DNA from: Liolophura sinensis | Taxonomy: Eukaryota > Mollusca > Polyplacophora > Chitonida > Chitonidae | Length of the DNA stretch: 64,000 nt | Assembly (NCBI RefSeq): GCF_032854445.1 | Contig: NC_088301.1 | Location: 3,844,001-3,908,000 of the forward strand | Direction of reading: 5' to 3' | Part shown: piece after piece, positions 1-64,000 of the stretch | Position numbering within the stretch: the first letter of the stretch is position 1 | Layout: every line of letters starts with the position of its first letter | Notes under the pieces: model-generated | Database searches by the model: none | Seen by the model: the letters and a program-made list of their open reading frames with translations, nothing else | What the model was told of the DNA's origin: nothing | Program-made: the position numbers and the translations under genes

Positions 1-177
1 TCCACAGTAAGAACTTTAAACTTCACGAAAGAGTTCTTAATGATGAAAACTACATATGAACTACAATATACTAAAAAAATAAAATGCAAATAAGTGAGAA
101 GTAAGAACATTCAAAATCTCTTTATGTACTATATAATAATTTATGATAAAAGGGGAAAATTTTGGCCGTTTGATGTT

Positions 178-556
178 GGAAAATTCCCCCCTCTTATCCG
201 AGCATCTTGAAGAAATGTGCAGGGTGAGAGGGATTTTTTGAGCATAACAAGGCCTTTCAGAAATGAGGGGTCACATTGCATATTCTATCATGCGGGCAGA
301 GCAGACGTGATTTTTAAAGACCAAAAAAGTAGTCCGTTTCAGGCCGTATATAACACTGACTTGTTCCTCCCTCAGTGTTTTTCTAAAGAGTAGTGTCTGT
401 TGGCAATAAAAAATGGGATGGTAACCCAAGCACACATAATTGTATAATGATCTATGGGTTGGGTGTGACCCCTCAAGGCCGAAAGGCCTTGTTATGCTCA
501 AAGAATCCCTCTCATCCTGCACATCTCTCCAAAATGCTCAGATGAGAGGGGGAAAT
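178..556. repeat. Inverted repeat pair, ~90-bp arms (178-274 and 466-556)
   Basis: Read on the minus strand, 274-178 matches 466-556 on the plus strand. Shared blocks include gtgacccctc, aaggccttgttatgctcaa, atccctctca and gaggggg, with scattered mismatches (perhaps 80-85% by eye). The arms enclose ~190 bp, which itself contains the left arm of the larger inverted repeat. Within the arm, aaggccgaaaggcctt is itself palindromic. This looks like a foldback or nested terminal-inverted-repeat element. Confidence 0.7.
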
Positions 557-1457
557 TCTTTTTTGCATGGCCTTAGCCTTTCAGGGTCACACTGTATGTT
601 TAAAGAACTGACAACAAGACGATTCTCAAATTCAGTAATCATTCACTTTTACTGCACCAATGTTGACTCAATTCCTCTTAACTTATAGCCATATTTCAGG
701 TCAAAAGAAAACTATTTGCCAACAATCTAGTAGGTTCATCACAGGTTTTATCACAGGTTTGTGATAAAATGTCTGAAATGTCCTTGAGAAGAGGACCAAT
801 CAGCTACAGTCATGACAGCACTTACATCTACAAGCTGCAGAAGTTGAAGCACTACAAAAAGAATGAGCTGAAATGTCCTGTGTCTATCCCAGATTTTGAC
901 AACTCAAACACAAGCCACTGAGATATTGCTGAAGTGGTAACAAATTGAATAGTTTTGTAGGAAATTACTTTTCACATGTCCTCCTCATTCTTGTTCTCCG
1001 TAAATATTCTACCCGAGTTCCCACAATACAAAGTTTCCAATTGGAATATTTCCAGAATTCTACAGGCTTTAGAAGATTATTTTTCTTTGTAGTTTTCAAG
1101 CCTTGCTGTACAATGAACACGGTTTTTGAATCAATACAGCTCGTATTTTAAATGCTCAATACTTGTAAGGTTTGCACTCTTTCTGCAACCAACTTACTAG
1201 TCAAAATCTTAAGAGATAGTTCTTCTAAAGGAACACAAGACTTAAGATAAACCATTAGCATGGACACATGTATGCATAAGTCTTTGTTTTGATATTCTAC
1301 GTTCAAAGAAACCTTTCATGAATCTGTGTACTAAGTCATCCGACACGCCATGCCCTAAACACTTAAGAATCTGTATCAGCATTGACCTGTGTGTGTTCAC
1401 TACCCTGTATGTTGAGCCTCCAACTGTTAAGTATGGTAGATAGTTTAGAATGTCTGA

Positions 1458-1674
1458 GTGATTCGGATGAAGGGAATGGACACCCCTGCGTACCCACCCA
1501 ACACACCATCGTCTTATGCAAACTCATACTGGCGACTCGCTGAGTCCTACCAAGACTTAGTGATAAAGTGCGCAGCTTCAGCTGAAATGCCTAAAGAACG
1601 CAAAGAAGACCAGATATGGAAAAGGCGACTAGCTGGAGTTGTCTGCCCATGGGATGTATTGTCCGAGTCCCAGG
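1458..1674 (+). CDS. Small unexplained open frame inside the inverted-repeat element
   Basis: The frame reads PNTPSSYANSYWRLAESYQD, then KERKEDQIWKRRLAGVVCPW and ends SESQ next to a possible donor (cccag/gtaaac). Composition is protein-like, but there is no ATG at the frame start and no family match. It could be an exon of a plus-strand element gene, or chance. Confidence 0.15.
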
Positions 1675-2253
1675 TAAACTGAGGCAGTATGGTCCTCTGG
1701 GGAGTTTCAGGGGGAATTCTGCTAAAGCCTGAAGTAACTGTGGAAACCAACATTGTGTTGGCCAAAATGGAACTCCTCAGCACCCCTAGTAGTAACCTGA
1801 AAGCAGGACAACAGTATCTACCATTATGGCATGTGGATCAGCCCTCCAGGAAGCAAAAGTATCCAGCTGCGTGTTGAGTCGAGATGTAAAAAAATCAATT
1901 GTTGGTGTAAAGAAATACAGAACTATATTTTGAAAAACTGATGCTTATAACATCCACTCTGTAGAGTGCACTTTTCTGTTGTCGTAAAAATATATTTGAA
2001 ATGAACCGCCTTGGTTCAAGACTGTATCTCTCTACAGCCTATTTAGTAAGGAAGGTTTCAATTTCTTTGAAAATAACTTTTTCTTCAGCATTACTAAATA
2101 TTATAGGAAATGGTATTTTGCTCTGGTGTGGAGTAGATGAAAATTCTATTTTATGACCAGTGACATCTTCCAGTATACACTTGTTGGGGTTCAACTTCCG
2201 CCAAACAGGTAAGTTTGCTTGAGATTTCCTGCCAGAAATACAGGATTACTAAC

Positions 2254-2437
2254 CTTCGTTTGCGTGTTGTTGGGAATTGCTGGTTTGCAGTATGCTGGCC
2301 TGCAGGCATGACAGGTCTGCTGCGATAATATCATGGGGGCTGTCAGCCGGATTGGCGAAATCCAGGTCGTTGATCTCTGGTGTATCCCCGTCCCCGGGAC
2401 AATGTCCATTTTTTTTGCAAAAGTTCTCGATGCCTAA
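2254..2437 (-). CDS. Possible second exon of the orphan gene
   Basis: Acceptor gggtttgacag at 2438, donor gttagt after 2254. The open frame reads LGIENFCKKNGHCPGDGDTP, then INDLDFANPADSPHDIIAAD and a Ser/Gln-rich end. Composition and phase agree with continuation from the exon ending at 2539, with an intron of about 101 nt. There is no family match, so this is offered only as a model. Confidence 0.25.
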
Positions 2438-2520
2438 CTGTCAAACCCTTCAGTCTTTTCGCTGATGAGGTGAATATTATCAATTTCATTCACCCTGTCT
2501 CATATACTGTCACCAAACAA

Positions 2521-3177
2521 TCACCGAGTAGTGGGAACCTCAGGTATACAAATTGAAGAATATTTCTGGGCAAGAAATGGCTTGAGAAAACTCCTTCTGC
2601 CCATGCAGACACTGAAATACACGTTACTCATAATAGTAAGCGAATCGGTTAAAGTCTCCCTTAATTTCACAACATCTACTTTCCCACAGGGTAAAGCTAA
2701 ATTTCCTGTCATTATAGCCATTGCTGAAATGGCGTGCCGAGGAAGCCCCAAATTCATCGTCATCATCATCGGGTACTGAGCATCAACGATTTTGTTGAGC
2801 TTCGACACGAGCTCAGCGATTCCTAATTCCTCACACAGTGCAAGCAAGTCAGCTTCATCCAAGTTTACCGTGCTTGTCTTTGCTTTGCCATGTTGGAATT
2901 CCCCACATGCTTTATAGCGGCCTTTGTTATAGCCGTATTGCCTTAACTTTAGTGGCTCAATTTTTTTATTCGGGATCAATTTTAATTCGAGATTAGTGCA
3001 ACTTTTCGACAATTTAGCAGATTCCGCAAGAGCCTTTTTTAGGACTCCATCTTTGTTGAAGCCTTCCAAAGGAAGCCAAGTGTCACAGTGCTCCGAGTCC
3101 GACCTGAACATCTCAGCCAGTTCATTGCACTGTCTCGTGCATGTTTCCTTGGGTCCATGAATGACATCACAAACCAT
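2521..3177 (-). CDS. Orphan ORF inside the inverted-repeat element
   Basis: This is the longest open frame in the left 10 kb: open from 3240, first ATG at 3177, stop at 2521-2523. A TATAAAA (complement of 3261-3267) lies about 85 bp before the ATG, inside the right inverted repeat, so the arm may carry the promoter. The product is mixed alpha-type, with acidic and lysine-rich stretches and motifs DEADLLALCEELGIAELVS and LRQYGYNKGRYKACGEF. I recognise no domain. A spliced alternative leaves the ORF at ...CIPE (2539, donor gttccc) and joins in phase to 2437-2254, extending an acidic, low-complexity tail. It could be a transposon protein or a captured gene. Confidence 0.4.
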   Translation of the reverse strand: MVCDVIHGPKETCTRQCNELAEMFRSDSEHCDTWLPLEGFNKDGVLKKALAESAKLSKSCTNLELKLIPNKKIEPLKLRQYGYNKGRYKACGEFQHGKAKTSTVNLDEADLLALCEELGIAELVSKLNKIVDAQYPMMMTMNLGLPRHAISAMAIMTGNLALPCGKVDVVKLRETLTDSLTIMSNVYFSVCMGRRSFLKPFLAQKYSSICIPEVPTTR

Positions 3178-3742
3178 CTCCGTTGTCCGTCTCAAAACAC
3201 AATCGTGTGAACTCACTGAGCGTGTGATAGAAAAAGACACTGAGGGAGGAGTGAGTCAATGTTTTATAAAGCCGGAAACGAACTACTTTTTAGGTCTTTA
3301 AAAATCACGACTACTCTGCCCGCATGATAGAATATGCAATGTGACTCCAAAAGGCCAAGACCATGCGTAAAAGAATTCCCTTTGAAGAACATTACTGAAG
3401 ACCCCGTACGCAACAGGTGTAGGGGATTTCAATTATTATTTTAGCACAGCAGCTTTCACAAAATATCAACATCACCTGCACATGTGTTGTGTTCACAATC
3501 AATAATAAAGTCTCTAACATGTATCAAACTGGTAGCATTATAACTTTTTCAAACTTCAGAATCAGTGTATCATCATAAACGGTGTAGGTAGGAATCTCAT
3601 ATTTGAGATCTATCCACAATCTGAGCTATTCTTGGTGAATACAGAAAAATTGATTAGCAAATATGGATTTTTTGCCAAAAGTCTTTGGTATAGCCTTTTT
3701 CGCTATTGTCATTTTTTCATTTAGAGACAAGCACAGACTTAC

Positions 3743-3841
3743 ACTTAAATTTGGGATGTCTTCCTGCTGGAAGGTTGAGATCATGTCATACACCGGATCT
3801 GGCCATACATCTGGCATTGTGTGGAGAGCAAGGGCAGACAT
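3743..3841 (-). CDS. ipo13: ipo13 exon, 99 nt
   Basis: Acceptor ggctttcag, donor gtaagt. Its 33 codons read SALALHTMPDVWP and then a helix ending QQEDIPNLS. It continues the previous exon in phase 0, and the MPDxWP motif is characteristic of importin-13. The downstream intron, toward lower coordinates, holds the inverted-repeat element at 0.27-3.35 kb. Confidence 0.88.
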
Positions 3842-6800
3842 CTGAAAGCCAGAACACATGCTCACTTGTACATTGACTGTTTACAGATAGGTATAGGCAT
3901 TATCAGGAATATCTTTTTGCAGACTTTTGCAATGTTTTACTCATAGACAGTTTCACACAAAGTTCATTATTCAATGTTTTACTCATAGACAGTTTCACAC
4001 AATGTTCATTTTTCAATGTTTTACTCAGACAGTTTCACACCATGTTCATTATTCAATGTTTTACTCATAGACAGTTTCACACAATGTTCATTTTTCAATG
4101 TTTTACTCAGTTTCACACCATGTTCATTATTCAATGTTTTACTCATAGACAGTTTCACACAATGTTCATTATTCAATGTTTTACTCATAGACAGTTTCAC
4201 ATAATGTTCATTATTCAAAGTTTCACTCATGGACAGTTTCACACAATGTTCATAGAAATACATGCACAGAACTACATGTACCACAATGTGGCTTTCAGCT
4301 GCAATGCTGGATGCCACGGTTGTTACACAAGCTAACAGAACAGTTTAACCCCTGTGATGATTTATTTGTTTATTTGATTGGTGCTTTGCGCCGTACTCAA
4401 GAACGTTTCACTTAAAGGACAGCGGTTAGTATAATGGTGAAAGGAAACCGGGCACAGCTCGGGGGAAACCCACGACCATCCGCAGTTTGCTCACAGACCC
4501 TCCCCTGTGATGAACATACAGGCATATCACATACCACAGAAGTTTAACCTAAGCATCCTCTGAAACGTCACATACACACTGAACGCTTATGTGAAATGAT
4601 GCAGTTGATGCTTGCATTTTAGCATGGGGGCCACAAAGAGGATATTCTTTGAAATATTTATTTATTTATTTGATTGGTGTTTTATGCCGTACTCAAGAAT
4701 ATTTCACTTATAGGAGGGCAGCCAGCATTATGGTGGAAGGAAACCGGGCAGAGCCCGGGGGAAACCCACGACCATCTGCAGCTTGCAGCCAGACCTTCCC
4801 AAATACGGCCAGAGAGGAAGTCAGCATGAGCTGGACTTGAACTCACAGCGACTGCATTGGTTATAGGCTCCTGGGTCATTACGCTACGCTAGCGCGCTAC
4901 GGAGGCCCCCTTCTTTGAAATAATAGCATGTAAATGATTATATACGTAACATATAACATGTAGTAAAAGATAAAGACTGCTCAAAAAAAAACAAAACAAG
5001 CTACTTTGGTGTAAGATCTGTTTAAGGATACAAAAGATTAGGCCATTTTATGAAATTATTTCACCTTCTGATTCTCCATTTTCATATCCTGTGCAGAAAC
5101 AGCACTGTATGCATATCAATCTGATTACACCAATCACCAACAAATTGGATAAACCTGAAGGAAATTCTGCATATTTGCAAGGTGTTTATTCAAACACATT
5201 CTGCAGGCAATATTCTGTGTTCACTGGTACAATTATACTTTTGTGAAACCCTGAAAATGGCCAATCCAACTTTGTCTCATGCAGCACTTTAATCACCAGC
5301 GTTAATATTTACCTTAACACTGCCTTAAATGTTACTAGACAACATAAGCTCCTATTGTGCTTTGTACAGGCGAGCTAAAAAATATGTCCAGATATTTTGA
5401 AATGAATCTCTGTATATTTATAGGTCACAAATTCACCATCCTTAGCCTAAAGATGTATGGTCACTGACTGTAGCAGTAGGGTTACTCACAGCCACACACA
5501 GTCTGGTCAACACCATCTTCGGCCCTGTCGTGAACTGAAAAATCCTCTCAAAGAGACGGGTTCGCAGGCTGAGATACTGATCATGGGGAACCTCTTTCCT
5601 GTAAATAAAGTAAAGCATCTCAACATCGCATATCTACTGGAGGACAAACAGACAGCATCCTATATAAACACATACTACATGTGCTGGAGGTGACACAGGT
5701 GAGCTGAATTGGTCACGTGTTAAACATCATCATAACAACTCTTGGTGATTCTTGGTTTCCATTTGTTAATACAGTCATGTGATAGTCTGCAAACCATAAT
5801 GTACAGCCATAATTAGCCAGGGCAAGTCATACTCACAAGGTAATACCCCGTCCATCAGCATGCACTAATTATTTATTCTCAAATAACACAAAGGTATGTT
5901 CATATATTTATCCATTTGATGTATACTGACGTTCAACAATTCTCACAATTACCTGTGTATTCTGCTGGCCACATCTATGGGAGGAAGAAACCAGAGTGGA
6001 GGGAGTAGGCATAAATCTATAATTTTGATTCTTAAGAAAGCTGCATTGATATTGTTTGAGTTCAAAATGACAGTTAAGTTTTCTACTTGTCTTTCCTGAT
6101 GAAAACTCAATATGCCTTAAATCTGGTTAACATTAACAAAGTGGCTTGTTTTCATGTAGTGAGTACAAGAACAAATAATGCATACATTGTGCAGCCACAG
6201 TTTTACAAGCGTATCATTCTGTATCTCCACTGTAAATGTGCAATATGCCGGTGAAACAAAGTCTATAGACAATCACGAAATTGTGACAGTCCCCACTGCT
6301 TACAATTTTACTTACTACAGCTCAACTATTAAAATTTGCTTCCTATTTCTTAACAAGGTATCTACTTCAAGAAAATGCCATTCACTTTTCAGTCCTCTGT
6401 CAGCGAGAGTTTAGAACAGCAAACAGCATGTCTTAGGATTGGTTATATATATAATACTTCTATGTGATAAAAGATCAGACTACAATATTTTTAAAAGACT
6501 TACCAATATCTGGCTATTTTCACATGCAGTGTGCTTGCCCCAAAAAACTGCACTTCAATACTCTGTAAAACAATAAAAAGAACACATTAAAACTCAAAAC
6601 ATTACATTACCGTGCATTATATTATATCTTATTTGACATCAAAGGCCATGTAACTTCATTCATCACTGAAGGTGACCTTTAAGAACAAAAATGGCTTTTA
6701 TTTTTCTGCAGAGGGCGTAAATTAATTTTTTTAATTGTTCCAGGTTAACCTGCTGATACCTTACTGTCCCAGGTTAACCTGTTAATTACCTTATGGTCCC

Positions 6801-8364
6801 AGCTTAAGCTGCTATCACTTTGTTGTCCAAGGTTAACCTGCTATTGCCTTGTTGTCCAAGGTTAACCTGCTATTGCCTTGTTATCCCAAATTAACGTCCT
6901 ATTACCTTGTTGTCCCAGCTTAATCTGTCATCACCTTATCTTCCCATGTTAACCTGCTATTGCCTTGTTGTCCAAGGTTAACCTGCTATTGCCTTGTTGT
7001 CCAAGGTTAACCTGCTATTGCCTTGTTATCCCAAATTAATGTCCTATTACCTTGTTGTCCCAGCTTAATCTGTCATCACCTTATCTTCCCATGTTAACCT
7101 GCTATTGCCTTGTTGTCCAAGGTTAACCTGCTATTGCCTTGTTGTCCAAGGTTAACCTGCTATTGCCTTGTTATCCCAAATTAACGTCCTATTACCTTGT
7201 TTTCCCAGCTTAATCTGTCATCACCTTATCTTCCCATGTTAACCTGCTGATACCTTACTGTCCCAGGTTAACCTGTTATTGCCTTATGGTCCTAGCTTAA
7301 GCTGCTCTCACTTTGTTGTCCAAGATTAAGCTGCTATTTCCTTGTTGTCCAAGGTTAACCCGCTATTGCCTTGTTGTCCAAGGTTAACCTGCTATTGCCT
7401 TGTTGTCCCACTTAATCTGTCATCACCTTATCTTCCCATGTTAACCTGCTGATACCTTACTGTCCCAGGTTAACCTGTTATTGCCTTATGGTCCCAGCTT
7501 AAGCTGCTCTCACTTTATTGTCCAAGATTAAGCTGCTATTTCCTTGTTGTCCAAGGTTAGCCTGCTATTGCCTTTTTGTCCAAGGTTAACCTGCTATTGC
7601 CTTGTTATCCCAAATTAACGTCCTATTACCTTGTTGTCCCAGCTTAATCTGTCATCACCTTATCTTCCCATGTTAACCCGCTATTGCCTTGTTGTCCAAG
7701 GTTAACCTGCTATTGCCTTGTTGTCCAAGGTTAACCTGCTATTGCCTTGTTGTCCAAGGTTAACCTGCTATTGCCTTGTTATCCCAAATTAACGTCCTAT
7801 TACCTTGTTGTCCCAGCTTAATCTGTCATCACCTTATCTTCCCATGTTAACCTGCTATTACGTTACTGTCCCAGGTTAACCTGTTATTACCTTATGGTCC
7901 TAGCTTAAGCTGCTCTCACTTTGTTGTCCAAGGTTAACCTGCTATTGCCTTGTTATCCCAAATTAACGTCCTATTACCTTGTTGTCCCAGCTTAATCTGT
8001 CATCACCTTATCTTCCCATGTTAACCTGCTATTACCTTACTGTCCCAGGTTAACCTGTTATTACCTTATGGTCCTAGCTTAAGCTGCTCTCACTTTGTTG
8101 TCCAAGATTAAGCTGCTATTGCCTTGTTGTCCAAGGTTAACCTGCTATTGCCTTGTTGTCCAAGGTTAACCTGCTATTTCCTTGTTGTCCAAAGTTAACC
8201 CGCTCTTACCTTGTTGTCCCAGGTTAACCTATTATTACATGTACCTTGTTGTCCCCTAGAAGCTCCCAGGAAAAGGACCAGGCTTCTGGTGATACCTGTG
8301 CTGAAGTCAGCCATTTGTGTACCTCTCTCTGTAGGCTGGCATCATAGTAAAACTGACGAACTGC
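3743..8364 (-). CDS. ipo13: Importin-13 (karyopherin-beta family), 5' exons, partial
   Basis: Nuclear transport receptor of the importin-beta family that carries cargoes through the nuclear pore in a Ran-dependent way. Four exons join in phase on the minus strand: 8364-8245 (40 codons), 6562-6504, 5598-5490 and 3841-3743. All have AG acceptors and GT donors (gtacat, gtaagt, gtgagt, gtaagt). The joined product has blocks typical of the importin-13 N-terminus: QFYYDASLQ, WLTSAQVSPEAWSFSWELL, VQFFGASTLHVKIARYW, VPHDQY, KMVLTRLCVA, ALHTMPDVWP. These are the first HEAT repeats and importin-beta N-terminal domain. The first exon here begins in phase 0 after a clear acceptor, so a short upstream coding exon with the start codon is missing; I could not find it between 8.4 and 12.6 kb. 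The next 3' exon is not seen at 1-3742 and should lie left of the window. The intron after the first visible exon is filled by a ~29-bp array built from that exon's own donor. Confidence 0.9.
3925..4252. repeat. Minisatellite, ~42-bp unit
   Basis: About eight imperfect tandem copies of a unit like cacaatgttcattattcaat followed by gttttactcatagacagttt. Some copies lack 8-12 bp. It lies in the ipo13 intron about 85 bp upstream (gene orientation) of the acceptor at 3842. I see no similarity to the neighbouring exon. Confidence 0.9.
4360..4505 (-). mobile_element. Truncated tRNA-derived SINE (family A)
   Basis: It shares the family 3' tail (tttgattggtgctttgcgcc), the taatggtgaaaggaaaccgg block and the acccacgaccatccgcag block with the full copy at 4656-4910. 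It stops before the tRNA-like head. Confidence 0.8.
4656..4910 (-). mobile_element. Full-length tRNA-derived SINE (family A) with 12-bp target duplication
   Basis: Read on the minus strand it begins ggggcctccgtagcgcgcta, has an A-box and B-box head (gagttcaagtcc), and ends with the tail caccaatcaaataaataaat. It is flanked by the direct repeat ttctttgaaata at 4645-4656 and 4911-4922, showing target-primed insertion. The tail resembles SINEs described from molluscs (RUDI/V-SINE-like); that naming is from memory. Confidence 0.88.
5490..5598 (-). CDS. ipo13: ipo13 exon, 109 nt
   Basis: Acceptor tatttacag, donor gtgagt. It encodes KEVPHDQYLSLRTRLFERIF and then FTTGPKMVLTRLCVA, matching the importin-13 helix read as KIVLTRLCVAL in vertebrates. 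It opens with one base completing the split Trp and ends in phase 0. Confidence 0.9.
6504..6562 (-). CDS. ipo13: ipo13 exon, 59 nt
   Basis: Acceptor gttttacag, donor gtaagt. It encodes VQFFGASTLHVKIARYW, a hallmark stretch of importin-13 in which family members read like Q-Y/F-F-G-A-S-x-L-H. It ends two bases into the Trp codon, which the 5598-5490 exon completes. Confidence 0.9.
6739..8244. repeat. ~29-bp tandem array derived from the ipo13 exon donor
   Basis: About 50 units of 29-30 bp, basic plus-strand form aggttaacctgctattgcct plus tgttgtcca, with variant units (tcatcaccttatcttcccat; cccagcttaatctg) that recur in the same order and so form a higher-order repeat. Read in ipo13 orientation, many units contain GGGACAACAAG/GTAATAG. 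This is the last 11 bases of the adjacent exon plus a GT donor. The array abuts the exon without a gap. The core aggttaacct is palindromic. Confidence 0.92.
8245..8364 (-). CDS. ipo13: ipo13 exon (N-terminal HEAT), source of the adjacent array
   Basis: Acceptor cttcctgcag then 40 complete codons, including QFYYDASLQREVHKWL and SPEAWSFSWELL. The exon ends GGGACAACAAG and is followed by a weak donor, gtacat. The same 11 exonic bases recur dozens of times in the array that starts directly downstream in gene orientation (6739-8244). Confidence 0.9.
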
Positions 8365-9136
8365 CTGCAGGAAGAGCAGACAACAGAAAGAGTCTAAAAT
8401 CATCGTGCTACTTGACCACTAGACATTACATTGAATAACAGATGTGAAATTAGCGGAGAATCACTGACATCCCAACAGCTCATTACCTGTCATGACTTCC
8501 TTGTAAATTCTACTTTCAAATCTATTACTTATTTCCAGCCTTCTGACACATCCATCTAAACCTCATACAAACAAAAACTCTACAACATTCTAACAACTTA
8601 CCATTAAATACAGTTATAAGTCTTGCTGAGAGACACAATTAATGCTAACAACAATTAACTATGAATGCACTTTTAATACCTCATGCTGTTTTCTTAATTT
8701 TCTTTGTGGTGAATAATGCATTATAGAAGATTAAATGCTTGTATTTTGTATACCGTACACATTGTATACTTACGGACTCAATGTTTTCAGCAGAATATTC
8801 CATTTGTTATTTGATTAATTGTACAGTATGTATTTGTAGACAGTAACTTCTTTATCCACTATCCATACTGCAAATAAAAAAACCAGATGAGACAAATGTT
8901 ATGATAATTATGTACAGTATTCTTATCCAAAGGATTTAACATGAGTTGAACCCAATGCATTCCTGAACAAGTATACCTATATTCTCATTTAAATACACGT
9001 AGTAAATATACATGTAGGGTAGATATTAGCAAACTGCTTATACATGTAACTATAACAAAATCTGGCAATCTGGTTACTATGGCAACTGCAGTAATGGGCA
9101 CCTCCACACACATGTGCTAACGTATACATGTAAATA
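8365..9136. other. Non-coding stretch upstream of the first visible ipo13 exon
   Basis: AT-rich intronic or flanking sequence. No exon with family similarity, no RNA gene and no SINE was seen. Confidence 0.5.
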
Positions 9137-9715
9137 TAGAATCACTACAAGAAATGTACCCCCCATATGTGTACATGTAGAATCACTACAAGAAATGTAC
9201 CCCCCATATGTGTACATGTAGAATCACTACAAGAAATGTACCCTTCATACATGTACGTGTAGAATCATAACTTGAAATGTAACCCCCATATGTGTACATT
9301 TAGAATCACTTCAAGAAATGTACCCCTCATACGTGTACATGTAGAATCACTACAAGAAATGTACCCCCCATACATGTACATGTAGAATCACTACAAGAAA
9401 TGTACCCCTCATACGTGTACATGTAGAATCACTACAAGAAATGTACCCCTCATACGTGTACATGTAGAATCACTACAAGAAATGTACCCCTCATACATGT
9501 ACATGTAGAATCACTACAAGAAATGCACCCCTCATACATGTACATGTAGAATCACTACAAGAAATGTGCCCCCCATACATGTACATGTAGAATCACTACA
9601 AGAAATGTGCCCCCCATACATGTACATGTAGAATCACTACAAGAAATGTACCCCTCTTACGTGTACATGTAGAATCACTACAAGAAATGTACCCCTCATA
9701 CATGCACATGTAGTT
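9137..9715. repeat. Minisatellite, 41-bp unit, ~14 copies
   Basis: The unit is gtagaatcactacaagaaat plus gtacccctcatacgtgtacat. Copies differ mainly at ccccccata/cccctcata and at cgtgt/catgt. Each unit carries the palindrome acatgt or tacatgta. It lies upstream of the first visible ipo13 exon. Confidence 0.92.
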
Positions 9716-10151
9716 ACTTCCAATTTGAAGTTAAAACTAGAACTGCAAGCAATTTCGGGTGAGGTCCACGAAATGTAATTCTCATTATTCGTTGTCAAAT
9801 ACACATATGACGCAGCATTCCTATTTCTAACGATACAACCTCTTTGAGAAAGCATGGGCGATGCAGTAGAAACCAGGCAGTCCAAAAAAGCACATTACAT
9901 GTATGTGAATCTGTCCAGTTAACGTCTAGCTCCATGTTAAATGAACTTCAATTTCCATTACTAAAAATGGTTCATGTCTATTAAAGTGCTACTTTAGTCC
10001 TGACAGAAGCTACGCAGAAATATTAAAATGATATGAAGGATACCCTAGGGAAAAGAGCTAACACCAGGGTTCAAAAAGATCTACAACATATTTAACTCGT
10101 ATAAGTGAAGAGACTTTAAAAACAAAATCTTTGGCAGTTTCCGTAAAATTT

Positions 10152-10740
10152 TTCCTGATGTCACGTGATAATGTTCCTTATGTGACAATGAGTCAAATAA
10201 ATGTAAAGTCGAGTAAGGCAGTTATGCTGGCATGACGTCATGCGTGTTTGAAAGTGCGACGTCATTCGTTGCTATACATCAGAGATGGGCGACGCCAAGT
10301 GTTCTTGCATGACGTCACACCGGGCAAAATTGGAAATGACAGAAAACTTTTGTGCTACAGTGCTATGTTTTAACAATTTAGGAAAGCAATTCAGACTATC
10401 CCAATCCTTATCATTTAACCTTCCTTTCAAGACAATCTGGTCTTCACACTGTAGTAGCTCTTAAAACACTTCTAGTGAGAAAACTACTGATCTGGCAAAT
10501 GCATTTCTTGGGCTACAATATGGTGCAAGTTCAGATTTCTAGCTCTCATAGTTTTCAAATTATAAGCCATTCAATTTATGTAACAAAAGTTAGTTTCTTG
10601 ACATTATCTCAAAAAGTTGGACATATGGACAAAAAGCAAAAGGAGATTTGGAATCACTGGACTGAAATACTCTAGAATATATAAAAATATTATCAAAATT
10701 TTAAACTAGATGTGACGTCATAATTTCAACCAATGGTGAG
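10152..10740. promoter_or_regulatory. Cluster of CRE palindromes and an E-box; candidate promoter or enhancer
   Basis: Three exact TGACGTCA palindromes lie at 10233-10240, 10310-10317 and 10713-10720, plus half-site gacgtcat near 10258, a cacgtg E-box at about 10160 and ccaat at about 10730. The density is far above chance for an AT-rich genome. Position fits the 5' region of ipo13 (minus) or a shared ipo13/fam151 control region. No transcript start is visible. Confidence 0.45.
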
Positions 10741-12440
10741 CTTTCACAGTTTACACTGAAACTGAATGATTTTAGCAAACTTATCATAACTCGAGTTGGT
10801 CTACATGCATACTAAATATTAGAATTATCCATTTGCTCATTCTCTAGAAGAAAATGTTTTGGGAACATACATATTTCACCAAAAATACATTAATCTCCAT
10901 TACACTTAAAAAAACAGTAGTTAAAAATACATGACCTAAGATTAGTTGGCCATCGTGGCTTCTGGCACACATGTACTCTCGTCCCTATTTCTAAGCAAAG
11001 AAGATAAGATATGGAAAGGCAGATCTTTATCCAATAGGGCCTACGTGAGATACGCATTCTCGAGTATACTGGAAATTGGGATTAGAACCCTGGCAGTACA
11101 GAGGCTTCCTGTACATAAATGTTGGGCGAATGGAGTGTGTTCTCAATTAAAAAAAAATCTACACTCTACCTTTGCTTATGACACATTTGTTTTCTTTTCT
11201 TTTCTGGCGATATCCATCAATGTCAGTAGCTTATTTAAATTAGATCACGCCATAAGCATTTGTTCATCTAGATGGGACCTGCTAGAGTTTTGGTGGTACT
11301 AAGTGCCTCACTGTCAACAACCATTTTGCAGTGTCACGTGACCTACTTCTGGGTTTGAAATGTAACTGAGTTTCGGCATTGAAATCCTCGAGAAAACTAT
11401 TACATTTCGATTGCTGTCTGGCAAGAACAACTTCAACTTTCTTAATTCAATCCAAAAAAGCATAAAACAAAAATACTTGTGTTTTTTGTGCAGGTAAGTT
11501 TGGGTCCCGTCAGCACGGACTTCACTGAAATTGGCACCATCAAGTTGGAGTTCACAGATCTGCAGATGTGCAGCAATTTGTTTGAGAGGCGGCGACTGAT
11601 TCAGTGTTACAATGAATGTCAGAATTATAAAACAGCACCATAAGTTCATCTAGATGGACTAACTAAGCATTAATCATCACAAGTGTCACTATTTAAGGTT
11701 ATCACGTCTAGGAATAAAAACAGGCTACACAGTAACACACACTGGCATAGGGGCAAACATGTAATCTTACACCAGCTTCCAGTATATATGCGAGTGCCCC
11801 ACGTGGAACTACCGAGAACGTGTACCTCACATTTACTGGCACTTTTAAAAATGTACAGTAGTACATGAAGCTGCTGTCACGGCAAGGAAAGTCAGATGAA
11901 TGAGCAAGGCTCATTTTAATGTAAAAATGTCCCAAAATCCAAGGGGTAAAGGCCAGGCATTCGCGCAAACTGATTCTAGACTTGTCAATAGAGCTTTGTA
12001 CGGTATGTTTATGATCAAACACAATTACAAATTGTATGCGCGTTGGCCTATACAAAATATTCAATCTCCATTTAAATGGAGAACACATTTGTTTGTGTTT
12101 TTCGGGGTTCTCTACAGGGTGGACATATGTTGGTATGTAACAACAACATGGTCAGCAGTTTCATCTTTCACACTTTCTGATAGTGAGGAAAACAACACAT
12201 GTGTTGTCATAAAATTACCGGCTGGTACGTCCAAAATTTGACACATCTTTAACCAACAAAATCAATGATTTTCAGACACTGTCAGTTGTGTTTGTAAAAA
12301 CTATAGATGAAGATGGCAGAGAATGACAGTGTGGTTATTTTGCATTCCGTTTCTAGGACGCTTACCATTTCATACAGAGCTAGCTGTCACATAAATCGCT
12401 TGTTTGAAAATCTCATGCACTTTTTTGCATGTGGGCAGCC
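10741..12440. other. No gene supported
   Basis: Several ORFs of 110-126 codons occur on both strands but lack family similarity and credible starts. A polypyrimidine-CAG/GTAAGT motif lies at 11480-11500. A 16-bp perfect palindrome, ctccatttaaatggag, lies at 12066-12081. A strong-Kozak ATG at about 12313 (aagatggcagagaatgac) opens a frame of about 60 codons without recognisable content. Confidence 0.4.
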
Positions 12441-12605
12441 ATCTTGTTTAACTTGCCATGAATCCCGCGCAACACGAGATCTTAAGGACTTGTTTTAATA
12501 ATATTCTGATGTTTCTGGCACTCGCACGTAAATGCCGGGACTATTTCGCTTTTGGAAAGAGTTGTTTGACGCCACTAATAGCATCTTGTGTACTATCTAG
12601 ATGAA

Positions 12606-12837
12606 ATGTTACGAAGAAAGAAAAATTTTAAAACACTGTTTTGTCATGTGATGGAAACGAGACTTAAGCTCGTACACGATAGCATGTCAACAACGACAGG
12701 CCTCAACGACATGGCGGGGGGCACGCATCCAGCGACGAAACTGTATAACGTCGTACCCAGGCCAATGAGGCGGCTTATGGTCATCCAGTTTGCTATCGGC
12801 GGAATACTTATATTGATTTGGGTCCATTATAATGGAG
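12606..12837 (+). CDS. fam151: fam151 exon 1 (signal anchor), start uncertain
   Basis: The frame is open through ATGs at 12606, 12651 and 12684. All read into the hydrophobic anchor and end at NG/G before donor gtaaaa. The -3 bases are g, g and a, so context slightly favours 12684. The phase-1 end joins exactly to the exon at 16673. Confidence in the exon is high, in the start low. Confidence 0.7.
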
Positions 12838-15800
12838 GTAAAATAAAATTAGGAAGCTGTTGTTGAAATGCAATAACCACCTGCAAACTGTGCAGGCAGT
12901 GACTCACATGGCGGACTCACAGCACAAACAACACCACCGGTTGCGTACAAACTACCGGTGCCCCTAATCATTTCCTTGGTCATGTGCAAAGTTTAGGGCG
13001 CGGCTTTCGTTTGCCGTTGACACCTTCTCAGATGTTCATGGCGAAAAAGCAGTTTCTTGTGTAGTTGCGGAATGTAACGCTGAAATCGTGCAATGCAGTT
13101 GCAAGAGTTACAGAGGAACAGACCCAAATGTGGGCTCAGCCTAAAAGCCGCTCTGAGCTCCAGTCTCCCGGTCTAAGATCCGGTTTGGCCATTGTGGTTA
13201 AACGTTCTTGAATATCAACTCAAAACTGACATAGATCGAATGCTATTGATTTTCTCTGTTCAGGCATCAGTCCTGATAGCACAGTTGATAGAGTGTCTGC
13301 TTCGGGAGCGGTAGATCCAGGGTCAATCCTGGGTCGAGTCACACCTGAGACCTTAAAAAAGGAAGTTGTGACCACCTCGCTTGGTGTTGAGCATGAGGGG
13401 CATAGTGCAACGACAGGTTGACCCGTATCAGTATTATAGCTTGGGCGGGGCGGCTTACTTGCCATCGGTAAGGCATCTCAGTGAAGCAGCACTAGATAAA
13501 AGAGGGGTGGAAATCCGTCCTGCAACAAGGAGCCACATTACATGCACTCTAAGAATTCCTTCGTCGTCACGTGACTGTAATGGTATATGATACATATTAT
13601 ACACCCCTGAACAGAGTGAGTGTGTGCTCGGGGTTTAATGTCATACTGATCAATTTTTATGGTATACATATAAAACCCAACTCAACTTGATTACTACACA
13701 TTGGGATTCATGTTCGTAGTATATGATTTTAAACTTCTCAGTATTTTCTCTTTTCAGCCTGACAGTAATGATATCCTTTCCACTTCATGATGGCATATTG
13801 ATCTGGCAAACTAAAAAAGAACAATTATAAACACTGAGGAAGAAAAAGAAAGAAGAAACATTGGCTTGAAATAGAATAAAACAGATAAATATATTTATGT
13901 GTATAATATATATATATATATATTGTGTAAGTTTATCAATAAGATATATGTATTATATATATTAATATTATCTTTACACATCTGAAAAACATTTGAAATT
14001 TTTTAATATATATTTGTTTACTGCAAAATAGATCAACACCAAACCCCAAAGAAAGTTTTATTAGGAAGAAAGTAATGGAACAGTGACTTTAGTGCGTTTA
14101 CACGTTATCCTGCAATTGAAAAACATTTACTATGAAGTTTTAATATCAATATATTTTAATGATATACTGCAAAATAGACCAACACCATACACCAAACAAA
14201 CCAAACTTTTATTAGGAAGAAAATAATGTAACAATGACTTAAAATACATTTGTAGAGTGCAGTATGTTGTTACTGCTAAATAGAAATACCAAACACTAAG
14301 CGAACATTTAAAAATCACAACAAGCAGATAACTGTTCCACAGTGCATAATCAAGACATAGATTGTGAAGAAAATAACGTAGAATGTTAGCAGAATAATTT
14401 GACTTAGTTTTCTGAGTGACCATGGTTCTTACGTTGCCAGTTGTCTGGTGTTGAAATAATTTTACGCACGCAAGACAAATGCTTCCATACATTACATTTA
14501 TGCATCAGTAATACTTTCACACCCAATCATATCTTCAATCATATCATGTTTTCCATATTCACACGTCACTTTCACAGAATGCATTTTTGAAGAAAATTTA
14601 AAATCATCATCTCATTTTGGATATGGCATAAGCACCAATTTATCAAATTTTTTCACATAGCTGAAATTTCATATGTGCATTTTTCTTTGCTCACATAATC
14701 ATTAAAACAGTTCTACCATATTAGCTAGCACAAACACTCTGTCCCTGAAAAGAGAAAACAGCAAGAAGTTTAAAGTGGTATATTATGAACATGAATCCCA
14801 GCATGTGGTTCTATATGTATACCATGAAACAATACTATAGTCCATTTTCGGATGTTATATAAATTTTTACATTACCCATCGTCTGCCATGATAGAAAAGC
14901 CGGCAATCAAGCCGAGATCTCCAATGTGTGCCATGAAAATACGATAACTCAGTAAATACTGCTTCAACCTTGACATATTATACACCTCTAAATAGAGAAA
15001 ATAAATAACATTCGACCTATTCGAACGCAACCATTATGCCCCAATCCCACGGTGGCCATGTTTTGGTAAACAACAAGGAAACTGTAGCAATAAATTCAGT
15101 AGAATATTAAATGTGACAAAGAATTGAACATTGACGGAATTGTGAACGCACGCTGGATTTGAACTTATGGCACCTGAACTCACCTCTTCATCTTCATTTT
15201 TCCTCCTTCTCAGATGGGTCTTTGCCATAAGTTACGAATTAAACCCATGTCTCAGACAGGAAATTTGTAAATTGCCCCGCTTTCACTGTTGTTGGAGTCC
15301 TTTGGAGTCCTTTGGAGTCAGAGTAGTCAGCAGGACGTGTGTGGCAATGTGCACAACCTAACTTTCGCTAAGACTGCTTGACTTCCAAAAGTGTGATTTC
15401 GACATGTTTTTCACATGTGCAAAAAATTGCAGCTAACTTGCCAAATGTCAGTGGTTACCTTGGGCACTAGTCTTTCCAGCACCCATAAATTTGACAATCA
15501 TCATATGAGTGAAAAATTATTCACTACAGTATGATAATAATTCTAAGGCGCTGTTAGTAGTGAGCCATGTCCAAATACACATGTTAAATAGAGATGACCT
15601 TTCAAACAGCATCACTTAACACACCAGCCGGTATGTTCACCTCCCCGAGTAATATCATATCATTTCGTCTACAAATAAAAGTTTGTTTACTTGTTAGATT
15701 TGCTTCCTGATTTATATAAAGGTGAACTATTGGAATTTCCTTCCGTGATAACAGCGTTATTCCACACAGTTAATAGGTATCGCTTTTGTTTTTACATTTT

Positions 15801-18800
15801 ATATATTTTACACCCTGATGCCATGATGTTGAAAAAGAACATTTTTTTTTGTTTGAAGACATTCCAATCTGAGCTCTGGTATGATGTCATAATACATGGG
15901 CAGTAAACTTTTACATTCCTAGCAACAAGATTTACACAGCAAGATTTACGCAGCAACAAGACATGACATCATGCATACGTAGCTTTGTCCTAGCAGGTCA
16001 ACTGCCATGGCCTAAGCTTTAGATTGGTCAAAAATGCATGATCTCTGTGGAGGGAGTAAAACAGAAGGACAGCATGAAATATGCAATTTTTGCCACATTT
16101 TTTTTCAATTTTTGGGGTAAAATAGACTTTAACTCCTTCGTCTTGGTGTTTGTTGTGTAACCCGATATCGCTGAACCTTGTTCCAGACCAAATCAAATCC
16201 CAAGAATGCAGCATTCTAGAGATTTGGGATTTAACTTAGGCCATAGCAGTGGGGCCCGAGGAAAACTGTAGGTTAAGACCATTTTATTGCACTAAGAATA
16301 AAGCTGAGAAGTTTTCTGTACTGTTGTGTAGTAGGACACATCCTAAACTGCACACTGAGAAATAAAAACTGAAGTGGCAGTTAATGTTGTTAGCATTAGT
16401 GTAGAGCCTACATGCACCACAGTTATCGGTGATTCAAAATTTGAGGTGATGCAGTTGCCTGACAAAATCAAGTTTTGAATCCCTTTTAATTAGACTGTAA
16501 AGATAAGTAATCTGCATTTTGTTTTTTTTCACATTCTGCTTTCCACTTGTGTAAAGTGAATCCAATCAAATGTAATTGATGTAGTATTATATACAGCATT
16601 GTGGTTACTCGTACCCTTGAAGACGGCATTCTCTACAACTATTACATATCAGAATCTGGTATTCTCTTGCAGGACTGTTGCCTCAGTTTGTACGTAACCA
16701 AATCCCCATGCTCAAGGTTGGACCAGACATAAGCCCCTTAGCATACTTTTCACAAGTTAAAGATGATGCCAGTAAGATCACCTGGGAAAGGGGTGTAAAC
16801 AGCAAAGCTGCTTTGGACAAAGCTTTACACAGTAAGTAATCTGACTGTAATGATATACCTGAGCTGGATAAACTTTTGTCTCTCAAAACCTTATAGTGTT
16901 TCACATCACAAGTTGTCCAGCGAACAGCTCTGTAACAAACCTGTGAAAGTGTTATGAATACATCCAAGGCAACATACATCTGACTTCAGAGATCTCTGAA
17001 ATCTTGTTGGTACCACAATAGGGGGCCTCCGTGGCTCAGTTGGTTAGCCTGCTAGCGCAGCATAATGACCCAGGAGTCTCTCACCAATGTGGTCGCTGTG
17101 AGTTCAAGTCCAGCTCACGCTGGCTTCCTCTCCGGCCGTACGTGGGAAGGTCTGTCAGCAACCTGCGTGGGTTTCCCGGGCTGCGCCTGGTTTCCACCCA
17201 CCATAATGCTGGCTGCCGTCGTATAAGTGAAATATTCTTGAGTAGGGCATAAAACACCAGTTAAATAAAAAAATAAATAAATACCACAATAAGCTTAGCA
17301 TAATACGAAAACATATAGATGTTCCATATAAAACTGAGAGGGTGCGTAGTTAACAGTTCAGTATTTCAACTAAGTTATATTTTCTCATTTTTAGGCTTCT
17401 ATGGCCTAGCGGTTAGCATGCTCACGTAGCATGATGACTCAGGGGCTTTCTCATAAATACAGTCTTTTATTGCCTATTATTGATAACTTTTGTGACAGAT
17501 GGTCACGGCATGGCATTATTATCTTAATTCTTCAGTATTTTTAACCGTCTCGGCAACCAATATTTTGAAAGAATCTGAGAGAACAATGAGGTCTAGGGAA
17601 ATAATTTGCACAGCTTTAGGAAGCTTTACAGGAAAACCTGTAGTGACTTGAACAGATCTGTTTAGCATAATTTTCATAAAAATTATATGCATAAATTCCA
17701 CTGAAAAAAACTGCTTTAGAGGTTGAAAAGGTTGAAGATTTACAGTATTTGTTCATGACTTTTCTGGTTATATGGCATTCTTACATTCATATAGTCACAT
17801 TGATTAGTCAGAACATAGTGAAAACATGAAAATGACCACTCTCGTTACATTCCTGGTTTTTTAATCAGCATTATTATTTGTATGAGGACAGGCCAAGGGC
17901 TGTTTGGGGTGTCATGGCTGATGCCTGTATCAGTATTTGTGAAACTTAGCTCAGACTAGTGCTTTGAATGCACATTTACAAAAGTGTCAATAATTGGAAG
18001 ATTTTGAAAACTGTGAGGTACATGTATTTGTCTTCTCAGGTAAGGCAATGATGCTGGAGTGTGATGTGATATTACAGCATGTGAACGGAGACACTCAGAA
18101 GTTGCTGCCCGTGCTGGCTGATCCCCCCAAAATTGACAGCGACATAACCCTGGACCAGTGGCTGGACAGAGTGGTACGCTACAATACAGGCATTAAGCTG
18201 GATTTCCACTCCATTGACGCTGTGGAAATCAGCCTGCAGAAGCTCAAGTTCCGCAAAGCTGATGTAAGTGGGCATACTTACTATTGTTTGTGTTTATTTT
18301 CCTAGTTTCTACATCATGTCAGCGCAAAAATTAAGTGAAATATTATTGAATATTATTGCATCTTTGCATTCATTGATAGAGCTGTTCACACTTCAGTGTA
18401 TTTTTTAAGCAATTTGCATTCCATAAGGTCGAGTTTATTTTGGTCTCCTGTTCTTTGAGTCCGAATGACAAAGGCTGATGTCCTGAGGTACAGTATTCTG
18501 TATACCAGTGAAATGATACAGCACGTGATTAGTTTTACCGTTCCTGACAGCTTTTGTGAGGCCAAGAAAAAACGTGAGGAAAAATTATGACAAACACATC
18601 AAATTGGTGTGTTTGTGAAAGATTTGTAATTTTGTTTAATTTTTTCAAAAATGTTATTTTTCTGACAGCTAATTCGCCCAGTTTGGCTGAGTGCAGATGT
18701 ACTGTCAGGTCCTCATGCAACAGTTCCTCCCATCGACCCAACACGCTTCCTGCGTACGGTCCACCAGCAGTTCCCAGAATGCACCTTGGCCCTGGGCTGG

Positions 18801-19775
18801 AAGACGGGCCACCACACAGACTTAAGTTTGTCGGGTTACAGCTGGAGGATGGTGATGGATATGTACCAGCTAGTGTCTAACTGGGAGTTAAAACAGCCAC
18901 TGACTTTCAATGTGCGGCTGTCCCTAATGCGTAACTCCGTCCCCCAGCTGAAGTGGTTGTGTGACGTGACGGGTGGCTCACTCACTGTGTGGCATGGTAC
19001 AGGGGACGTTCCAGTCGTCGCAGACCTTATGTATATCGCGTACAAGTTTCGTCCAAACAAAGTCTACTTCGACCTCGATCACGAGTACCTGCAACACCAG
19101 TTAGAGCTGTATCGGCACCGTTCCCAGGAGAAACTGGATCCACTGGTGCTTCAGCGTGACAGTGTGGTGATCCGGCCAGAGGCCTGGGTTAAGATGGGAT
19201 TCTGGCGTGAAGAGAGATCCATCCTGCCTAGCACGGAAGCTGTGGTACTCCTGACGCCAAATGTCCACATGGTCAGTAAATTCAAGTACCAGCCTACAGA
19301 CAGGCTAAGGCTTGTCGGCAGAGTCCAGTTCCTCAAGCATACAGATGTCGAGGCAGATAAAGAAACTGGCTTGCATATCTTCTTCCGGACTATAAAGTAT
19401 GACACTCCAGATGATATCAGAGGGATACGATGCTTCATTGGTGAGATGGGTACGGTGAAGGTAGAGGGTTGGAATGTCGGGGGGCGGGAGGAATTTAAAG
19501 ATCGGGTGGGCATGACCCCGAGCAATGTTCGGTGTTACAGGTTTGCCATAATAAATGCACTAGGCTATATCAATATAGCAGTGAACGTGTTACACGACTG
19601 TAATACCCTGGACAGTGTCCAGCCAGATGACTTCAACCCTGCAGATCTGACAGTCCGTCTGCCTGGAGGCTTGCCTAGAGGGGAACTGCCCATTGTCATC
19701 AAAGCTGCAGACAGGAAACGAGCTATTGTCATTGATGAGTTAACTGTGCAGTATTCAAATAATGGAAAATTTTAA
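12684..19775 (+). CDS. fam151: FAM151/menorin-family type II membrane protein
   Basis: Exons 12684-12837, 16673-16831, 18040-18263 and 18669-19775 join in phase to 547 codons (548 with stop); donors are gtaaaa, gtaagt, gtaagt. An N-terminal signal anchor lies at residues ~31-48 (VIQFAIGGILILIWV). The menorin domain (DUF2181, PLC-like phosphodiesterase fold) spans about 72-340: ITWERGVNS, MMLECDVIL, GIKLDFHS, RPVWLSADVLSGP, ALGWKTG, GYSWRMV, LTVWHGTGD. The acidic pair E111/D113 of the ExD motif is present, but the His usual in W-x-H-x-x-N is Arg (R91). A C-terminal region of about 200 residues has no family I can name. Menorin proteins act in dendrite patterning in C. elegans; the vertebrate roles are less clear. 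In-frame ATGs at 12606 and 12651 would give a longer cytoplasmic tail. Whether this is FAM151A- or B-like is unresolved; the anchor favours A. Confidence 0.85.
13262..13640 (+). mobile_element. tRNA-derived SINE (family B), nearly complete
   Basis: The head tagcacagttgatagag is A-box-like, followed by the B-box-like gggtcaatcctggg. The body (ggttgacccgtatcagtatt; gaagcagcactagataaaag; ggaaatccgtcctgcaac) matches, in inverted orientation, 44640-44925. Two dispersed copies with the same order of blocks define a family of about 380 bp. It lies in fam151 intron 1. Confidence 0.75.
13897..14240. repeat. AT microsatellite and a ~130-bp tandem duplication
   Basis: A (TA)n run covers 13905-13925. 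Then actgcaaaatagatcaacac...ttttattaggaagaaa (14028-14090) is repeated imperfectly at 14165-14235. It lies in fam151 intron 1. Confidence 0.7.
14241..16672. other. Rest of fam151 intron 1, no gene seen
   Basis: AT-rich intron. Short ORFs on both strands show no family similarity or splice context. Confidence 0.6.
17021..17281 (+). mobile_element. Full-length SINE (family A) with 10-bp target duplication
   Basis: It starts gggggcctccgtggctcagt, with A-box tggctcagttgg and B-box gagttcaagtcc. It ends in a caccagttaaataaa tail and an AAATA run. The direct repeat taccacaata flanks it at 17011-17020 and 17282-17291. It lies in fam151 intron 2. Confidence 0.9.
17396..17455 (+). mobile_element. Head fragment of a family A-like SINE
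   Basis: ggcttctatggcctagcggt, then tagcatgatgactcagg, resembles the tRNA-like head of family A. There is no body or tail. Confidence 0.5.
18040..18263 (+). CDS. fam151: fam151 exon 3, begins with a donor-like GTAAGG
   Basis: Acceptor tttgtcttctcag is followed directly by gtaaggcaatg, so the junction reads CAG/GTAAGG. It encodes the menorin core SKAMMLECDVIL, PPKIDSDITLDQWLD and GIKLDFHSIDAV. It ends GCTGAT before gtaagt. Confidence 0.9.
18669..19775 (+). CDS. fam151: fam151 terminal exon, 368 codons and stop
   Basis: Acceptor tttttctgacag. A single long open frame covers the second half of the menorin domain and the C-terminal extension, ending NNGKF-TAA. GC content is visibly higher than the surrounding introns. 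Motifs: SADVLSGPHAT, LGWKTGHHTD, LTVWHGTGDVP, VYFDLDHEYLQ. Confidence 0.92.
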   Translation, partial: LIRPVWLSADVLSGPHATVPPIDPTRFLRTVHQQFPECTLALGWKTGHHTDLSLSGYSWRMVMDMYQLVSNWELKQPLTFNVRLSLMRNSVPQLKWLCDVTGGSLTVWHGTGDVPVVADLMYIAYKFRPNKVYFDLDHEYLQHQLELYRHRSQEKLDPLVLQRDSVVIRPEAWVKMGFWREERSILPSTEAVVLLTPNVHMVSKFKYQPTDRLRLVGRVQFLKHTDVEADKETGLHIFFRTIKYDTPDDIRGIRCFIGEMGTVKVEGWNVGGREEFKDRVGMTPSNVRCYRFAIINALGYINIAVNVLHDCNTLDSVQPDDFNPADLTVRLPGGLPRGELPIVIKAADRKRAIVIDELTVQYSNNGKF

Positions 19776-21010
19776 CGCTACACCTTGATGCCAAAAAACA
19801 AAAAACACCACTAAATGAAAACACCACCCATCCATCATTTTTCATGATCAGAATCATGTATATATAAGGGAAACAACAGACTGGCACATCGTATGTATGC
19901 AAGTTTGTATTACAGGTTCCTATGAATTCACATATATTTTGCTATGTGTAATACAAAATGTTAGCATTTTAATAATTTGTTGTACAATTCTTCTGTACAT
20001 ATCCTCCTGTGATATTGACATGATCGACATTGTTATATTGATCTGTTATGTTTTGGTGTGTCATTAATATTTTGTCTAGAGTCAATGTTTTGTGTATAAA
20101 CTGAATGACTTTCATGTAAAAAAATCTAGGATTTTGCCTGGATTTTATTTGCAGTCGTTCATATCTGTACAAAGGCACTGAAATAGTATCATATAACATT
20201 GAATTGTAAGTTTAAAAAGTTGTTTAATTTCTCTTGATGTGGATGTGGAAAAAATTTCAATTGTTCCATCTCATATTACATTTTCCCATGCATCAGAGCT
20301 CCACCCACCCCCACCCCCACCCCCCATCCCCCGACCTTCCAATTCTCTGGGATTTATCCGGCAATACACATTCCTTACATATTGTTACATTGATTTTCAT
20401 TCCTAAAGTGTGATTCAGTTAACAGGTCAGTGGATGTGATGTGCAAAATTTCATGTTTGAAATATCATTTTTGGCAACTTGATAACAGAACTTGAAACCG
20501 TCTTGTTTGCCATCTGAAGATTACCAGAATAAAACAGACAAATGTTAGGTACTGGTGTACAATAGAGTTTTTATGGTTGAGCCTTGTGCCTAACCTCTCG
20601 GGTCGTACTGGCTGTTCCGTACACCACGGTCCTAATGCACAAAGGCAAGAGAAGAAAGAACATCAGATATACAGGTGATTAAGAATAAGAGCCAGTGAGT
20701 TAGTGGCATTTACTTTCCACATTCTTCCAATCAACATACACTCTGAAAATGAGAAACTCCATAAGATTGCTAGAGATTATAGAGAACTAATATTCCGCTT
20801 TCCACCTGCTCCTGCTGAAGAGAGTGTGATCTATCTTCCTGGGTTGTTGTTCTGTAACCTAGGAGGGCAGAGGTGGCCAAGACTTATCATGCACTAATGT
20901 GACTGCTTTTCTTTGTTTGCATAAATCGTCTTGAAAAAAACTCTATGTGAGGAATGTGATGCCTATCTACCACGCTTATCTTCTGGCCTTTAACAGTAAG
21001 GCACATATGT
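19776..21010. other. fam151 3' UTR and flank
   Basis: AT-rich, with a C-rich tract (cacccacccccacccccacc) near 20310. Includes the polyadenylation candidate at 20528. No further coding exon seen. Confidence 0.5.
20528..20533 (+). terminator. Candidate fam151 polyadenylation signal
   Basis: AATAAA about 750 nt after the fam151 stop; a second AATAAA lies at 22110-22115. Neither is confirmed as the cleavage site. Confidence 0.3.
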
Positions 21011-21017
21011 TTGTGTA

Positions 21018-21023
21018 TATGTA

Positions 21024-21086
<63 letters not shown>

Positions 21087-21103
21087 TTGTTGTTAAATGG
21101 AAT

Positions 21104-21153
<50 letters not shown>

Positions 21154-21155
21154 TT
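21018..21155. repeat. (GT)n/(TA)n microsatellites
   Basis: A gtgtgtgtgt run passes into two long pure (TA)n blocks separated by about 30 bp. The TA blocks share the 3' flank acttg(t/c)tgt(t/g)aaatggaat, so the block itself was duplicated. Confidence 0.95.
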
Positions 21156-23379
21156 GCTGTGAAATGGAATTTGGTTAAAGGACTAGGTAAGGAATACTTC
21201 ACATTCCTCTGTGATCATGTCCACATATCAGTGCCAGTAGCGCCCATATTTATGAGTAGCTTTGTACAAACTTAATCCATTCCATGTTGTATGTTTATGG
21301 TTTTATACCCATATTAGCTTGTGTGCAAAATATTTTTGGGGCGTGACATTACTACAGGGAACGTAAGAGGACCTATATTTTTATGTTATGTTAATATTCT
21401 TTTCACTTTTTTATACATTAAGATGTACATTTTTCTATAATTGTTTTTTTAATGTGGGGCACTATGAAAGAAATTGTCTTATGAGGGTTGTAGAACAGCA
21501 AAGGTTTAATATTATTAAACTGTAGTATATTTTTCTAGAGTTAAGTTTCCGTACTGTATCTCCTGTACTGATATCATGATAGACGGATAGCAGCAATCTG
21601 AGAAATAAGGAAAGTGGGTTGGCAGCTAAGCTGTTCAACCATTGTTTTGTAGGCTGAATGTTAGAGAAAAAGTAAAGGGGGTATACCTGTTCACTACAGC
21701 TTACATATGCTGTTAAAGTTCTGTTCACAAGGAACCCCCCTCTCACGGAAATCTACTGTATTATATTCCCTCACTCTGGATTTAGGTTAATGAACTGGAC
21801 CTGCCAAATTTTGTCAGCTCATGTAAAGCTTCAACCTTTCTGGCCACTGAAGCACTTTTTTCAGTGGAATTTATGCATACAGTTGATTGTGAAAATGATG
21901 CTGAAGTGATTGTGTCATTAAAAATGCGTCATTAAACTGTGTATGTTATTTCTCTACAATCCTTAATTATCTCAGAATCTTTGAAAATATTGGTTTCAGA
22001 AGCAGTTGAAAAGGTTGAAGAATTAGGGTAAATGAAAAATCATGTAGTTTTATGAACAGTTACAAGTCTTCACCTTTAAGAATAACACTGCCAATGTGAA
22101 GTGCAGATAAATAAAACAGTTACATTAAGTGGTTGAAGTTAAACCTTTTATTATTCCTGCCAGATTTCTGTTGTGGTGGTTGTACGAGTCATCAGATACA
22201 CAAGGTTTTGGTTCCTCCCAGTCTCTCATAGTCAATGATTTCCTTTGGCAGGTAGCGTTTGTGTGGTTGATCACAGGCACAGATTATGGGGTAAATTTCT
22301 GTTTGTTTACATGTACTTGCTAAATCGATTGGCTTACTCCAGGAACTCTGTTTTCCTCCCCCAGTCACTCTTAACTGCTTCAAAACCGCAAGACACCTAG
22401 TTTACAGAATTATGTGCGTAAAAAAATGGTCAACCAAAGAGATCTCATTTACAAAATTGTGAGACGGTGGGAGTATGCGTGTCTTCTTGTGGAAGGAAGA
22501 GTTCATGCCCCCACTGACAATGGCCGAAGACACCAAACAGAACGCAATCCAGTCACCTACTGTTTCCTTGTTCTAACCTCTCAGTGTTGAGTGTTAAGCA
22601 AGGCAGCAACAAGTACCATTTTTAAAGTCTTTGGTATGACCAGACCAACAGCCATGCTAGCTGCTGTAGTCTGGAAAGTGCATTGGATCCAGTGCCATTC
22701 CCGAGTGCTCATTTATTGCTCTTTGCTCTTGATAAATCAAACTTACAAGTACTTTTCACAACAAGAAGCATTTTTAGATCACAGAATATGTTTGCTTTAT
22801 TCAGCTAGTATTGCTCTCAAATGTTCTCTTCCATCATTTAAACAGATTTCTACCTTTTTTCACATCTTTACAGTGCTAGATGATTCAACATCTTACTAAA
22901 ATTTACCAAAACAAAGATTTAATTCTTTATGTTTGGATATATGATTACTGATTACTATAACTATATGAAATGAGTAGAAGATATGTAAAAGTTTATCGCC
23001 AGTTTAAAGTCCCGGTTTGTCACCCTTGAATTAAACATGCCCTTATGTTATAATTGTCTGCCTTCAATCATACTCCAGTCGATAACATCATTTTATGTCA
23101 TTTTCTAAAAACAATCTCTTTAATATCAAAATGATATAAAAACAAAGCCAAGCAACGCAGGTTTCACTTAGAAATCATACTTCCTATTACCCAAATGAAA
23201 TGGCACGTTTGTCAAAACGATTCCTGAAGCTTAGTCCCATAACAGATGTTTAAAGAAAGCTTTTCGCAAAACATCGCTTACACTTCGTGACTTACATGTA
23301 ATCTGTACACAGTATTAAAGACCATTCAGGTCACGGGTGAGCAAATACCTGTAACTTTCTCTTCACAAATTACCTCCTA
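21156..23379. other. Intergenic between convergent fam151 and scp2
   Basis: No gene supported. A fragment of SINE family B lies at about 22545-22650 (aaggcagcaacaagtaccat, tggtatgaccagacc), matching 45180-45300. Confidence 0.5.
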
Positions 23380-23380
23380 A

Positions 23381-23792
23381 TAACATTCTGCAGTACAATG
23401 ATAGCACTTTAATACGATTCAACACGATTTATTGATCCAATTAGCTATTGCTGTGCAGCCTTAAATCTACAAGTGTAGGCATGTACACATTATAACATCC
23501 TGCAGTACAATGATAGCACTTTACCATTTATTGATCCAATCAGCTGTTGCTGTGCAGCCTCAAATCTACAAGTGTAGGCATGTACACATTATAACATCCT
23601 GCAGTACAATGATAGCACTTTACCATTTATTGATCCAATTAGCTGTTGCTGAGCAGCCTTAAATCTACAAGTGTAGGCATGTACACATTATAACATCCTG
23701 CAGTACAATGATAGCACTTTACCATTTATTGATCCAATCAGCTGTTGCTGTGCAGCCTTAAATCTACAAGTGTAGGCATGTACACATTATAG
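23381..23792. repeat. ~100-bp tandem repeat, 4 copies
   Basis: The unit runs from taacatcctgcagtacaatg through accatttattgatccaat, gctgttgctgtgcagcc and aatctacaagtgtaggcatg to tacacattat. The first copy carries an extra 14-bp segment (aatacgattcaaca). Minus-strand AATAAA occurs in each unit. It lies downstream of the scp2 stop. Confidence 0.92.
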
Positions 23793-24090
23793 TCCTACAC
23801 GTGGTTGTTCTATTAGACACTCAGCATTGACTACCCTGGAAAGAAGTCTTCGGAAAACTCTGTATTAAGGTTTGAACTGCATTTATGTAAAAGGCTGACA
23901 TAACTTTAACTTTAGAAAAACTGGTGCACTAAATAAATTGTTATATATTCCTCATTTCAGCAATCCACATACATAAAATAATGATATAAATGTACAGAAT
24001 GTCATAAAAATATTCTGTAAACACTACGATCGTAATATGTACTTCATTCATCCCCAAAATGCTGTGATGTCAATGTAAACGACACGATAC

Positions 24091-24096
24091 TTTATT
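24091..24096 (-). terminator. Candidate scp2 polyadenylation signal
   Basis: The complement reads AATAAA, 215 nt past the scp2 stop codon. This would give a short 3' UTR. Further AATAAA copies lie in the array at 23381-23792. Confidence 0.35.
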
Positions 24097-24310
24097 AAAC
24101 AGTGGTAAAAATTTACAATACCTCTTGTAGCAATTGACTAAATACAAGATTTTTCATAGAATCACACTCATTTGACACCTGAGATTTCAACAGCCACTAA
24201 TCACCCATATCTTCATTTGCTCATTTGCTCTTATGAATTTGTTTATATCATACAAAAAAATCACACAGCACTCTGGACGATTATGCTGTCAGCATACATT
24301 GGAACAGGCA

Positions 24311-24412
24311 TCAGAGCTTGGACTTCACAGATTTTGTCTTTGACTGTAACTCTCGGAGTTTCATGGCAAGTCCCATATTGCCAGCTATCTTCAGTTTCCC
24401 CTGGAAAAATGC
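24311..24412 (-). CDS. scp2: scp2 last exon with peroxisomal targeting signal
   Basis: Acceptor ctttcag. It encodes [19 protein letters not shown] and ends [16 protein letters not shown] is the conserved C-terminal helix of the sterol-carrier fold, and SKL is the canonical PTS1. Confidence 0.95.
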   Translation of the reverse strand, partial: AFFQGKLKIAGNMGLAMKLRELQSKTKSVKSKL

Positions 24413-27400
24413 CTGAAAGCAGAAGAGAATAAAAATTAATAGATGTCCATAACATCTATTGATGTCATATCATTCTTATTTTAATTTGTTTTTCTTTATT
24501 TGATTGGTGTTTTATTCCATACTCATTTCACATATATGAAAGCGGTCAGCATTATGTTTTGAGGAAAGCGGGCAGAGCCAAGGGGACTGGAGAGGAAGCC
24601 AGCAGGAGTTGGACTAGAACTCACAGAGATTGAATATCAATACCTAACAAGCATCAAGACAACCTGAAAAACTACCACAAACAGTAAATGACCTAAATTT
24701 TATCCCCAAAAGTGCATTTTTAGAGGCAGATAGATGTCAGAATATATTACTTTTGGTGTTGACACTTTTTCTAGTATGATTCCATCCTACCTTTCAAACA
24801 AAGGTCAAAACATCTTTGCATAACCAATAGAGCTATCTGAATGGGGCAAAATGAGAACAAAATACCCTAAGAAGGGTTATAGTAATACACAATTGTAAAG
24901 TATTAAACTTACAGGTGATGTTTCGCCACGATATGGTTGCAATACTGTGGTTTAAAAACATATTCATTCATTCAAAAGGTGAAGCCTCAACCTTGAGGTG
25001 GTAGACAGTAATCACCAGAATTACGTTCCACAAGTCGATCTGACCGCCACTGGTGGGCAGATCCAACCTCAACCTTGAGGTGGTAGACAGTAATCACCAG
25101 AATTACGTTCCACAAGTCGATCTGACTGCCACTGGTGGGCAGATCCAACCTCAACCTTGAGGTGGTAGACAGTAATCACCAGAATTACGTTCCACATGTC
25201 GATCTGACCGCCACTGGTGGGCAGATCCAACCTCAACCTTGAGGTGGTAGACAGTAATCACCAGAATTACGTTCCACAAGTCGATCTGACTGCCACTGGT
25301 GGGCAGATCCAACCTCAACCTTGAGGTGGTAGACAGTAATCACCAGAATTACGTTCCACATGTCGATCTGACCGCCACTGGTGGGCAGATCCAACCTCAA
25401 CCTTGAGGTGGTAGACAGTAATCACCAGAATTACGTTCCACAAGTCGATCTGACTGCCACTGGTGGGCAGATCCAACCTCAACCTTGAGGTGGTAGACAG
25501 TAATCACCAGAATTACGTTCCACATGTCGATCTGACTGCCACTGGTGGGCAGATCCAACCTCAACCTTGAGGTGGTAGACAGTAATCACCAGAATTACGT
25601 TCCACAAGTCGATCTGACTGCCACTGGTGGGCAGATCCAACCTCAACCTTGAGGTGGTAGACAGTAATCACCAGAATTACGTTCCACATGTCGATGTGAC
25701 TGCCACTGGTGGGCAGATCCAACCTCAACCTTGAGGTGGTAGACAGTAATCACCAGAATTACGTTCCACAAGTCGATCTGACCGCCACTGGTGGGCAGAT
25801 CCAACCTCAACCTTGAGGTGGTAGACAGTAATCACCAGAATTACGTTCCACAAGTCGATCTGACTGCCACTGGTGGGCAGATCCAACCTCAACCTTGAGG
25901 TGGTAGACAGTAATCACCAGAATTACGTTCCACAAGTCGATCTGACCGCCACTGGTGGGCAGATCCAACCTCAACCTTGAGGTGGTAGACAGTAATCACC
26001 AGAATTACGTTCCACATGTCGATCTGACCGCCACTGGTGGGCAGATCCAACCTCAACCTTGAGGTGGTAGACAGTAATCACCAGAATTACGTTCCACATG
26101 TCGATCTGACCGCCACTGGTGGGCAGATCCAACCTCAACCTTGAGGTGGTAGACAGTAATCACCAGAATTACGTTCCACAAGTCGATCTGACCGCCACTG
26201 GTGGGCAGATCCAACCTCAACCTTGAGGTGGTAGACAGTAATCACCAGAATTACGTTCCACAAGTCGATCTGACCGCCACTGGTGGGCAGATCCAACCTC
26301 AACCTTGAGGTGGTAGACAGTAATCACCAGAATTACGTTCCACATGTCGATCTGACTGCCACTGGTGGGCAGATCCAACCTCAACCTTGAGGTGGTAGAC
26401 AGTAATCACCAGAATTACGTTCCACATGTCGATCTGACTGCCACTGGTGGGCAGATCCAACCTCAACCTTGAGGTGGTAGACAGTAATCACCAGAATTAC
26501 GTTCCACATGTCGATCTGACCGCCACTGGTGGGCAGATCCAACCGCCAATACAGAACACAGAGTTCTGTAAGCTGCGGGAGTTAAGAGGCTTCAACATAC
26601 ACTACAAACTCCACTGCCGTCAGACTCGGAGGGTGGAGGGTTTGAGGGGCATCAGTGGTGCCACTGGTCTTCTCCAGTGCCCACTGTAATGACACTACCT
26701 CCTCCTGTGGCAAATGGAATGCACCCCTAAGCAGCTAGGTGGAGAAGCCTGCTAGAACCACATACCTGCTGTGGGTTCATCTTGCCTGTCATCAGCTTCA
26801 CCAAATCTTCATCAGCCATTGTTATCGTGCAATCGGCTTTGTCTGCAAACATCACCATTATATTTAATATAATTAATATACCCCATTAGTCAATGCACAA
26901 AAACGGAAGAATTATAATTTACCTGATTGGCGTTTCATAGTGTGCTCTTGAATTTTTCACTTATATGGCCTGTTAATATCCTCAACGCACACTGAAGTAT
27001 TGTCCCTCTGTGAGATTAACCTAGTTATCACTCCATTGTTATATCGCTCAATAAGAAGGAACAAAATGCACCTGTAGCTCCGAACTTGACAGCTCCACTT
27101 CCATTCTTGACATCGACGAACCACACAGCTTCCTGATTGCCCTTTTTACACTTGAATGCGAATGTTCCCTTAACCGTTTTCACCAGAGCGGGACCATCCT
27201 GAAATAGAAGATCTATGAAATGTGCATTAAATGAAGACATTGCCTCTTGATAAAGAATGAAAATGCGAAGGTAGTGGACATAGTTTCTGTTAATGTTTGT
27301 TTTTGGATTTCTGTTTCACACAATACTTACACTGTATACCCCAAATACCAAACAAGCTTTCAGACAGAATCCTAATCTACATGTATACATGTACAGTTAG

Positions 27401-30400
27401 ACTCATATTATGGCAAGAGCAAGTGGTCTCAAACATAGCACTCTAAACCAACTCTAACAAAAAATTGATATTAAACTGTATTATCAGAGGCCCTGAATTC
27501 AACAGCTACCACAAAATATTAAATAACAGACTATAAGATGATCCTCTCCGTCTCACAAAATATGATTCACGCCAGATCAAGTTCTGTAAACTCTCCTCAT
27601 TAACCTTTACTTTACCTCACTGTATATACAACCCATCCAACTTTCACTATTTTGGTGAACTAATCTCCTTTGCTTGTGAGTGTGGAAAAGTACATGAGTA
27701 CCTAAACATTCATATATAACATAGATATAGGAGGATTATAATAAACATTGCTTGGTTAGTGTTAGGCTCAGGCTGAGCAATTCTGTGCTGTTAAGATGTA
27801 ATGTGATGAAGACTGCCATCTCACCTGGGCCAGGGCCTGCTTAATCTCCCTGAAGACAGCCGCCGCCTGGAAGTCATCCTCATTGCTGGTGGCCACAGCC
27901 TGTAATGTCCTGTATGCAGACAAAAGGTAAACAGCTTTCTACATGATGCCTTAAAAAAAAAAACTGCCACTGCTAAGAATTTACCTTTTCTGACCGACAA
28001 ACAGTTAAATGGGTTTTACTTTGATTTAGTCTGATTCAATTTGCAATCGCTTTTCTGTGCAAGTACAGTTACACAATAGCCCTCCATTAATAAAGACATT
28101 AGGTTGAAAAGACTGTGTAGTAAGAGAGAGAAAGCCAAAGATAAACCATCAGAAAGTCAATGAAGGTTTTTGTGTAATCCTGTGGCTTAATTAGTACAGG
28201 TGATGAATTATTTCCCTGATCATTATAAAAAACCATACTCAAAAAGTTTTTATTTATGTCAGGATGTTTTATGGGTGGAGGAAACCGGAGTGCCCAGATG
28301 ACAACACCCTTATAAGTTATAGATAAACTTTTGCACAACCTTGTGTGTTTGAGGTTGTAGTTTCCCCTGAGCCACGCCCCGCTCCCTCATTGGAAATTGA
28401 CCTAGACTCAGTATGTGTGAAACAACTGCTCCTGTATACTGTATTTCACTTTGGTTTAGCATTTTTCATGGGACACATACTGTTTGATGCTGAGTTATTC
28501 AGCTGTGAAGTTCAACAAATTTCTTACCAGTAAAACTTTAAGTATATCATCTTAACAAATTTTTGTGCTACTGAAAGTGTCTTTACATACCAAATTTTAG
28601 GTTAAATATACAGTATTCTCACCCTTGTTTCTGTGGGAAACCGTGTCTGTAGATAGCTACCACAGCAGCACCACCAAGACCGATGTTGTGCTGCAGGGCT
28701 AGCTTAGCGCCCCTCACCTGTCTTTTGCTTGCCTGCCCTCTCAGCTGCCAGCACAACTCAGCACACTGAGCCAAACCTACAACATTAACCATTATCAACA
28801 CAAGCTATAAGCAGTCAGAATTCTTTAAAGGAGACGAAAATTTAAATATCAATCAAATACCATTGAAAAGAGTATGCAATTCCTCGCAGGTGCATGCCAT
28901 AAAAAATTCTAATGTGTACCTCAAGGTGATAAATTATAAATAAAGTCAGCACCAACATCTGCTGTGGGCGACTCCATTTTGCCTAAGAACTAGTCCTGAA
29001 GTCTTCAGTGTTAGGAGGAGAATTGCCGTTGGAAACTGCTGAAGTGCAGTTCGGACATTTCCTGTAGAACTCTTCTTCCAAGAAGGTAGCGAACAGTACA
29101 GCTCGTTTTCCGCTTGACAATCGAGAAACCAGAATGTTGGACGTAGGTTCCGAGTTTACACGAACAGTTTTAACGACTCTCGTTGGCTGAGAGGCAACAC
29201 ACCCCCAGCATAAATTACTGGGTGTTAAAGATTGAGGACGCGATGGACTCAGCGATTTATGCCAGCTTTGCCGTATTCAGCTTTACATGTATGGTGAGGA
29301 AAAATCGAAAATTATACAGCAGGCACCACCAGATAAAAATGTGCTGTTTTCAGCCTCATGTTTTTAAGTTTTCTTCACCTTTAATAGAAGTTGTTGCAGG
29401 AGTCACATTTATTCTTTACCACTTTGGCCATCTAAATGTAAGACAACTACAAAAAACATACCCACAACAGCCACTGATTTGTGTCCAAGAAAAAATTACA
29501 GACGAATGTTGTTTTATTCTTGGCAGCAGCATAAAAAACAACAAAGGAAAGGAGTACATTTACATCTCTGCCTCACTGAATTGCTAACCATTCACACTGG
29601 GGTATTGATACCCTTGCTACTGTCCTTATGGAAGGTATAGAAAACCCTGAAACTAAAGCAGAAATAGAATTATGACCCACCTGTGGCTCCGAGAGGATGT
29701 CCTTTAGATATGAGGCCCCCACTTGGATTGATCACATATTTCCCTCCATACGTGTTGTTCCCAGTCTCCACCAGGTCACCTGCTCCACCTTCAATTCACA
29801 CCAGGCTCAGTGTTAGATCACATGCACCGTTTCAGCAAACTGTTCATATTAATGATATTTCATGTGAAAGACACAGATTACCTCACCTGTCTAACCTACA
29901 CCTGACCCAGTGGAAGAGCACATCAGTCAGAATTTTAGACCGGACTGGTACACAGGTAGTTTGGTCAACAGTCGGTCCTCAGCTGAGCCAATGAAATAAA
30001 TGAATTAATGATTACAGGTTACGGCCACTTCGGCAATGCCGCAGCCATACCATTGTGCCGAGTCAGTGGAAAGTACATGGAATATAAAGTATTGAACATA
30101 TTCGATAATTAGATCAATTTTTCTGTGTTTACCATGAACAGTTCATATTATTGTCTTTCAGTAAATACAAGACACATACCTGGTCTATTAATAGAACAAG
30201 ACTCATATTGAATGAATGACTGATTATGGCTGAACTCCACATCAGCAATATTTCAGCCATATCGCTGCGACAGGCAAAATGGCAGTTCCTATCATGCTGA
30301 ACATCGAATGCATGATGACCATGGAGAGATGATCTCCTTCATATATATTTCCATGTGACCATTTCTAGCTAGCACATAAAACCATCATGACTGTACCCGC

Positions 30401-33400
30401 CAGAGATTGGAATATTGGACCTACCGGGTGAACACAACCCCAGGGCATCATAGGTCAACAGTTCATTGGCTGAGAAACAGTCATGAAGCTCTACCACATC
30501 CACGCTGTCTGGATTCACACCTGTTACAGAATCATGGTATATATACATGTATCTGGCATGAAAATGTCACACAGTGTCATTATTTGTCTATACAACAGTT
30601 CTCCATCATGTAGCTCTACCACATCCACGCTGTCTGGATTCACACCTGTTACAGAATCATGGTATATATACATGTATCTGGCATGAAAATGTCACACAGT
30701 GTCATTATTTGTCTATACAACAGTTCTCCATCATGTAGCTCTACCACATCCACGCTGTCTGGATTCACACCTGTTACAGAATCATGGTATATATACATGT
30801 ATCTGGCATGAAAATGTCACACAGTGTCATTATTTGTCTATACAACATTTCTCCATCATGTAGCTCTACCACATCCACGCTGTCTGGATTCACACCTGTT
30901 ACAGAATCATGGTATATATACATGTATCTGGCATGAAAATGTCACACAGTGTCATTATTTGTCTATACAACATTTCTCCATCATGTAGCTCTACCACATC
31001 CACGCTGTCTGGATTCACACCTGTTACAGAATCATGGTATATATACATGTATCTGGCATGAAAATGTCACACAGTGTCATTATTTGTCTATACAACATTT
31101 CTCCATCATGTAGCTCTACCACATCCACGCTGTCTGGATTCACACCTGTTACAGAATCATGGTATATATACATGTATCTGGCATGAAAATGTCACACAGT
31201 GTCATTATTTGTCTATACAACATTTCTCCATCATGTAGCTCTACCACATCCACGCTGTCTGGATTCACACCTGTTACAGAATCATGGTATATATACATGT
31301 ATCTGGCATGAAAATGTCACACAGTGTCATTATTTGTCTATACAACATTTCTCCATCATGTAGCTCTACCACATCCACGCTGTCTGGATTCACACCTGTT
31401 ACAGAATCATGGTATATATACATATACCTGGCATAAAAATGTGACACTGTCATTGTTTGTCTATACAACAGTTCTCCACACAAACTGGAGGGTTGCAACC
31501 AGTGCTTATATACAGAGGCAAGTGGTGGTTATTTCTTAGGCAATGTTATTCAAACCAGAAATCCTACCATACTGTATCTGAAATTCAAGTTTCCTTAAGC
31601 TGCATTCACAGCATGATTAATTCTATTGTATCTTCAAATTCAACTCAAAATGTCCAGACTGTCATTTGTTTTTAGCCAAAAGGTACATGTATATGTACCT
31701 CATTCATACAAATTGTGACAAATATAGTTTGCCCTACGTTCATTCCACTGGTTATTTCTGATGATTCAACACAACAGACTTGAAGTTACAAATTGCACAG
31801 TGACCTTCAAAACTCTCTTTAGTGACACACATTGTCTACTTCACTTACTTGAAGTGGATTGATTATTGTAAAGCCTTCCATATCAATGGAATAGCCTCTA
31901 AGATTCCATTTTGAATTGACATATTACAGCTGAGGTAGACAAAACTTAAAATAAAAGGTACTTTAAACATGAATTTTGCTTTTTGTTACAGAGGGAAGTT
32001 AAAGAATTTAGCTTCATGTAACTCACCCGCACTATGGAAGGCCTTCTCGGCTGCTCTCTTTGTCATGTCAAAGCCAACCTTTAAATAAACACAAGATTTT
32101 AGTAATTCAGTGGCCTCGGAGAACTGGGCCCATATTTATCCATATATGTCTTAAAGACTTAATTCAAAAATTCAACCAGCTACAAATAAAATGCTTTGCT
32201 CTAGAAAGTTTAACATTTGTGCACTGATTCTTTACTGCAGAACAATGTACTAACCACAATTTGAGTAGTTTCCTGTTCTACCTTAGGCTTTATGCGATCT
32301 TGTAGTGTATGATATAAGTCTTAAGTTACTTCATAAATACGGGCCCTGGTCTATAAACAGGAGCCAAAAACAATTTTTCATTTCTCTTATCAGAACAAAG
32401 ATATTTGGTGTTCCAATTCATTCATTATTAATGGGATGGCAAATTAGCCAAGACTTATATACAGTAAAACAAGGAAGAGGAACCGCAAGAAGATGTCAGT
32501 TTTGACAAGATGTCGGTTTATGGAACAGGCAACAATGCATGTAGCGGCATTAAAACATATATGCATGTACAGATGCTTGGGGGCATCTCTACTTATCACC
32601 TGGAGAACTTGTTTCATACTCGCCAAGGTAAAACTGCTTCTGTCTTAGGATATCACTGCCTATATAATCGGCATTGAGAAGATGTCGATTTTTAGATGTG
32701 TCGGTGTTGGCAAGTCTCACTGCACATACATGTATGTGTCCAGTCGGGTTTAGCTCCGCCAGAAGACACCTTGCCAGGCACCCAACAACTTGTCTAACAT
32801 AAACCTGCTTCAGGGTTAGCGAATACTTTATTCAAACACATGTAACTGTAAATTGGGAAAGTCTAGTAGTTTTCTCTGTCGCCAAACGAACACAAAGAAA
32901 CAAGAAAATCGTGGTAACACCTCACAGTATCATGTCAGAGGAAACTTACGCTTGTAATTGTCTAAATAAAAGGAAAGGTTGAAAAAGACAAACACTTGTG
33001 AAATCTGAAGATGATGCATTTCTAAAAACCTTTAACTGACTCGACACATGAATACAAGAAAGCCTGTTCAAAAGACAGCAATCATTACCAGTTTGAGCGG
33101 ACTATTTTGGAATGTGGTTGGCAGGTCAGTTGCCATCTCCATGGCCAGTATCTCCACAGCTTGATCCTCCAGGTTGTGCTTCTTTACAAACTCCTCGCTC
33201 ACTAACACAGCCGCCCCTGCGCCATCCGATGTCGGGCTGAAGCATTTATTTCTGTATTTAATTTGACTGGTGTTTTGCACCATACTCAAAAATATTTCAC
33301 ATATTTGATTGCAGCCAGCATTATGGGTGAAGCATTTAGCAATTAAGTTGAATTGTATGATTTGTAAGAAGATGTTTGTGCAAAGTTCTATCAAACAGAA

Positions 33401-36400
33401 TTGTAAGTTATACTGTATTGACTTTAAAACTGACATTTAAACAGGTGTACTAACATAACAAATACTTAGTTTCCAATATGGTTATGATCATACTGTTATC
33501 TCAAAAACTTTATTAAAATGTTATCAATAAGACAGTGAAGCGTCAAAGTCAAATCTTTAAGAGGGCTATATTTCAAGGTGTTTATAATGTGCTGTAGAAT
33601 TGGAATTATTCCCTCCTAAAGTGTTGAGAAATGGATTACATTTTGATGTTTTTCTCTTCTTTAAAAATTACTGTCATATTGACATGTAGATATCACTACA
33701 AGGCTTGCTCAATGTTATCACAGCACTCACCAAACTTCTTAGCCTTGTAACTGGAGTGTACCTTAAAAGTCTCCCTCAAATACTACATTATCTGTACAGG
33801 TGATTGGGCTCAGTTGGTTTGCGCACTAGCGCAACGTAATGACCTAGAAGCCTCTCACCTATGCAGTTGCTGTGTGTTCAGCTCATGCTGGCTTCCTGTC
33901 CGGCTGTACATCAGATGGTCTGCAGCAACCTGCGGATGGTTGTGGGTTTCCCCCCACCATAATGCTGTCCGCCATTGTGTAAGTGAAATATTTTTAAGTA
34001 TGGGGTAAAACACCAATCAAATAAATAAATAAATAAATAGGTGATTAGATTTACACGTATTTATTTATTAGATTTGTGCCGTACACAAGAACATATGACT
34101 TAAACGGCAGCAACCAGCATTATGGTGACAGGAAACTGGGCACAGTCCAGGGAAATTCCACAACCATCAGCACACAGCTGGAAGACCTTCTTACATACCC
34201 ATACTTTAAGTGCTGTTTATAGGAGCCGAGGCAAACGTGCTCATAAATGTAGCATACCAAATTTAAGTTTTCACTAATCAAAGAATAATCCAAGATGGGC
34301 AGTTCGGAGGTCATAGCTCAAACAATCCATAACCCTGTTGAACCGTTTTTCCAAAGAGAAAAAGAATACTTTTGATTTATTCATTTATTTGATTGGTATT
34401 TTATGTTGTGCATAAGAATATTTTTCACACTTTTAATAAAACTTACCAGCACTGAAGTTTGGTCAGGGGGTCAAAGATTACAGGGGAACTTTTGATTTGT
34501 TCCAATGTGTACTCATCACGGAACTGAGAGTAGCTGAAAACGAACAAGAAAATTTCATTTACATGTATCTGCCAGAGCACAAAGGCAAGGATAAGGGAAT
34601 GTCACATAGCTTACAAAACCTTACAGAGAAAGGCCACAGTGGTCAGCAGGGGCTGGGTTTGAATACAGTCTCAATGGCCCACTGTTAGGTTATTATGAAC
34701 GATTACTTTCCAAGAGTTAATGACATCCACGATATTTATAAAACACTGAAAATGAAACGCCACCAAAATATATTATTTGGTAGCCTGCAGGCATCAATGT
34801 TAAGGTCAGATAGAGAGTCTCCTATCCTATAAAGGTGGTTTACAGTGTTACCAGGTATCAATGTTAAGGCCACATAGAGAGTCTCCTATCCTATAAAGGT
34901 GGTTTATAGTGTTACCAGGTATCAATGTTAAGGCCACATAGAGAGTCTCCTACCCTATAAAGGTGGTTTATAGTGTTACCAGGTATCAATGTTAAGGCCA
35001 CATAGAGGGTCTCCTACCCTATAAAGGTGGTTTATAGTGTTTCCAGGCATCAATGTTAAGGCCACATAGAGTCTCCTACCCTATAAAGGTGGTTTATAGT
35101 TTTACCAGGCATCAATGTTAAGGCCACATAGAGAGTCTCCAATCCTATAATGGAGGTTTATAGTGTTTCCAGGTATTAATGTTAAGGCCACATTGAGAGT
35201 CTCCTATCCTATAAAGGTGGTTTATAGTTTTTCCAGGCATCAATGTTAAGGCCACATAGAGAGTCTCCTACCCTATAATGGTGGTTTATAGTGTTTCCAG
35301 GCATCAATGTTAAGGCCACATAGAGAGTCTCCTACCCTATAAAGGTGGTTTATATAGTGTTACCAGGTATCAATGTTAAGGCCACATAGAGAGTCTCCAA
35401 TCCTATAATGGAGGTTTATAGTGTTTCCAGGCATCAATGTTAAGGCCACATAGAGAGTCTCCAATCCTATAATGGAGGTTTATAGTGTTTCCAGGCATCA
35501 ATGTTAAGGCCACATAGAGAGTCTCCTACCCTATAAAGGTGGTTTATAGTGTTTCCAGGCATCAATGTTAAGGCCACATAGAGAGTCTCCAATCCTATAA
35601 TGGAGGTTTATAGTGTTTCCGGGTATTAATGTTAAGGCCACATTGAGAGTCTCCTATCCTATAAAGGTGGTTTATAGTTTTTCCAGGCATCAATGTTAAG
35701 GCCACATAGAGAGTCTCCTACCCTATAAAGGTGGCTTATAGTGTTTCCAGGCATCAATGTTAAGGCCACATAGAGAGTCTCCTACCCTATAAAGGTGGTT
35801 TATATAGTGTTACCAGGTATCAATGTTAAGGCCACATAGAGAGTCTCCAATCCTATAATGGAGGTTTATAGTGTTTCCAGGCATCAATGTTAAGGCCACA
35901 TAGAGAGTCTCCTATCCTATAAAGCTGGTTTACAGAGTTACCAGGCATCAATGTTAAGGCCACATAGAGAGTCTCCTACCCTATAAAGGTGGTTTATAGT
36001 GTTTCCAGGCATCAATGTTAAGGCCACATAGAGAGTCTCCTATCCTATAAAGGTGGTTTATAGTTTTACCAGGTATCAATGTTAAGGCCACATAGAGAGT
36101 CTCCAATCCTATAATGGAGGTTTATAGTGTTTCCAGGTATTAATGTTAAGGCCACATTGAGAGTCTCCTATCCTATAAAGGTGGTTTATAATTTTTCCAG
36201 GCATCAATGTTAAGGCCACATAGAGAGTCTCCTACCCTATAAAGGTGGTTTATAGTGTTTCCAGGCATCAATGTTAAGGCCACATAGAGAGTCTCCTACC
36301 CTATAAAGGTGGTTTATATAGTGTTACCAGGTATCAATGTTAAGGCCACATAGAGAGTCTCCAATCCTATAATGGAGGTTTATAGTGTTTCCAGGCATCA

Positions 36401-39400
36401 ATGTTAAGGCCACATAGAGAGTCTCCTATCCTATAAAGCTGGTTTACAGAGTTACCAGGCATCAATGTTAAGGCCACATAGAGAGTCTCCTATCCTATAA
36501 AGGTGGTTTATAGTGTTTCCAGGCATTAATGTTAAGGCCACATAGAGAGTCTCCTATCCTATAAAGGTGGTTTACAGAGTTACCAGGCATCAATGTTAAG
36601 GCCACATAGAGAGTCTCCTATCCTATAAAGGTGGTTTATAGTGTTTCCAGGCATCAATGTTAAGGCCACATAGAGAGTCTCCTATCCTATAAAGGTGGTT
36701 TATAGTGTTTCCAGGCATCAATGTTAAGGCCACATAGAGTCTCTCCAATCCTATAAAGGTGGTTTACAGAGTTACCAGGCATCAATGTTAAGGCCACATA
36801 GAGAGTCTCCTATCCTATAAAGGTGGTTTATAGTGTTTCCAGGCATCAATGTTAAGGCCAGACAGAGAGTCTCCTATCCTATAAAGGTGGTTTATAGTGT
36901 TTCCAGGCATCAATGTTAAGGCCACATAGAGAGTCTCTTATCGTATAAAGGTGGTTTATAGTATTACCAGGTATCAATGTTAAGGCCACATAGAGTCTCC
37001 TATCCTATAATGCTGGTTTATAGTGTCACCAGGCATCAATGTTAAGGCCACATAGAGTCTCCTATCCTATAATACTGGTTTATAGTGTCACCAGGCATCA
37101 ATGTTAAGGCCACATAGAGAGTCTCCTATCCTATAATGCTGGTTTATAGTGTCACCAGGCATCAATGTTAAGGCCACATAGAGAGTCTCCTACCCTATAA
37201 AGGTGGTTTATAGTGTTACCAAGCATCAATGTTAAGGCCAGATAGAGAGTCTCCTACCCTATAAAAGTGGTTTATAAGGTTACGAAGCATCAACATAGTA
37301 AAAAATTGCCTTTGCCCGTTTAGGTCTGTATAGACCAATCTTCAGAAATAACTTTGGTTAAATTTCTGGGGTTGTCTTTTCTTTTAACCCTCTAGGACTC
37401 AACAGAAATGTGATGAATCAAGCTTCAACTGGCCTATTTGTTTTAAATAATTATTTTTTCTCTACATAAATGCCACAATTTTCTTTCTTCCCTTACATAC
37501 AGGCATTGATTAAGGAGTACTGTTGGTACTTACGGGTTGTTCACAGAGTGTTTGTGATTTTTCCAAGCAATTTTGGCAAGAACATCAGGACTGACACCTG
37601 GTAATAGAAACAAATATGTGCTTGATCACAAAAGTCAATATCTCTTATGATGAGAACAATTTGCAAATGATCCAAGAAAATGTCATAAAATACTTAAAAT
37701 ACATTTAATGACAATAACATACAGCTCATGATCGCTAAAAAACATCAGATGAGTAACAAGACTGTAAATTCAACTTCTTTATGACAGCAAGACCATTTCA
37801 CTTCCAGGGGGAGTCAACTAATGTAAAGGAACGCCCCAATGGTTTTACCACCAACATGTGTACCTTAAAATAATCACATAGTTCAATTTCTTTACATCTG
37901 GTATTTCGGGGGCCTCTGTGGCTCAGTTGTTTTGCGTGCTAGCCCAGCGTGATGACCCAGGAGCCTTTCACCAATGCGGTCGCTGTGAGTTCAAGTCCAG
38001 CTCATGCTGGCTTCCTCTCCGGCCGTATGTCGGAAGGTCTGCCAGCAACCTGCAGATGGTCATGGGTTTCCCCCGGGCTCTGCCTGGTTTCCTCCCACCA
38101 CAATGCTGGCCGCCAGTCATATAAGTGAAATATTCTTGAGTACAGCGTAAAACATCAATCAAATAAATAAATAAATAAATAAATAAATCTGGTATCTCCA
38201 ATATTTCAAGATACATTCTGTTTTATTCAATGATACATTTACTTCAACAATGCACACTGGATTTTAAAACTCTGCATGAAAGGTGTTTTTTGCCGAAAAG
38301 CACAGAGTGAAGTGCAACACATCTGTTCACATACAATCCATGATAACAAAAACAACGCCTTCATCTTCCGGAGATTACATGTGAATATTACTGAATACCA
38401 CATCCAATCATCCTATATGCCTCCTATCGGGTGACTTCGGTACAAGAAACAACTGGGTGAACTACAACTGTATTTACTCCTTCTAGAATGAGAAAACTGT
38501 ACATTTGCACTTACGAACTAATGTCATAACCTCGTGAACCCGAACAAGGGTAGCATGATTTGTAGATCAAAAATTCCTCATGCATCGTCAGTTTTCACCA
38601 ATTTATCAGGTACCGTTTCCTGCTCTCTGAGATTGTCTGCGACATATATATGTTATATTTATATATGACATATATATATATATATTTATATATATATTTT
38701 ATATATCTTAAGTCAGGCAACAATGTACGACATCATGTATAATGTCACGTTAAATACACAAGTCTGTGAAAGCCTACAGCTAAAAACATTTCCTTCAAAT
38801 ACACAAAATCATGATATTGTTAAAATATAAATAATAAACAGAATATCATAAATATTTTTGAGTGAAAGGTGGAAATGTTAACCCACTCAATGCGAGGGTT
38901 ATCATTTTCACCTTTCAATGTGCAATATCTTCTATTTAACAGCTTCTAAAGCACAGTTAATAAAGGCATGTACTGAACAGACACAGAGTACACCTCTACA
39001 ACATAGTGTTTTCAACTATACACAAGAATCCAGCATGTGCTCAATCATTCTGTCCCACTGACTTGCTTTACTTCTGTCATTCTGTCCCCTTTGACATTCT
39101 AAAACCAATGACTTATCCTTATCTGTTATGCTGCACCCTCTGACTTACCATACTTTTGTCATTCTTTAACCAATGACTTGCCACACCTGTCATGCTGTAC
39201 CCTTTGACTTACCATACTTTTGTCATTCTTTAACCAATGACTTGCCACACCTGTCAGGCTGTACCCTTTAACTTACCATACTTTTGTCATTCTTTAACCA
39301 ATGACTTGCCACACCTGTCATGCTGTACCCTTTGACTTACCATACTTTTGTCATTCTTTAAACAATGACTTGCCACACCTGTCATGCTGTACCCTTTGCC

Positions 39401-42400
39401 TTGTCATACAGTCAAACCTGTACTTACTGCCACCTGTACACATCATCCATCTGCCGTAAACGGCCACTCTCTGCCATGGCCAAACAATTTTCCATGTTAA
39501 ACGACCTGTAACATCTGGGCACCTGTCCAACGCGTCCAGCGGCCAATATATTTTGCAACCAAATTCTATATCAGTCTGTCCTGATCGGCCAAGACTTTCA
39601 ACAGTGAAGATGATGGCGACCACAGGCTTCAGAAGTTTTTGTAGTGATTAAAAGTTACAACCTGCCACTTTGTGATGACAAGTGAAGTGTGATCATTATT
39701 GGTGAATGGCAATGAAGTCTATTGTTCTTTAATGAGGCCCAGCTGGCTATAGTTCGGACACTGTGGAAATCCACTGCTGGATTAGCTCCATGCTGAGGTC
39801 CGAGCTATGAATGCCATAAACAGTGGGCAAACTAGGATATAATCTGACCTCCTGTGGTTTCTGCCATGAATGGTTTCTTTGACAAATTATCTGGCTTTTT
39901 TGACCATTATCTTTGCAGGGAAATGGAGTTGTGTTTTCATTTCGCATTGCCAAAATATTGCGTGCACTGAACACATGAAGAAATTGATCTTCCTTCACTC
40001 GTTCACTTTGTTGTTGTTTCACCACTAATGGCAAATATGATTGACTGGATTTTCGAGCATCTCAGCAGTCTGCCACTTACACTTAACAATTATTTATAAG
40101 TTTACTATGTACATGTGTAGATTTCCTGAAACTTAATTCAGTTGTGATTTGGCTTGGTCTTCACAACCTGTCTTTATGTGGCCAACTGTCATATGCAGCC
40201 ACTTTTTACGTCTCCCTTCACTGGCCGCATAGAACAGGTATTTTCTATAGTAACACTGTATTTTTGTCATTCTGTTCTGAATAACTTTCCACACCTGTCA
40301 TGCTGTATTTTCGTCTTTCCGTCCTTAATGACTCGCCATACCTGTCAGGCTGTAACCTTTGACTTACCATACTTTTGTCATTCTCTAACCAATGACTTTC
40401 CACACCTGTCATGCTGTACCCTTTGGCTTGTCATATTTTTGTCATTCTGTCCTTAATGACTTGCCACACCTGTCAGGCTGTACCCTTTAACTTACCATAC
40501 TTTTGTCATTCTCTAACCAATGACTTGCCATATCTGTCATGCTGTACCCTTTGACTTACCATACTTTTGTCATTCTGAAACCAATGACTTGCCATATCTG
40601 TCATTCTGTACGCTTTAACTTGTCATATTTTTATCATTCTGTAACCAAAGAATTGCCACACCTGTCATGCTTTACCCTTTGACTTACCATCCTTTTGTCA
40701 TTCTGAAACCAATGATTTGCTATATTGGTCATGCTGTACCCTTTGGCTTACCATACTTCAGTCATTCTGTTCCCATTGACTTGCATACTTTTGCTACTCT
40801 GTCCCCATTGACTTGCCATACTTTTGCTACTCTGTTCCCAATGACTTACCATACTTTGGCTACTCTGTCCCCATTGACTTGCCATACTTTTGCTACTCTG
40901 TTCCCAATGACTTGCCATAATTTTGCTACTCTGTTCCCAATGACTTGTCATAATTTTGCTACTCTGTTCCCATTGACTTGCATACTTTTGCTACTCTGTC
41001 CCCATTGACTTGCCATACTTTTGCTACTCTGTTCCCAATGACTTACCATACTTTGGCTACTCTGTCCCCATTCACTTGCCATACTTTTATCATTCTGATC
41101 CCAATGACTTACCATACTTTGTCATTCTGTTTCCAATGACTTGCCATACTTCTGCTACTCTGTTCCCAACGACTTGCCATACTTTTGCTACTCTGTTCCC
41201 TATGACTTACCATACTTTTGCCACTCTGTCCCCACTGACTTGCCATACTTTTGTCATTCTGTTTCCTATGACTTGCCATACTTTTGCTACTCTGTTCCCA
41301 CTGACTTGCCATACTTCTGCTTCTCTGTTCCCAATGACTTGCCATACTTTTGCTACTCTGTTCCCAATGACTTACCATACTTTGGCTACTCTGTCCCCAT
41401 TGACTTACCATACTTCTATCATTCTCTTACCAATGACTTACCATAGTTTTGTCATTCTGTCCTAAACAACTCACCATACTTCTCCATGTACTCCTTGCCA
41501 GCATTCCCAAACAACTGTGCAGTGATTGGCGATGCGTCCATTCCACAGCAGTTGCACATGACCTCCACATGTTTGTCCATGGGACTGGTACGGTCAGAGT
41601 ACTGCAACAACAACAACAACATGGGGGTCAACGGCACACTGTTTTCAAGAATGTCTGTCAACTTGTCAACTTAAATAAATCACATAGATTGAACTATACC
41701 TCTTTTACGCAACAGTATTAATTTCCAGACAGAGCACATACCAATCAACATTCTCCAGATTGAATACAGCCATCTATCATTACCTTTATTTTTATAGAGC
41801 CCTTTTTGATCTTCTCAAAGCCCAGCTTATGTCCTCAAAACTAGAATAACCCTCAGTTCTTGGTTACATTTTCATAGAGCATATTTTCAATTTTCTCAAA
41901 GTTCAGCTCTATTATCTCAATACTGAATTCAGCCACCGGCCATTACCCTCATTCACAAAGAGCCCTTTTTCATCCTCTAAAAACTCAAAACTGAAACCGT
42001 TTAATGTCATTACCTTCATTTTTAGAGAGCCTCTTTCCATCTTCTCAAAGCCCAATGCCAGTACACAGTCAGATATACCTGATGATCAGAAAAATCCAGA
42101 CATATGCGATAAAAAAAACCCTGAACAAACAGAAAATGTTTATCAACAGAAAGGAGACATTAAAAGAGCATTGAAGTAAGCTTTCATCAAACGTTCATCC
42201 TCGTGATTCTTTTTTTATAAACTTTCCACAGAGTAAAACTTCTAAAAGCATTAGTAAATTGTACAATCGCCCTCACCAGTTGTTTCGGACAGTACTAAAT
42301 GCGATACATGGTATGGTGTTACAGTTTCTGAACTATCCTACTGGTGCAGCATGTCACAATAGCACTTTGCATTAGATCAAACAAGAGTTTGCAATGTCAC

Positions 42401-45400
42401 AAAATAAGGTCTACAGCAGAATTGAGAATTTGAGTCGTAAAAACCTTACCCCTCACCTTACCCTAACGAATTACCTGTTATTAACATGTATAGTTTTAGC
42501 TGCTAGTCAAGATTACATGAACCTAATCTTTAGGGTTTATATTGTCTCTTTGCTTGTTGCATGTGATGTGAACAAATGTTGAGAACTTTGATAAGGGTAA
42601 CAGAACCTTTATGTGATTAAACCATGTGAGCTCAAGGTAACTATCATGGGAGTAAATTGTTGACTTGGATAAAATGACTTCTTGGACTTAATTTAAGTTC
42701 TTCATAACTGTAATTATCATTATGTCCACTCTGCTACATTAACAATATGATGTTGATGTCTCCTTAGATGATGTGTATATGACAAAGTTTGACAATGATT
42801 AGGCCAGTGGATTTGAAAAATATTAGTCAGACCTGAAAGTTAAGGTTTACAAGACACACAGACAGAAATGATAGACATGTCCCCTCTACAATGGAGAGGC
42901 TTTAATTTCATTCAAAATTATCACCAATGTGAGCAATCTGAGAGGAAGAACGCAAGATTACAAACATTTTGGACTAAAAACATCTGCTTACCTCCTTGTA
43001 TAAACTGCTTAGCCATGTAGAGGGCGGTGGATCCTGTAGAGCAGGCGTTGTTCACCTACGGGAATAAAGACAGTTTCTCAATGACTGATTGATACATGTT
43101 TAACACTGTGCAGTTTCACACACATGCACAGAACAGCACTGAATGTCATCAGTGAATGAAACAGGAGTGCAAAGAATAAACCAATTGGCTTTTGTCAAAT
43201 AATACTTTTGTTTTGTACTGAGGAGTTTTACACGTTAAGTATTGTATGTAGCAGCTAGCAGATTAAGTGATGCCTTGTGATTTTATATTTTGGTTTATAT
43301 TTTAATCTATTCTCGTAATATTTGTTTGACTTTGTTGAGTCACAGTGAGAAGTGTACTACATATGACAGACATTCTCCCACAGAGAAAGGGTCAATGTAT
43401 CTGCCATATTGATGGGAAGGTCATGACCTCCAACAAACTTCATGTTAGATAACATGAATACATCTCACGTGCTATCCAGCCCTCACCACCCAGACAGCAC
43501 CGAGACAGCCCCGAGAACAGAGGCAGCAGGGCATCTTAAATACACAGCCACAGCTCACACACCAATCTTGACAGACATTTACAAGTGATTTCATGCAAAC
43601 ACCTGGTCAGCTAGTCACTTATGGATATTAACTTATTCGTTTGTTGCAGGTTATGTTAATAAACTTTTGATGTGGATATTTGTCTTTAACAAATAACTGG
43701 CCTGACAAAGATGTGGAAAAAAAAAAACCCAATCATAAAGCCATTTAAATACACATTACAACAGCTTAGACAATAAATTCATTTAGGGTATTGCCCAATA
43801 GTTCTGATTGCTTAATGAAGACAGAGCTTAAGCCACAGTCTTGTAATCTTGATATAAAACATTTCGTGCATATTTTCTGCCACAATACGTCTATATCTTG
43901 ATCACTAAACATTACATGAATTATTTGTTATCTGATATTCTCTGATGCAAAACACACCACACTTCAGTGCGAAATATCGGCCTTGGTCAACATGATTTCG
44001 TCCACCGTTTTGTAACTAGAACACTACTTAATTAACCCACATCTGATCATGAATTTCCCTCTTCAAAGTTAGTCCATAAAGTTTACTACTGATGCATCTT
44101 ATTCTTGGATTCGTTGTCTGCACTGACTTTTTTCACACATGTCAAATACTGTCACGATAGTGAGTACTTTTTGGCTCTCACCATCTTTACACCTTACGAT
44201 CTGTCCGTAAGGAGATTTGAAACATTATAATAATAAAGAGCAGGCATCAGCAGTTTGCCTAATGTCAATTTTTGACCAGCAATTTTTGACCATTTTGTCA
44301 AAATTTGTCAATTTTTGACCATTTTGTCAAAATTTGTCAATTTTTGACCATAAACTCAATCACCATTGTTGGGCAATACCTTTAAATCACATTATTTTGA
44401 CTAACTTCCAATTAACAGTTCCGGAAAAAACAAATGGTTCACTGGCAAATTGACTTACATTGTAGACAGGGATCCCAGTCAGTCCTAGCTGATAAATCGC
44501 TCTTTGTCCACAAGTAGTGTCCCCTGAACATATGAAGAAGAAATAAATAGAATTCAACAAGAGTCCAGGGGAACACAAGATACCCCTGTACAATTACATT
44601 TGTGTGAATAGCTCCAGGATTGAGATTGAGTGATGCATGAAGAACGACGAAAGAGTCCTTAGAGTGCGTGTAATGTGCCTCTCTGTTGCAGGACGGATTT
44701 CTACTGCTCTTTTATCTAGTGCTGCTTCACCGAGACAAATTACCAAAGGCAAGTTAGCTGCCCCACCTGAGCAATTATACTGATATGGGTCAACCAGTCA
44801 TTGCACTATCCCCTGAATACTGAGCGCCTAGTGAGGAAGCTTCACGGTTTTAGGTGTGACCCGACCTAGGTTTGACCCTGGATTTACTGCCCCTGAAGAG
44901 GACGCAATGCCAACTGAGCCATCGGGGGACGTCTACAGCAATGTGATGAGCATAAACTCATGTGTGTTAATGACAGGTCTTTGTAGTAAATAGTAATCTG
45001 AAAAGTACATAAAAAACAAGTATGGAAAGAATGTATGGATGCTTGAGGTTTAACATCGTACTTGAAAATTTTTTCAGTCATATGAAGAGAAGTCATCGTT
45101 AAGTGTGTGTCGCCAAAGTGCTGCCGCCACTGAAGCATCGCGCTGAAAACACCACACATGACACCCCACCCAGTCACATTATACACTGGGCCAACCAGTC
45201 AGGTTTCCTTGCTCTTGCCTCTAAGAGCTGAGTGCCCAGGGAGGTAGCAACAAGTACCATTTTTTTGATATGACCTGACCAGGGCTAATCCAACAACAGC
45301 GTAAATAACATGACGATATTTCAAGAATGACTGGAATCAATGTATTGCACCACGTGTGAAAATAATGGTGGCCACAGATACCACTAAAGGTCAGTTACTA

Positions 45401-48400
45401 TCCCTGAATGTCCATCATCACCTCTGTATATATGTAACCACCAAAAATCATAATGACCATGGCAGCCATGGAAGTATGTATACTATTGTCCAATCTCACA
45501 TCTGTATGTATACATCAAACATACAATCCACATAAGTCATTAGGGCAGTAGGTCAGAGAGGAAATGATATCAACCAGTATTTAATTTACACACTGCAGAT
45601 AAGTAAACTGACTATGAGGTTGCCATGGTAAATTCTGAGATGCCATATGTCGTTATCGCGGTAACTATGTGGGACTATCCACCAAAAATTAAAACTGTGC
45701 ATGCACAACAATAGGATTTGTAGCACAGACATGAAGCCATACCTACCCTAACTCATATAGTTTTTAGGACAGATATTAGAAATGCTGAAAACAAAGAATT
45801 ATGTTTCTCTCTGTTTTTGGAAAAGTAAAGATATGATTATTTGTTAATTAGATGGACTTATCATATGAAAAAAAAAATAACTAAATATTTCCACTACAAT
45901 TACACGTATATTGGCTACAAAGAGCAGATCAGGTGTTCCAAAATCTAAAAGAATTAATAAGTATTTATATGATACATTAAGGAAAAATGGCAATGTGGTT
46001 ACCATGGCAACTGTGGAAATGGACAGAGAATGGACTAACTGCACATGGAAAACAACTGGAGTTGTACCACGGACACGAAGTTCATACATAACTATCTAGT
46101 AGATTTATTTATTTATTTGATTGGTGTTTTATGCCGTACTAAAGAATTTATTTTATTTTATTGGTGTTTTACTCCTTACTAAAGAATTTATTTTATTTAA
46201 TTTGATTGGTGTTCTACACCATACTCAACAATATTTCACTTATAACTACCTAGTAGATATCAGGAAAATAACAATCCCGGACACAAGGTTCACACCTATC
46301 AGGAAACTGGTAATCTGGTTACCCTGGCAACCGTGGAAAGGGACAAATGTGAGTCTGGGCCTATCATCACATTTGTATCTATGTATCCACTTAATATGAA
46401 AACAGCATGTGGAAAACAACTGAAGTTGTAGCCTGGACACAAATCATACCTACTTATGTCGTATATGTAAGGCTTATGGCAAGGTGCTTACCATGTCAAA
46501 GGTGAAAATGGACAAATGTAAGTCCCAACACATCGTAACCTCTATATCTAAGTATCAACCAAGGATTAAACTCAATATGGGATACAGTTAAGCTTGGACA
46601 TAAAATCATAGCAATTTATAGTTTTGAGGGGTCGCACGTGACATCATCACCTTGGCAGAACAATTGCCAGGTAGCCATATTGGAGTCCTGCTAACATGGG
46701 CTGTAATATTCACAGTAATCAAATATGTCTACCAGAGGTAGGTGATGCAAACCCATCTATATATGGGGTAAATGGCGATCTGGTTAACATGGCAACCATG
46801 GAAATGAACAAATGTGAGTCACATCATCGCATCAGTATCTATGTATCCACCAAAAATTAAAACTGGACATGGAAAACAATTGGAGATATGGCTCGGACAC
46901 AAATATCCCAGACTAAGAGTATTATTTTATGATGCTTATTTGCATGTAAACTCTCTTTTTGGATCAAAATTTGAGGTCATTTACCGCACAAGGTTTAACT
47001 GATGTTGTTCGGGCAGGCGAAAATGTGACCTCCAGTGATCCAAGAGGTCATCAATTTCCCCACCCTCAGGGTTGACCTTTTGTCCACCTATAGCAGGGCA
47101 TGTTAATTCACTTATTTGATTGGTGTTTTACGCCATACTCAAGAATATTTCTTTTACAAGGGGTCGGCCAGCATTATGGTGGGAGCCAGGCTTATAAAGA
47201 GACAATTGCTGGAAACCTTAAGATAGGTAGACCACAGAGTGCAGAAAAAATTTGTGAAGTTTGTACACTAAATCAATAATCACCATACACATAACCCACA
47301 CAGGCTTGTTCAACTTCACTGTATGGAATACCAGCATCTTGTAAAGCCTTCTCTCCTGAAATTACAACAAAGCATTTACACATTTTTAATGAACAGTGAG
47401 GATAATTTCATGACCGCAGTCTGGATTATCAACATTGCAATTTAACTGACAAAGTCACAAAGATAAAATAAATTTCACACATTTGTGCTGCTGTGTGGCT
47501 AAGTGTTGATGTTAAAAAAAATTACAAAATCAAAAACTGATTCAAGGCTGAAAGTCTTGAATCCGTCTTGACAAACCATATCCCGGCAAAATGAGATTTA
47601 GGCGGTAATAAATTTTGCTAACACTATCAGGCAATTTTAGAAAACTCCAGTACATGCATATGTACCCTTGAATTCCAAGCTTATCTTGTAATGAACTGAA
47701 CAAATCAGGTACGTTCATACATACATACCTGCTTCTTTGGCCATCTCAGGGTAATCAAAATCATCTCTACGGCCAGGTTTCTCAAACTAAAAAAAATTTC
47801 AAAAAAGCAGAACTACAGAGTTGCACAGCTTTTTCTATTAAAACATGAAGTAATTAGCTAAACTCCCAGTTACTGGGCCTGGGGATGTCCAACCGGATTT
47901 GGGGAGGGCAAGCAGGATTAGAACCCACAACAGGAAACCAATAGCAGAGTAATTTTATGGATGTCAGATTAACAGGTATTCTTGGAACAACAGGGGTGTT
48001 CTGGGAGCGTGTTCTGGGAGGGTGGGTGAGGGGCTGAACACAAGTGGCTGAGGGTGAGATGTGTTGGTGGGGCAGTCACCTCACTAACTGGTCCTACCAC
48101 TAAAAGCCTTTTTACAAAGTATCCTACATTACCACTACCTCAGCAAGAAAATAACTGACACAAAATACTTTAGGGAATTTCAACTGATTCCAGTTTCAAC
48201 CATACTACTAGGTTTTAAAAAGGCTACTTTTACAGTATTTTAGTAACCTTAACCTCATATAAATCTGTGTCATGTAGAATTACAATGAAAGGAGAGCAGG
48301 CTTTTTTTATCAAATCCAGTAGATCAACAGATACATGTAAGTTTCATGTAACACTCCAGTAGTGTAGCTCTGCCTACTGAATGCTAAGATTTGGCTGATT

Positions 48401-50776
48401 TTTTTTTATATTTTATTTTACTCTCCTATTATGTCACTTAATTATTCCAAACACAGTTTAGAAACAAAATATGTTTCAGCAACAATATATGTGCCAGTAC
48501 TGATACTTACAATCTTAAATAATACAGTTAGGAATCAAAGTAAGACATAAACATCCTTCTTACCTCCACCCCACCTTAATTCTAATCCCCACCCCCACAC
48601 AATCCCTAATAAAGCTTGAATGGCACCAAAACACAGGTACAGACCACAGGGATCCCACATGGGGCTTGACATCAAGCGGCATGTATCAGCTGCTTGGCAA
48701 ACTGGCTGGCTGATTTATTGTGGATTAAAACCCCTTTTATTATCAAGTGTGTCAGAGGGTTTTATTCTTTAACACTCTGCAAAAGCAGTTTTCAAACTCT
48801 TGTTCTAACTACAGAATGCAGTTACCATATAGGCTTTCGAGGGCTTTCAAAATTTGCTCAGATCAAACAACCTTTTTGGCCAAATTGAATAAAATTTCCC
48901 ATTCCCTCTCCTGAAGTTTACCCCAAATTCGGGCCTAAAATCATAACATCTGCAGAAAAGCCTGTCAAAATATGGATGCGTCTCCCCTTACACTGATAAA
49001 GAAGGGGAGTACCTTGCTAGAAAATGTATTTCTAAAATACGCTCTCTCTTGAACAAACCCGTTACGTTTGCCTTTCTCTGGCAGACTACCAAATCCAGTT
49101 TGTACTTGAACACAAAAGATCTGACTCCTATAGAATTTAAAAGCCTCTGTTGTATACAAGTTCTCATGTCCAGATGTCTTTCTGAATACACCGGCAAAAC
49201 TGACAGATGTCTCCTCTCTAGAATCAAGGAACACAGCAGTGGTTTCAGCCACAGTGAAGTATTTAACCACATATCTTTATGTGCTGAATTCCCATTACCT
49301 TTCAAACCTATTTTGCCTACCAGACTGCCGTAACGTTGATCCTACTAGTCTACGTGATATTATTTTATTTTATTTATTTGATTGGTGTTTTACGCCATAC
49401 TCAAGAATATTTCACTTATACGACGGCAAGCCAGCATTATGGTGGGAGGAAACTGGGTAGAGCCCGGGCGAAACCCATGACCAACCGCAGGTTGCTAGCA
49501 GACCTTCCCACTTTTGGCCGGAGGGGAAGCCAGCATGAGCTGGACTTGAACTCACAGCGACCGCATTGGTGAGAGGCTTCTGGGTCATTACGCTGCACTA
49601 GCACTCCAACCAACTGATCCAAAGAAGCCCCGATATTATTTTAAGTAATACAAAGATTATAGACCAATCTTATCACTGGTCAGAGAACCTATTTAAAGAT
49701 GCTTTGTAGATATGTAGGTACAGGCCTGTTTTAAATCACTGTTTAAAAGCCTCAGAACAATTAGTTCTTTTTCCATAATAATTACCCTGACCTTTTGAAC
49801 GACCCTCCTGTAAGATTTGTGTATGCATGTAAATATGGTCAATGATACCCTGTCTATTCCCCGTTCCCCTCCCCACCCCCAAGACTTTTTCTCTTACCAC
49901 AGCCATACACAACTATAGATATGTTTTACTTGTTCTTTGTCTGTTAGTCAGTAGGTTATCTAACCTACATGTATGGTTTCTAATTAGTTTATTCTCTGCC
50001 ATTTCTGCCCTTAAAATCACTGGTTATAAGTTTTGTTCAATTACTATAACAACAAAACCTGGAAGGCCTGTTGGTCGAGTGGTCTAGACGGTTGACATGT
50101 ATGCTGGCAATTTGTTGCCTGACTGAGGTCGCTGGTTCGAAACCCGCAGTGGTCTCAGCCAAATTTCAGCACCAGAATCTGTGCTATATTCAGAAAGTGT
50201 AATCCCTATAAACAATAATACTGTTACTTAATCCACTTTCTAAATGACATCTGTACCTATCCGAACCCATATCAATGTATATATGTCATTGCCTTTTTCC
50301 ACTGAGTCGCAATTAAGTCTTTTTTGGAGTTACACTACTTGTGTATATAGGCTACTGTACAGACCAGTTACAAGCTCAATGAGTTAAATACAATGGCAGA
50401 CGGCAATCGTGTTGTAAACGTTATGGATGTATTTTGCCACTATAGTTGCTACGAAAATTAGATGTATAAAGCGCCCCATATTTCGTCCGTGTATGAGGGT
50501 GCGTCAAAGTGGGTGAGTATCAAACTGTTAGCCACTTTTTTTCCCCTTAAACGATTTCTAGTTCAGCAACGAAAGACATGTCAGTTATCGGATGATATAT
50601 ACATGTAGATTTCCTTCTAAAAGATTGGACTTTGGACCGGTATCACTGTCAGATTTACTTCTTCAGCCGTGTCATTAAATTTTAATAGTGCCGACTGAAA
50701 AAAAGATACCCATAGCCAACAACTGAAGCATTGATACCTTAGTCATACCAACACCGACAACAAACACCCGTCTCAT
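24311..50776 (-). CDS. scp2: SCP2/SCPx: peroxisomal 3-ketoacyl-CoA thiolase fused to sterol carrier protein 2
   Basis: Thiolytic cleavage of branched and bile-acid-type 3-oxoacyl-CoAs in peroxisomes, plus lipid transfer by the C-terminal domain. Eighteen coding exons join in phase to 529 codons: 50776-50738, 47786-47729, 47355-47284, 44523-44459, 43055-42992, 42078-42014, 41601-41475, 37597-37534, 34533-34447, 33236-33089, 32078-32027, 30520-30425, 29788-29681, 28776-28623, 27909-27825, 27198-27072, 26842-26766, 24412-24311. It starts [18 protein letters not shown]. The thiolase domain is ~1-395, with nucleophile C83 in NNACSTGS, H293-D294-C295 in [10 protein letters not shown], and H343 in KGHPLGATG. 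The SCP2 domain is ~415-526. It ends KSVKSKL, a perfect PTS1. Human SCPx is 547 residues, so the length fits. Introns hold most of the tandem arrays; four exon edges are involved in, or close to, repeat copies. The start lies head to head with nipbl. Confidence 0.96.
24488..24630 (-). mobile_element. Degraded SINE (family A)
   Basis: Blocks tttgattggtgttttattcc, gtcagcattatg, gaaagcgggcagagcc and ggaagccagcaggagttgga, with internal deletions. It lies in the last scp2 intron. Confidence 0.7.
24985..26543. repeat. 82-bp satellite-like array, 19 copies
   Basis: The unit runs cctcaaccttgaggtggtag, acagtaatcaccagaattac, gttccacaagtcgatctgac, cgccactggtgggcagatcc, aa. It is nearly invariant: the main variable positions are caagtc/catgtc and gaccg/gactg, plus one gatgtg for gatctg. 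Length is exactly 19 units. Each unit begins with CCTCAA-CC-TTGAGG, a 6-bp stem with a 2-nt loop. It lies in the last scp2 intron. Confidence 0.97.
26544..26700. other. Unique flank of the 82-bp array
   Basis: The plus frame stays open out of the last unit for about 50 codons ([28 protein letters not shown]). There is no start or family match; it may be part of the sequence from which the unit was amplified. Confidence 0.3.
29988..30290. mobile_element. Two degraded SINE-like fragments
   Basis: aatgaattaatgattacagg...gccacttcggcaatgccgcagccat (29996-30050) and gaatgaatgactgattatgg...cagcaatatttcagccata (30210-30265) are related to each other. They resemble a gastropod-type repeat I remember (gaatga...agcaatatt). 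Low certainty. Confidence 0.35.
30425..30520 (-). CDS. scp2: scp2 exon 12 (catalytic HDC loop), parent of seven truncated copies
   Basis: Acceptor gattctgtaacag, donor gtaggt after CCCG. It encodes [20 protein letters not shown] and then [11 protein letters not shown]. The first ~40 nt plus ~85 nt of upstream intron recur seven times between 30600 and 31480 in the intron just upstream; the copies break after HD. Confidence 0.95.
30600..31480. repeat. 125-bp array carrying the scp2 exon 12 acceptor and partial exon, 7 copies
   Basis: Copies of the acceptor gattctgtaacag/GTGTGAATCC fall exactly 125 bp apart: exon-side ends at 30645, 30770, 30895, 31020, 31145, 31270 and 31395, beside the true one at 30520. 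Each keeps the frame [13 protein letters not shown] and then diverges to GE in place of CF. The units are almost identical; acagttctcc/acatttctcc separates the proximal copies from the others. The last unit is more diverged (catatacctggcataaaa). Confidence 0.95.
33246..33332 (-). mobile_element. SINE (family A) 3' fragment beside an scp2 acceptor
   Basis: aatttgactggtgttttgca, then catactcaaaaatatttcac and gccagcattatggg, is the family A 3' part. It lies about 10 bp upstream (gene orientation) of the scp2 exon 10 acceptor at 33237, so it contributes sequence to the branch-point and pyrimidine region. Confidence 0.8.
33806..34038 (+). mobile_element. SINE (family A), near full length, 8-bp target duplication
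   Basis: Head gggctcagttggtttgcgca, tail caccaatcaaataaataaat. It is flanked by aggtgatt at 33798-33805 and 34039-34046. It lies in scp2 intron 9. Confidence 0.85.
34056..34200 (-). mobile_element. Degraded SINE (family A)
   Basis: Tail-side tatttattagatttgtgccg, then aaccagcattatggtgacag and ccacaaccatcagcac. It sits in inverted orientation right after the copy ending at 34038. Confidence 0.7.
34372..34425 (-). mobile_element. SINE (family A) tail fragment
   Basis: tttgatttattcatttattt, then gattggtattttatg and aagaatatttttcac. Only the 3' end is present. Confidence 0.6.
34783..37290. repeat. 64-bp array, ~39 copies
   Basis: The unit runs ggcatcaatgttaaggccac, atagagagtctcctatccta, taaaggtggtttatagtgtt, tcca. 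Variants (ccaatcctataatgg; tatatagtgtt; gagtctcc without the second gag) recur in blocks several units long, indicating higher-order duplications. It fills most of scp2 intron 8, with unique flanks of about 250 bp to each exon. I see no exon similarity. Confidence 0.95.
37908..38186 (+). mobile_element. Full-length SINE (family A) with target duplication
   Basis: cgggggcctctgtggctcag head, B-box gagttcaagtcc, and tail caatcaaataaataaataaa. The flanks atctggtattt and atctggtatct form an imperfect 11-bp direct repeat. It lies in scp2 intron 7. Confidence 0.88.
38863..38917. other. 22-bp-arm hairpin
   Basis: Arms tgaaaggtggaaatgttaac+cc (38863-38884) and gggttatcattttcaccttt+ca (38896-38917) pair with about two mismatches around an 11-nt loop. 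It lies in scp2 intron 7. It could be the core of a small inverted-repeat element or an RNA hairpin. Confidence 0.6.
39060..39415. repeat. 64-bp array, distal block of the scp2 exon 7 donor repeat
   Basis: The unit runs cttgccacacctgtcatgct, gtaccctttgacttaccata, cttttgtcattctttaacca, atga; about five copies. The half-unit cttaccatacttttgtcatt relates it to the 33-bp block beside exon 7. Confidence 0.9.
39416..40255. other. Unique sequence splitting the repeat
   Basis: Intronic; no exon or family match. ORFs of 90-95 codons on the minus strand show no recognisable content. Confidence 0.5.
40256..41474. repeat. 64-bp then 33-bp array abutting and derived from the scp2 exon 7 donor
   Basis: From 40256 to ~40740 the units are ~62-64 bp. 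From ~40740 to 41465 they are 33 bp (cttgccatacttttgctact plus ctgttcccaatga). In gene orientation the exon ends GAGAAGTATG/GTGAGT and the units read AGAAGTATG/GTAAGTCA or GTATG/GCAAGTCA. The array reaches the exon boundary. About fifteen copies keep a GTAAG donor after TATG. Confidence 0.95.
41475..41601 (-). CDS. scp2: scp2 exon 7
   Basis: Acceptor ttgttgcag, 42 codons plus one base, donor gtgagt. It encodes [15 protein letters not shown] and [14 protein letters not shown], the thiolase segment conserved in SCPx. Its 3' edge is the source of the array at 39060-41474. Confidence 0.95.
41745..42013. repeat. Degenerate tandem copies of the scp2 exon 6 3' half plus donor
   Basis: Copies at about 41778-41828, 41862-41908 and 41941-41988, spaced 67-84 bp from one another and from the true exon end. 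In gene orientation the farthest copy reads GGGCTTTGAGAAGATCAAAA, then GGGCTCTATAAAAATAAAG/GTAATG. The true exon reads GGGCTTTGAGAAGATGGAAA, then GAGGCTCTCTAAAAATGAAG/GTAATG. Confidence 0.85.
42014..42078 (-). CDS. scp2: scp2 exon 6
   Basis: Acceptor ctgatcatcag, donor gtaatg. It encodes [20 protein letters not shown] and a Lys. Three degenerate copies of its second half lie immediately downstream in gene orientation. Confidence 0.95.
44262..44352. repeat. Short tandem repeat, ~31-bp unit, 3 copies
   Basis: caatttttgaccattttgtc plus aaaatttgt, repeated. It lies in scp2 intron 4. Confidence 0.9.
44640..44925 (-). mobile_element. SINE (family B), inverted relative to 13262-13640
   Basis: The minus strand reads ggctcagttggcattgcg, gggtcaaacctaggtcggg, ggttgacccatatcagtata, gaagcagcactagataaaag and gaaatccgtcctgcaac in the same order as the 13.3-kb copy. 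A further fragment of the family lies at about 45180-45300. Confidence 0.75.
45360..46920. repeat. Degenerate ~150-300-bp repeats with a ccatggcaac core
   Basis: Five related blocks (near 45370-45470, 46000-46100, 46303-46460, 46475-46620 and 46768-46912) share ggttaccatggcaactgtgg, gaaatggacaaatgtgagtc, gtatctatgtatccaccaaa, acatggaaaacaactgga and cggacacaaa. A similar core occurs near 9070. They look like diverged copies of one element, partly in tandem. It lies in scp2 intron 3. Confidence 0.7.
46102..46246 (-). mobile_element. Three stacked SINE (family A) tails
   Basis: tttgattggtgttttatgcc, ttattggtgttttactcctt and tttgattggtgttctacacc follow each other within 145 bp. This suggests repeated insertion into the tail or tandem duplication of it. 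Confidence 0.75.
47107..47188 (-). mobile_element. SINE (family A) 3' fragment
   Basis: tttgattggtgttttacgcc, catactcaagaatatttc and ggccagcattatggtggga; no head. Confidence 0.75.
48960..49355 (+). mobile_element. Fragment of a Penelope-like retroelement (GIY-YIG endonuclease region)
   Basis: The translation in shifting frames reads [20 protein letters not shown], then [20 protein letters not shown] and [10 protein letters not shown]. YxGKTxRxLxxRIKEH with a downstream SEVFxHI is typical of Penelope-like GIY-YIG domains. It is a short, 5'-truncated piece with no intact reverse transcriptase, cut at its 3' side by a SINE. It lies in scp2 intron 1. Confidence 0.5.
49368..49631 (-). mobile_element. 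Full-length SINE (family A) with 12-bp target duplication
   Basis: The minus strand starts at the head (ggggcttctttggatcagtt) and ends in the AT tail. The direct repeat gatattatttta lies at 49356-49367 and 49632-49643. It inserted at the 3' end of the Penelope-like fragment. Confidence 0.9.
50062..50225 (+). mobile_element. tRNA-like Pol III unit (family C SINE or tRNA pseudogene)
   Basis: A-box tggtcgagtgg and B-box ggttcgaaacc fit the Pol III consensus, about 60 bp apart. The head runs ggcctgttggtcgagtgg. I could not fold a complete cloverleaf, so a SINE head is more likely than a working tRNA gene. It lies in scp2 intron 1. Confidence 0.5.
50738..50776 (-). CDS. scp2: scp2 exon 1 (coding part)
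   Basis: ATG followed by [12 protein letters not shown], donor gtatca. It matches the strictly conserved thiolase N-terminus and joins in phase 0 to FEKPG at 47786. The 5' UTR lies upstream toward 50.8-50.9 kb. Confidence 0.93.
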
Positions 50777-51205
50777 TTTGCGTGTGTAGTACCAGTCTTG
50801 AGAGGCGAGAAGACAAACGTGCAGTGCTCCAATGTGACAGTGCCCGGATCAGAACTACTTTCTACCGTATCTCTACACCAAATACCATGTTTGTCTGTCT
50901 GAAATTATGCCACTTTTAAGGACGCTGTAGAGTTGGAAATGAAATATATTAACATAGCAACTCTAATGGGAGGAAACGAGAGCCATTCTCTTCAAAATAC
51001 AACTCAAGCACCGTGTAGAAAATGCTCATTTGCTATTTGACTACGCGCACTATTTTTTTTTCAATGTAATGCGGTTTAGTAATTTTTTGGCGCGGGTATT
51101 GTCGTGAAGTCGCAATGATGGGAATTTATTTTTGCCCTGGAGATTAGCGTATGATTGGAATGTTAACTGTTAATCATGTAGATCATCAATTCGTCTTCTC
51201 TTCCA
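50777..51205. promoter_or_regulatory. Shared head-to-head promoter region of scp2 and nipbl
   Basis: About 430 bp lie between the scp2 ATG and the candidate first nipbl splice acceptor. TTTTGGCGCGGG at 51085-51096 fits an E2F site. CpGs are more frequent here than in the introns. No TATA box is placed convincingly for either gene. Confidence 0.45.
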
Positions 51206-51265
51206 GGAGATTTTTACATCTAAAGGGGGCCAACAGGAACGAATAGACAACTGCATCACATTCAG
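51206..51265 (+). other. nipbl: Candidate non-coding 5' exon of nipbl
   Basis: Acceptor cttctcttccag at the left edge and cacattcag/gtatgg donor at the right. The donor is the better-supported end; the segment may instead be the 3' part of a longer first exon. Vertebrate NIPBL also starts with untranslated exon sequence. Confidence 0.35.
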
Positions 51266-54200
51266 GTATGGTAAACATTTTCCCGATTTTTACGACAAAT
51301 TTTCTCCGGGTTGGTGTTGGCCGTATTTTACACTGTGATACCAAATAACTGTCTTAGTTTTGGGACTATATATGAAAGTGGATTGTGTAGTGATCATTTA
51401 GCATTTCGATTATTATTTTGTTTTTTCTGTGTCGTTTGGGATAGCTGTATAGTGGCTTTCGTTCTCATATGTCCATTGTTTTGGTACCAAACATAAATGA
51501 AGCACTACTTTTCTGGTGTAAGGGAGGTAATTCAGGTCAAACTTGACATGTACACCCGATACAATACATACATATTTACAATGTCGATATTTATATGCAT
51601 ATGTATTTCAAAAACCACTCTACAAATGATGTAAATGACTGCCCTTTTCATTATCCATAATCTGGTCTTTACTGATTATTCACTGGGACATGGCTGAATT
51701 GTTTAGCCATCTACAAACGTCACTGCTTGGTATTGGAAGGTCAGCCATGATTTTTTGAATTCCCCCGAAACCACTGTTTAGACAGAGCTGATAGAAGACA
51801 TGTATGTATCTTGATTTTTTTTCACATAGATAGATTGTGTCTTAACAGAATCCAGCGTATACTCGTCATTGAGAGAGTATTCACAGGGCCTTCTAACGGC
51901 CATAGCTTGATCATTGCAAGTCAGATGCTAACAACAACAACATGAAACATTCACCAATGCTTAGCGAACCACTAACTATACAAATTTACTATGCAATGTG
52001 TCCTAAAATCATATTTTGATATGTAGCTCTCAGAATTCTGATCAAAATCGTTTTTTTATATATATTACTTTAATCATTCCATACTGTAAATCATGTTGTC
52101 CATGGCTTATACTCCCCTGATGTCTCTACGTTTCCTCGAACGCCTTTGCGCATGCTGATAGGGAGCTGAAAATATTGTCTCAGTAACTTGGAAGCTAATA
52201 CAAATCTGATTGTGAAGTTCACAATTTACATGCTGTTCTGATTGTTCTGTTGTTTAATGAACTGTAATTTGAGATTATTATCAGGCGTAGTTCTCAGAAT
52301 ATGTTGCATCGGTGTTATTTCTCAAGATCTTCCTATGTTATCTTTCACCTCGTCACCCACTGGTCTTTGCTGCTTTTAGGTGAAATGCCTGAATCTCTGC
52401 CATCTCAAACAGATAACCTCTTTAGTGGCCTTTGATATTAATCAGTGCATCAATCAGACTCCATCTGACAGCGTCTCGTAAAGAGGCTATACCGTGGATT
52501 TGGGGCAAAACAGAATCTGTCGTCATAAATTTAATCAAATTGTTGCTATCGTTTAGTGTATCTCAAATAATTACCATCAGGCTTGTCTGTGCACATAGTA
52601 CTGTTCATCAAGTTCCTCATATTTGTAAATCAGGCTACATTTGAAGTGCTACTTTAGTGAAAATGCCATTATGACAAATTCATGAATAACAGACGTAGCT
52701 GTACACATGCATACCAGAAATGTAGAAAATAATACGAATATGAGCTGTTTTGGTGAAGTGTGTAATGCATTTACAAGGGCAGTGCTCTAAATAAATATAT
52801 TGATGTGGTAGTACAGTGTTCTTCCAGATTTTAGCAGAGGAGTACTGGCTTATGTCTTAGGAGTACTGCCTAATCAGGGGAAACCATTCACCCTATTCTT
52901 TGTCATCAGCATTGTCCTTTTGACTTTGATCCTTGTTATTTCTAAAATTGCCGTGCCTACAGCAGCCATCAGTGTTTCTGATAGGTATTCAGTGGAGTGA
53001 TTCCCTTGACCCACTTGTGGAGTTAAACTTGTTACATGTTAATAAACATTTGAATATGTAACATGTTCAAATTACTATTATGCACTTGTTGCAGTTCGCA
53101 ATATTTTGAGAAAACAGTCCCATATTTATAAAAACAAAGTTTACAAATAATGCACATAAAAAGCTCATTGATGGTTTACATGCAAGTCATCATATTTAGC
53201 AGTTTTCAACAACAACATGCTATGTGCAGGAATTCATGAAGTTCGTGAAGATCTGAAATTTCCCTACAGGTCTTCTTGTTCTAATATTTTTTAACACGGT
53301 CCAGTTTGTCTTGGTTGTTTGTTGCTGGTTTTGGTACCCTTGGAAAATCTCAAAGATCTCAGAAATTTGCATTCTTTCACTTGACTGCGTGACTCGTACC
53401 TTGCCAGTCATTTATAATCAGTGCAAGTTTGCAGAAATTATACGAGTGGAACGGGAAGTATGGTGACTTTGCAAAGGTTTACTCATAGAGTTATCTACCA
53501 CATTCAACTGGCAAGTGATTCTGCCTATCGACATGAAATAACATGTACGTACGCTTTTAGAAACTCATGCATATCTAAAGTTTTCTAGGCGTATTTGTTA
53601 TTCCTAGTTTTTCACTTTTATGGGTGTTGGGCATTTTTGAATGCGTAAATTACGCCGATACGCCTCTTATCTGGAGCACTGTAAGGGCGTTTAACACTTG
53701 AGCCGGACACACCCAAACTGACTTGTAGGTCATGATATGGATTGCGTGATGTCACAAGTAAACAGCTGCTCAGACGCTACACCTCTTCATATTTCAAAAT
53801 GGAGCGCATATAGTGACACCTGTAAAATGTCATAAAACCATTGATGTTCCATTACACTGAAGGATTGTCTTTCAGCAAAGTATAATTTTAGAAATTTAAC
53901 TGTGACCTGTGGATTAATTGAGACCATTTGAAAAAGACTTGCTCACTGACAAAAACTGTATTTATTAACCAACTGATGGCCTGTATATGTATAACTTACA
54001 CTGTGGCTCAGATAAATACCAATGTGGTCACTGTGAGTTGCTCTTGAGCACTTGCTGGTTTCCTCTTGGGAAGATCTGCCAGCAACCTGCAGATTTTTAT
54101 GAGTTTCTCTTTGGCCAGTCTCCTCCCACCATAATGCTGGCCACTGTCGTATAAGTGAAATATTCTTGAGTATATTGTAAAACACCAATCAAATAAACAA

Positions 54201-56303
54201 AGCCTTTCAGTGCTTTATAAGGTCTATACAATCCATCATCTTTAACCAGAAAAGAAAGACTTTATTATTGTATACACTTCGTCCCACACATTACTTCTTC
54301 ACAATTTGGAAAGACATAGCACTGACAACTCCTAGATCTTTTTGGCAGCAGTGATGGGGTCAAAATGACATCTAGCCAAAGCACTTGACATTAATACTGC
54401 CGCTAAATATGCTCGATACTGGCACTGTACTTAGTAAATTTAATCTTTATGAAGAATTTTAACATGACATGTTATGTTTAGATGAGATTTAAAGCTTTAT
54501 AAATCATTTTAAGATGACAGGATATGGTTACAGGAGATGTTTGGAGCACTTGTGTGTGATCGTGAGATGTTTGACACACCAAATATAAACCAGGCATGAG
54601 ATTTGTCCTCTTTTTGGACTAGTTCCTCTTCATTTATACAAAAAATGCATCAGAAAAATGTTCAGAATGTAATTCAGAAATGCTAAAAATGACAAAATTA
54701 TGGTTGTTTCCTCATTTTCATCCTAGTGTCTGTCTCATCCCTGATAAACATGGCAGCTGAGCTGATGACAGGGAGCTAAGCATTGGAAATACTGGCTTTA
54801 AAACAAAGGCACTTCGATTTAGTTCAAATCTCTGCACACCAAGATTTTATTTTATATGTTTGTAGTTTATTTTTATAAAATGCAGTGAACATACATCAGT
54901 GTGGATGCTACAAAGTCCGTGATCATCAGTTGAGTAAGAAAACTACCAGTTATTTTTATTTGTATTTCTGCGTTATTACAGAATGACATGAGTATTGGGT
55001 ATTTTTCTCAAGAAGTAAAAGTCACAAGTGTTGCGTTAATCCCACCTCCAGCACTGTACGTTAAGTTAATGTTTAAAAATAACAAGATAACTGAAAATTT
55101 CGTCAGAATATTTAAATGAGGCGCTGTCGATTCAGTGGAAATGGAGCATGCACACAGCGCTTGGTAACTTCAAATGTGAACAAATATAGCTGATCACACA
55201 CATAAAAGGACTTGCATCTCGCTCGTGACAGAATCGGCCAAAAGAGGCGTAAAAAAGAGCTTGACAGCTTGACAAGCATTGAAGAAACAAAAGGGTCTCT
55301 TGAAGCATGAGGATCTTGCAAAGCTACTGCTTCATGGGTGCAAATGTTGCTGTTGTGGACAAGGGGTGTTAAACTTTGAACAGATATGTGTTTCTGACTT
55401 GTAGTTTAATGAGAAGATTGATTGAAAGTCCGTGTCGTAAGGAACTTTTCCAAACGCTGTGCATGTGCTTCTCTTCCAGTTGAATATTAATGAGGCAGAA
55501 TGGCCCGCCCTCTTTGTGTTGAATTCAGGTAACAGCGGACTTCTACTGGCTCATGCAAACTACATGCTACATTAATATTTTTTATTTCAGCATGAGTGAT
55601 TTAGTTTATGAATGAACTTTAAGATTTCACTAAGTCATCGCATCCAGAATTTGTTTAAAAATCCAGATTTTGGGAGACAGTGTCACTTCAGTGAAATAGT
55701 TTCAGTGGTCTTTGCCATGTGCAGTGTTATATAGGGCTACCATCTACAGCATAAATCATTACTGTCATTCTTTTGCCTCTATTATAGTTTTTTGGTAAGT
55801 CTGTCGCTGGCTTCCAGTTTTGACTGTATGGATAACAATTTCAAATGTCTACTTGTGGACGGCATTAAGGCTCAGACGACGAAAATTACCGAGTGGTTTC
55901 GGTTTTAAAAAGCATGTACCAATGTGTTACTATTTGATGACCTGTAATTTCCCTGGACTTGAACTTTAGTATAACTTTTTCAAACTTTACAATCATTTTC
56001 ACACTATAAATAGTACAGGCATGAGGCGGGTATTGATTGGAAAGTGATAATTTAAGCTCTGCTTCTTTAAAACAGAAAATTTGTTTTGATTAGTGAAGAT
56101 TTTTGTGGCAAAAATTTCTGGTATGACCTCAGGCATGGTGTTGGTTTCATACATCTTGGTTTCCTTTCCAGTCATGGCAATGTTTCCTGAAATATAACAA
56201 TGCAGTCTTAGACAGTTATTTAAAATACCTTAACTCCATGTTAGTGTGGTTAATGTCAAGCTAGAAGTGCACATAAAAAAGTGTACTGTTTTGTGTTTTT
56301 CAG
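51266..56303. other. nipbl intron 1
   Basis: 5-kb AT-rich intron. Apart from a family A SINE at 54000-54203 I see no exon, RNA gene or tandem array. Confidence 0.55.
54000..54203 (+). mobile_element. SINE (family A), partly degraded head
   Basis: ctgtggctcagataaatacc head remnant, then ggaagatctgccagcaacct, ccaccataatgctggccact and the caccaatcaaataaac tail. Confidence 0.8.
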
Positions 56304-56460
56304 ATTTGGTTCTCTGTCTCAAGTGGTCAAGGTGACAGCTGTCGTGAAGCCCTCTGGGCTGATCCTGTACTGGACTGGTAATTCTGACATGCCAAAATGA
56401 ACGGGGAGATTCCCAATGTCCCCATCACCACACTGGCAGGGGTGGCCAGTCTCACTGATA
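56304..56460 (+). CDS. nipbl: nipbl first coding exon with 5' leader
   Basis: Acceptor gtgtttttcag, 93 nt of leader, ATG at 56397, donor gtgagt. A three-codon upstream ORF (ATG CCA AAA TGA, 56389-56400) ends on the start codon, so stop and start overlap as ATGA. Coding: MNGEIPNVPITTLAGVASLT. Confidence 0.93.
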
Positions 56461-59400
56461 GTGAGTGCATACAAATGAACAGTAACAACCTACATTACCG
56501 TCATCTTAATAACTAATCTAATTTACACATTTAAGAAGATGAGCATGTTTTAAAAAATGCTTATGATCTATTAAATCTTTTAATTTGATGAGTCACTTGT
56601 GACAAGTCAAAGCTACATTCTTCTGTGTGAAATTGCAGGTTAAGCACAATTAATTGTGTTTTGTGTTCAGTGTGGACCCATATCTCAGCTAGCAAATATA
56701 GATGGAGTTTGGTATAGATCTATTTCAAAATGGCCTCGGTGCTAAATGTTGCAAGAGAAAGTGTGTTATTTAATTCCTTTTTTTCTTTTTCGTCCAGTGT
56801 TACCAGAACTTCCTCTCCCAACACCTTTACCAGTAACGATGCACAACAAGAGTTTGCTTTTCCATCCGAAGATTGCAGATGATGCAAGAGAAATTTTGGG
56901 AACACAGGATGAAAATCTCATTACACAGCTTGTCCACTCCTTACGACAAACCACAACAGACCATATGTAAGCTTATGGTGTTTTGGAGGGGAAAAAAGTG
57001 ATACATAACCTGTACATTGTTGCAGCTGTTGTGGATCTTAACTTGGGATTAATGGAAATAAGAGAGATGGTCTTGAAGACATCAAAATTTGAACAGTTGG
57101 TATTGTTATACTTGTATTGTTCAATTCATTGATGCCTTCATTACTACGCAAGATTTAAAGGATACATGAAAGGGCTATTTTTTTTTTAAAATTATTTTTT
57201 CCTCATATTTTATGGCACACTTCTTTTCATTTTTTCTTGAAAACATTCTTGTGTTGTATTACCTTTTTTTTTGTATTCTTTAAGTCTAAGACATGGTTTT
57301 CTATTTGTAATTTCTGAACATAATTTATTGATTGGGTAACCATAATTCTCATTGCTTTTCAGTGAACTTAAAGACACACTTGCTGGAGATTCAATAGAGG
57401 GGGAAATCCCGGAGTTGCTGAGTGGTATCCTGAGGCGGGATCCCAATGTATTCAAGGGCAAAAAGAATTATGAAGGTATGCCATTCATGATTTTAGTCGT
57501 GTTTTACTTGTTCTGAATAGATAAAAAAGAAGTCTTGCTTTCAGATACTAAAAAATATATGTATAAAGCTTATGCTGATAAGCCTGTGAAAGTGTGTAAG
57601 TGAAGTGATATTCTGAACAGTTATAATGTGTACCTGCTGCTTGTTGTCGTCACAATGACAAGTGATGTACTTCCCACCAGCTTAGTGCTGTTTTATTCTG
57701 TCTGTTCTAGGAACTTGAATCTGACCAATGAATAACTAAATTATGAGTAGATAAATGGAAAAGTGGACATGTTCTTAGTGTGGAAGTGTATGTATTTATA
57801 TTTCAGCTATGCCCAGCCCTAGAGGAATGGCATCTGCTCAAGGGTCTGCTCATCCACAACAACAAATGTCTCCCTTCCATGCTAGTCCATATTCCCCATA
57901 TCAGCAGAACAACACATCCCCGAGGTAAGGCTAATCATTACCCTTACAAAACAGTTAAGGCTGCTTCGAAAGTCCTGTACTGCAAAGTAGCCAAATGATT
58001 CAGTTTACATCAAAGTATTCCCGAGCAATGCTGGAATTTGGGCAAGAATGTGTAAAAAGAATTTTATTTCATGCTTGCCTGGAGAATAATGATTTCTGGG
58101 AATTGAAAGAGGTGCGAGGAATTACTTGGTTGATGCACAGGCTAATCTCTTTCTGTTACAGATGCCCCCCTCAAACCAGTCCTGGATGGCACCCACCTCG
58201 ACAAAATAGCCCATATGCCCAACATGGAAGTCCCCACTATCAGTCAAACACTAATGCTTCCTCATCTAGCCGGTACCAGCAACAATTTAAGAATTTTGCC
58301 TCATCAAGTCAACAAAACTCAGTACCAGGTAGAGTAGTTGACGTGTTAAAATTTCATTTTGTTCACCTTTATGTGTTGTGCTTGATACATGTAAGTTGCA
58401 GTGATTTATCCCCATTCTTTCATATGGTGAATGAGACTGTCTATACGTAAGGTAGATAAATCTGAGTTTGAATGAAACAAGACGTGTTAAATAAATTGCT
58501 CACAGGGTTAAACATCTTCCAAGCAGTATGGAATTCACTTACCAATTCATACTTGCCGCATCCCTTTCCTGGAGAAATGTGAATGCATTTCCTTTGAGAA
58601 AAATCTGAAAGAAAAAATAACAGTCAGATGTCATTTTAGAATCCTCATAATGTTTGGATGTTTGGATCTAGTTTGCGGGAATAATGATGTCATGCTTGAA
58701 GATAAATACTAAATTAGTCACACCAGGAATTGATAGGTGAATGTTTGAAGTGCTCCTCGAAGATGTCACTGTCCATACAGCCAGAGCGTATGCAATTCAT
58801 TAGCAGTTTTCTGACATGCTCTTGTTTTACCTTGTTTTACAGAGATTTTGCCCACCCCTGCTATGAATGGGGAGCACTTCCCAGTGGCGACCTCTACACA
58901 GAGAGAATCTACTGCAGCCAAAGGGAGCGTTTCTAAACTGAATTGTCAACCAGTTGGTATGTCCATTTTGCCTCTTCAGTCTTACATGTAGGTAGGATGT
59001 TGAAAAACTGGCTCAGGTGGTATTGTCAACTACATTGTTGGTTCGATTTTCCTATCACATTAGGATTCCTGGGATTTTGTTTGTTATGAAACCCTTTCTC
59101 CATTATCAAGAAGTATTCACCCTGGTGTACAGACAGTAGTGAAGAATGACGATTAGTTACCAACTTAACACAGCTGGTTGTTCAACAGGTGAAAAATGTC
59201 ATGAAATTATAGGTGGTTTACTGTAGTTTTCTGTATTGCCTGTTTTATGTTTTTAGTGGTGTTGTCACCGGTGCAAGCCACATCTGCTGAACATGTGCAG
59301 TCGAATATGCATTCCATTGGGTCCATGAGCTCCACCTCTGTACACAGGCCAGCAGCCACACCCTCCACTAGTAAGAGACCCTCCCCACCCCCACAGAGGA

Positions 59401-62400
59401 GGCGATCGTCCCTTAAGGAACCTGTGGTACTCCTCCAGCCACTTGATGCCCAGGTAGGCTCTCTGTAAAAGTCATTTTCAGCTCAAGCTAGAGACAAAGT
59501 GTAAACATATGGCACACTGCCTGTTTTTGCCCCATATTAATTTTAATATCCCCAAAACTTTGCAATTCTTTTATTAAAATCGCCCTTTGGGCAAGTCGAT
59601 GATAACGAAGGAAAATGATTTATAATATAAAATATATTTTCCATCAACACTATTTTCTTCTGTGTTTTGTTTTCAGACAATTCAGCATCTCACTTCACCA
59701 AAACATAGAGGTATGTATTTAAGTTGATTTTATTCAAGTAACATGAAATTTCATCTAACAAGAAATCTGCTTGTGTAGGAAAAAAAAAATCAGAATTTTG
59801 GTCTGTTTCATCCATTTTTCCCAATTTATTACCATTTTTGTTGTGGGTGTTGACATAGCTGTTATTCTGACTCCTTGTGAAGTCAGTTGTGGCCGAGTGG
59901 TTAAAGGCATTTGTCTTTCAGTTGTAAGGAGGTAGGCATTGGTTCAATCCTGGCCTTTCACAGGAAGTTTGTCCACTCTCCACTCTCACAATTTGGGACC
60001 TTGGTCACAATAAGCAGACATTTGCCACCATTTTGCACAGTCCTGCATTTGTTGAAGACAACTTGTTCAACACCAATATGGTGTGCATATTTCTGTGTCT
60101 CACATGGGTCAGCTGAAAAATTGTTATGTACGACGTTAAACCCCAAGGATTCACTCGCATGGGGTCAGTAGCTAGCCAAAGGATAGTGCTTTATGCTCAC
60201 CATGGTATAATTCTTGAGTATGCATTTCAAAGTGCTTGTGCTGTATACAGCATAAAGGGACTTGTAGAAGGTGTTGGATCTTCGTTGAATTGGGGGGAAA
60301 AGTCTTCTTATTTACAAATTAATCTTCACTTTGTCATGTACCTGATAAAATTGTTGAGGATAGATAAATTTTAATCCCTTGTGGAAGACAAAAATAGGTG
60401 TATTTCACATAGGCAGTTGGAATCGCTATGAATTTTTAGGGAGAAGAGGTGACAGAGGCCGTGATGAAGATCAGAAGGCAGAGCCTCTCTCACTGAGCGG
60501 GTGAAACGGCGGCGGGAGAAATGTGTCCTACACAGAGCAATCACCAGAAGAAAGCAGAGACAGCTCCAATGAGAGTGAACCAGACAGCCGACCAGAAACA
60601 CCCATAGAAGGTGAGCTCATCCAAATATGTCTGACAGGGTGTGTACGGCTCAAGTAATTGATCTTATAAGTAGATGGACTCGATTCCACAAAGTTCAGTA
60701 AATTGCTTGAGCTGGTAGTTGTATGCTGAATTCCAAAATGGAGAGGTTTTGCAAAAAATTTAAGTCATACCCATATGTTTGCTTCAGAAACATAGTGACT
60801 GAGAAGAGCTGGTAAGCTTTTCTTACAGTACTCGTGTAAAAATATAGCTATCCAGCCCAAACAGTAGCAATTCATGGAGAAAGAAAACTGTAAACATAAA
60901 CTAAAAAAAGGTGGTCAGAGTTTAACTATTACTCAGTAGATCAGGTGTTTGAATACTGCTGTATCTAGTGTGACTGCACCTAGAGGATTTCAGCTCATCT
61001 TTCAGGTTGTTTGCTCTGGTTACTGTAATTTCAGGTGTATTTTTTTATGGCTCTTTCCACTGCACTATTTCGAAAACAAACTTAAGTTGCATCACCATCG
61101 ATGAATATCTGACTTATCTTAAGAATTGGCTCTAATTGTGATTTGTGGATTTATTTCACTTTTCTGCATGTTTCAGTTATTGTTATATCTCTGAAAGTTA
61201 GTGCTTAGTAATGTGCTGTATTTTTGTGGCCAGACCATTTTCGAACATCCAAAACATGAATGAAACCTGTTCTCTTCAAGCCTCAAAAAATGAGGAAACA
61301 CAGTGACTGCTTTCCAATTTTCATGCTACATAACCGGATTATTCTCAGTGGATGCTAAAATTATATTAAATCAGTTGTACACATTTTAAAAATGTAAAGA
61401 TTTCGAGTTTTGATGAAATCAAGGCATCCATGTAATTGTGACTCAAAATAACCATGTTTTTGGGCTTCCTTTAGTGTTGGCTGCCAGAAAGAGAAAGAAA
61501 GAGAAGAAGAACAAGAGACAGCAGCAGCAGCAGTGTCTCAGTATGGAAGAACTTCTGGAGAGGTGCCACATTCAAGAAGTTCAGCACTGCAATAGAGAAT
61601 GTGTTTGATTCTGTGGAAGAAGTGGACATTGGCAGTTTTGACATGAGTAAGTATATGTACAAGTGGTAGTGCTGGCTCACATGTTTTGATTACTGTTGCA
61701 TAGAATTGTGTTCAAGGCTTTTATGTGTTTGATATCAATCACATGTATTAGTGTGTATATTGTTTCACTGCGAACCCTTGTTCTTCAGCTGGTAAAGGCA
61801 CTGAGCCAAAGACCACTATTCCTTCACCATGGAGACCCCCTCTTCATGTGCTCCTGCTGCTGTAGCTTTAGTTCATAAACTTAGTCAGGGATTTGAAGTA
61901 ATTGTAATCTGACAGCACCAGTATTTTTGTATATATCTTCACTGTGACCTGAAATTACCATCAAAGATGAATTTCTTGACTTTTTTTTGTGTCTCGAACC
62001 ACATTAATTGAAGGCAACAGAGATATATTCTGAAATTTGTTTTTTTTTTTTTTGGTTTTTTTTTCAGATGACGAAGAAACAGTGACACCTGCTGAAATAC
62101 TAATTGCCAAAGTTACCATGGGGGACATTTGCTCAGAGGCAGCAAAGCTGAAATCCCAGGGTGTGCTAAACCAGGTGAGTGGAGATAAAATGATCAGACT
62201 TCTGCCCGAACTTTGACTTGGTGACTGACCCTCTTTGAGCATAGCATTGTAAATGAATAATCTTACTGAAAATGATCCGTATCTACTGTCAGAAGCCTGT
62301 TGATAGTTCTGACGTATAAGATTTGAAGGGCTGTTTTAGTCATTTCCAATTTGTTTGTGTCGTTCTATGAGGAAACATTAGATATTTAATTAAAGCTTAT

Positions 62401-64000
62401 CAGATTTGATGAGTCATCGCTGTTCTTGTTTTGCAGATTCCTGGTGAAAAGCTTGTTAAGTTATTGACAATTTTACAGTGGAACATCAAAGATGGAGCCA
62501 GACTCCTGCCAAATATAAACCAGGTATGTCAAGTTATCCTGTAACAGATGACTAGAATTAAGCTATTACGTTAAGATTACAAGATTCCAGACAGTAAACA
62601 AGGGCTATGCGTGACATTTTATGAAAATGACCAGTTTTGATTAAAACAGATGTATTAGCGCTGACCACAACAGAACAACTTAAACTAGTCTGACACGTAT
62701 GTGGGCTGGCACAATTTCTTAAGATCTTTATGTTAATAGACACATTTTAAGTCTTGATTTCTTTCAAAACTCCTCAGTGGTTTCTTTTCATATTCACCCT
62801 TTTTCAACATTCACATTGTTCTCCAGCTCTAGTTACAAGTAGTTGCCTTAAAAATGTAGCAAATTCTGCCAGTTCCCCATTTTCCCAATCTTGTTTTTTT
62901 TTGTTATGAAATGACAAAAGTAAATGCAATTCACAGAGAAATGTCTTTGTCAGAATTAATGGATGAATGTAACAGGTACACCTGGTAAATATTCATTTCT
63001 GAATCTGAATGCGAATCGATCAAATTTGTTTTGTTTGTCTTTTCACCAGCATGTAAAGTACCAGGTGTTCGCTCAGCTGGAAGAACTTCCAAAAGAATTA
63101 AGTATATTGCTATGTTTGACCTCGTGTGGCTAACGAATATTTGTCAGTCAATCCTTCGGTCCGCCCCTAATGTGATGAACTTTAATGTACTTTTCTTGAA
63201 GGATGATGATGATGAGTCCGAGTTGTGGCGTGAGATCACGATGGACCGTGTGATGCGAAGTGTAGAGGCAGGACTCACAGCCATTTGTGTCATGATCGCT
63301 CCTGACATGCCTAAACAAGTTTTCCTTGAGGATGTCATGGAGAGGACCATCATGCTAGCCAAATTCCAGTTACACAATACTGTGTATCCAGAGTTTGACC
63401 CGGTCTACAGGATAGACCCATCGGCCAGAGGTGAGTCAGTAGTGAAGTTAGGCCTCATGGTGCTGTCTCAGCCACAGTAGAATGCACTGTTGTCTTAATA
63501 ACTTGCAAAAAAAAAAACATTGTCCCAAAGATGTTCACGTTACCTGTTCGATCCCTTCCACTATATTTCAGGTCATCAAATATATGTTGTATGTTATTGA
63601 AAGAATCCATTTGTACACAAATGACTTGATTTTAGTGCAGTAGATGTCCATTATGGTAATAATTTTTATGAACTAAAACATTATAGAATAAATATATCTG
63701 GAATTTGTTGATTGGATTGAAGCAAATATGACATATTGCTGAAATTTACGAGTTGATGGTAGTGGCAAAGATATCACAGGCTTCTTAAATTGTGAGAAAA
63801 TTGAGTAATGTCCAGTTCAGTTATTTTTTTGTATAAATTCTCTGACTGCAATTGCATCAAGGATTTCAAAGCATTACTAAAATATTGCTTTCTCTTTCTT
63901 TTTTTCCTTTCCAGAATACAGTGGGAACTTCAAGTTAAAGAGAGCTCGAGCAGGGCAGGTCAAGAATAAACATACTTTGTTGTTGTACAACAAAATGACT
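56304..64000 (+). CDS. nipbl: NIPBL/Scc2 cohesin-loading factor, N-terminal part
   Basis: Subunit of the NIPBL-MAU2 loader that puts cohesin on chromatin and drives loop extrusion. Coding exons: 56397-56460 (ATG), 56798-56966, 57363-57475, 57807-57924, 58162-58328, 58843-58956, 59257-59453, 59677-59710, 60440-60610, 61488-61646, 62068-62174, 62437-62523, 63202-63430, 63915-64000 (continues). It starts MNGEIPNVPITTLAGVASLT, the conserved MAU2-binding N-terminus, then LPELPLPTPLP, QLVHSLRQTTTDHIELKD and IPELLSGILRRDPNVFK. A Pro/Ser/Gln-rich disordered stretch follows. HEAT-region onset: TFKKFSTAIENVFDSVEE, EAAKLKSQGVLNQ, LTILQWNIKDGARL, ELWREITMDRVM, FDPVYRIDPS. The disordered part is only ~300 codons, against over 1,000 in vertebrates. 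One exon holds an in-frame TGA; see the exon entries. Confidence 0.95.
59883..60150 (+). mobile_element. tRNA-derived SINE (family D)
   Basis: A-box tggccgagtgg and B-box ggttcaatcc form a Leu/Ser-tRNA-like head. The body ends in tatgtacgacgttaaacccc, a 3' end I associate with molluscan SINEs. It lies in a nipbl intron. Confidence 0.7.
60440..60610 (+). CDS. nipbl: nipbl exon with in-frame TGA, or shorter exon from 60538
   Basis: Using acceptor gaatttttag at 60439, the phase set by the previous exon reads GRRGDRGRDEDQKAEPLSLS, G, then TGA at 60502-60504, then NGGGRNVSYTEQSPEESRDS. The frame on both sides is protein-like. Acceptor tgtcctacacag at 60537 starts in the same phase (EQSPEESRDSSNESEPDS) and removes the stop, but has a weak pyrimidine tract. 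Either the shorter exon is used, or this allele carries a nonsense change or a sequencing error. Confidence 0.6.
61488..61646 (+). CDS. nipbl: nipbl exon at the start of the HEAT region, tandem acceptors
   Basis: Acceptor ggctgccag (61487) gives the in-phase frame ERKRRRTRDSSSSSVSVW, then TFKKFSTAIENVFDSVEEVD. The better pyrimidine-tract acceptor ttcctttag 13 nt upstream (61474) would shift the frame and stop after about 45 codons. Conservation therefore selects the downstream AG. Confidence 0.85.
63202..63430 (+). CDS. nipbl: nipbl exon, HEAT region
   Basis: Acceptor ttttcttgaag, four GAT codons, then ELWREITMDRVMRSVEAGLT, MPKQVFLEDVMER, LHNTVYPEFDPVYRIDPSAR; donor gtgagt. It matches the vertebrate segment around LWRDLxMERV and QYDPVYRLDP. 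Confidence 0.94.

Follow-up and report, generated by a model that had tools for sequence, protein, structure and literature searches.

Four tandem arrays in the neighbouring genes IPO13 and SCP2 of Liolophura sinensis each seem to start from an exon-intron boundary, which raises the question of how splice junctions come to be multiplied inside their own introns. The arrays lie in a window of 64,000 nucleotides (C7:3844001-3908000), the whole stretch of DNA that was analysed, in an assembly of 609,464,459 bases and 632 contigs. Exons of both genes were placed by tblastn, by reading of GT and AG signals and by spliced alignment against human IPO13 and SCP2; the spliced aligner admits GT-AG introns only, so canonical intron edges are built into the models. 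By tblastn and spliced alignment both genes are on the minus strand. The exons concerned and their arrays are as follows.

6735..8244, minus strand: donor mirage array of IPO13 intron 1, ~52 units of 29 bp (TRF, unit listing)
8245..8364, minus strand: IPO13 exon ending in ...LLGDNK, its 3' end present in the 29-bp array units (tblastn, splice sites)
30425..30520, minus strand: exon 12 of the SCP2 model, its 5' part the source of the 125-bp array (tblastn, splice sites)
30481..31478, minus strand: acceptor mirage array of SCP2, 8 copies of 125 bp (98%) with 40 exonic bases next to the end of the intron and its AG
39090..39409, minus strand: sister array in SCP2 intron 7, 31/64-bp units of the family of the 33-bp array (TRF)
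40256..41474, minus strand: donor mirage array of SCP2 intron 7, 33-bp units, partly in a 192-bp higher order
41475..41601, minus strand: SCP2 exon 7, its donor present in the 33-bp array units (tblastn, splice sites)
41739..42013, minus strand: three decayed copies of the exon 6 end and donor in SCP2 intron 6, ~80 bp apart (alignment; missed by TRF)
42014..42078, minus strand: SCP2 exon 6, from which the decayed copies stem (tblastn, splice sites)

The initial annotation had placed junction-carrying arrays at the donors 8245, 41475 and 42014 and at the acceptor 30520, and had seen the splice junction as their common factor; when array units were aligned with the adjacent exon ends, junction copies were found at all four. 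At the IPO13 donor (8245/8244), the exon ends in GGGACAACAAG followed by GTA, and these 14 bases, 11 of them exonic, are repeated exactly in the first full 29-bp unit of an array that runs in TRF for 51.9 copies and reaches 6735. Its units, for example GTAATAGCAGGTTAACCTGGGACAACAAG, include the last 11 exon bases, and where the donor lies they read GT, GC or GA. The whole-segment alignment of this junction is weak by itself (score 15.2, z 2.8), and it is the exact match in register, adjoining the array, that carries the case. At the SCP2 donor 41475/41474, AGAAGTATG followed by GT (9 exonic bases) recurs in register from 41460 to 40360 in 33-bp units that carry AGTATG/GTAAGT (junction alignment score 18.3, z 3.9). 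Related arrays occupy 40256-40784 and 39090-39409 of the same intron, the array at 39090 being a sister of that at 40360. The three decayed copies of the donor 42014/42013 retain 37-42 exonic bases, and their z values of 10.5, 7.9 and 14.1 each exceed the best of 300 shuffles. At the SCP2 acceptor (30520/30521), 40 exonic bases were copied, 39 of them identical.

TRF reported nine arrays in the introns of the two window genes, three of which span a junction. No junction was found in the TRF arrays at 3925, 24985, 34788, 44280 and 46103, which include the following.

3925..4253, unstranded: 42-bp array of IPO13 intron 3, junction not found (TRF)
24985..26544, unstranded: 82-bp array of SCP2 intron 18, 19 copies at 98%, junction not found (TRF)
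34788..37276, unstranded: 64-bp array of SCP2 intron 8, 38.9 copies, junction not found (TRF)

Introners and other intron-borne mobile elements are dispersed copies of one element that carry splice signals. The arrays described here share the splice signals, whereas their units are local and unrelated to each other; the one unit searched against the genome, that of 125 bp, gave eight matches, all eight within its own array, and is thus single-locus. One mobile element, already judged an inadequate explanation in the initial annotation, does not account for them.

The structure itself had been taken to be new, but the same structures are in print as lancelet 'mirages'. Passages of PMC3087553 and PMC3902484 describe mirage minisatellites in lancelet Adh, the globins BflGb6 and BflGb9, troponin C and PGBD5 (PGBD5 added, and troponin C cited, as mirage genes by PMC3902484), with tandem units of variable length across a 5' or 3' exon-intron boundary and with AG/GT signals kept in many, not all, units. 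Normal splicing is suggested by the authors' RT-PCR, as related in a passage of PMC3087553. Like the lancelet mirages, the units found here contain the boundary, take their exonic part from the adjacent coding exon and sit in the intron, and both kinds of boundary are duplicated. Unlike the lancelet reports, the present cases come from a mollusc, occur in five of eight sampled genes, reach up to ~50 units and show a counted donor excess, and they are known from the sequence of one assembly. The lancelet Adh mirage was reportedly the subject of a paper by Canestro in 2002, to which citing papers refer. Among the matches listed in the open-access literature searched, within which most subscription papers do not fall, two papers used 'mirage' in this sense, both of lancelets, and none dealt with such repeats in molluscs. 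As far as these matches show, the kind is known, and the present cases add another phylum, a frequency and a count of donors: previously noted in a handful of lancelet genes, mirages make up 13 of the 31 intronic arrays of eight mollusc genes.

These eight genes were IPO13, SCP2 and six CCT subunits, with 107 introns and 214 junctions. The sample beyond the discovery set consisted of the CCT genes, obtained by an array-independent Pfam search, and the remainder of IPO13 to the left of the window. Of nine multi-exon CCT loci, the six that fitted one 10-kb stretch were used; the choice was not blind, as arrays at some CCT exons had already been seen. Three modelled exons are shorter than 30 bp, and the two of 15 bp among them are doubtful; a few of the 107 introns are doubtful as well. 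A search with AMP-binding domains returned mostly intronless copies, which were excluded from the sample, and one with adaptin found 37 places in the genome.

Each junction was compared with its own intron by gapped alignment. A strict 24-base ungapped junction search had been tried and replaced, as at its first threshold it found only two of the four window junctions, missing the others because of indels and short exonic parts. Scores of at least 16 were reached at 12 donors and 6 acceptors, out of 107 of each. Four of these 18 junctions were left out as cases: the donors of CCT4 intron 5 (z 8.7, perhaps an old one), CCT4 intron 4 and CCT6 intron 2 (both z under 4) and the acceptor of CCT3 intron 4 (z 6.1). 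IPO13 intron 1, scoring 15.2, was accepted for its exact match, and CCT3 intron 1 for 5 exonic bases. The donor cases taken were IPO13 introns 1, 12, 14 and 19, SCP2 introns 6 and 7, CCT5 intron 7, CCT3 introns 9 and 11 and CCT6 intron 4; the acceptor cases were IPO13 introns 7, 16 and 25, SCP2 intron 11 and a short one at CCT3 intron 1. In IPO13, intron 12 contains its own donor in 33 copies, 30 with GT, and intron 25 its own acceptor in 25 copies. Some arrays copy long pieces of exon; that of CCT5 intron 7 extends 93 bp into its exon. No junction arrays were accepted in CCT4 (one weak case), CCT7 or CCT8.

For counting TRF arrays, SCP2 intron 6 and IPO13 intron 16, both clear cases, dropped out because TRF shows no array there, whereas IPO13 intron 14 and CCT3 intron 9, with TRF edges 119 and 82 bp inside the intron, were counted because the junction copy lies within the array. 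The minus-strand loci L021, L053 and L054 were excluded from the counts; L054 looks like another donor-side array.

A fair null expectation is above zero, because the genome is array-rich (on C7, arrays make up 23% of 104 kb) and a duplication that happens to fall close to the edge of an exon may do no harm as long as the outer site is kept. In the null model each array was collapsed to one unit, and the founder units were spread evenly, with junction-spanning positions fully tolerated. In the eight genes, 13 of 31 intronic TRF arrays spanned a junction against 3.9 expected (P about 3e-5), and outside the window 10 of 22 did so against 3.1 (P about 3e-4). Nine of the 13 spanned donors, with 1.9 expected gene-wide (P 6e-5), and four spanned acceptors, with 1.95 expected (P 0.13); outside the window, seven donors stood against 1.5 (P 4e-4). 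In the sampled genes, donor-spanning arrays exceed even placement about fourfold, and acceptor-spanning arrays keep to the even rate; the donor-acceptor split was chosen after the data had been seen, comes from a small sample of eight genes and is not significant alone (9 to 4, p 0.27). The initial annotation had proposed a genome-wide check of array edges for enrichment at splice sites; in the eight genes, compared with even placement, enrichment was seen at donors and not at acceptors. When IPO13 intron 14 and CCT3 intron 9 were removed, 11 of 31 arrays still spanned a junction against 3.6 expected (P 3e-4), and outside the window 8 of 22 did (P 0.004 gene-wide, 0.027 with own-intron placement). 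An alternative count by regions gave 13 of 23 spanning against 5.6 expected, with unit lengths overestimated and two arrays merged round a CCT3 exon.

The simplest account of these arrays is neutral duplication followed by ordinary minisatellite amplification. We put at about 0.75 the probability that they are mirage minisatellites, that is, neutral local duplications of a junction that introns tolerate and that are amplified as minisatellites. A short stretch of about 20-150 bp across the exon-intron junction would be duplicated in tandem and the extra exon fragment would land on the intron side, so that the mRNA would stay unchanged while the outermost site, the first donor or the last acceptor, is used. 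The unit would then multiply and homogenise as an ordinary minisatellite by slippage or unequal exchange, and the array would decay without selection on its decoy sites. With copies sought in the adjacent intron only, the site that keeps the reading frame was the outermost one in each case, as expected if only duplications leaving the mRNA intact survive. The longer exonic pieces belong to coding sequence for which the human proteins show conservation, indicating that they moved from exon to intron; the shortest ones, of 5-11 bases, presumably moved in the same direction. From the sequence we infer that these genes are correctly spliced, that the arrays are neutral and that they were amplified in this way. 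Neutrality alone, however, falls short of explaining the donor excess, which may come from mutation bias or a fragile DNA zone near 5' splice sites, or from introns that were shorter at array birth, perhaps with acceptor duplications being purged.

The best-surviving alternative, which we consider a serious contender though a less probable one, is that geometry suffices. Introns would have been much shorter at the time of array birth and would since have grown by decayed arrays, so that a random duplication often touched a junction and no bias is needed. SCP2 intron 6, of 412 bp with three decayed copies, is consistent with such a history, and the acceptors fit it. The expectation rises from 3.9 to 5.3 of 31 if arrays are placed within their own introns (13 observed, P 4e-4), to 6.3 gene-wide if units are doubled (P 0.004) and to 8.8 with both (P 0.045); when both changes are applied outside the window, the total stands at 10 against 7.4 (P 0.12). 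Donors, however, were above expectation in all eight null settings (P 6e-5 to 0.023) and in collapsed introns of at least 500 bp (4 against 0.86, P 0.009), and geometry should treat donors and acceptors alike unless acceptor duplications were purged.

Less probable again, and in our judgment unlikely, is a mutational process that targets 5' splice sites (through R-loops, a stalled spliceosome or U1, or transcription-replication conflict) and starts tandem duplications at donors. Besides the donor excess, gene-wide, outside the window and in the longer introns, it is favoured by the persistence of that excess with doubled units (9 against 3.1 gene-wide, P 0.002) and by the strand of the best donor-like motif, which was stronger on the coding strand of the unit than on the other strand in 23 of 31 arrays (p 0.02). 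Against it, the exonic fraction of the units is evenly distributed between 0.12 and 0.91 (n=14, KS p = 0.91; exonic lengths for SCP2 introns 6, 7 and 11 taken as 42, 9 and 40), indicating that breakpoints ignore the junction itself. The post hoc donor-acceptor split, the shortest introns (3 donors against 1.3 expected in collapsed introns below 350 bp, P 0.11) and the restriction to eight genes also weigh against it, as does GC skew, an R-loop-like test in which a difference between junction arrays and other arrays was unclear (p 0.12). Two results speak against an excess at junctions more generally. Per-base repeat coverage had no peak at junctions, with about 0.10-0.13 at donors, about 0.2 deep in introns and about 0.04 at acceptors. 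A genome-wide count of triple AGGTAAGT matches gave 550 against 389 for the reversed control, and single copies were 17 to 10 in 250 kb; no clear excess was seen in the triple count, which has little power because it counts matches, not arrays, and because 0 of 107 sampled donors read AGGTAAGT. Of the splice-site-linked process suggested in the initial annotation, the donor excess in eight genes stood, and neither the acceptors nor the evenly spread breakpoints agreed with it; a splice-linked mutation bias at donors is possible.

A broader version is similarly improbable: that in molluscs a splice-linked process makes 5' splice sites hotspots of minisatellite birth, a large share of intronic tandem repeats being donor copies and introns growing by copying their own exon edge. 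The frequency of mirages in these eight genes makes three questions testable: whether tandem duplication is provoked by 5' splice sites, how the outermost among up to dozens of equal sites is chosen by the spliceosome and to what extent intron growth comes from copied edges.

It is very unlikely that the introns themselves arose recently, through exon sequence being duplicated in tandem. Passages of PMC2891723 and PMC3443670 describe intron gain by tandem genomic duplication at the proto-splice site AGGT and novel introns in Drosophila, where gain by exon duplication is reported, and a passage of PMC3087553 proposes the lancelet-globin mirages as raw material for new introns. The two situations share a local tandem duplication involving splice signals. 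In the intron gain described in those passages, however, a new intron arises from a duplication within an exon, whereas here a junction was copied into the intron that it borders, and the units contain a real junction and intron sequence, not exon alone.

Selection for decoy sites, for instance to buffer or regulate splicing, which the initial annotation had also considered, is the least probable reading of all: many sites do persist as strong as the authentic one (73 donor and 32 acceptor copies score at least as high), but the splice dinucleotides had a mean identity of 0.84 against 0.87 in the other columns of 12 arrays, which speaks against decoys being held by selection, and units differ between genes. 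Of 166 donor copies, 112 kept GT and 37 had GC instead; of 43 acceptor copies, 39 kept AG. The T of the donor GT was the most variable column in two of the 12 arrays, those of IPO13 intron 1 and SCP2 intron 7 (0.42 and 0.43), a pattern that might also mean that decoys are being lost.

Two further observations were made on this genome. The haemocyanin beta-sandwich family had eight matches, all in one row on C8, which marks the genome as probably a mollusc's; according to a passage of PMC7931591, the common ancestor of molluscs had an eight-unit haemocyanin. The mitochondrial COX1 gene is read with genetic code table 5, and three of its five AGA/AGG codons align, by eye, with serines of the best solved COX1 chain.

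Many of the copied donors in the donor-side array of IPO13 intron 1 carried GC in place of GT, and a higher-order pattern was observed there, in which the same order of units was repeated in groups of several. Further arrays with donor-like content were found at two places in the Liolophura sinensis assembly, and the three are listed as follows.

Window 6735-8244, minus-strand gene IPO13, intron 1: ~52 units of 29 bp
Contig C7:3817505-3820571, IPO13 intron 23, left of the window: 101-bp array
Locus L054 (AMP-binding, coding strand minus), ~200-1515: array of 92-bp units

The intron 23 array contained a strong donor-like motif (score 11.0), which lay 303 bp from the real donor; this array may be an old mirage, namely a tandem array whose units copy an exon-intron junction. 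At L054, GTGAGT was abundant on the minus strand of the array, which adjoined the end of a minus-strand AMP-binding exon. It is probably an additional donor-side array, and was left out of the junction-array count.

Six AMP-binding matches, all on the same strand, were clustered at C10:2512613-2619849, and four of them each held a near-full domain within a single open frame of ~565 aa. The cluster may represent tandemly multiplied retrocopies. Eight consecutive haemocyanin beta-sandwich domains occurred at C8:37880506-37891931, each surrounded by a long open frame (429-529 aa). COX1 was present in seven copies spaced ~15.5 kb apart on C99 and in one copy on C632, which probably reflects a head-to-tail concatemer formed when the mitochondrial genome was assembled. 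Finally, window 46103-46232 contained ~3 copies of a ATTGGTGTTTTACGCC-like element, which we take to be similar to part of a mollusc SINE.
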